The notes beneath the pieces are model-generated. The model had not been told where the DNA came from. It did not search any database and saw only the letters and a program-made list of their open reading frames with translations. From positions 1-28,849 of IMG/VR virus record IMGVR_UViG_3300034190_002544: a DNA stretch of 28,849 bases. The stretch is one strand, 5' to 3'. This stretch comes from a virus. Numbering within the stretch: the first letter of the stretch is position 1; the number at the start of each line of letters is the position of its first letter. Made by a program: the position numbers and the translations under genes. Below, in pieces: positions 1-28,849 of this stretch.

Positions 1-1
1 G

Positions 2-835
2 TTTAATATAGCAAAACTATCTGCTACAAAGAGTAATACCATATCACTTGCTAATATAGATTTATCTGCATTTACTCCCAGTGATTTGGCAACTATTTCT
101 AAAAATTATGGGGAAATACTTTCTGCAATTTGGAGCCATTCGAATATGGGATTTGCTAATGCTTATTTCCCAAAACTAAGTAATGCTGCATTAATTGATT
201 TTTACGGCGAAAGATTAAATATCGATTATCCTATCAGTGTCAAATCTGGCGGCGGCGGCAAAGTTACTATTCAGAATATTATTGATGCTCTTTCTGATAA
301 GATCAGAGAAGGCAAAGTAAATCCCGCAGAACAGAAGAGTTATATTGTATTTAAAACTGTTAATGAAAATAGTGCAAAAGATGGTATCATTAAATTACAT
401 AGTTATTTTGGCACTACGCCATTGCAATCATTAAGTGAAATTTCTGGGATAAAAAGAGAAGATATGTCCCTGACTACAATATCAGACTGGCTCAATAGTT
501 TTGAAAACAAAGAAGATTTGAAGCAAATACTAGAGCCATTTCATGCAACTATGAAAACAAAACTCACTGATGCTATATGGGAAAGAGATGATAGAGTACG
601 TTACATAGTTTCCCCATTGGGTGAATGGATTTGGAAGTATCTAAATATGAACGAAGAGATACAGCAATCGTTGCAAGATTTAGCACGAAAATTGAGTGTA
701 ATCCAAGTAAATATTGATGTTAAAAATAGAGCAATGTTATTTCAGAAAACATCTTTTAAAAAGGCAAACTTTGAATTTGGCTGGGCAGGCTATGCAGCAG
801 GAAATAAACTTGGCTTCAAAATGAGTTTAAAATAA
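2..835 (+). CDS. Unknown phage protein, 5'-truncated by the window edge
   Basis: The frame is open from base 2 with no stop, so the true start lies outside the window and at least 277 residues are visible. I do not recognise the family. A glycine-rich stretch with the order D-Y-P-I-S-V-K-S-G-G-G-G, followed by K-V-T-I-Q-N-I, sits about 74 residues into the visible part. A D...SxK arrangement is loosely like a PD-(D/E)XK nuclease core, and the next gene is a DNA methyltransferase, so a nuclease is conceivable, but this is a weak inference. The gene ends just before a sigma70-type promoter for the methyltransferase. Confidence 0.75.
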   Translation, partial: FNIAKLSATKSNTISLANIDLSAFTPSDLATISKNYGEILSAIWSHSNMGFANAYFPKLSNAALIDFYGERLNIDYPISVKSGGGGKVTIQNIIDALSDKIREGKVNPAEQKSYIVFKTVNENSAKDGIIKLHSYFGTTPLQSLSEISGIKREDMSLTTISDWLNSFENKEDLKQILEPFHATMKTKLTDAIWERDDRVRYIVSPLGEWIWKYLNMNEEIQQSLQDLARKLSVIQVNIDVKNRAMLFQKTSFKKANFEFGWAGYAAGNKLGFKMSLK

Positions 836-839
836 TCTA

Positions 840-868
840 TTGACATTTATTAACTTTGCGTATATAAT
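840..868 (+). promoter_or_regulatory. Sigma70-type promoter of methyltransferase 1 (predicted leaderless)
   Basis: TTGACA (840-845), 17-nt spacer, TATAAT (863-868), a perfect consensus. The ATG at 875 comes 6 nt after the -10 box, where transcription would normally begin, and no Shine-Dalgarno sequence is present. Confidence 0.85.
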
Positions 869-874
869 AAACGC

Positions 875-1801
875 ATGAATAAAATTATTACTATAAACGG
901 CGATATGCGAACGGCTGCGAATCAAATTGATAATAACTCAATTGATTTGTTGTTAACTGACCCACCTTATAATATAAGTGATAGAGGTGCTCAGGAAGTT
1001 AAATGGGTTGATCCAGTAACTGGCGAAAATAAAAATGCAATACATAGTCAAAAATTTGACAAGACTTTTGCAGAAAATTGGGATAGTCTAGACAATACTG
1101 ATTTCAAACTGCAACTTATAGAATGGTCTGAAGTATGGTTTAATAAGATGCGCAAGGGTGGGACGTTTTGTGTTTTCATCAGTGATGTATATATTAGTCA
1201 TCTTTGGGAAGCAATGGAATCAGTTGGGTTTGAACCCAAGCGTGTATTCACTTGGAAAAAGCCAGCCGCAGTGCCGTTCAATAGGAATGTAAATCCAGTA
1301 AGTGGGTGTGAATATATTATATTTGGTATTAAACCCGGTGGTAAACGTACATTTAATAGTGATGCAGTTAAGGGTACAATAGTTGAACGCTATAGTCTTG
1401 CTGACAAAGTAAGTAGTATTTTGTATAAGCATATTAAAGATGATATCTACGGTAATTTGGATAAATGCTTTAATGATGCATTAGATGATGCCAAAAAAGT
1501 TTATAGTAATTTGAAAAAAACTAATGATGTAGTTCATTGTGTGGTTCCAAATACAATATCATATAGTGGCGGTTTGGGCAAAAATAAAATACATCCGACT
1601 CAAAAGCCAGAAGAAATCTTAGAATATTTTATTACATTATGTAGTAATCCCAATGATACAGTTCTAGATACTTTTGCCGGTAGTGGTAGTACAGGTTCAG
1701 CAGCAAGATTGATTAACCGAAATGCAATATTAATTGAGCGTGATCCAGAGATGTATAAAAAAATGGCAGAACGATTTAACAACTCAAATTTATTTGACTA
1801 A
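875..1801 (+). CDS. DNA N4/N6 methyltransferase (beta-class order)
   Basis: A 308-residue SAM-dependent DNA methyltransferase of the N4-cytosine/N6-adenine type (PF01555-like). The catalytic motif IV DPPY is at residues 29-32, HPTQKP at about 240-245, and the SAM-binding motif FAGSGSTG at about 267-274. Catalytic motif before SAM motif is the beta-class order. The length is normal for the family. It would methylate phage DNA, for example against host restriction or for timing; the recognition site cannot be read from the sequence. No cognate endonuclease is recognised, although the truncated upstream gene is unidentified. The start is fixed by the promoter, whose -10 box ends 6 nt upstream, so a leaderless transcript is likely. 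Confidence 0.92.
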   Translation: MNKIITINGDMRTAANQIDNNSIDLLLTDPPYNISDRGAQEVKWVDPVTGENKNAIHSQKFDKTFAENWDSLDNTDFKLQLIEWSEVWFNKMRKGGTFCVFISDVYISHLWEAMESVGFEPKRVFTWKKPAAVPFNRNVNPVSGCEYIIFGIKPGGKRTFNSDAVKGTIVERYSLADKVSSILYKHIKDDIYGNLDKCFNDALDDAKKVYSNLKKTNDVVHCVVPNTISYSGGLGKNKIHPTQKPEEILEYFITLCSNPNDTVLDTFAGSGSTGSAARLINRNAILIERDPEMYKKMAERFNNSNLFD

Positions 1802-1813
1802 TTTAAAAACGCC

Positions 1814-1842
1814 TTGACTATGAACTAAATTAATGTTATAAT
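1814..1842 (+). promoter_or_regulatory. Sigma70-type promoter of primase (predicted leaderless)
   Basis: TTGACT (1814-1819), 17-nt spacer, TATAAT (1837-1842). The primase ATG at 1849 again follows after exactly 6 nt with no Shine-Dalgarno sequence. Confidence 0.83.
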
Positions 1843-1848
1843 TTAACT

Positions 1849-2850
1849 ATGGAAATACAACAAGTATTATATTCACATTTACCGCACAAGAGACGGCAAT
1901 CATCGGGTGGGTGGTTGTCTTTTAACTGTCCTTGTTGTATAGAAAACGGCGAAGCACGTAACGATACTAGATTACGTGGTGGTATTCGCACAGATGATGA
2001 AAGTATTTCGTATCATTGTTTTAACTGCGGGTTTACTGCATCACATAAATCAGGTAGGGTCATTAACAAAAAAATGATTTTACTAATGCGTAATTTGGGC
2101 ATTCCGGATGGTGATATTAAACGTATTCAATTGCAAGCAATACGAGATAAAGAATTAGCAGACGGTCCAATGATATTTACTAGTGAAAAATCTAGTACTA
2201 TTATACCCAAATTTAAAGATTGTGAATTACCCGAAGGAAGTGTATTATTGGATGATTTACTACAAATTGACGCACCTGATAAAAGAGCAATTTTAGGTGC
2301 TAAATACCTAATAGATCGTGGACTATATGACCATGTAAGTAATATATATTGGAGTCCACATCCAGTATTTAGAAACAGAGTCATTATTCCATACTACCAG
2401 GGCAGCCGCATAGTAGGTTACACGGGCAGGGACTATACAGGAAAAGCAGATTCAAAATATATGATGAAGACTCCCAAGGACTTCATATATAATATTGATG
2501 TTATTAAGAGTCATCGACAGTATTTAATAGTAACTGAAGGTGTATTTGATGCAGCGGCATTAGATTGTGTTGCTGTAATGAGTAACGAAGCAAGTAAAGA
2601 ACAAATAGACTATATTAATTTATTTAAAGGCGAAATCATATTAAGTCCTGACAGAGATAAAGCAGGTGAAAAATTAATTAAACAGGCTATTGAAAATGGT
2701 TGGAGTGTTAGTTTTCCAAGATGGGAAAATGAAATAAAAGATGCAGCGGATGCAGTTAATAAATATGGTAAGTTATATACTTTAAAAAGTATAATTGATA
2801 GTAAGATAAGTAATAGTACTAAAATAAACGTAAAGATGCGTTTGGGATAA
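1849..2850 (+). CDS. DNA primase, T4 gp61-like
   Basis: A 333-residue primase that would make RNA primers for lagging-strand synthesis with the gp41-like helicase encoded at 5423. The N-terminal zinc ribbon has C27-x2-C30 and C57-x2-C60. The TOPRIM catalytic domain shows E230 in the TEG motif and the acidic pair D268-R-D270. The length is close to T4 gp61 (about 340). It has its own promoter and a predicted leaderless start, and the ClpP-like gene begins 19 nt downstream, so the two are probably cotranscribed. Family assignment is by motif order, not by alignment. Confidence 0.92.
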   Translation: MEIQQVLYSHLPHKRRQSSGGWLSFNCPCCIENGEARNDTRLRGGIRTDDESISYHCFNCGFTASHKSGRVINKKMILLMRNLGIPDGDIKRIQLQAIRDKELADGPMIFTSEKSSTIIPKFKDCELPEGSVLLDDLLQIDAPDKRAILGAKYLIDRGLYDHVSNIYWSPHPVFRNRVIIPYYQGSRIVGYTGRDYTGKADSKYMMKTPKDFIYNIDVIKSHRQYLIVTEGVFDAAALDCVAVMSNEASKEQIDYINLFKGEIILSPDRDKAGEKLIKQAIENGWSVSFPRWENEIKDAADAVNKYGKLYTLKSIIDSKISNSTKINVKMRLG

Positions 2851-2869
2851 TAATAGGAAATACAAATAT

Positions 2870-3556
2870 ATGGCAAAGAATCCAGTTAAAAAGAAAACAA
2901 CCAAAAAGACGGTAGGGAAGAAACCAGTTGTAGAGACAAAAGTAATCCCGTCACCCAAAGAGCAACCTGTCCCCCCACAGATGCAGATGCCACCGCCACC
3001 TACGCAACCTAAAAAGCCAGGTGAAATTCTGTATGATAACGGTGTCTTATTCATGGATAAGGAATTCAATCAAGAAAATTGTATGCCATTGGTAAAAATG
3101 ATTATGGAATATAATATGATGCCTGCAGAACAACGTCCTTCTGTTATTCATCTTTATATTAATTCTCCGGGTGGTTCAGTTGCAAGTGCAATGCATTTAA
3201 TCGATACAATTAAACAAAGTGAAATCCCAGTACATACGTATGGCATGGGCATGATTGCAAGTTGTGGGGTACTACTAATGATGTCTGGCGAAAAAGGACA
3301 TCGTTATCTTACTCAGAACACAAGTGTAATGTCACATCAATATAGTTGGGGTTCAAAAGGTAAAGAACACGAACTAATGTCGATTGTTAAAGAGTTTGAA
3401 TTATCAACTGAACGTATGCTTGACCATTATAAGAAATGTACTGGTAAAAATGAAACATATATTCGTAAGAATCTTTTGCCAGAGAGTGATGTATGGTTAA
3501 CGCCCGAGGAGGCAGTTAGGCACGGCATCGCTGATAAAATTATTACTACATACTAG
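2870..3556 (+). CDS. ClpP-like serine protease (S14) with Lys/Pro-rich N-terminal extension
   Basis: A 228-residue protein. Residues about 52-228 match the ClpP fold: INSPGGS at 97-103, then nucleophile S131 in the IASCG motif, H156 in VMSHQ, and D207 in SDVWLT, so the Ser-His-Asp triad is complete. ClpP forms a barrel peptidase that works with a Clp ATPase. Residues 1-50 are unusual: a lysine-rich segment followed by a proline-rich one, absent from bacterial ClpP. S14-type proteases in phages often mature proheads, but this one sits between primase and methyltransferase, so it could instead redirect host proteolysis. An upstream AGGA supports the ATG at 2870. Confidence 0.9.
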   Translation: MAKNPVKKKTTKKTVGKKPVVETKVIPSPKEQPVPPQMQMPPPPTQPKKPGEILYDNGVLFMDKEFNQENCMPLVKMIMEYNMMPAEQRPSVIHLYINSPGGSVASAMHLIDTIKQSEIPVHTYGMGMIASCGVLLMMSGEKGHRYLTQNTSVMSHQYSWGSKGKEHELMSIVKEFELSTERMLDHYKKCTGKNETYIRKNLLPESDVWLTPEEAVRHGIADKIITTY

Positions 3557-3569
3557 AGTATATAATATC

Positions 3570-3788
3570 ATGATAAAACCAAATGAAAATTTTAAGTTAT
3601 CAGTTAGGGATCTAGAAATCATAGAAAATGCATTAAGTGCAAAGGTTTCAAGGAGAGCACAGCGTTTAATGGAAGAATATGATGATGACTTGGCAGCAGA
3701 GTTGAAAGAAATTCGAGATTTGTTAGGAAGATTTCATAATCAAAAGATTTTTTATAGACCAAAAGACAGATTTGGTAGTGGAAAATAA
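3570..3788 (+). CDS. Small unknown protein
   Basis: 72 residues, charged and predicted mostly helical, with an acidic middle (EEYDDDLAAELKE) and a basic C-terminus. It follows the ClpP-like gene by 13 nt and is closed by a strong terminator, so it is the last gene of the primase-clpP transcription unit. No Shine-Dalgarno sequence stands out. No family is recognised; small acidic helical proteins of this kind are common in T4-like phages. Confidence 0.75.
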   Translation: MIKPNENFKLSVRDLEIIENALSAKVSRRAQRLMEEYDDDLAAELKEIRDLLGRFHNQKIFYRPKDRFGSGK

Positions 3789-3811
3789 AAGGGCGCTTCG
3801 GTGCCCTTTTT
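3787..3811 (+). terminator. Rho-independent terminator with TTCG loop
   Basis: A 10-bp stem, AAAAGGGCGC against GTGCCCTTTT (one G-U pair), around a TTCG tetraloop at 3797-3800, ending in a T run. It separates the primase-clpP unit from the next promoter, which starts 3 nt later. Confidence 0.92.
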
Positions 3812-3813
3812 AC

Positions 3814-3842
3814 TTGACAACTAATACGAATCACTATATAAA
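3814..3842 (+). promoter_or_regulatory. Sigma70-type promoter, repeated-family copy 1
   Basis: TTGACA (3814-3819), 17-nt spacer, TATAAA (3837-3842). Sequence from TAC before the -35 to GTATA after the -10 is shared with the promoters at 22446 and 22722. Confidence 0.82.
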
Positions 3843-3883
3843 GAGTGTATATTAGACTTTATGACACTATAGGAGACAGTGCA

Positions 3884-4468
3884 ATGGAAACGTCTACGTA
3901 TGCAGATCAATTAAAATCAGTAATTAATTCACAAGTATATAGTTCGGTTGTATATAGTTTGGGATCACAATTGAATGACCGAAAAGATAGATTTGATAAG
4001 GCAGATATAATTGAACAAACAGTTGAATCAGCATCAGACGGGCGCCTAGTTTGGGTTGATGATATTGGCAGAGACCATAGAGACACGCTAGAAAATTTAG
4101 ATATCGAATTTAAATACATGACTGATGGTATGTTTACCAAACGTAACAATCAAAAAAAGACAGTTAAAGTAAAAATAAAAAATAGTTTAGGCGAAAACAA
4201 AGGCACCACAATTGAAAACCCTGCTGATTTTTATATGCTAGGTCAACAAAATGCAATTGCAATTATCAGTGCAGATGATATTAAACCATATTTGGTTAGT
4301 GTATCTGACGGAATTGAAGCGCATATTCCATTTAATGCATTGGAGTTTATTTTTCGACCGGAAGATATTTCAGATACCAAACTAGTAGAAGTTAATTATA
4401 AAGATGCAAAACGCAAAGCACAACGTGCGGTAATTGAATCTGTAAAACAAAGTATAGAAAATGCTTGA
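3884..4468 (+). CDS. Unknown protein in the DNA-metabolism region
   Basis: 194 residues. The ATG at 3884 is chosen because AGGAGA lies just upstream. An in-frame GTG at 3845 falls about where transcription should start from the promoter at 3814 and is rejected. The protein is soluble and charged, with a lysine-rich middle (about residues 85-105) and a helical Lys/Gln-rich C-terminus. No domain is recognised. Its placement between ClpP/primase and a methyltransferase suggests an early or middle role. The TGA stop lies inside the -35 box of the next promoter. Confidence 0.8.
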   Translation: METSTYADQLKSVINSQVYSSVVYSLGSQLNDRKDRFDKADIIEQTVESASDGRLVWVDDIGRDHRDTLENLDIEFKYMTDGMFTKRNNQKKTVKVKIKNSLGENKGTTIENPADFYMLGQQNAIAIISADDIKPYLVSVSDGIEAHIPFNALEFIFRPEDISDTKLVEVNYKDAKRKAQRAVIESVKQSIENA

Positions 4469-4493
4469 TATCTTATTCGATTTATAGTATAAT
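4465..4493 (+). promoter_or_regulatory. Sigma70-type promoter of methyltransferase 2
   Basis: TTGATA (4465-4470), 17-nt spacer, TATAAT (4488-4493). The -35 box contains the TGA stop of the upstream gene. Unlike methyltransferase 1, this gene has a short leader with AAGGAG at 4505-4510. Confidence 0.82.
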
Positions 4494-4515
4494 TATCAGA
4501 TATTAAGGAGAGTAA

Positions 4516-5382
4516 ATGAATCATACAGTTTATAATCAAGATTGTACTAGCGGTATTCGTGAACATATAGGAGATGGAACAGTAGATTTAATATTTACTG
4601 ACCCGCCGTATGGCATAGAGGGTGATAAACTTGACGCTCATTACAATCGTGATGAAGGTAATGTAGTTCCAGGTTATGTAGAAGTTCCATTGGAAACATA
4701 TGGCGAATTCTCTAAACAATGGATTACTGAATGTGCAAGAGTCTTGCGTCCTGGTGGCAGTATGTATATTGTTAGTGGCTATACAAATTTACATCATATA
4801 CTTAATGCATTACATTCAACTGACTTAAAAGAAATAAATCATATTATTGCACAATATAGTTTTGGTGTATCAACTAAAAACAAATTTGTAAGTAGTCACT
4901 ATCATGTTTTATTTTGGTCAAAGCCAGAAACAAGCAAACAAAAGCGCACATTTAATACTAATGCTTATTACACAGACAGTAAAGATAGTTATCACGACCG
5001 ATTAACAGTACAAACAATGCCACGAAGTCATAAGCCGGGACAAATTAAAAACAAGAACCAACTGAATGAAGATTGGATTGAAAAGTTTATACTATATAGC
5101 AGTAATCGTGGCGATGTAGTAATGGATCCATTTTGTGGCGGCTTTACTACACCGAGAACTGCATTACGTTACGGTAGAGAGTTTGTTGGGTTTGAAATGA
5201 ATAAGAATGCATATGATGCTTTTTTGCCAACACTAAATGAAGTTGAAGTATTACCTGACCCAGCCCCTATTGCACCATCTGCTGAAGAACTTGCCAAAAG
5301 AGAAAAGCAGCGCGAAGGTTGGAAGCGTGATCGGTTGCGCAAAAAAGAAGAAACTAATTTAAACCCGGCACTGTTTGATTAA
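4516..5382 (+). CDS. DNA N4/N6 methyltransferase 2 with atypical SAM motif
   Basis: A 288-residue methyltransferase of the same broad class as the one at 875, with DPPY at residues 29-32 near the N-terminus and the SAM motif near residue 204. The SAM motif reads DPFCGGFTTP rather than the usual DPFxGSGT, so the glycine loop is altered. The C-terminal 50 residues are proline- then Lys/Arg/Glu-rich, which suggests a DNA-contacting tail. AAGGAG upstream supports the start. Two divergent methyltransferases within 4 kb may give the phage two different modification specificities. Confidence 0.88.
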   Translation: MNHTVYNQDCTSGIREHIGDGTVDLIFTDPPYGIEGDKLDAHYNRDEGNVVPGYVEVPLETYGEFSKQWITECARVLRPGGSMYIVSGYTNLHHILNALHSTDLKEINHIIAQYSFGVSTKNKFVSSHYHVLFWSKPETSKQKRTFNTNAYYTDSKDSYHDRLTVQTMPRSHKPGQIKNKNQLNEDWIEKFILYSSNRGDVVMDPFCGGFTTPRTALRYGREFVGFEMNKNAYDAFLPTLNEVEVLPDPAPIAPSAEELAKREKQREGWKRDRLRKKEETNLNPALFD

Positions 5383-5387
5383 AAGTG

Positions 5388-5416
5388 TTGACTTTTATAC
5401 ATAGAAATGATATAAT
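5388..5416 (+). promoter_or_regulatory. Sigma70-type promoter of helicase (predicted leaderless)
   Basis: TTGACT (5388-5393), 17-nt spacer, TATAAT (5411-5416). The ATG at 5423 follows after 6 nt with no Shine-Dalgarno sequence. Confidence 0.84.
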
Positions 5417-5422
5417 ATACAA

Positions 5423-6844
5423 ATGTCAGAAGTAAAAAATTATAGCACAGACTTACAGAAATTATTCATTCAATTCATGGTGACTAATCCTGAACTATAT
5501 ACTAGGATCCGAGGGATTATTAAGCCTGAATATTTTGACCGCAGTGTTCGTCCTGTGGTCAAACAACTTATTGATTATAGTGAAGATTATTCTACACTGC
5601 CAGATACTGCAATTATTAAGGCAGAAACGGGGCAAGACATTGAGAAGTTGGACAACATAACCCAGCACGAAGAATGGTTTGTGGATGAGTTTGAGACATT
5701 TTGCCGGCACAAGGCTATTGAGAAGGCTATTATCGATAGCACAGATTTACTTGAGACTGGCAAATACGGTGAAGTAGAACTTAGAATTAAAGAGGCTGTT
5801 CAAATTGGACTGGCACGTAGTTTAGGAACAGATTATTTTGCTGATCCTAGAGGTGTGCTTGAACGGATGAAAGACAATAATGGTCAGATTACGACTGGTT
5901 GGAAATCTCTTGATGATAAGTTATATGGTGGCATTAATCGTGGGGAGATTACGATTTTTGCAGGCGGCTCCGGGGCAGGTAAATCCCTTTTTATGCAAAA
6001 TATGAGCCTGAATTGGGCGGAGGCTGGGTTGAATTGTGTCTACTTCACATTGGAGTTATCCGAGGAACTTTCAAGTATGCGTATGTATGCAATGCAGACG
6101 GACCGCAGTACTAGACGCATTTTTAAAGACCTAGATGATGTTGAACTACAAGTCAAAGCGAAAGGCAAACAGTCCGGTATGCTACGTATAAAGTATCTTC
6201 CGAGTGGTTCAACAATCAATGATCTAAGGTCTTACTTGAAAGAACTTCAGATACAAACTGGCAAAACAGTTGATTGTATGTGTATTGACTATCTAGATTT
6301 GTTAATGCCAGCAACTAAAAAGGTCCAAGCAGGTGATACATTCACCAAAGACAAATATGTTACTGAAGAAATGCGTAACTTTTCTATGGAAACACAGACT
6401 GTTACAGTGACAGCATCACAATTAAATCGTAGTGCAGTTGAAGAAATTGAATTTGATCACTCTCATATTGCTGGTGGCATTAGTAAAATTCAAACTGCAG
6501 ATAACGTTATAGGTATCTTTACATCTAATGCAATGCGTGAGAGAGGTCAATACCAACTTCAATTGTTAAAAACACGATCATCTTCTGGTGTTGGTAGTAA
6601 AGTAAGTTTATTATTTGATAGAGATAGTTTGCGCATTACAGATGATCCAGACCAAAATAGTAATGGCGCCGGCACACCATCATCAACAAACGTTTCTTCT
6701 AGTGTGGTTGACCAACTTAGAAAGAAAACTACTCTAAACAAATCAGATGAAGATGATACTCCGGTATTTGAAAAGACGCAGGCAGCAAGTTCACTCAGAT
6801 CGATGCTTAAAACTAAAAGTCGTTCTGCTTTTGACGAAACTTGA
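5423..6844 (+). CDS. Replicative DNA helicase, DnaB / T4 gp41-like
   Basis: A 473-residue RecA-fold hexameric helicase that would unwind DNA at the phage fork and partner the primase at 1849. The N-terminal helical domain (about 1-135) is followed by Walker A GGSGAGKS at 181-188, Walker B CIDYLDLL at 287-294, and the DnaB-type motif ASQLNRS at 331-337. The length matches T4 gp41 (about 475). The Ser/Thr-rich C-terminal tail (about 400-473) looks disordered. The start is set by its own promoter. The TGA stop overlaps the first late-promoter box at 6843, which marks the early/late boundary. Confidence 0.95.
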   Translation: MSEVKNYSTDLQKLFIQFMVTNPELYTRIRGIIKPEYFDRSVRPVVKQLIDYSEDYSTLPDTAIIKAETGQDIEKLDNITQHEEWFVDEFETFCRHKAIEKAIIDSTDLLETGKYGEVELRIKEAVQIGLARSLGTDYFADPRGVLERMKDNNGQITTGWKSLDDKLYGGINRGEITIFAGGSGAGKSLFMQNMSLNWAEAGLNCVYFTLELSEELSSMRMYAMQTDRSTRRIFKDLDDVELQVKAKGKQSGMLRIKYLPSGSTINDLRSYLKELQIQTGKTVDCMCIDYLDLLMPATKKVQAGDTFTKDKYVTEEMRNFSMETQTVTVTASQLNRSAVEEIEFDHSHIAGGISKIQTADNVIGIFTSNAMRERGQYQLQLLKTRSSSGVGSKVSLLFDRDSLRITDDPDQNSNGAGTPSSTNVSSSVVDQLRKKTTLNKSDEDDTPVFEKTQAASSLRSMLKTKSRSAFDET

Positions 6845-6851
6845 TAAATAC
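6843..6851 (+). promoter_or_regulatory. Late-type promoter box GATAAATAC
   Basis: GATAAATAC, 19 nt before the ATG at 6870, overlapping the helicase stop codon. It resembles the T4 late consensus TATAAATA and is repeated before most structural genes here. Confidence 0.7.
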
Positions 6852-6869
6852 ACTTAACGGAGAATTGTT

Positions 6870-7106
6870 ATGAAACGTAAAAGTCTATTTGAAGAACTAA
6901 ACAGCATATCTTATGATAAAGATAATAAGCGGCTAGTTGAACAAAAGGGTGAACACCTTATTGCAGGTGCGATACATTTGATGGAATTCATTGAAAATAA
7001 TTTTGATGAAGAAACCTCAAATGATTTGCAAAAACGTTTAGTTAACAGTATCCGTACAAAAGACCCGCGGAAGTTTAAGCGAGGCATGAATAGTGTAGAC
7101 AAATAA
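6870..7106 (+). CDS. Small unknown protein, first gene of the late block
   Basis: 78 residues, charged and predicted helical, with a basic C-terminus (RTKDPRKFKRGMN). It has a clear Shine-Dalgarno sequence (ACGGAGA) and a late-type promoter box just upstream. Its stop codon shares a base with the next ATG (TAATG), so translation of the next gene is probably coupled. No family is recognised. Confidence 0.75.
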   Translation: MKRKSLFEELNSISYDKDNKRLVEQKGEHLIAGAIHLMEFIENNFDEETSNDLQKRLVNSIRTKDPRKFKRGMNSVDK

Positions 7107-7324
7107 TGGATTTTGAACAGCAGTTACACCAACTAAAGGTTCTAGCAGGTATATATAAGCCCTATGATGTATCTCAACATCAGGAGAATATTTCACATAC
7201 TGGCCAAGAAAAAGGCGAGTATCAGAAAAAGAATAATATACAGCCTGGAACGGATGAGTGGTTTAAGTTGTGGTTTGCAAGACCGCAATTAACTGGTGAA
7301 AATCCATTTGGAGATAAGAAATGA
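7106..7324 (+). CDS. Small unknown protein
   Basis: 72 residues with no convincing Shine-Dalgarno sequence; its ATG overlaps the previous stop by one base, so coupling is likely. The C-terminal half carries a Trp-rich segment (GTDEWFKLWFARPQLTGENPFG). It overlaps the next gene by 4 nt (ATGA). The role is unknown; the position in the late operon suggests an accessory of the large KxDG protein that follows or of the virion. Confidence 0.75.
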   Translation: MDFEQQLHQLKVLAGIYKPYDVSQHQENISHTGQEKGEYQKKNNIQPGTDEWFKLWFARPQLTGENPFGDKK

Positions 7325-8667
7325 AAATCAGTGAGATTATTTTAAGTCAAGGCCTTGAGCGCAGATTTAGAGGGCCTCGTAAACCTCGCCAAAAGCAAAT
7401 AGGATTTCACTCAAAACTAAAGGGTCTGTTTGATAAAGATTTGAGTGAAGCAAAAAATACGCACTTGGATCATGCTGAGGAATTAATCTTCATGTATGGG
7501 CAAGAGGGATTAAAACGTGTTGTTAGCACTTACTCCAAATTATTATCTTCATTGGATGGAGACGGCGGCGGCGATGCGATTACAACAAAATGGGACGGCG
7601 CCCCTGCGATATTTGCCGGCGTTGATCCAGAAGATGGAGAATTCTTTGTTGGAACCAAAGGCGTATTTGCAAAAAGCCCTAAATTAAATAAAAAGCCGGA
7701 AGACATTGAAAAAAACCATGCTGATGTCACCAAAAACGGCGAAGCAATAAGTAAAAAAGGATTGCGTGATAAATTATATGCATCACTTGAACACCTTAAA
7801 AACTTGGGCATTTCTGGAGTAGTTCAAGGTGATCTTCTTTTTACACGTGATGATTTAAAAGAAGTACAGATTGAAGGTGAACAGTATATAGCGTTCAAGC
7901 CTAATACTATAACATACGTTGTTCCTGCCGATAGTAATACTGCACGTGAAATGTTATCATCTGATCTTGGTGTAGTATTTCATACCAGTTATGAGGGCGA
8001 TACATTAGCAGATATGAGTGCTAGATTTGGCTATGATGCAAGTAACTTGAATAAATCATCTAATGTTTGGTACACAGATGCACGTATTAAAGATGTATCG
8101 GGGCAAGTAAATCTTAATAAGAAGGAAGTTAGTGCAATTAAAACTGCAATTAACGAACTTGCAAGTTTGGATATCCCTAGTCCAGAAGTATTTAAGAAAA
8201 TTAATAATAGTATTGGTGGAATAGATATAGTTGCTGCACTTAAGGCACACGCAAACACACCTATTCGTTCAGGCAATGCATTAGAACAAGATGCAGATAA
8301 ATTCGTATCAGATTTTATTAATAAATTAAAAGACAAGTTTGATACTGATATGACTAAATTAAAAACTGGGCCAGAAGGAAAAGCAGGACTAGCAAAATTA
8401 GATAAAAAGAAACAAGTTGTTGAGTTTATTGAAGAGAATGCGCAAAATATTGCTAATATGTATAGAGCGTATTTAAAAACCGAAGCAGTAAAAATGATGT
8501 TTCAGCGCAAAATGCGAGACATTAAAGCGATTGATAGTTTTATTGAACAGCCAGATGGCTCTTTTAACGTAACTGACCCTGAGGGTTTTGTTATCGTAGA
8601 CCATGTTGGCCGCGCCATGAAAATTGTTGATAGATTAGAATTTAGTGCTGCGAATTTCGCAAAGTAA
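7321..8667 (+). CDS. KxDG nucleotidyltransferase-like protein (DUF6267-like)
   Basis: 448 residues. Residues 88-200 carry an ordered set of motifs like those of the RNA/DNA ligase nucleotidyltransferase superfamily: K90-W-D-G93 (motif I, where lysine is adenylylated in ligases), then GVVQGDLLF at about 166-174 (like the acidic motif III), then YIAFKPN at 189-195 (like motif V). Proteins of this type in marine T4-like phages are, as I recall, grouped as DUF6267. The C-terminal half is helical with no recognised domain. GGAGA upstream and a 4-nt overlap support the start. It may be a polynucleotide ligase or an RNA-modifying enzyme, although it lies in the virion block. Confidence 0.72.
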   Translation: MKISEIILSQGLERRFRGPRKPRQKQIGFHSKLKGLFDKDLSEAKNTHLDHAEELIFMYGQEGLKRVVSTYSKLLSSLDGDGGGDAITTKWDGAPAIFAGVDPEDGEFFVGTKGVFAKSPKLNKKPEDIEKNHADVTKNGEAISKKGLRDKLYASLEHLKNLGISGVVQGDLLFTRDDLKEVQIEGEQYIAFKPNTITYVVPADSNTAREMLSSDLGVVFHTSYEGDTLADMSARFGYDASNLNKSSNVWYTDARIKDVSGQVNLNKKEVSAIKTAINELASLDIPSPEVFKKINNSIGGIDIVAALKAHANTPIRSGNALEQDADKFVSDFINKLKDKFDTDMTKLKTGPEGKAGLAKLDKKKQVVEFIEENAQNIANMYRAYLKTEAVKMMFQRKMRDIKAIDSFIEQPDGSFNVTDPEGFVIVDHVGRAMKIVDRLEFSAANFAK

Positions 8668-8679
8668 TTAGGAAATAAT

Positions 8680-8889
8680 ATGTTTAGTAAAGAATGTAAA
8701 GAACACTTGGAAGAAGCGAATATGGGGCCGTTACAACATGCAAAATTTGCACTTGGTATTGCTCTACAACTTCAGATTGCCGTATTTGCAATTATTATAC
8801 ATTCAATCATACCTAGATGCTGCAAAACATATGCAAGTAATAAAATTATTAATCTTGCGAACCTATTTAAGGGGATGACACATGAGTGA
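8680..8889 (+). CDS. Small membrane-associated protein, DUF6356-like
   Basis: 69 residues. It starts with a FSKECKEHL segment, followed by a hydrophobic helix at about 26-46 with the pattern A-x-x-I-H-S-I-I-P and an ASNKI near the end. This pattern fits DUF6356, a short family of unknown function with one membrane-associated helix. AGGAAA lies upstream of the ATG. It overlaps the next gene by 8 nt. Function unknown. Confidence 0.72.
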   Translation: MFSKECKEHLEEANMGPLQHAKFALGIALQLQIAVFAIIIHSIIPRCCKTYASNKIINLANLFKGMTHE

Positions 8890-9730
8890 AAAAAAATATA
8901 CAGCAAGCCAATGGGCAACAATATATGGTGGCCACGAAATTGATGACAATGATGATAAAAGTTTACAATTAGTACACGAACTAACTGAAAGCCGCTTGTT
9001 TAGAAATAAAAAGATAGCAAGTGAGGTTAATTTAGATGATGCTGCCAATGTTTCATTCATGTATTTAATGCTATTAAATATTTTTAATAAAGATTATGAT
9101 TATGCGCCATTAGCAAGTGAATATGCAAAACGTACAGCAGCCTTTAGAAATTTTGATACATTTAGAACAAGTGGAACGGATCTATACATTTCTTTAAACC
9201 GTTTGATGGGCAAAGACCAAGATGATAGTAATGAAAAAGATGTAATTGCTAAGAAAAGATTATCACCTAAAAAAGCAGATTTAGTACAATATCTAACTCA
9301 TATTGGAAATAACAAAACTAATTCAGCGTTTGAGCAAAAAATGTTACTTAGATTCCAAAACCAATTGAATATACAAGATAGTATGATGAAATCAATGCGC
9401 CGATTGATTGGTGATTGGGATAATTTGAACCAAAATCAACGTGCACTAGTAGTAACACGCTGTGTTCAATATATGCGTTCCAAAGCACTCCGCAGTGAGT
9501 TTATGAAACCATTACTATCTTTTCAAAAGCGTGGCAATTATATGGTAAATGATAGAAACGATAAAAAGAAAAAGATTTGGGATAAACCTATTGTTAAAGG
9601 GGCAGCAGCAATTGGTGGCATTTATGCTATTAGTAAGGGCGCTGAAGAACTAGGCAAACGATTGGCAAAAACAACGTATGATAGACCAACAAAATCTGGT
9701 CTAACAAAATTTCAATCCAGAAGAAAGTAA
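8882..9730 (+). CDS. Unknown late protein
   Basis: 282 residues, helical and charged. Near the C-terminus (about 236-256) a Gly/Ala-rich hydrophobic segment is flanked by lysine-rich stretches (KKKK before, Arg/Lys tail after), which could touch membrane or nucleic acid. The AAGGGG Shine-Dalgarno sequence lies inside the end of the previous gene. Position in the late block suggests a virion or assembly protein; no family is recognised. Confidence 0.8.
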   Translation: MSEKKYTASQWATIYGGHEIDDNDDKSLQLVHELTESRLFRNKKIASEVNLDDAANVSFMYLMLLNIFNKDYDYAPLASEYAKRTAAFRNFDTFRTSGTDLYISLNRLMGKDQDDSNEKDVIAKKRLSPKKADLVQYLTHIGNNKTNSAFEQKMLLRFQNQLNIQDSMMKSMRRLIGDWDNLNQNQRALVVTRCVQYMRSKALRSEFMKPLLSFQKRGNYMVNDRNDKKKKIWDKPIVKGAAAIGGIYAISKGAEELGKRLAKTTYDRPTKSGLTKFQSRRK

Positions 9731-9752
9731 TATATAATTTCTGGTACAAAAA

Positions 9753-9761
9753 AGATAAATA
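9753..9761 (+). promoter_or_regulatory. Late-type promoter box GATAAATAA
   Basis: GATAAATAA 48 nt upstream of the ATG at 9809, in the intergenic gap, same motif family as the box at 6843. Confidence 0.65.
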
Positions 9762-9808
9762 AAAGTATAGGACAATAGAGTCCCAAAACATTTAATGGAG
9801 AAAATAAA

Positions 9809-10072
9809 ATGGTAGCAAAAGTACATGAATCATATGATGCAGGTCAGTTCCTAACAGGCTCACTAGTACATTTCACAGCAGACGCAGGCGCGGGCGCAGT
9901 TGACAACAAAGTTCTTGTTGAAGCAGTAGGCACACGTGCAACAGTAGTTATCCTAGGTGTTAACGGCGGCGCAGGCACAGATGTTCGTTTCGCAGTTGAA
10001 AACAACGGCGCATGGGATGCAGCAACACTAAGTACAGCAACTGGTTACACAGTAACAGACTTTGATTACTAA
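9809..10072 (+). CDS. Small abundant virion-type protein (possible decoration protein)
   Basis: 87 residues, Gly/Ala/Val/Thr-rich and predicted all-beta, with no Cys and almost no Lys-rich stretches. Codon use differs from neighbours: repeated GCA, GGC and AAC and few of the AT-rich codons seen around it, which suggests strong expression. It is a single-gene unit with its own late-type box, a good Shine-Dalgarno sequence (TGGAG) and its own terminator. These traits fit a high-copy capsid decoration or fibre protein; this is inferred, not recognised by family. Confidence 0.8.
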   Translation: MVAKVHESYDAGQFLTGSLVHFTADAGAGAVDNKVLVEAVGTRATVVILGVNGGAGTDVRFAVENNGAWDAATLSTATGYTVTDFDY

Positions 10073-10097
10073 TACATAAACTCTATCTATAGAGTAT

Positions 10098-10126
10098 AAA
10101 GACCCGGCATTGCTGGGTCTTTTTTA
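10098..10126 (+). terminator. Rho-independent terminator
   Basis: AAAGACCC (10098-10105) pairs with GGGTCTTT (10115-10122), extended inward by a G-C and a G-U pair, followed by a T run. A smaller hairpin, CTCTA/TAGAG, lies just upstream at 10081-10094. Confidence 0.92.
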
Positions 10127-10148
10127 TTTTAAATCATTAATAATTATT

Positions 10149-10157
10149 GATAAATAT
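10149..10157 (+). promoter_or_regulatory. Late-type promoter box GATAAATAT
   Basis: GATAAATAT 27 nt before the ATG at 10184, directly after the upstream terminator. Confidence 0.68.
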
Positions 10158-10183
10158 TCATATACATTATTAGGAGAAACAAT

Positions 10184-10573
10184 ATGGCAAGAATACACGG
10201 TTCTGCGGGTTCAAGTGAAAATATATCAGGCAACTTGAATTTTTATACAATATATGTAAAGACATTGGATATCACTTCAACTGGTGATATATTAGACCAG
10301 TCACAGCAAAATTTTGATGACGTATGTAACTTAATTAATCTAGTTGCACAACCAGTAATAATGAATAGTCCCATTCCAGTAACACTTACTGGTCTTGCTC
10401 CAACATTAACTGGTAATGGTATGATTTTTAAATTTGCAGTAGAACACGGACAAGCGTTTGAACGTGCTGGTGACAATGTTGCACTACTTAAAGAAATATT
10501 CTACGGTGTAGATATTAATGGTGTACCAATGGATCCTATCACGATGGAATTTGAGATGTCAGACCTACTATAA
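10184..10573 (+). CDS. Unknown structural-type protein
   Basis: 129 residues, mostly beta-rich with many Thr/Ile/Val/Asn, acidic overall, ending in an acidic strand (TMEFEMSDLL). TAGGAGA upstream supports the start. It is a single-gene late unit: late box upstream, structured RNA and terminator downstream. Likely a virion component; no family recognised. Confidence 0.78.
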   Translation: MARIHGSAGSSENISGNLNFYTIYVKTLDITSTGDILDQSQQNFDDVCNLINLVAQPVIMNSPIPVTLTGLAPTLTGNGMIFKFAVEHGQAFERAGDNVALLKEIFYGVDINGVPMDPITMEFEMSDLL

Positions 10574-10672
10574 ATCTACATTCTATTGAGCGCCCACTAC
10601 CTAGTATGGTCTTGGAATCATTCGCATAATGAAATAGAATGTGGAGATCCCCCATTAAGCAGTGAATGTAAA
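10574..10672 (+). ncRNA. Structured RNA candidate: long outer stem enclosing two hairpins
   Basis: A 13-bp outer stem pairs 10575-10587 with 10633-10645 (one G-U pair). It encloses two hairpins: CCACTAC/GTATGG at 10594-10609 with one bulged C and a CTA loop, and TCATT/AATGA at 10618-10632 with a CGCAT loop. This gives a three-way-junction-like fold in a 70-nt core, with no ORF, followed 30 nt later by a terminator. It could be a stable 3' UTR end of the upstream late mRNA or a separate small RNA. The fold was read by eye. Confidence 0.6.
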
Positions 10673-10675
10673 GAA

Positions 10676-10702
10676 AAAACCCAGTATTAATACTGGGTTT
10701 TT
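10676..10702 (+). terminator. Rho-independent terminator, perfect inverted repeat
   Basis: ACCCAGTATT and AATACTGGGT form a perfect 10-bp inverted repeat with A-rich sequence before and seven or more T after. It closes the unit of the gene at 10184 and its structured 3' region. Confidence 0.92.
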
Positions 10703-10733
10703 TTATATGTGGATAATCCTTTTAAACTAAAAT

Positions 10734-10742
10734 GATAAATAC
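10734..10742 (+). promoter_or_regulatory. Late-type promoter box GATAAATAC
   Basis: GATAAATAC 26 nt before the chosen ATG at 10768. Because transcription would begin after this box, the in-frame ATG at 10732 is excluded. Confidence 0.7.
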
Positions 10743-10767
10743 ATATAACAATTCGTGGAGAAGAACG

Positions 10768-11016
10768 ATGTCTATAAATGAACCGCAATTAGCAGCACTT
10801 GAGATGCAGAGTTTAGAAACTCATGTGGCAGTTAATCATGAACGATTTAGGAAACTAGATGATTCAATCAGGCGGTTAGAAACATTAGTAGAAAGACAGA
10901 CATTGGATACAAAGGAACAATTTACGGAGTTAAAAAAGATAGTTGTTTGGGCAAGTTCAACATTATTTGGTACATTGCTAATTGCACTATTGACTTCTGT
11001 GTTTAAGGTGATATAA
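10768..11016 (+). CDS. Small coiled-coil protein with C-terminal membrane helix (XhlA-like topology)
   Basis: 82 residues from the ATG at 10768, which has GGAGAAG upstream; an earlier in-frame ATG at 10732 overlaps the promoter box. Residues about 5-55 are a charged amphipathic helix (likely coiled coil), and 60-81 form one hydrophobic segment. This layout is like XhlA-type proteins, which accompany phage holins, but the match is topological only. It shares one base with the next gene's start (TAATG). Confidence 0.7.
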   Translation: MSINEPQLAALEMQSLETHVAVNHERFRKLDDSIRRLETLVERQTLDTKEQFTELKKIVVWASSTLFGTLLIALLTSVFKVI

Positions 11017-11300
11017 TGCTTATAGAAGAAATTGTAACACCTGATGAAGAATTTTATGAAGCAAAACTTGTTTATGCTCGTAGTGGCAAAAAAGTAGTAC
11101 GTAAATATCGTTGTTCGTCAGGTAGATTAAAAGGTAAAACAGTTGCTAACCCCACTGCATGCTTTAAGCCAGTTAATGTTAAGAAACGATTTACATTAGC
11201 AAAAACTAAAGCAAAAATGGGTTCTCGTATGGCACGAAAATCAAAAATGACTAAGAGAATGAATCCAGCAAGTAAACGCTTAAAAATGCTGAATAGGTAG
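11016..11300 (+). CDS. Small, highly basic unknown protein
   Basis: 94 residues. The N-terminal 15 are acidic; the rest is strongly basic, with a C-terminal Lys/Arg/Met-rich helix (about 60-94). A Cys pair (C32, C48) flanks a basic loop. The charge suggests nucleic-acid or capsid-interior binding. It is translationally coupled to the previous gene. No family is named. Confidence 0.75.
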   Translation: MLIEEIVTPDEEFYEAKLVYARSGKKVVRKYRCSSGRLKGKTVANPTACFKPVNVKKRFTLAKTKAKMGSRMARKSKMTKRMNPASKRLKMLNR

Positions 11301-11307
11301 AGAAACA

Positions 11308-11868
11308 ATGGGATTAAAAGATAGTATAGAAAACGCAATGGTCACTGAAACTTATAATACAAGATTGACTGGTATCGCAGATTTAGTTGGTTCCAGTGAT
11401 GATGATGTACGTAACCGAATGAAAACTCTTGATTTCGGTAAATATGTTGAATTGATGCGGGCATTACGTGATAGAAATGAAAATGCAGCCAAAGAAGTTT
11501 TGGGGTTCAGTGTCGATGAAGCATATTCTTCGGGCTCCCAAGGTACACGTACTTCATTAACACCGGGTGAAATGAAGGGCGTACAACAGGCTCAAGCGCA
11601 GCAAGCGCAGCAACAGTCGGGTGGCGATTCTGATCCTGCTACAATGTCCAAGAAGTCACAGGCAATGCAACGATTGGGCAAGAAGGCCTTGGGCGGTATT
11701 AGCGGTCAACAGGCAGCAAAAGCATTAGATAGAGCCGAGCAAGGAAAAGCATTAACGCCTGTGCAACGTTTTGCGATGGCGCAGCAAGCAAAATCATTGG
11801 GCGCTCTTGCAAATGATCCTAAAACAGCAATACAATTTAGAAGTCTATTAAATAAACTCAATAAGTAA
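11308..11868 (+). CDS. Unknown late protein with Gln/Ala-rich linker
   Basis: 186 residues. The N-terminal helical domain (about 1-70) is followed by a low-complexity Gln/Ala linker (about 93-105, from repeated CAG/CAA/GCG codons) and a basic helical C-terminal domain (about 110-186). A weak AGAG precedes the ATG. It sits in the late operon led by the box at 10734. Scaffold or virion-internal roles are possible; no family is recognised. Confidence 0.75.
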   Translation: MGLKDSIENAMVTETYNTRLTGIADLVGSSDDDVRNRMKTLDFGKYVELMRALRDRNENAAKEVLGFSVDEAYSSGSQGTRTSLTPGEMKGVQQAQAQQAQQQSGGDSDPATMSKKSQAMQRLGKKALGGISGQQAAKALDRAEQGKALTPVQRFAMAQQAKSLGALANDPKTAIQFRSLLNKLNK

Positions 11869-11879
11869 AGGAGTTTAAT

Positions 11880-12074
11880 ATGAAATTACAGGAAGTTTTA
11901 GGTGGCATATATGTTATGGTCACCGAAGAAGAAAATGATCTTTTGGTAGAATTTTTTTCTGAAAATGAATATGTTAATGAATCGCAATTAAGTGATAGAA
12001 ATGCCTTAATCGCTGATAAACTAGTGCATAAAGGCGTATTAATACCAACACTAAAAGGGTATCGTGTCAACTAA
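11880..12074 (+). CDS. Small unknown protein
   Basis: 64 residues, acidic N-terminal half with a hydrophobic LLVEFFSENEYV core, basic C-terminal end. An AAGGAG Shine-Dalgarno sequence gives a confident start. The alternation of helix and short strand with GYRVN at the end could be a small winged-helix-like fold, but no motif proves this. Confidence 0.72.
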   Translation: MKLQEVLGGIYVMVTEEENDLLVEFFSENEYVNESQLSDRNALIADKLVHKGVLIPTLKGYRVN

Positions 12075-12085
12075 CGGAGGACAAA

Positions 12086-12712
12086 ATGACAGCACCTAGC
12101 CAAAAAGATGTAAATGCAATGTCAAATCTGATGAAAGCACTTAACGGTGACAAATCAGCATTGAAAGAGCAAGTTGCCTATGAAAAACAAGCAGCAGAGC
12201 AATCTGGACATATAGATACATCTATCGGAGTAAAGACAGCAGATATTAAAGCAATGGAAAATATTTTGAATGCGTTCAACAGTGCCAGTTCAAATGTTTC
12301 TAAAAAAGTTGCAACAACGATGAATGAGTCTACAAAGACACCAAATGGTGTAAAAGTAGGAATGTTTTCAGTTGAGAAGACTGATGATGGTTACTATGAT
12401 ATTAGAGACAATCGTTCAAATGATACACTATTTGAGAATATTTGTTTATACGAAACTGCATATGTTATTACAAAACACTTGAATTCTGGGAAGAAAATGA
12501 ACTCACCAGAATTAACAAAAATAATGGCGAGTAATGCAGTATTTGAACAATTTTATTTTGATGCGATACAATATAAAGATACATATGCAAAAGCGAAAAA
12601 GCGTAAAGATATTAGTAAAATGAATGTTGCCGAAGCAAGATTTACTAGAGCAAAATCAGAAGCAGGAAGTGCCAAACGTAGTATTAAATCTATATATGAA
12701 TCGATTAAATAG
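12086..12712 (+). CDS. Unknown late protein
   Basis: 208 residues, preceded by ACGGAGGA. The N-terminal third is a charged helix (Lys/Glu/Gln/Ala), the middle (about 85-135) contains a beta-rich segment (VGMFSVEKTDDGYYDIRDN), and the C-terminus (about 155-208) is a Lys/Arg/Ala-rich helix. Last gene before the next late box, so probably virion or assembly related. No family recognised. Confidence 0.78.
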   Translation: MTAPSQKDVNAMSNLMKALNGDKSALKEQVAYEKQAAEQSGHIDTSIGVKTADIKAMENILNAFNSASSNVSKKVATTMNESTKTPNGVKVGMFSVEKTDDGYYDIRDNRSNDTLFENICLYETAYVITKHLNSGKKMNSPELTKIMASNAVFEQFYFDAIQYKDTYAKAKKRKDISKMNVAEARFTRAKSEAGSAKRSIKSIYESIK

Positions 12713-12733
12713 ATTATAAAATGAAACTAAAAA

Positions 12734-12742
12734 GATAAATAC
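12734..12742 (+). promoter_or_regulatory. Late-type promoter box GATAAATAC
   Basis: GATAAATAC 32 nt before the ATG at 12775. Confidence 0.7.
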
Positions 12743-12774
12743 ATAATATAACTTTATGTATTGGGGCAAATATC

Positions 12775-13785
12775 ATGAATAAAACAATTTTTTACAACTC
12801 TAACCCAGTTGCTATCTCTTCAAAAATGAATGAGTATATGAAAAGCAATTTCGGTTATGAAATAGAAGGTGATTTAGAATCACTAAGAGAAGCGAAAGTT
12901 CAATTGGAAGCACAAAAGCGTGAAATGACTTCGAACTATCAGGATCGTGCATATGTTGAAAACATGCTTATGATTGAAACAATCAAATCACTATTGAAAG
13001 CACACGTTGCGGAAGGTGAATTACCAGCAGGTTTAAAAGCATATCAAGATGCAAAGAAAAAAGGCAAAGCGCCGGCTAAGAAGAAAGCCAAAGGCGACGG
13101 TAAGATGCCAATGGATGACAATGGCACACCAGACGATAAGTCAGATGATAAACCGGCATTCTTAAAGAATGAATCAGTAGCAACTGAGGGTAAATACAAA
13201 TCAGATGCACAGCGTAAAGCAGTACATGCGTCAAAAGCAGAAAAAACAAACGAAGGTGATGCACCAAAGTTTGATACAATGACAAAGTATAGCAATACTT
13301 ACGAAGCACCAAAGGAATATAAAATGAAAAAAGAAAAGTTAGAAGAAGGCCTACTAGCACAACTTAACAAATTACTTGAAAGTGATGCTGCAGAAGCGGA
13401 AGTTATGATGGCGGCTCGTGGTATAGTAGATGAACTACAAGACATGATTGAAAAACTAGGCAAACTACAAAACGATCAACTTGGCCCACTGACAGATGAA
13501 ATGGCATATTCACACGGTCCAGAAAGAGCAGCATCATTTAAAGATGCAGTAAATGATGCAGTAGCAGGATTATTGGGACAAGCACGTGCAACAAAAGATA
13601 CTGTGAATGACGCAGTTTTGGTTCTGAATGGCGAAGCTCCAGCAGATGATATGTCTGCAGGTGACGTAATCGGCGGTGATATGCAAGATGATTTCGAAGA
13701 TGATGTAGAAGTAGATTTTGCAAGCGGCGATGAAGCAGCATCTGGTCCTAATGACGAACCTCTAGGCAGAGCAAAGAGATCATAA
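12775..13785 (+). CDS. Unknown virion-type protein with Lys-rich and Asp-rich low-complexity segments
   Basis: 336 residues. A helical N-terminus (about 1-85) is followed by a Lys/Ala run (about 92-105), an Asp/Lys segment with K-x-D-D repeats (about 108-125), a charged helical middle, and a strongly acidic Asp/Ala/Gly tail (about 285-330). The opposite-charge low-complexity parts suggest a scaffold or assembly protein, perhaps processed. It has its own late box and a GGGG Shine-Dalgarno sequence. No family is recognised. Confidence 0.8.
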   Translation: MNKTIFYNSNPVAISSKMNEYMKSNFGYEIEGDLESLREAKVQLEAQKREMTSNYQDRAYVENMLMIETIKSLLKAHVAEGELPAGLKAYQDAKKKGKAPAKKKAKGDGKMPMDDNGTPDDKSDDKPAFLKNESVATEGKYKSDAQRKAVHASKAEKTNEGDAPKFDTMTKYSNTYEAPKEYKMKKEKLEEGLLAQLNKLLESDAAEAEVMMAARGIVDELQDMIEKLGKLQNDQLGPLTDEMAYSHGPERAASFKDAVNDAVAGLLGQARATKDTVNDAVLVLNGEAPADDMSAGDVIGGDMQDDFEDDVEVDFASGDEAASGPNDEPLGRAKRS

Positions 13786-13786
13786 T

Positions 13787-14107
13787 ATGAAAATTTCAAC
13801 ACTTTTAAGCGAAAATGACAATTATAAGTCGCAACTTATTAATGATATAAATGTATATCTTGTTCGCTTAAAGGCGAATGATATTAATACCATCGGAACG
13901 GATATAATGGTACGTGAATTAAATGATTTGGGTCATTCTATTACCCCAGAAAGTTTGATTGATATGTTATCAAATAGTAAATATGTTAGTAATGTAAGTT
14001 TAAATAGTATTGACTTAGAATTTGCCCCCACATCAAATAAAGATGATGATTCTAGAGATACAGTTAAAAAACTTGCTTCTAAAGCAACATCGAGGAGAAT
14101 GAAATAA
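13787..14107 (+). CDS. Unknown small late protein
   Basis: 106 residues starting 2 nt after the previous stop. The first 75 residues look like a small alpha/beta domain (a helix, then VRELNDLGHSITPESLIDML, then a strand), followed by a charged tail. The VRELNDLG..I.PE.L segment has a helix-turn-helix-like rhythm, but this is only suggestive. It shares one base with the next start (TAATG). Confidence 0.72.
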   Translation: MKISTLLSENDNYKSQLINDINVYLVRLKANDINTIGTDIMVRELNDLGHSITPESLIDMLSNSKYVSNVSLNSIDLEFAPTSNKDDDSRDTVKKLASKATSRRMK

Positions 14108-14595
14108 TGCCACTTATCATAAAAGGCGGTAAAGAACCGAAAGTAGTTTCTAAAAAAGAAATGCAGAATTTACTAAAATCTATTGAAAACAATACAACTG
14201 AAGCAGTGTTGGCATCGTTATCACCAGAGGTTGCAGAAAAACGTAGGGAAACATTAGTAAATAAAGCAGCAAGAGAGAATGCTGCAAGAATTGCAGATGC
14301 ACAGGCTGAATCCGCAGCAAAAAATCTTGAAGCAGAAAAAGAACAAATTCAAATTGCAGTTGAAGAAAAAGTAAAAGATGCAGTAGTAGAAACCGTCACT
14401 CCAATTACAGTAGAAAAGACTGAAACTAGTTTAATCATCGACACTAAAAATAATAAAAAAGTAGAAACTAATCCTGATTTTGAAACTATGACTAAAAAAG
14501 AAATTGATATTTGGGCAGATGAAAATCTAGGTGTGCAATTGGATCGTAGAAATACAAAAGCAACTATGATTGAAGAATTAAAAAAACATTTGTAA
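14107..14595 (+). CDS. Unknown protein with C-terminal HeH/SAP-like segment
   Basis: 162 residues. A long Glu/Ala/Lys helix (about 15-95) is followed by a beta/disordered linker and a C-terminal segment (about 128-162) of the form MTKKEIDIWADENLG...TKATMIEELKKH. This matches the short helix-extension-helix (HeH/SAP-like) domains often found at the ends of phage structural proteins and in DNA-binding proteins. GAGGAG lies upstream. Last gene of the late block before a strong terminator. Confidence 0.75.
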   Translation: MPLIIKGGKEPKVVSKKEMQNLLKSIENNTTEAVLASLSPEVAEKRRETLVNKAARENAARIADAQAESAAKNLEAEKEQIQIAVEEKVKDAVVETVTPITVEKTETSLIIDTKNNKKVETNPDFETMTKKEIDIWADENLGVQLDRRNTKATMIEELKKHL

Positions 14596-14620
14596 TTAAT
14601 TTAAAAAATTATAATCTATT

Positions 14621-14649
14621 AAAGCGTAAGATTAATCTTACGCTTTTTT
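14621..14649 (+). terminator. Rho-independent terminator, perfect inverted repeat
   Basis: AAAGCGTAAGATT and AATCTTACGCTTT form a near-continuous palindrome at 14621-14646 followed by T residues. It ends the first late block. Confidence 0.92.
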
Positions 14650-14697
14650 CTTGGCATATAATAATTGCTATATAACTATATTATAGTAAATAAAGAC

Positions 14698-14726
14698 TTG
14701 TAATTTATATAAAAGTATAGTATAAT
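14698..14726 (+). promoter_or_regulatory. Sigma70-type promoter of exonuclease (predicted leaderless)
   Basis: TTGTAA (14698-14703), 17-nt spacer, TATAAT (14721-14726). The ATG at 14733 follows after 6 nt with no Shine-Dalgarno sequence, as for the genes at 875, 1849 and 5423. Confidence 0.78.
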
Positions 14727-14732
14727 AGAAAT

Positions 14733-15422
14733 ATGTTAAAAGAAACTTATACCTATGCTCCCCTATCACGTGTGAATGTAGACGGATCCCGTCACTATCA
14801 AACACCTGAAGGTAAGCCCTTGCCAAGTGTTACAACAGTTTTGAGTGCACTTGCAGATAAAACAGCGTTACATGAATGGCGCCGCCGTGTTGGCAATGAA
14901 GAAGCAAATCGTATTATGAACCTTGCTACTGGAATTGGCACACAAGTACACTTGCATTTAGAAAAGTTTATTCTGGAAGAAGATAGACCAAGTGGATCAA
15001 ATCTCATCCATCAGATGGCCAAAGAACTTTCAGACATTGTTATCAAAGATGGTCTTAGTAAGATTAGTGAAGTATGGGGGACAGAAGTACCTCTATATTA
15101 CCCTGGGTTATATGCTGGTACCGCAGATTGCATTGGCGTATATAAAGGACAGCAAGCAATTATTGACTTCAAAACAACACGTAAACCTAAAAAACGTGCA
15201 TGGATAGATGATTATTTCTTACAAGGCGCAGCATATGCAGCAGCACACAATGAATTATATGGCACTGATATTCGCACTATTGTTATTATGATGATTGGGT
15301 GGGACGCTGAGGCAGATAATCTCGGTAATTATCAAGAATTTGTTGTAGAAGGGGAAGAATTCGATAAGTATTCATTGTTATGGGCTACTAAGGTTCAAGA
15401 GTATTTTGATAAATACATGTAA
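14733..15422 (+). CDS. PD-(D/E)XK exonuclease, MGME1/RecB-like
   Basis: A 229-residue nuclease. The core shows H73 in GTQVHLHLE, D132 in AGTADCIG, then D145-F-K147 in IIDFKTT, and Q164 in the following helix: the order of the RecB/Cas4/MGME1 branch. Such enzymes process single-stranded DNA ends; here a role in recombination, replication or host-DNA breakdown is likely. No cysteine cluster for a Cas4-type iron-sulfur centre is visible. It has its own early-type promoter although it lies between structural blocks. The last codons overlap the late box of the next gene. Confidence 0.9.
   Translation: MLKETYTYAPLSRVNVDGSRHYQTPEGKPLPSVTTVLSALADKTALHEWRRRVGNEEANRIMNLATGIGTQVHLHLEKFILEEDRPSGSNLIHQMAKELSDIVIKDGLSKISEVWGTEVPLYYPGLYAGTADCIGVYKGQQAIIDFKTTRKPKKRAWIDDYFLQGAAYAAAHNELYGTDIRTIVIMMIGWDAEADNLGNYQEFVVEGEEFDKYSLLWATKVQEYFDKYM
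15408..15416 (+). promoter_or_regulatory. Late-type promoter box GATAAATAC
   Basis: GATAAATAC inside the last codons of the exonuclease gene, 23 nt before the structural gene at 15440. Confidence 0.68.
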
Positions 15423-15439
15423 TCTAGGAGTTACACGAA

Positions 15440-17629
15440 ATGGCAATAACAAACGTAAAAATTCTACTAAGGCGCGGCCTCCGTGAGGAAATAGGCGTCG
15501 ATACACTAGAAACCGGTGAAATGGGCTTCACTACTGATACTAACCAATTGTTCGTTGGCATCGATGATGCAATTGATGAAATTCAATTTGATGCTTTCGC
15601 AAATGCACACGCAGTTATACAAACTTGGTTAGATAGCGATGACAATCCTGAGCCTGGTTTAAAAATTGATGAAGATTTAGTAATAAGAAATGTACAAGAC
15701 ATTGATGCGTTAATTGAAGCAATGCATTTTTATTTACAAAATGTAGAATGGAAAGGCAATGTGCAATTCACAGTTGGCGAAACATTATATCTAAAAGAAT
15801 ACAAATATGCTCAAAATAGAATACCATCATCTGAGATTGATCCTGGAAAAACATATATTATAAAAAAGATTGGTAACACTGAATACAGAACTATGGGTGC
15901 ACCATCAAATGATATTAATTTGCAGTTTACATCAATTGCAGTTGGTCCACTAAATGGAAATGGCGAAGTATTAGAGGTCATCGGTGTTGAAGATTATACA
16001 CACGGCGTGGTAACGTCAGTAACATATGATTCAGTAAGAGATATAACTGTAACTTCATTGTATATGAAACATAATGATGCAATGCCATCACAAGATATTG
16101 CCCCTAATGACACTTCGACCTATATGAATAAATCTAACTTTGGATTATTCAAGTGGGATTCTACCGAATGGGTCCCTGAAGTTATAGATCATGTCCTTAA
16201 TTATCACCCGTTGAATGCAAATATAAATTATACAACAATTCCTCCTCAGCCAATTTCTGGTCTTGGTACAAATAGTGATATAGCAGTTATAACTGGCCCA
16301 GATAGAGTTACATATTGGTATAAACAAGATACTGCTTGGCAGCAACTTGGTAGTGGTGTCCAAGATTTTCAATTTCATACAACTGATATTGAAACACAGG
16401 ACTTAGATATAACTCCACTTTCAACCCCATCACTTCGTAGCGATGGGTCACCGCTTGTAACCAATGACTATTATATAGATTACAGTCGTGATGTACAGAA
16501 TGGATTATCACTTGTGTTATCAGAGTTTGATTTACTATCACCTAGAGTTGCAACTGTTCCTCTCGGCTCCGATTTGTCTACAATGACAATAGAGGAAATT
16601 AATAACTACTATAGATATGATGATACTACTTTGCCAACGTATAGAACTGAGACAATTGCAGCCCAGAACACACTTGACTATCAGTTAACATATGCAGAAC
16701 CTGAAACATCCGAAGTTGGACTTGCTACAATTTATATTAAAGAAAAAGATCAACCAGGATCAAATGATTTTACTCTATATGATTATAGTAATACACATAG
16801 AGCATATTATTATACAAAGTCATTAGTTGGCAGTCCATCAGACGTTGACTATGCTGATACTACTGATGTTGGTTTTATCGAGGTTCCAGAATTTACTGCA
16901 CCATTTTATGCAAGATCACGTAGAAATGTAGAAGTATTAACAGAAAATACATATAATCAAATTTTTGCAGATCAGCATCTATCATCACACTCTCACCACA
17001 GTGGAAAACGTTCTAGTTTGTTTAAGAAAACATTTGAAATTCCAAACGACATATTCTTACGATATCATTTTGATATATGCACTACATTCTTTATTGATTA
17101 TTCTTTAATACAGCGCGGAGATAACAAGGTATTTGTTCGTGCTGGACAAATAAAAATTATAAACGGTCATCCTCATGGTATTCCACAAGTAAAATTAACA
17201 GACGAACATACTGAAATTTGGCAAGATTTTAATACAGATAATATCGCAGAGATGTATCCTAACCCATTGTATCCTGAACCGCCAGCGGTACCTGCGCCAC
17301 CAGTGGCACCGGAAGTAGAATTTTCTAATATTCAATTTGATGTAAAACGTGAAGATACAGTTCGCCTAACTGCTACAACAAAGGAATTAGTCGATGCATG
17401 GTTACTAACTTCTGCAAACACAACAGTCGGTGCAGTTGCAACACAATCAGGTGATGATGTTATAATTAGTAACGCAAATCCACAGTGGGATGTACAAACA
17501 TTTATTTCAGATGTATCTGGTGTTTTCACTGCTACTGCAGAAAAGGGCGACGATTTACAAATTTACTTTACGCAAGATGCAAATTATAATACAGAAATTA
17601 GTTATACGTTAAGAAGATGGTCAATGTAA
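15440..17629 (+). CDS. Large tail/baseplate-type protein with Mtd-like N-terminal domain
   Basis: 729 residues. Residues about 5-42 (LLRRG...LETGEMGFTTDTNQLFVGIDD) match the N-terminal domain of the Bordetella phage major tropism determinant, a module common in phage tail and fibre proteins that act at the virion-host interface. The rest is beta-rich, Thr/Asp/Asn/Tyr-heavy, with a proline-rich hinge (about 610-630, PEPPAVPAPPVAPE) before a final beta domain of about 100 residues. AGGAG upstream supports the start. No lectin fold or repeat array typical of diversity-generating targets is evident. Confidence 0.82.
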   Translation: MAITNVKILLRRGLREEIGVDTLETGEMGFTTDTNQLFVGIDDAIDEIQFDAFANAHAVIQTWLDSDDNPEPGLKIDEDLVIRNVQDIDALIEAMHFYLQNVEWKGNVQFTVGETLYLKEYKYAQNRIPSSEIDPGKTYIIKKIGNTEYRTMGAPSNDINLQFTSIAVGPLNGNGEVLEVIGVEDYTHGVVTSVTYDSVRDITVTSLYMKHNDAMPSQDIAPNDTSTYMNKSNFGLFKWDSTEWVPEVIDHVLNYHPLNANINYTTIPPQPISGLGTNSDIAVITGPDRVTYWYKQDTAWQQLGSGVQDFQFHTTDIETQDLDITPLSTPSLRSDGSPLVTNDYYIDYSRDVQNGLSLVLSEFDLLSPRVATVPLGSDLSTMTIEEINNYYRYDDTTLPTYRTETIAAQNTLDYQLTYAEPETSEVGLATIYIKEKDQPGSNDFTLYDYSNTHRAYYYTKSLVGSPSDVDYADTTDVGFIEVPEFTAPFYARSRRNVEVLTENTYNQIFADQHLSSHSHHSGKRSSLFKKTFEIPNDIFLRYHFDICTTFFIDYSLIQRGDNKVFVRAGQIKIINGHPHGIPQVKLTDEHTEIWQDFNTDNIAEMYPNPLYPEPPAVPAPPVAPEVEFSNIQFDVKREDTVRLTATTKELVDAWLLTSANTTVGAVATQSGDDVIISNANPQWDVQTFISDVSGVFTATAEKGDDLQIYFTQDANYNTEISYTLRRWSM

Positions 17630-18073
17630 ATGAAAGATAAATCGACACTTCTATATGAGTGGCGTCAACAAAGATTAGAACTTAAAAATAATTTCACAGA
17701 AACTAACTTACAAAAAGTGGTAGATTGGTGGAAAAGTTTAGATTATCATAGTCAAGGATTTAACTATGATAATCTTACTACTTGGCCAGATGTGTGGGAA
17801 TATATTAGTGAAGAATTTTATACTAATAGTGGAAACGGTTTAGGTTGTTTCTATACAGTACACCACGCTCACCCAGATAAAGATCCGGAACTTTTACTAA
17901 TACATGATTTACTGTACGGTGATATATACCTTATATGTATTGTAGATGGATGGTTATTAAACCGGAGTAGTGGAATACTTGAGAGAGTAGATGATGTACA
18001 TGCGGACTTCGATATCTTAAAACGTTTTTCTAAAGAACTTATATTGGATAAGTTAAAATTTAGAGATGTATAA
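17630..18073 (+). CDS. Unknown protein following the large tail-type gene
   Basis: 147 residues starting directly after the previous stop (TAA then ATG), so it is probably coupled. It is Trp/Tyr/Asp-rich with an N-terminal charged helix, WPDVWEYISEEF at about 46-57, and an alpha/beta C-terminus. No signal peptide. No family recognised; in this place a tail chaperone or small baseplate protein is plausible. Confidence 0.75.
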   Translation: MKDKSTLLYEWRQQRLELKNNFTETNLQKVVDWWKSLDYHSQGFNYDNLTTWPDVWEYISEEFYTNSGNGLGCFYTVHHAHPDKDPELLLIHDLLYGDIYLICIVDGWLLNRSSGILERVDDVHADFDILKRFSKELILDKLKFRDV

Positions 18074-18093
18074 TAGTATACGTTAATTAAAAG

Positions 18094-18102
18094 AATAAAT
18101 AC
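18094..18102 (+). promoter_or_regulatory. Late-type promoter box AATAAATAC
   Basis: AATAAATAC 22 nt before the ATG at 18125; a one-base variant of the GATAAATAC boxes. Confidence 0.6.
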
Positions 18103-18124
18103 AACATAATAGAATGAGGATAAA

Positions 18125-18436
18125 ATGTTAGTACAAGTAAAACACAAAGTAAATGATATTGTTACCATTTCTCTAATGAGTGGGCAAGAGGCATTGGGAA
18201 AATTGATAAGTGAAGATGCTGAAACAATTGTTCTTGCTAGACCATTGACTATTGCAATTGGCCCGCAAGGCGCAGCATTTCAGCCATTCACCATTACTGG
18301 TGATGCAGAAGGCGAAGTATCATTTAAAGCAGATAAAGTAGTAGCAGTGTTAAAAACAAACAAAGAAACAACCGATGCATACCGCGCCGCTACAAGTGGC
18401 TTGGTAGTACCAGATACCCCAGGATTAATTACATAA
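18125..18436 (+). CDS. Lsm/Sm-like protein
   Basis: 103 residues. Residues about 8-45 (VNDIVTISLMSGQEALGKLISEDAETIVLARPL) follow the Sm1 pattern of strand, Gly turn, strand and acidic turn, as in Lsm/Hfq-type barrels that form rings and often bind RNA. The C-terminal 40 residues hold a further strand and a helix. Similar small Lsm-like proteins occur beside tail genes in marine T4-like phages, so a structural ring is as likely as RNA binding. Its stop overlaps the PAAR start (TAATG). Confidence 0.72.
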   Translation: MLVQVKHKVNDIVTISLMSGQEALGKLISEDAETIVLARPLTIAIGPQGAAFQPFTITGDAEGEVSFKADKVVAVLKTNKETTDAYRAATSGLVVPDTPGLIT

Positions 18437-18741
18437 TGCCACAGGCAGCAAGAACAACTGATTTACTTACACCTCACTCGCCGTGTGCTCCAGGAAAATG
18501 TGGCATGGGCAGTGAGAATGTTATTATTGAAGGGAAGCTTGCGTATCGTGTGGGTGATAAAACATTTCCACATGATATTCCACAAGGTTCACCACCATCA
18601 TGTGTTCCGCATACTACGCCACTGGCCCAAGGTGCGTCTAATGTTTATGTTAATGGCAGACCAGCCGGCAGAGTTAATGATTCGCATTCGTGCGGCGTTA
18701 AAGTTACGTCAGGTGCAAGCAAAACATATATTAATGGATGA
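18436..18741 (+). CDS. PAAR-domain spike-tip protein
   Basis: A 101-residue PAAR protein, the sharp zinc-bound cone that caps the baseplate spike of contractile tails. It starts MPQAARTTDLLTPHSPC and has the two repeats of G-x-(S)-x-N-V-x-(V/I)-x-G-(R/K) typical of PAAR (about 25-34 and 66-76). Candidate zinc ligands are H14, H46 or H59, H84 and C86. Extra cysteines (C17, C22, C56) are unusual. Length is typical. It overlaps the downstream large gene by 4 nt, which suggests that the partner is part of the same spike/hub. Confidence 0.93.
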   Translation: MPQAARTTDLLTPHSPCAPGKCGMGSENVIIEGKLAYRVGDKTFPHDIPQGSPPSCVPHTTPLAQGASNVYVNGRPAGRVNDSHSCGVKVTSGASKTYING

Positions 18742-20831
18742 ATGATATGGCAATGAGTGAAGCAGAATTTGAAAGATTATATCAAGAATTTATTCGTAAA
18801 GGTGGCGGAAGCCTAACTGGATCAAATAATCCCACCGCAAGCAATATTATATTTGAGACTCTGGGAGAAACAGTTAACACACCAGTAGAATACTATGATG
18901 AAAAAAATAAAATTGAATTGACTCCCTCACAGTTAGCAGAGTTAAACGCTGCGGAAGAACAATATAATAGAAAGCAAGCATTATCTATTATATCAAGTGA
19001 ACTAGCAAGTAATAATTTTTCAAATCCATATAATACAATTTCTACAGATGGTATTACAAACTATACAGAATACAATTCAAGTCAAGGAGTTTTATCATTA
19101 AATAATGCAAATAATTCTTTTAACTTGCTATCTGATACTAACAATGGTGGTAGTGTCCTTGCACAAAGTACAATTATTGCAGGTGTGTTAGCGGCAACAG
19201 GATTAGATTTTGATAAAATATTGCTTGGTGCAACGTTGGGAACAGTTGCTATTACTATGTTTAATAATTTAAAATTACATACTGATAGCCAAATTCAAGA
19301 TTTGCCACAGACATTACAAGATGCTGATACCTTATCGGGACTTAATAAATCTTTTGGTGAACAAGATAATAGTTGTAGCCTATTTAACGAATTAATGGGT
19401 ATTATGTCTGGTAGTTTCGATAGTGCGTTTAGTCTATTAGATAGTGCAAAATCCTCACTTATGAATATACTAAATCAGACTGGCATTATGGATTTCTTTG
19501 ATGGAATTTCTAGTGATATTTCAAATATAATTTCAGGATTGGTCGGTCCAATATCTGATAATATTGATTCACTAATAAGTAATATATCTGGGGTAGTTAA
19601 TAATGCATTGAATTCAATAATGGGATCATTGCCAAATATTAAAAGCATGCTAGGCGATTTGGGGAGTATGGCATCAAGTGCGATGAATGCCGTGTCAAGC
19701 GTAGCAAATCAAATATTTGGAGAAATTGCAAATATTGCAAATATGGCATCCCAGATAGCAGACAAACTAGCAGCAATGGCGATGGCAGGTGCGATGTTAG
19801 ATCCGTGCAAATTGGCAGTCTTGATGAATACTGGATCACCTGAATTAAAAACTGCTGCTGGATTATTAAATGCTCCGTTACCAACAGGCAATGCTGGATT
19901 TAATATCCCTACTACGGTTGACTCTCGGGCGTTTCCTGGTGATGTTGATTCAATTATTAGTACAGCAAAGGATGCAGCATCCTCACAGCCGGGAGTCCCA
20001 CAGTCGCCATTTAGTTTAGCAGCAAGTATATATCAACCAATAGACGCATACTTATTTGACTTGTATGATAGTAATAATGGATTAAGTTCTGAATTTGAAA
20101 CTATTACATCATCCGACGGATCAACACGTGTTGTTAAAAAACCATTAACTGGTAGCAATTCATTATCAGCAACATTATCTGATATTATATCTACTTCTAG
20201 GGGAACACCTCAATTGCCTATTCCTGAGTTGGAGACGCTTCCTAGTATTCAAGATGTGGATGGTATTACACAAGGCGGCACAGTGACCAATGATGTTACA
20301 TCAGACACAAGGGGCGATGCATCAAATCCACAAATTGCATCTGCAGCATCGGATGCAGATATTATAGATACTGCTGGTAATAATATAACTACTGACAATA
20401 AAGGAAATGCATTGCCACTAATGTCTGTTCTTGCAGAAGTATTTAAAACACTGTGGAGACCTACTATAGGGAAAGATGTAACCTCACAACAGACATTAAT
20501 TCGAAATACAATTAGTGATATTAGGACATATACTGAATCTAATTCTGTTATATTTAAAACTGGACAAAAAAAGCAAGCATTAATAATAATCGAAGAACTT
20601 TCTGGATACAAGAACATTTTACGTGATCTACATAATGTAAAAAAGGAACTGACATATGAATCACCAGGTGCTGATTTTAACGTAGTAAAGGAAGAAGAGA
20701 AGCGTGTATTATTTAATAATAGTATAAAACCACGACATACTAGAATCGTTAATAATGTTTCTCCTAAAATAGCAAGTAGTATTGCATCTTGGGAATCAAT
20801 AAAAGAACAAACAGTTTTGGGTCCTAGATAA
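18738..20831 (+). CDS. Large helical structural protein next to PAAR (hub or tail protein candidate)
   Basis: 697 residues, overlapping the PAAR gene by 4 nt (ATGA). The middle (about 210-370) is a long run of Ser/Asn/Ile/Leu amphipathic helices with repeated S-x-I-S-x-I/L-I-S-G spacing, followed by an Ala/Met-rich hydrophobic stretch (about 330-360). The C-terminal part (about 560-697) is charged and helical. Ordering after PAAR suggests a central spike, hub or tape-measure-like component. No lysozyme motif is seen. In-frame ATGs at 18747 and 18753 are alternative starts. Confidence 0.75.
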   Translation: MNDMAMSEAEFERLYQEFIRKGGGSLTGSNNPTASNIIFETLGETVNTPVEYYDEKNKIELTPSQLAELNAAEEQYNRKQALSIISSELASNNFSNPYNTISTDGITNYTEYNSSQGVLSLNNANNSFNLLSDTNNGGSVLAQSTIIAGVLAATGLDFDKILLGATLGTVAITMFNNLKLHTDSQIQDLPQTLQDADTLSGLNKSFGEQDNSCSLFNELMGIMSGSFDSAFSLLDSAKSSLMNILNQTGIMDFFDGISSDISNIISGLVGPISDNIDSLISNISGVVNNALNSIMGSLPNIKSMLGDLGSMASSAMNAVSSVANQIFGEIANIANMASQIADKLAAMAMAGAMLDPCKLAVLMNTGSPELKTAAGLLNAPLPTGNAGFNIPTTVDSRAFPGDVDSIISTAKDAASSQPGVPQSPFSLAASIYQPIDAYLFDLYDSNNGLSSEFETITSSDGSTRVVKKPLTGSNSLSATLSDIISTSRGTPQLPIPELETLPSIQDVDGITQGGTVTNDVTSDTRGDASNPQIASAASDADIIDTAGNNITTDNKGNALPLMSVLAEVFKTLWRPTIGKDVTSQQTLIRNTISDIRTYTESNSVIFKTGQKKQALIIIEELSGYKNILRDLHNVKKELTYESPGADFNVVKEEEKRVLFNNSIKPRHTRIVNNVSPKIASSIASWESIKEQTVLGPR

Positions 20832-20835
20832 ATAC
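20827..20835 (+). promoter_or_regulatory. Late-type promoter box GATAAATAC
   Basis: GATAAATAC overlapping the stop of the large structural gene and 27 nt before the ATG at 20863. Confidence 0.68.
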
Positions 20836-20862
20836 AATATACATTACTAGGAGAAAATATCA

Positions 20863-21564
20863 ATGCATGTAAATGAAATCATCAAACCAGTTGAAGAGGG
20901 CGTTAATGATCCTCACATTTTTAAAGCAGTATTTCTAGCAGGCGGACCTGGTAGTGGCAAATCATTTGTCGCTGGTAAAATGCTTTCGGGTACAGGTTTG
21001 AAAACTGTTAACAGCGATGACATCTATGAATATCTAATGAAGAAAAAAGATATGGACATGTCAGACCCCCTGGTTATCGCAAGCCCAGACGGACAAGGAA
21101 CACGTAACAAAGCAAAAGACTTAACTAATAAACGTCAAGGCGATATTACAACAGGCAAGGGCGGTTATCTAGAAGGTCGTTTGGGTCTTATCATTGACGG
21201 CACTGGTAAAGATGTTGCCAAAGTTTCTAAAGCAAGTGAACAACTAAAAGCATTAGGTTACGATACAATGATGCTATTCGTTAACACAAGTGAAGACGTG
21301 GCACAAGATCGCAACAAAAACCGTCCTAGAAGCATTCCATCTGAAATGGTGTCTAAAATGTGGAAGCAAGTTCAAAACAATCTTATGAAATTCCAACAAG
21401 TATTTGGTGCAGCAAACTTTCATGTTGTTGATAACTCTGGTGGCCTAGAAGATCCAGAACGTAAAGCAAATTTCTTAGAAGTTGATAGAGCAATTGATAA
21501 ATTTTTAAATAAGGCGCCATCTATGCCACAGGCTAAGAACTGGATTAAAGATCAAAGAAGTTGA
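20863..21564 (+). CDS. P-loop kinase, zeta-toxin-like
   Basis: 233 residues. Walker A is G27-G-P-G-S-G-K-S34, followed by VNSDDIYEYLMKK (acidic substrate-side motif), a second acidic strand LIIDGTGKD at about 107-115, and the Arg-rich lid RNKNRPRSIP at about 145-155. This is the zeta-toxin/AAA_33 layout; relatives phosphorylate sugar nucleotides, nucleic-acid ends or small molecules. No antitoxin-like partner is adjacent. Codon use is richer in AAC, GGC and CGT than its neighbours, which suggests high expression. It has a late box and TAGGAGA. Its TGA stop lies inside the -35 of the next promoter. Confidence 0.85.
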   Translation: MHVNEIIKPVEEGVNDPHIFKAVFLAGGPGSGKSFVAGKMLSGTGLKTVNSDDIYEYLMKKKDMDMSDPLVIASPDGQGTRNKAKDLTNKRQGDITTGKGGYLEGRLGLIIDGTGKDVAKVSKASEQLKALGYDTMMLFVNTSEDVAQDRNKNRPRSIPSEMVSKMWKQVQNNLMKFQQVFGAANFHVVDNSGGLEDPERKANFLEVDRAIDKFLNKAPSMPQAKNWIKDQRS

Positions 21565-21589
21565 CAAATACTTTAGAATCGTGTAGAAT
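21561..21589 (+). promoter_or_regulatory. Sigma70-type promoter of glycosyltransferase
   Basis: TTGACA (21561-21566), 17-nt spacer, TAGAAT (21584-21589). The -35 contains the upstream TGA stop. Confidence 0.72.
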
Positions 21590-21624
21590 ATAATCTAACA
21601 ATAAGTTAATGAAGCGGATAAAAA

Positions 21625-22449
21625 TTGAATAATAACGCATTAGAGCATTGCCTACAATTTAGAAAAGAAATCGATTTAGATTTTATAAGAAAAACACATG
21701 TGCATTACTGTACTCCCTGCTATGGCGGACAATTAACTGAACCTTTCTTTAGGTCGTGGACCCGTGCACATATGATGTTCACGAAACATGAAATACCATA
21801 CTCCCTGACTACTAGTGCTAACGAAAGTTTAATATCACGTGCTAGATGTCACATGGTAGCATATTTCATGGCTAATCCAGATGCAACACATATGATGTTT
21901 ATTGATGCTGATATAAATTTTGATGCACTAGATATCTTACATATGCTGCAACACGATAAAGATATTATTGTGGGTGCATATCCTAAAAAAGATTTGAACT
22001 GGAATAATATAAAACAAAATGTAGTAAATAATACATCAATTGATGCAAACTTATTAAACTCAATTGGTTCAAACTATGCACTTAATTTTAAATATAATTT
22101 GGATGACGATAAACCAAAAATACAAATGACAGACGGCCTCACAGAATTAAAAGATGCTGCAACTGGATTTATGCTTATCAAACGTGAAGTCATTATGAAA
22201 ATGATTGAAGAATATCCAGATCTTTATTTTAATAATGATTTGAATATGGATCCAGAGTTTGCAAAATGGACATACTTATTCTTTGATACATATCTAGAAC
22301 CTGATACAAAACGATATTTGTCCGAAGATTATGCGTTCTGTAGACGGTGGCAAAATATTGGTGGTAAGATATGGCTTGATCCATTAGTAAAGTTGGATCA
22401 TACTGGTCATTTTATATTCGAAGGCAATATAAATAACATTTTTACTTGA
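21625..22449 (+). CDS. Glycosyltransferase (GT-A type)
   Basis: 274 residues. YCTPCYGG at 28-35 begins the nucleotide-binding fold, SLISRARCHMVAYFM lies at about 68-82, and the metal-binding D94-A-D96 sits in MFIDADINFD, the usual GT-A arrangement. It would move a sugar onto DNA, a virion protein or host surface glycan; the acceptor is unknown, and the epimerase at 24946 could supply a sugar nucleotide. The start is a TTG at 21625 preceded by AGCGGA; a stop codon lies two codons upstream and no earlier in-frame start exists. The stop lies inside the next promoter. Confidence 0.83.
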   Translation: MNNNALEHCLQFRKEIDLDFIRKTHVHYCTPCYGGQLTEPFFRSWTRAHMMFTKHEIPYSLTTSANESLISRARCHMVAYFMANPDATHMMFIDADINFDALDILHMLQHDKDIIVGAYPKKDLNWNNIKQNVVNNTSIDANLLNSIGSNYALNFKYNLDDDKPKIQMTDGLTELKDAATGFMLIKREVIMKMIEEYPDLYFNNDLNMDPEFAKWTYLFFDTYLEPDTKRYLSEDYAFCRRWQNIGGKIWLDPLVKLDHTGHFIFEGNINNIFT

Positions 22450-22474
22450 CAATCTAAACGAATCACTGTATAAA
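22446..22474 (+). promoter_or_regulatory. Sigma70-type promoter, repeated-family copy 2
   Basis: TTGACA (22446-22451), 17-nt spacer, TATAAA (22469-22474). Its spacer shares ACGAATCACT with the promoter at 3814. The -35 includes the TGA of the glycosyltransferase. Confidence 0.82.
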
Positions 22475-22505
22475 GTAAGTATAAGTTAGAGAAAAGGGAT
22501 TCGTC

Positions 22506-22703
22506 ATGCATAAGAAAAACAGTTATTTCTTCAAAACAAAAGAAGAAGCCGAAACTTATATCAAAGGTTTTAATACAAAAGAAACAGGCCGCCCTGACCG
22601 TGACACTCACATTCGTGGACCATTTACGCACGATAGCGGGCATGACGTTAATGATCCTAAGCGCCAAGTTGGGTTTGTTGTCCACGTAGAAAAATTTAGT
22701 TGA
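22506..22703 (+). CDS. Small unknown protein
   Basis: 65 residues, strongly charged and His-containing, with AAAGGGA upstream. The segment FFKTKEEAETYIKGFNTKE looks like a short alpha/beta unit, and the end GFVVHVEKFS is a strand. It is a single-gene unit between two copies of the repeated promoter family, which suggests early or constitutive expression and a host-takeover role. No family recognised. Confidence 0.75.
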   Translation: MHKKNSYFFKTKEEAETYIKGFNTKETGRPDRDTHIRGPFTHDSGHDVNDPKRQVGFVVHVEKFS

Positions 22704-22721
22704 ATAAACATTATTTTTTAC

Positions 22722-22750
22722 TTGACATCAAGAACAAAATACTCTATAAA
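22722..22750 (+). promoter_or_regulatory. Sigma70-type promoter, repeated-family copy 3
   Basis: TTGACA (22722-22727), 17-nt spacer, TATAAA (22745-22750), followed by GAATGTATAAGTTAG as in copy 2. Confidence 0.82.
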
Positions 22751-22781
22751 GAATGTATAAGTTAGTGAGAAAGAGAATAAA

Positions 22782-22964
22782 ATGACGCAAGAAATTATCA
22801 CATCCCATCCATTTCTACCAGAAATCACTGAGTGTGAAGATTATGCACACTATTGTAAAACTCGTTATGCAGTCGGTCTGGGTGCGGTACCTGAATCTCT
22901 TTTCAACTCGATTTACTTGAGTAAAGATGAAGAGGATAATTGTTTTCTAATTGACGAGGCATAA
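22782..22964 (+). CDS. Small acidic unknown protein
   Basis: 60 residues, acidic, with three cysteines (in ECEDYAHYC and DNCF). It is the first gene after the third repeated promoter and is followed 6 nt later by the SWIM protein gene, so a small early operon of three genes is likely. An AAGAGA lies upstream. Function unknown. Confidence 0.72.
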   Translation: MTQEIITSHPFLPEITECEDYAHYCKTRYAVGLGAVPESLFNSIYLSKDEEDNCFLIDEA

Positions 22965-22970
22965 TCTTTA

Positions 22971-23192
22971 ATGTCAAAGTATGGACCACGTATATTTCCT
23001 AGTGATCTAATCAATACTAAAGGTCATTGGGCAGTTGACACCGAATGGAATGTGTCAGGTAGCAATGGCAATGTGTATACAGTTAAAATGACCTATAAAG
23101 GATTTACCTGCGATTGTCCCGCATTTAAAAAATGCAAGCACATTAAGTCAATAGAAGAAAAATTTGAGGATACAAATAATGAAATTTGCTGA
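22971..23192 (+). CDS. Small SWIM-type zinc-finger protein
   Basis: 73 residues. C47-x-C49-x5-C55-x-H57, in the context YKGFTCDCPAFKKCKHI, matches the CxCx(n)CxH signature of SWIM zinc fingers, which bind DNA or proteins. The upstream 45 residues supply the usual preceding beta strands (VYTVKMTYKG). It is close to a free-standing SWIM domain. It overlaps the next gene by 14 nt. Confidence 0.85.
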   Translation: MSKYGPRIFPSDLINTKGHWAVDTEWNVSGSNGNVYTVKMTYKGFTCDCPAFKKCKHIKSIEEKFEDTNNEIC

Positions 23193-23445
23193 TTTAAAAT
23201 TTAATGAAATCCATCCCAATCATTTTCAAGCCAAAAAATCTTTTGGTAAGTATGAGTTAAGTGTAATACAAGAACCTGGTAAAAGTTCTTATGAAGTTGC
23301 AGTATTCGAAAATAATAAATTTGTCCAACTGCCTGGTATGCACATATACAACGATGATGTTATACCTTACTTGGAACCGGCAGATGTAGATTGCATTATG
23401 CTCAAACTACATTTAGTTTCTGGTCCTACCAGCGAAAGAACATAG
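23179..23445 (+). CDS. Small unknown protein
   Basis: 88 residues from ATG 23179, chosen because GAGG lies 10 nt upstream; a TTG at 23164 is less likely. The protein is a mixed alpha/beta chain with strands at YELSVIQE and YEVAVFENN. It is the last plus-strand gene before the convergent minus-strand cassette; 20 nt separate the stop codons and no clear terminator is seen there. No family recognised. Confidence 0.75.
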   Translation: MKFADLKFNEIHPNHFQAKKSFGKYELSVIQEPGKSSYEVAVFENNKFVQLPGMHIYNDDVIPYLEPADVDCIMLKLHLVSGPTSERT

Positions 23446-23465
23446 TTAAACCGTAGGCGAGTTTA

Positions 23466-23600
23466 TCAGAAAGTTGGGTACATTGCATGTTTGAATTCAC
23501 TAATGCGTTGTGCTTCTTTGTGCAAACCTTTGTTGCGTAGTTCTCTAATTGCCATGCAGTATGAGCGATATTCCATTGCTTTTAAAAATCTTTTTAACAT
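23466..23600 (-). CDS. 44-residue protein, last gene of the atpE cassette
   Basis: Reading the minus strand, ATG at 23600 is preceded by AGGGAA and the frame runs 44 codons to TGA. The protein is basic and helical. Residues 17-33 (AIRELRNKGLHKEAQRI) resemble residues 39-55 of the 61-residue protein encoded at 24047-24232 ([17 protein letters not shown]): an A-x-x-E-L-x-x-x-G-x-x-x-E-A pattern. It begins 1 nt after the upstream stop, consistent with an operon. Function unknown. Confidence 0.7.
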   Translation of the reverse strand: MLKRFLKAMEYRSYCMAIRELRNKGLHKEAQRISEFKHAMYPTF

Positions 23601-23601
23601 A

Positions 23602-23823
23602 TTATATTCCCTTACAGTCAAAGAGTGACTTTTCTAATTTTACTGGTACACCGCCCTTTGCGATACATACTTCTGACCAGTTTGGTTGTTTGTATTTGTC
23701 AATCACAGCATAAAATCCAAATGCTATGCAAATTAATATCAACGATGTCATTGCCACGAAAGCATAGAAGCCCGTGCGTTCTATTACTTCCGAGGTCATC
23801 GTTACATTCTGGTCGCCTATCAT
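23602..23823 (-). CDS. Small single-span membrane protein downstream of atpE
   Basis: 73 residues. A hydrophobic helix at about 20-42 (FYAFVAMTSLILICIAFGFYAV) is followed by a soluble C-terminal segment with two cysteines (C53 and C69, in VCIAKGG and LFDCKG), which could form a disulfide if exported. The ATG overlaps the atpE stop (TAATG), so translation is probably coupled. No family is recognised; close pairing with the c subunit suggests related membrane function. Confidence 0.75.
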   Translation of the reverse strand: MIGDQNVTMTSEVIERTGFYAFVAMTSLILICIAFGFYAVIDKYKQPNWSEVCIAKGGVPVKLEKSLFDCKGI

Positions 23824-24050
23824 TAGGCTACAACAGCGAACATTAATAGTAATGCTACTAAAAAGGCAAAGATGCCTAGTGCTTCAGCAAACGCAACACC
23901 AACGAACATTGTTCCTGTGTCACCTTTCTTAGGCATAACTTTAAGTACACTACCAACAATCATTCCTACTGCGATGGCAGCGCCACCCATTCCGAATGTT
24001 GCTAGTCCAGCGCCAATATAAGCACCCATCATTGCGATATCACCACTCAT
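23823..24050 (-). CDS. atpE: F-type ATP synthase subunit c homologue
   Basis: 75 residues forming a two-helix hairpin. Helix 1 contains [19 protein letters not shown] (11-29), matching the Gly/Ala-rich packing helix of c subunits. Helix 2 contains [18 protein letters not shown] (54-71), with E56 in the place of the proton-carrying carboxylate (Asp61 in E. coli). It most resembles alphaproteobacterial and mitochondrial c subunits. The polar loop reads [10 protein letters not shown] (37-46) and lacks the R-(Q/N)-P motif that contacts gamma and epsilon. A GGGAG Shine-Dalgarno sequence lies 8 nt upstream. No other ATP synthase gene is present, so it would have to join host c-rings or act alone. 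Confidence 0.93.
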
Positions 24051-24232
24051 TTGTTGTCTCCCAACATAAGTGCTTTTGCTTCTTCTGTGTAACCCAAACG
24101 GTGTAATTCAGCAGCCGCTCTTGCTCTGCCTGCTGACTCGCCAAATGCCCATACGCCCATTGCAAATGCAATTAAGCCTCTACTTACTACCTTACCTAAG
24201 TTAGATGTTTTATTCATTACTAGTGTAGTCAT
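24047..24232 (-). CDS. Small hydrophobic-helix protein upstream of atpE
   Basis: 61 residues. One moderately hydrophobic helix at about 18-31 ([14 protein letters not shown]) is followed by a charged helix with the A-x-x-E-L-x-x-x-G-x-x-x-E-A pattern shared with the 44-residue protein at the end of the cassette. A strong AGAGGAG precedes the ATG. It overlaps atpE by 4 nt (ATGA) and the DUF1127 gene by 1 nt. Short proteins of this kind occur in alphaproteobacteria, so it may be host-derived; function unknown. Confidence 0.78.
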
Positions 24233-24468
24233 TATACTGCTCCTCTTAGATTTTCATTTACTGTTAATTCTAAATCTTCAGATTGCAGACGCTCTGGTTT
24301 GTTATAAGAATTGATTGCAACATTATAAATCTCGCCTCGTGAAATTCCTATGTCATTCAATTCATGGTTTGTAAGTTCTGACAATTCTTTGATTGTTTTG
24401 CGAACTTTATTTCTATAGTCCCATTGGGTTCTAAAATTTTTATATGCTACTACTAGTCTATTGATCAT
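24232..24468 (-). CDS. DUF1127 (YjiS-like) small protein
   Basis: 78 residues. Residues about 18-47 (YRNKVRKTIKELSELTNHE, then LNDIGISRGEI) match the DUF1127 signature R-x-x-x-x-L-x-x-L-(S/D)-x-x-x-L-x-D-I-G-(L/I)-x-R. DUF1127 proteins are small, basic and especially numerous in alphaproteobacteria; some are linked to RNA turnover and to phosphate or stress physiology. The C-terminal 30 residues are an acidic extension. AAGGAA upstream supports the start. It is a probable host acquisition. Confidence 0.85.
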   Translation of the reverse strand: MINRLVVAYKNFRTQWDYRNKVRKTIKELSELTNHELNDIGISRGEIYNVAINSYNKPERLQSEDLELTVNENLRGAV

Positions 24469-24655
24469 TTGTTATTCCTTGTATGTGTCTGTGTGATGGC
24501 GCCTTACCACTGTTATCAAGCATGTATTGGTAGGCAAATTCCCAATCACGCGCGTACTCTGTTTTTGCCCAAGTCATTAAGTCTGAGCGTTTTGTTGCCC
24601 TATCAGGAAATCTCCCAAAAAGATTTGCTAGGGCACTAAATAGATTTAGTGTCAT
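24458..24655 (-). CDS. Small unknown protein, first gene of the atpE cassette
   Basis: 65 residues: a short hydrophobic N-terminus (LNLFSALANLFG), then an aromatic helical segment (SDLMTWAKTEYARDWEFAYQYML), then a His/Asp tail. GGAG sits 7 nt before the ATG, and the gene overlaps the DUF1127 gene by 11 nt. It is the promoter-proximal gene of the cassette, about 95 nt below the minus-strand TATAAATA. No family recognised. Confidence 0.75.
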   Translation of the reverse strand: MTLNLFSALANLFGRFPDRATKRSDLMTWAKTEYARDWEFAYQYMLDNSGKAPSHRHIQGITNDQ

Positions 24656-24755
24656 TCAGGTTCTCCAAATTGTTTGATGCTTGAGGGAAGCAATACCCTA
24701 GTCTTTCCCAGTGCCACTCATTTTTTATAAGCTGAGGTCGCTTGTCTTACACTTT

Positions 24756-24763
24756 TATTTATA
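24756..24763 (-). promoter_or_regulatory. Late-type promoter TATAAATA for the atpE cassette
   Basis: On the minus strand the sequence reads ACTATAAATAAAAG, an exact T4-type late box, with the first cassette start codon about 100 nt downstream. Confidence 0.6.
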
Positions 24764-24860
24764 GTAATATAGCACTAAAAAACACTAAAATCAACTGCAT
24801 TTTGCGAAGACTCGGTATGCGTGTAGTGCAACTGTGACATAATGTTAAGTTAAATAATAC

Positions 24861-24889
24861 TTGCTATTTGGTTATTATTCTGTTATAAT
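24861..24889 (+). promoter_or_regulatory. Sigma70-type promoter of the epimerase operon
   Basis: TTGCTA (24861-24866), 17-nt spacer, TATAAT (24884-24889), followed by a leader of about 50 nt to the ATG at 24946. Confidence 0.7.
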
Positions 24890-24945
24890 TGTACAAACAT
24901 TAATAGACTAAATATATTGAATAAAGAAATTAAGAAAGAATTTAT

Positions 24946-25869
24946 ATGTTAGTAAAAGGTAAAGTTCTGGTAACGGGCGGCGCAGGTTTTGTGGGTAGAG
25001 AAGTTGTCCGGCAATTATTAAGAAAAGGCTATGATGTAACTGTTTTGGATATCGCTGAAAAGCCTGATGACTTTAAAATGGTTAATTATATTAAGGGTGA
25101 TGTACAAAAAGCTGCTAAGTGTATAATGGCGACTGCTGGAAAAGATTTTGTTATTCATCTTGCAGCAAAGACACGAATACCAGACAGTTTTATTGATCCT
25201 GACTTATATTTTGATATAAATGTTACTGGTACACGTAATATGTTGACCGCAGCACACGCAGTAGGTATTCGTAAATTTGTGTTTGCAAGTTCATCAAGTA
25301 TATATGGAAATAATCCAATTCCACATAAACCATTTCATAAACCAGATCCACTAAATTATTATGCAATGACCAAGTTATTCGGTGAGCAATTATGTAGACA
25401 ATATAAAAATGTTTTTGGATTGAATTATAATGTATTGAGATTTTTCACAGTATATGGAGATGAACAACCATCTGATGATCATAATGGATTAATGATTAGT
25501 AGATTTTATCGTATGGCAAATGAAAACATTCCATTGACAGTTCATGGTGATGGTGAGTATAGAAGAGATTACATACACGTTAGTGATGTAGCACGTGCTT
25601 GTATTGCGAGTATGGAGTCTAAAGTAAAGAGTGAAATTTTTAATGTAGGCACAGGTGAAAACGTTTCAGTAAATCAAGTTGTTGAAATATTACGAGAGTT
25701 TTTTCCTAATTTAAAAGTAGAGAACCAAGAGAAGCCTAAAGGTTATGCAAGTGAAACACTTGCTGACATAGTTAAAGCAAAAAAACTTCTTGGATGGCAC
25801 CCGACAGTTGATATTTCAAATGGTATCAGAGAACTTTATAGTACAAAGAAAAAAATTAATGAAACATAA
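24946..25869 (+). CDS. NAD-dependent sugar-nucleotide epimerase/dehydratase (extended SDR)
   Basis: 307 residues. The NAD-binding motif TGGAGFVG lies at 10-17, followed by GDV at 51-53, HLAA at 71-74, the Ser cluster FASSSSIYG at 113-121, and the catalytic Y139-x3-K143 (YAMTK). It belongs with UDP-glucose/glucuronate 4-epimerases, but the exact substrate cannot be decided. In this phage it may supply a sugar for the glycosyltransferase at 21625 or alter host surface polysaccharide. It overlaps the CDF transporter gene by 11 nt. Only weak purines precede the ATG. Confidence 0.92.
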   Translation: MLVKGKVLVTGGAGFVGREVVRQLLRKGYDVTVLDIAEKPDDFKMVNYIKGDVQKAAKCIMATAGKDFVIHLAAKTRIPDSFIDPDLYFDINVTGTRNMLTAAHAVGIRKFVFASSSSIYGNNPIPHKPFHKPDPLNYYAMTKLFGEQLCRQYKNVFGLNYNVLRFFTVYGDEQPSDDHNGLMISRFYRMANENIPLTVHGDGEYRRDYIHVSDVARACIASMESKVKSEIFNVGTGENVSVNQVVEILREFFPNLKVENQEKPKGYASETLADIVKAKKLLGWHPTVDISNGIRELYSTKKKINET

Positions 25870-26788
25870 TCAGTATCATATAAGAAAAGCAGGCAAAGAA
25901 GAACGTGCATTAAAAATAAGTATTTTTATCTTAGTCTTATTTGTGGGCATTGAATTATTTGGCGCATACATAAGTAATTCTTTAGCATTATTAAGTGATG
26001 CATTGCATCTTTCGACGGATGCATTGGCAATGATTATCGCAGTATTTGGATTTTGGATAGGTCGAAAACCTCCCACTGAAACTTACTCGTATGGATTTAT
26101 GAGAGCCGAAGTCATTGCTGCCTTTTTAAATGCGTTAATGTGGATATTACTATTTGCATATATAATATATGAAGCCATATATAGAATATTAAATCCTGAG
26201 CCTGTTGACATATATTGGATGTTGCCAATCGCAATCACTGGGTTGTTTGTTAATTTAATATTATATAAAGTTGTGCATCATCATCATGATGGCCATAATA
26301 TTAATATGCGAGGAGTGATACTACATATCTTGTTGGATATTCTGGGAAGTGTCGGCGCAATTATTGGTGGTATTGTTATATACTTTACTGATTGGTATTA
26401 TATTGATCCAATTATAAGTGTAATTCTTGCCAGTTTGATATTAAAAAGTGGTTGGGAACTATTAAAAGATTGTCTTAGAATACTAATGACAGGTAAACCA
26501 AATCATATCGACATTGATGTTATAGTAAAAGATATTATGACAAATGTAGATCATGTTAATAATATTCACCATATACATATATGGGAATTAGCAAGTGGGC
26601 AAATTTCAGCCGCTATGCACATTAATATATTGGATGATGGCGAATGTGATGATACAATATATAATACCAAAAAACTATTAATCGATAAATATAAAATAGT
26701 TCACACTACAATTCAGATTGAACATAGTAATTGTCCAGATGAAGAATTGTTTTATACTAAATTAACAGAGGAGAAACAAAATGATTAA
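25859..26788 (+). CDS. Cation diffusion facilitator (Zn-type) membrane transporter
   Basis: 309 residues from ATG 25859; an earlier in-frame start would lie inside the epimerase gene. About six hydrophobic segments (near 19-37, 42-67, 86-107, 120-138, 152-176, 183-200) are followed by a soluble C-terminal domain (about 210-300). The transport site is intact: H50-x3-D54 in TM2 (SDALHLSTDA) and H156-x3-D160 in TM5 (HILLD), the tetrahedral HD-HD set of zinc transporters. A His-rich loop H140-H-H-H-D-G-H146 lies between TM4 and TM5, and HHIHIWELASG (237-247) is typical of the cytoplasmic domain. The family exports Zn2+ or similar ions by proton antiport. It appears complete, which is notable in a phage. 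Confidence 0.94.
   Translation: MKHNQYHIRKAGKEERALKISIFILVLFVGIELFGAYISNSLALLSDALHLSTDALAMIIAVFGFWIGRKPPTETYSYGFMRAEVIAAFLNALMWILLFAYIIYEAIYRILNPEPVDIYWMLPIAITGLFVNLILYKVVHHHHDGHNINMRGVILHILLDILGSVGAIIGGIVIYFTDWYYIDPIISVILASLILKSGWELLKDCLRILMTGKPNHIDIDVIVKDIMTNVDHVNNIHHIHIWELASGQISAAMHINILDDGECDDTIYNTKKLLIDKYKIVHTTIQIEHSNCPDEELFYTKLTEEKQND
26684..26692 (+). promoter_or_regulatory. Possible internal late-type box GATAAATAT
   Basis: GATAAATAT inside the transporter gene, 88 nt before the 55-residue membrane protein. It also encodes the residues IDKYK, so chance cannot be excluded. Confidence 0.3.
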
Positions 26789-26948
26789 TTGGATTAAAAA
26801 TAGACTAAAAGAACGTACAACACTTGATGGGGCTGCATTAATCGCAACTGGAATTGCAATGCTTCTCGTACCAGTTGATTTAATTGCGTATGCAGCAATT
26901 GCATATGGTATATGGACAATCTGGAAGTCAGAGGACAGTAATGAATAA
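26781..26948 (+). CDS. 55-residue small membrane protein
   Basis: ATG at 26781 has a strong GAGGAG and overlaps the transporter stop by 8 nt. The frame runs 55 codons. After a charged N-terminus (MINWIKNRLKERTTLDG), residues 18-47 form a hydrophobic stretch with a possible break at PVD (31-33), so one long helix or a tight hairpin. It ends in an acidic tail. Small size, hydrophobicity and the coiled-coil membrane protein next door are compatible with a holin-like role, but nothing proves it. Confidence 0.78.
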   Translation: MINWIKNRLKERTTLDGAALIATGIAMLLVPVDLIAYAAIAYGIWTIWKSEDSNE

Positions 26949-27369
26949 CAAATTTAGCATAGGTGTTGTTATTGCAATCGTATTACAAGTAAGTGCGTTT
27001 GTATGGTGGACAGCACAACAAGCACAAACAATCAGTCAACTTAATGAACAGGTATCAGAACTTACAAGCCGCATGGCAGTCGAACAAGAAGTAAACTTGA
27101 AACGTGATGTAGTAGACTTAAAAGCAAAATATCAGGACCTCAAAGAAAAAACACTTGAAGGTATTCTAGAAATAGATAATGTCAGATTAGCAGAAGATAA
27201 TCGCTTGGGTGAGTATATTGACCGTAGATTATCAGATCTTATTGGCGAGTTACAAACTACATTTGCACAACATGAGGCGTGGATTGATGAACTTGATGAT
27301 TTAGCAATTGAACTTGAAAAGAAAATCACAGATGATATTAAAGCACTTGACAAAAAGTTAAGCGAATGA
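26941..27369 (+). CDS. Membrane-anchored coiled-coil protein (spanin-like topology)
   Basis: 142 residues from ATG 26941, which has GAGGA upstream; the longer frame starting at 26884 would run through the preceding gene. Residues about 6-24 are a hydrophobic anchor (SIGVVIAIVLQVSAFVWW), followed by a long charged coiled coil (about 27-142) with Leu/Ile heptads and many Asp/Glu/Lys. An N-terminal anchor plus coiled coil is the layout of inner-membrane spanins (Rz-like), though no o-spanin lipobox partner is seen. It overlaps genes on both sides. Confidence 0.78.
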   Translation: MNNKFSIGVVIAIVLQVSAFVWWTAQQAQTISQLNEQVSELTSRMAVEQEVNLKRDVVDLKAKYQDLKEKTLEGILEIDNVRLAEDNRLGEYIDRRLSDLIGELQTTFAQHEAWIDELDDLAIELEKKITDDIKALDKKLSE

Positions 27370-27608
27370 ATTGGATTGATATTGACAAAAACATCATTAG
27401 TATGATGGGCATATACACTGACAAAGAAAAGTTATACAGCGATATAAAAAAACTATATAACTGGAATAACTCGCAAGTTGAATATGCAGTTGGGCCATTG
27501 CTAACTAGATGGAATTGGTACAACAAAACAGATGACGTTATTCCAGTTAAAAAGAAACCCACTAAGAAGAAAAAAACAGTTGTCAAATCAAAGGTTAAAA
27601 AATTATGA
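27366..27608 (+). CDS. Small unknown protein with lysine-rich tail
   Basis: 80 residues, overlapping the previous stop by 4 nt (ATGA). The N-terminal 55 residues form a helical Trp/Tyr-rich segment (KKLYNWNNSQVEYAVGPLLTRWNWY), followed by a basic tail of about 25 residues with runs of Lys and Thr. The tail suggests contact with acidic surfaces or nucleic acid. No family is recognised. Confidence 0.73.
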   Translation: MNWIDIDKNIISMMGIYTDKEKLYSDIKKLYNWNNSQVEYAVGPLLTRWNWYNKTDDVIPVKKKPTKKKKTVVKSKVKKL

Positions 27609-27730
27609 ATGATGAATTAATAAAAGAATTCATTGAATACTTTGGTGACTCGTTGCCCGACCCTGAACATTATCCAAAATGCTTTGCTCATTGTGTAACA
27701 CTTTTTAAACATATTAAAGGTATAAAATAA
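27605..27730 (+). CDS. 41-residue small unknown protein
   Basis: ATG at 27605 overlaps the previous stop (ATGA), and the frame runs 41 codons to TAA at 27728. The protein has a helical N-terminus (DELIKEFIEYFGDSLPDPEHYP) and a Cys/His-rich end (K-C-F-A-H-C-V-T-L-F-K-H). Its stop overlaps the next ATG (TAATG). The exact chaining of overlaps on both sides supports it as a real gene. Confidence 0.65.
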   Translation: MNDELIKEFIEYFGDSLPDPEHYPKCFAHCVTLFKHIKGIK

Positions 27731-27915
27731 TGACAAATATTTATATCACTACCTTGTATAAATATAACTCTGAATATAGCAATATTGTAGGGGTGTATAG
27801 TTCTAAAGAACTTGCAGATGCTGCTGGAAGAGAAGCATTGGAAATGTGGCAACCAGACATGGGATCGTTTACTGTAATAATTAAAGCATTGGATGATATT
27901 ATCAATGTGATATAA
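27730..27915 (+). CDS. Small unknown protein
   Basis: 61 residues, acidic, predicted beta-alpha-beta: IYITTLYKYN strand, SSKELADAAGREALEMW helix, FTVIIKALDDII strand. This resembles small ferredoxin-like or regulator folds, but no family is assigned. The last codons and stop lie in an inverted repeat (GTGATAT/ATATCAC) that contains a TATAAATA box. Confidence 0.72.
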   Translation: MTNIYITTLYKYNSEYSNIVGVYSSKELADAAGREALEMWQPDMGSFTVIIKALDDIINVI

Positions 27916-27918
27916 ATA
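27911..27918 (+). promoter_or_regulatory. Late-type promoter TATAAATA upstream of the barrel gene
   Basis: An exact TATAAATA within the inverted repeat GTGATAT-AA-ATATCAC that spans the upstream stop codon. It lies 127 nt before the barrel start codon. Confidence 0.5.
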
Positions 27919-27949
27919 TCACTGTTAATATTATTAATTTTATAACCCC

Positions 27950-27978
27950 TTGATAATAAAGCAAAAATGTATTATATT
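27950..27978 (+). promoter_or_regulatory. Sigma70-type promoter of the barrel gene
   Basis: TTGATA (27950-27955), 17-nt spacer, TATATT (27973-27978). Transcription would start near 27985, about 11 nt before a strong hairpin. Confidence 0.62.
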
Positions 27979-27995
27979 AGTATAAGTACAGTAGT

Positions 27996-28025
27996 ATGAG
28001 CAATTACATTGCTCATATTTTTTTG
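27996..28025 (+). promoter_or_regulatory. 5' leader hairpin with T tract (attenuator or mRNA stabiliser)
   Basis: ATGAGCAAT (27996-28004), TAC loop, ATTGCTCAT (28008-28016): a perfect 9-bp stem followed by a T tract. It has the form of an intrinsic terminator but lies between the promoter and the barrel gene. It could therefore attenuate this transcript, cap the 5' end of the mRNA, or terminate transcripts from upstream. Confidence 0.75.
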
Positions 28026-28044
28026 TTTAAAAGGAAATATTATA

Positions 28045-28812
28045 ATGAAATTATTACTAACAACAGTAGCCGCTATTTTAATGGCTACAAGTTCATTTGC
28101 TGCAGAGGTTGATGCTTCTGTAGAAATGAAAGTTGCGGAAAATGATGCAACTGATAAGTATGAAGCCACGACTACAATTGGTGTTGATGTTGCTGCAGGC
28201 GAAGGCGCTGCGAATGTTGGACTAGAGTTCGACTCTGTTGATGGTGGTACAATCACACTAGATAAATGGCATGTCGGCACAGAAGTTGCAGATGTGACAG
28301 TATCATACGGTGATCAGGATGGTGTTTTTGTTGAAGCGACATCTGATTTTGCTTCAATTTCAAAACCAGTAATTGATGAATCATTGACATTATCATACGG
28401 CCCAGCGGCGGTTGCAGTTGGATTTACTGATATTACAACTGATGTTACTGAAGTATCTAATGTTCAACTTGCATATTCAATTGACTTGGAAGTTGTTGAT
28501 GTAACTGCATCAATGGATTATAATCGCACATCTGAAGAGTATGTATGGGGTGCACGTTTCGATACTGTTGAAGTTTCTGGTATTGCATTAGGTGGCACAA
28601 CATCTTATGAAGACGATGTATTAGCATATGAATTAGATACAACAGTATCAGGTTTTACAGCATACATCAATGGCGATGAAAATGATTCACTAGAAAATAT
28701 TGGTATCGGCCACGATAACGATTTTGCTGGTGTCACAGTATCAACTGATGTTAACTATGATGTAGATGACGAAGAAGTTACTCCTTCAGTCACACTTAGT
28801 TTTGCGTTCTAA
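28045..28812 (+). CDS. Phage-encoded outer-membrane beta-barrel (porin-like) protein
   Basis: 255 residues from ATG 28045, with AAGGAAA upstream; an in-frame start at 28009 would lie in the hairpin. Residues 1-19 or 20 are a classical Sec signal peptide (MKLLLTTVAAILMATSSFA). The mature chain is acidic and made of alternating-residue strands with short Asp/Glu/Gly turns. It ends in SVTLSFAF, the terminal aromatic signature recognised by the BAM machinery. About 8-12 strands seem possible. It most likely inserts in the host outer membrane. Lambdoid phage PA-2 encodes a porin (Lc) that changes host phage sensitivity, which gives a precedent. Confidence 0.85.
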   Translation: MKLLLTTVAAILMATSSFAAEVDASVEMKVAENDATDKYEATTTIGVDVAAGEGAANVGLEFDSVDGGTITLDKWHVGTEVADVTVSYGDQDGVFVEATSDFASISKPVIDESLTLSYGPAAVAVGFTDITTDVTEVSNVQLAYSIDLEVVDVTASMDYNRTSEEYVWGARFDTVEVSGIALGGTTSYEDDVLAYELDTTVSGFTAYINGDENDSLENIGIGHDNDFAGVTVSTDVNYDVDDEEVTPSVTLSFAF

Positions 28813-28849
28813 TAATAATTTAACGCTTTATTGTATAATTGGGGAGCCT

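Follow-up and report, generated by a model that had tools for sequence, protein, structure and literature searches.

Predicted leaderless mRNAs for replication and DNA-modification genes of a large tailed phage, with a promoter-to-start spacing conserved in relatives

Four DNA-metabolism genes of a large tailed phage are each preceded by a sigma70-type promoter sequence whose -10 box ends exactly 6 nt before the ATG, lack a Shine-Dalgarno (SD) sequence, and share this geometry with homologous genes of related phages. The layout is best explained by translation from leaderless mRNAs, with +1 predicted on the A of the ATG. Judged from sequence comparison, we put the probability that the four mRNAs are leaderless or nearly so at roughly 0.85.

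Promoter geometry at four genes of the window

The DNA analysed, here called the window, is the complete IMG/VR record IMGVR_UViG_3300034190_002544, a linear fragment of 28,849 bases from a large tailed-phage contig. It is AT-rich (GC 0.352) and its genes lie mostly in one direction. A preliminary description had reported a TTGACA-like box, a 17-nt spacer, TATAAT, 6 nt and then ATG, without an SD, at the genes starting at 875, 1849, 5423 and 14733, and all of these coordinates and spacings proved correct (Table 1). The start codon is ATG in each case, and the distance of 6 nt from the -10 box is within the ~6-7 nt expected of leaderless mRNA genes. The -35 hexamer of the exonuclease promoter, TTGTAA, is only a four-of-six match. 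Homologues of the replication module of T4-like and jumbo phages (primase, DnaB-like helicase, UvsW, UvsX) are represented by phrog_47 and phrog_19 in the window and by phrog_16 and phrog_97 in its relatives.

Table 1. Promoters, genes and the late-type motif discussed in the text; positions are those of the window.
Feature	Position	Strand	Details
Sigma70-type promoter TTGACA-N17-TATAAT (12/12)	840-868	+	-35 840-845, -10 863-868; 6 nt before ATG 875
N6/N4 DNA methyltransferase, predicted leaderless	875-1801	+	PF01555 3.3e-37, phrog_67; no SD
Promoter TTGACT-N17-TATAAT (11/12)	1814-1842	+	-35 1814-1819, -10 1837-1842; 6 nt before ATG 1849
DNA primase, predicted leaderless	1849-2850	+	phrog_47 3e-40; no SD
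Contrast promoter TTGATA-N17-TATAAT, same sigma70 type	4465-4493	+	22 nt upstream of second methyltransferase
Second methyltransferase, SD-led	4516-5382	+	SD AAGGAG, -9.2 kcal/mol
Promoter TTGACT-N17-TATAAT (11/12)	5388-5416	+	-35 5388-5393, -10 5411-5416; 6 nt before ATG 5423
DnaB-like replicative helicase, predicted leaderless	5423-6844	+	PF03796 5.9e-19, phrog_19 5.9e-68; no SD
Late-type motif GATAAATA	6843-6850	+	before SD-led gene 6870
Promoter TTGTAA-N17-TATAAT (10/12)	14698-14726	+	-35 14698-14703, -10 14721-14726; 6 nt before ATG 14733
phrog_298 exonuclease, predicted leaderless	14733-15422	+	phrog_298 6e-57; no SD

TATAAT-N6-ATG occurs four times on the plus strand of the 28,849-base record, in every case at one of these starts, and once on the minus strand, at no gene start. 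When the 60 nt before each of the 48 genes were subjected to 2000 dinucleotide shuffles, a promoter with at least 10 of 12 matches at exactly 6 nt was expected at 0.03 genes with a shuffle maximum of 2, while four genes were observed. A general promoter scan of the window showed no enrichment (86 found, 88 expected). Thus, the signal consists in the position and quality of the promoters, not in their number.

The energies of SD pairing with the anti-SD sequence were +1.6, +1.8, +0.2 and -0.1 kcal/mol for the four starts versus about -3 to -9.5 kcal/mol for most other window genes. Most of the remaining genes with a weak SD overlap or abut the preceding gene, so translational coupling is possible there.

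In sigma70 promoters the -10 box ends with a T at about -7. Hence 6 nt followed by ATG place the A at +1. Each of the four genes would be transcribed from a sigma70-type promoter of its own, most likely by a host-type holoenzyme initiating at the A of the start codon, and 70S ribosomes would accept the 5'-terminal AUG with no use of an SD, as they do for lambda cI. The latter is the type case of leaderless mRNAs, which are recognised by 70S ribosomes via the 5'-terminal AUG (PMC4965119). Translation of leaderless mRNAs is reported to persist in the presence of kasugamycin (PMC4929434).

Two further loci of the window were recorded on the side. A small reverse-strand cassette adjoining a DUF1127 gene contains a gene for ATP synthase F0 subunit c (75 aa, 23826-24050, minus strand, PF00137 1.2e-10), which is absent from the relatives G003 and G004 although the flanking cassette genes are conserved there, and to which none of 50,697 phage records gave a match, though the low-complexity filter may hide some. 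On the plus strand, a CDF cation-efflux transporter (PF01545, 25859-26788) lies beside an NAD-dependent epimerase (24946-25869).

Spacing in relatives and in cultured phages

Relatives of the helicase, exonuclease, primase and methyltransferase were fetched from viral contigs, and upstream contexts were counted as independent if their identity over 40 nt did not exceed 80%. The preliminary description had named homologous genes of related phages as the place to look for the same spacing, and there promoter and 6-nt distance were indeed kept although the flanking DNA differs. The distance was 6 nt in 14 of 18 independent contexts of the exonuclease (expected 0.06), in 9 of 10 of the primase (expected 0.04; the remaining one had 7 nt) and in 20 of 61 of the helicase (expected about 0.18, computed on an earlier helicase set). 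A UvsW-like helicase, located with the leaderless layout ~8 kb before the window begins, in an overlapping record (G001), had 6 nt in 5 of 37 (expected 0.10). For these four families all contexts at 6 nt start with ATG. Methyltransferase relatives were few, with the layout present in some (L206, L209, L213) and absent in others, and this family is less informative with respect to spacing. The layout was also seen at a phrog_11778 DNA-polymerase-family gene of a 342-kb relative. A helicase search of genome contigs for the host found no relative.

The strict pattern matched 54 times in 18 relative records, versus 4 times for the reversed pattern. A genome-wide histogram covered 1.01 Mb, the window plus four relatives, and took in promoters of at least 10/12 ahead of ORFs of 80 aa or more: 23 promoters were at 6 nt, with 4 each at 5 and 7 nt, and the reversed-hexamer control was flat; a secondary peak at 9 nt came largely from another promoter class in the relative G008. 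IMG/VR was scanned for the exact consensus with ATG at 6 nt and, as a control, at 11 nt, counting distinct sites among the matches listed, which came from at least 120 stretches per scan. Among these, ATG opened an ORF of 60 aa or more at 63% of 129 sites at 6 nt versus 25% of 114 sites at 11 nt. With the bait consensus left out the peak stayed at 6-7 nt (11 ORFs among the matches listed), in loci that had been picked for such sites, and the reversed-hexamer control was flat.

Among cultured phages a close parallel was provided by PA5oct and Paride (Wroclawvirus), jumbo phages of P. aeruginosa PAO1. As in the window, their homologous primase and exonuclease genes follow 12/12 promoters, at distances of 6 and 7 nt, respectively; their proteins are 37-54% identical to the counterparts studied here. 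In PA5oct these are the only two genes where a promoter of at least 10/12 lies 5-8 nt before a long ORF: TTGACA-N17-TATAAT-N6-GTG at the primase, the start of which would be GUG (GTG at PA5oct position 145890), and TTGACA-N17-TATAAT-N7-ATG at the exonuclease (ATG at 158242). Paride has the same promoter sequences at both. Unlike in the window the helicase start of PA5oct and Paride is SD-led, and so is that of UvsW. The primase of SCTP-2 is preceded by TTGACA-N16-TAGCAT-N6-ATG. In the enterobacterial jumbo relatives Munch, RaK2 and CBB the leaderless layout was absent at the genes checked. Compared with the predicted leaderless start, the deposited primase start is 6 nt upstream in PA5oct, 102 nt downstream in Paride (L760, gap 136-240) and 96 nt downstream in SCTP-2 (L743, gap 292-388).

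Two layouts and the question of a regulon

The distance from the -10 box to the helicase start was bimodal with 24 contexts at 5-7 nt, none at 8-17 nt and 9 at 18-28 nt. The latter mostly had an SD (mean energy -4.1 kcal/mol). For some 6-nt contexts the computed SD energy takes in bases ahead of the predicted +1 that would be absent from the mRNA. Helicase contexts without a near promoter were mostly SD-led or coupled. Mapped onto the helicase tree, the leaderless state requires seven changes or more and is present in deep branches. Thus, the layout is either old or was repeatedly acquired, and the tree fits both. Two pairs of nearly identical helicases (L056 and L050, L063 and L058) differ in their upstream layouts, a leader with a weak SD versus a 6-nt leaderless start, which looks like an exchange of the regulatory region.

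Within the window the SD-led second methyltransferase has a promoter of the same sigma70 type as the four genes (Table 1). It seems that a stand-alone early or middle promoter can be equipped in two ways, one of which is the leaderless start; within the sigma70 class, whether a gene is leaderless or SD-led is a further choice, independent of promoter class. A second early-type promoter family, ACTTGACA...TATAAAG, was found before SD-led genes of the window at 3813-3842, 22447-22475 and 22720-22752.

The preliminary description had further proposed that the four genes form a regulon translated by the leaderless route and distinct from SD-led late genes. The leaderless prediction held in every sequence test, but a single regulon set apart by its mode of translation did not: UvsX is SD-led in four relatives, in G008 the B-family DNA polymerase (PolB) begins directly at the stop codon before it and in G009 it has an SD-like GGAG, the window gene at 4516 is SD-led, and so is the helicase in several relatives. 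The SD-led sigma70 promoters of the IMG/VR sample, too, have DNA-metabolism genes downstream, which implies that function tracks the sigma70-type promoter and not the translation mode. On the grounds of UvsX, PolB and the SD-led sigma70 genes we rejected one leaderless regulon. Among the matches listed, 25 of 50 proteins of strict-pattern genes belonged to the PHROG category 'DNA, RNA and nucleotide metabolism' and none to the head, tail or lysis classes; yet 6 of 10 genes of the SD-led control, likewise among the matches listed, were of the DNA-metabolism type (about 5 by category plus UvsX). The functional bias therefore does not count in favour of a leaderless regulon.

The contrast with SD-led late genes was borne out on the level of the promoter. 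A late-type TGATAAATA/AGATAAATA motif, which resembles the T4-type late promoter, was found before SD-led genes and is enriched on the coding strand of the relatives over a reversed control. In addition to the copy listed in Table 1, the same motif precedes the window genes at 9809, 10184, 10768, 12775, 15440 and 20863. It is the promoter, late-type GATAAATA versus sigma70, that separates the four genes from the late genes.

Alternative readings and biological meaning

If the ATG near +1 were a 5'-terminal upstream AUG, the true start would lie downstream behind an SD, as in a class of 5'-uAUG mRNAs known from E. coli (PMC4965119). These resemble the window genes in having an AUG at the (here predicted) 5' end, and comparable arrangements exist in phages: in early-type promoters of G008 an ATG that follows the -10 box at 6-9 nt is itself followed by an AAGGAG-like SD and an in-frame ATG, strict-pattern matches of PA5oct fall in leaders, and for some promoters of PA5oct and of one 342-kb relative the ATG found 6-9 nt further on is probably not where the gene starts. 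Thus, an ATG near +1 proves nothing by itself, and the G008 promoters and PA5oct matches led us to reject the notion that every match at 6 or 9 nt is leaderless. In the E. coli mRNAs, however, the main ORF is the SD-led one downstream, whereas in the window the 5' AUG opens the main ORF: the N-termini of the four window families align from residue 1, SD-led helicase homologues (L042, L081) use a start codon at the same position, and the annotated later ATG of the Paride primase leaves out the CPLC cysteine motif. We consider an upstream AUG at the four genes very unlikely. As a separate observation, in-frame ATG, SD-like stretch and second in-frame ATG at G008 48194, 80879, 88592, 116298 and 236985 may be dual starts.

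An equally small chance is given to the genes residing on long transcripts from upstream, with promoter-like boxes that add little and starts that work as SD-less ones. Transcriptional read-through is common in phages, and most window genes are codirectional. Yet read-through does not predict an exact 6-nt spacing and a near-consensus -35 in unrelated upstream DNA, and a terminator-like hairpin with a T tract (14621-14646) lies ahead of the exonuclease promoter. That the spacing is inherited similarity in AT-rich DNA, a position without selection, is hardly credible: close relatives do have upstream DNA in common, but the contexts counted shared no more than 80% identity over 40 nt, 5-20 of them were seen versus 0.04-0.18 expected, and the reversed-hexamer controls were flat.

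Leaderless transcription from a -10 box about 6-7 bp before the ORF is known from Deinococcus-Thermus, where a TANNNT element is enough, no -35 being required, and roughly a third of genes are concerned without functional bias, while E. coli RpoD needs a -35 (PMC12340547). The window differs by a near-consensus -35 at 17 nt and by confinement of the layout to few genes. A -10-only promoter of the Deinococcus type probably does not describe it; all four genes have a -35 that matches TTGACA at 4-6 of 6 positions at 17 nt. Lambda cI, transcribed from PRM, is like the predicted window genes a phage transcript beginning at AUG, but it is a repressor gene of a temperate phage, whereas the window genes are replication and DNA-modification genes with their own promoters in large, probably lytic phages. 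To our knowledge only a small number of leaderless phage genes are on record, with a repressor as the classic example. In the open-licence PMC literature we found no paper on leaderless replication genes in lytic phages. Leaderless mRNA as such is already known; as far as we found, a conserved leaderless replication-gene set in large, probably lytic phages is new.

A likely reason for the leaderless layout is that replication genes scattered among late genes would need stand-alone promoters, presumably active before the late genes, and a leaderless promoter of about 35 nt would be the most compact complete expression unit. It is possible, though we think it improbable, that leaderless starts keep translation of replication genes going when SD-dependent initiation is low, be it because the host is stressed or dormant or because the phage has altered host translation. 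Replication of Paride on dormant P. aeruginosa is reported to depend on (p)ppGpp/RpoS (PMC10761892), and a link between the leaderless-type promoters of the PA5oct/Paride family and growth on dormant cells is speculation.

If the leaderless reading is true, large phages use SD-independent initiation for core functions such as primase, helicase, exonuclease and a UvsW-like helicase. The promoter-N6-ATG arrangement would then be a sequence rule for finding leaderless genes, by which start annotation would be corrected, e.g. for the deposited primases of PA5oct, Paride and SCTP-2.

Follow-up and report, generated by a model that had tools for sequence, protein, structure and literature searches.

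The window, that is, the whole stretch of viral DNA that was analysed (28,849 nt), is a 28.8-kb fragment that carries on its minus strand a run of five small genes whose junctions overlap or nearly touch. Read 5′ to 3′ on that strand, the run consists of a gene for a DUF1127 protein (24232..24468; PF06568, E 3.1e-11), tm61 (24047..24232), a gene for a 75-aa homologue of the F-type ATP synthase c subunit (23823..24050), tm73 (23602..23823) and b51 (23466..23600). The tm61 gene codes for a small protein with a 16-letter protein motif and, in the window's clade, a predicted membrane helix. The tm73 product is, by its structure model, a membrane protein with a single helix and, at its C-terminus, a C..GGVP..DCK domain, and b51, the last gene of the run, would code for a small basic, clade-specific protein of 44 aa from an ATG at 23600. 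The DUF1127 stop codon overlaps the tm61 start (TAATG), the tm61 stop overlaps the c-subunit start (ATGA), and the tm73 start overlaps the c-subunit stop (TAATG). The c-subunit ORF begins with ATG, preceded directly by a Shine-Dalgarno-like GGGAGA stretch, and is predicted to be translationally coupled to tm73. A promoter and terminator scan gave results no better than those from shuffled sequences.

No convincing Pfam or NCBIfam family was matched by tm73 or tm61, and a search for their relatives in 115 alphaproteobacterial genomes gave nothing beyond one weak match. Rhodobacter CcaF1, which is related to DUF1127 proteins, binds RNA (PMC11707872).

Identity and fold of the c-subunit homologue

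The initial annotation had described the ORF as a phage-borne ATP synthase c subunit, and profile, structure and viral-contig searches all bear this out. The entire PF00137 (ATP-synt_C) profile was matched by residues 12-69, with 41.9 bits (E 1.2e-10) against a curated threshold of 24 bits. When a profile of the phage family was compared with the PDB, the best match was 5dn6, the ring of Paracoccus denitrificans (E 8.7e-27). AlphaFold2 modelled the window protein as a hairpin (helix 2-37, loop, helix 45-74) with a mean pLDDT of 78, and Foldseek again placed 5dn6 first, at 51% identity and a probability of 1.00, but with a weak E of 0.03 for this short hairpin. Identity to cellular proteins reached 67%. 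A different two-helix family devoid of the helix-2 carboxylate was considered and rejected on the PF00137, PDB profile and fold matches, and we classify the predicted product as a true F-type c-subunit homologue. No family in the PHROG library corresponds to it.

The phage proteins share with the AtpE of Rhodobacterales and related marine alphaproteobacteria the two-helix hairpin, the Gly/Ala helix 1 and the helix-2 Glu in AEALGIF. Unlike Rhodobacterales AtpE, which has an RNP loop, the proteins of the window clade have no RNP and a loop that is 5 residues shorter. The phage gene also differs in standing alone, outside any atp operon, and in its predicted coupling to tm73.

The viral family, its hosts and its origin

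At least 84 distinct IMG/VR contigs from 74 metagenomes proved to carry the phage c subunit when 2.9 million viral contigs were scanned; the queries were an alignment, the window protein and a divergent relative. The median dN/dS among 52 distinct genes was 0.086 (923 pairs), and we consider the family to be under strong purifying selection. A chance ORF is excluded by the number of contigs and metagenomes together with this dN/dS value. The relatives lie on contigs of up to 221 kb, the longest of which (G003) carries genes for a T4-like terminase, portal, tail sheath, gp43 polymerase, UvsX, gp41 helicase and topoisomerase. A chimeric contig or a piece of host DNA was also rejected: three contigs from other metagenomes (L036, L037 and L002) share the gene cassette and the adjoining epimerase gene, so that independent assemblies agree, and G003 is a T4-like phage. 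The c-subunit gene has the features of a moron or auxiliary metabolic gene, being host-derived, located in bona fide phage genomes, and present or absent among close relatives.

An alphaproteobacterial-type permuted tmRNA (alpha_tmRNA, RF01849) was detected in 15 of 21 phage contigs, from which we infer alphaproteobacterial hosts. In G003 this tmRNA lies at L422:2768-3076, with the tag peptide ANDNYKPSGFALAA as read by ARAGORN; the remaining detections are in 14 other contigs.

The initial annotation had suggested a tree with alphaproteobacterial AtpE. In the maximum-likelihood tree, built on 78 columns, 36 short-loop phage proteins formed one group (100/99) and nine long-loop proteins another (99/100), and both clades fell inside the AtpE of Rhodobacterales and related marine bacteria. 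The two clades may share a single origin, with which the 78-column tree is compatible, as it is with separate ones. When ~50,700 phage records of sequenced isolates were searched by tblastn with two queries, a search weakened by the low-complexity filter, no convincing relative was observed; a query that found no relatives among these isolates still matched a copy on a Pseudorhodobacter plasmid. The sole match of a DNA search was an 80-nt stretch of the DUF1127 gene with Roseobacter phage CRP-7 (MK613349), in which it falls in the gene of a hypothetical protein, CRP7_gp71 (L326:932-1120; 75% DNA identity over the 80 nt).

The proton site and the replaced loop

The helix-2 carboxylate, E56 (codon at 23883..23885, minus strand), and the whole AFAEALGIF stretch that contains it were unchanged in 52 of the 52 distinct phage genes, so that the proton site read as intact from the window alone is intact throughout the family. 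The Gly/Ala packing residues of helix 1 (G13, A14, G15, A17, G22, A24, A25 and G33) were also invariant. Sodium-type c subunits have a Gln in helix 1 and a Ser/Thr after the Glu; this ligand pattern was absent from the phage c subunit. The pN/pS ratio was 0.063 in helix 2, 0.147 in helix 1 and 0.24 in the new loop, and the last of these values shows that the new loop, too, is constrained.

In alignments, residues M39-P40-K41-K42-G43-D44 (codons at 23919..23936, minus strand) occupy the position of RNP in cellular relatives (ALRNP in cells), with 5 residues of the cellular loop missing in the window clade. The motif [RQ][NQ]P was found in none of the 52 phage genes, compared with all 112 cellular c subunits, 59 of which were Rhodobacterales-like AtpE from a genome search and 53 of which came from alphaproteobacterial genomes sampled evenly across the class. 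All 59 of the former had RNP; in the even sample, R-x-P was present in 48 and QQP in five. The initial annotation had singled out MPKKGD as an altered gamma/epsilon-contact loop and had suggested searching viral contigs for homologues; the alteration is confirmed, and extends to every distinct gene recovered by that search.

Mean identity between the short-loop phage clade and cells was 82% for helix 2, 59% for helix 1 and 5% for the loop, a segment that is 90% identical among cellular c subunits. The second phage clade has a loop of full or nearly full length with other sequences (AMPHRS, LVKGAN), which is 33% identical to that of Rhodobacterales AtpE, with helix 2 at 82-84% identity between phage and cells. 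Most of its members retain the proline and the loop length. When scored against the NCBI equivalog PRK07558 (NCBIfam, subunit C), the window protein remained below the cut-off (59.1 vs 85), and the long-loop relative L070 was above it (90.1 vs 85). The proline, the loop length and the L070 score suggest that the long-loop clade might still dock F1. A canonical-loop host AtpE, used as query against the 2.9 million viral contigs, matched only the phage c family, and no canonical-loop viral copy was observed. Since the only family matched was the loop-altered one, loss of the loop appears to accompany viral life.

These results bear on whether the phage protein could stand in for the host c subunit and so maintain or increase ATP synthesis in the infected cell, its loop being a tolerated variant or one that adapts ring size. 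Such a role would agree with the conservation of most of the protein, with the intact proton site and with the score of L070. It is nevertheless improbable, because the loop is the most replaced region of the phage proteins, yet carries its motif in every cellular c subunit sampled, because the window protein lies under the equivalog cut-off, and because the searches turned up no canonical-loop phage contig.

Gene neighbourhood and proposed role

Across 78 loci, the DUF1127 gene was present in 75, tm73 in 74, tm61 in 70 and b51 in 36, and the DUF1127 gene occurred once per contig in 20 of 20 contigs tested. Every contig recovered with the tm73 profile carried the c subunit (64/64). Among 61 relatives anchored on hsp20 and with enough sequence, the DUF1127 gene was found in 61, tm61 in 59, and the c subunit together with tm73 in 15, the c subunit being counted with trimmed query ORFs. 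Alignment of close relatives revealed one clean gap of ~345 bp that corresponds to the c subunit plus tm73, with flanks that were mostly 86-93% identical. Short tm73 matches persist at several loci without the c subunit, and these look like remnants of loss. A single obligatory DUF1127-tm61-c-tm73 cassette was rejected, since most close relatives have the DUF1127 gene and tm61 without the c subunit. The arrangement is best described as an optional pair, the c subunit and tm73, beside a steadier genome part formed by DUF1127-tm61.

The strict co-occurrence of tm73 and the overlap of its coding sequence with that of the c subunit would also be expected if the hairpin were a mere partner or anchor for tm73 (and for tm61 and the DUF1127 protein), without any proton chemistry. 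We regard this as very unlikely: a scaffold has no need of the buried carboxylate and its surroundings, which are kept in every member.

The run was found in different contexts: 3′ of regA and hsp20 and 5′ of gene 43; after uvsX, gp41 and a phrog_455 gene; and near IMPDH. Across the family the c-subunit gene neighbours the clamp loader, regA and gp43 genes, or uvsX and gp41, with no recognised lysis genes, and the gene order suggests that it is expressed within the replication programme. A holin-like function, which the initial annotation had offered as an option, is weakened by this setting. Both a holin and an ATP-boosting role are disfavoured.

A gene for a cupredoxin of the plastocyanin/azurin family immediately follows the run in 14 loci (L052:6608-7030; also L003, L005-L009, L027, L030, L041, L043, L049, L067 and L074) and lies within 2 kb of it in three more. 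Its product has a signal-peptide-like start, and the copper-ligand residues are intact by eye. The position of this gene beside the run hints at a further link to respiration. Transport and metabolic genes were also observed. Near the cassette, the window carries genes for an NAD-dependent epimerase (24946-25869) and a CDF-type cation efflux transporter with a ZT_dimer domain (25790-26788). At L071:2175-5378, ABC transporter genes resembling those of phosphate uptake (PBP_like_2 and two BPD_transp_1) are divergent from the cassette, and a 133-kb phage contig carries a gene for a PnrA/Bmp-like substrate-binding protein (L035:9468-10547).

Subunit a (PF00119) was detected in 0 of 20 contigs and gamma (PF00231) in 0 of 21, the window included, these contigs being fragments; the earlier statement that no other ATP synthase gene is present holds for these two subunits. 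Because the phage contigs are without subunit a or gamma, any partners must be those of the host, and phage c presumably acts either with host partners or alone.

We propose, with a probability of about one half, that phage c, captured from a host, still packs into rings and faces the host's subunit a without supporting normal coupling to F1, and that it poisons or uncouples the host ATP synthase. A T4-like phage lineage would have taken the c subunit from a marine alphaproteobacterium and kept it in modified form, retaining the ring-packing helix 1 and the helix 2 that faces subunit a, and discarding the cytoplasmic loop on which gamma and epsilon dock. Expressed from among the replication genes and coupled to tm73, its membrane partner, the protein would insert into the host membrane and there join host c subunits, pack against the host's subunit a, or do both. 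In a ring that includes phage c the central stalk would be held badly, so that proton flow through Fo would be uncoupled from F1, or the enzyme would be blocked. The phage would gain control over the proton gradient and the ATP economy of the host while it replicates, for example through faster, uncoupled respiration, or by stopping ATP hydrolysis by F1 when the gradient falls.

That phage c would still face subunit a and neighbouring c subunits is argued from the frozen helix 2, and that F1 would not be held normally from the replacement of the loop which, according to Hermolin et al. 1999 as cited in PMC5376962, binds F1 epsilon in the E. coli c subunit. Entry into host c-rings with uncoupling or retuning of ATP synthesis fits this pattern of selection, in which helix 2 is frozen and the loop replaced. 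Invariance of helix 2 is, however, also expected for a homomeric phage-c ring. The c subunit is dispensable in many close relatives, and this counts against the poisoning or uncoupling proposed here. We also put forward, tentatively, that phage c and tm73 could act as a viral device dedicated to uncoupling oxidative phosphorylation, by forming rotor rings that work with the host's subunit a and are free of F1. If true, such rings would let the phage run uncoupled respiration, or shut the ATP synthase, at will.

An F1-free oligomer of phage c, perhaps with tm73, might instead leak protons or larger ions and thereby lower the membrane potential, exclude superinfection or prepare lysis. The free human c-ring acts as a large voltage-gated channel, which F1 and its central stalk close (PMC9433415), so that a phage c without stalk binding would lack this gate. 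The tm73 gene occurs only with the c subunit, and the pair adjoins gene 43 in some contigs. In T4, the small membrane immunity gene imm is also located near gene 43. A plain pore, however, needs neither a constant carboxylate nor a helix-2 side that faces subunit a, the genes around the run are replication rather than lysis genes, and ion conduction by c-rings is disputed (a controversy discussed in PMC9433415). An independent ring is the main rival to our proposal, and we consider it unlikely.

That phages can carry genes supporting the energy metabolism of their hosts is well established. A phage protein that retains the proton carrier of the rotary motor but has lost the link to the ATP-making head would, if true, be a case of a virus attacking chemiosmotic coupling. 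Phage c is widespread in metagenomes and small enough for laboratory testing, and constitutes a natural experiment on the purpose of the conserved c-subunit loop. Among the metabolic genes of ocean viruses, Hurwitz et al. 2013 include 'complex V', with named virus examples (PMC4053976), and these entries, like the present ones, are ATP synthase genes in viral sequences. In the part of that text that deals with complex V, the subunit is unnamed and no c subunit with an altered loop is described. A literature search that mostly covered sources other than subscription journals did not turn up any published phage family of c subunits, in keeping with the earlier remark that no example had been characterised, and the family is probably novel.

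Phage c resembles T4 imm and the holins of T4-like phages in being a small phage membrane protein, and we know of no sequence relation between it and either of them; it differs from them in being a genuine homologue of the c subunit and in its position outside the lysis genes. T4-like cyanophages keep host-derived genes of membrane bioenergetics, such as psbA and plastocyanin. The products of those genes keep the interfaces with their host partners, whereas in phage c the part that docks the partner has been removed. Host-derived bioenergetic genes in phages are thus already known; what is new here is a pattern of kept and removed interfaces that points to interference with coupling.
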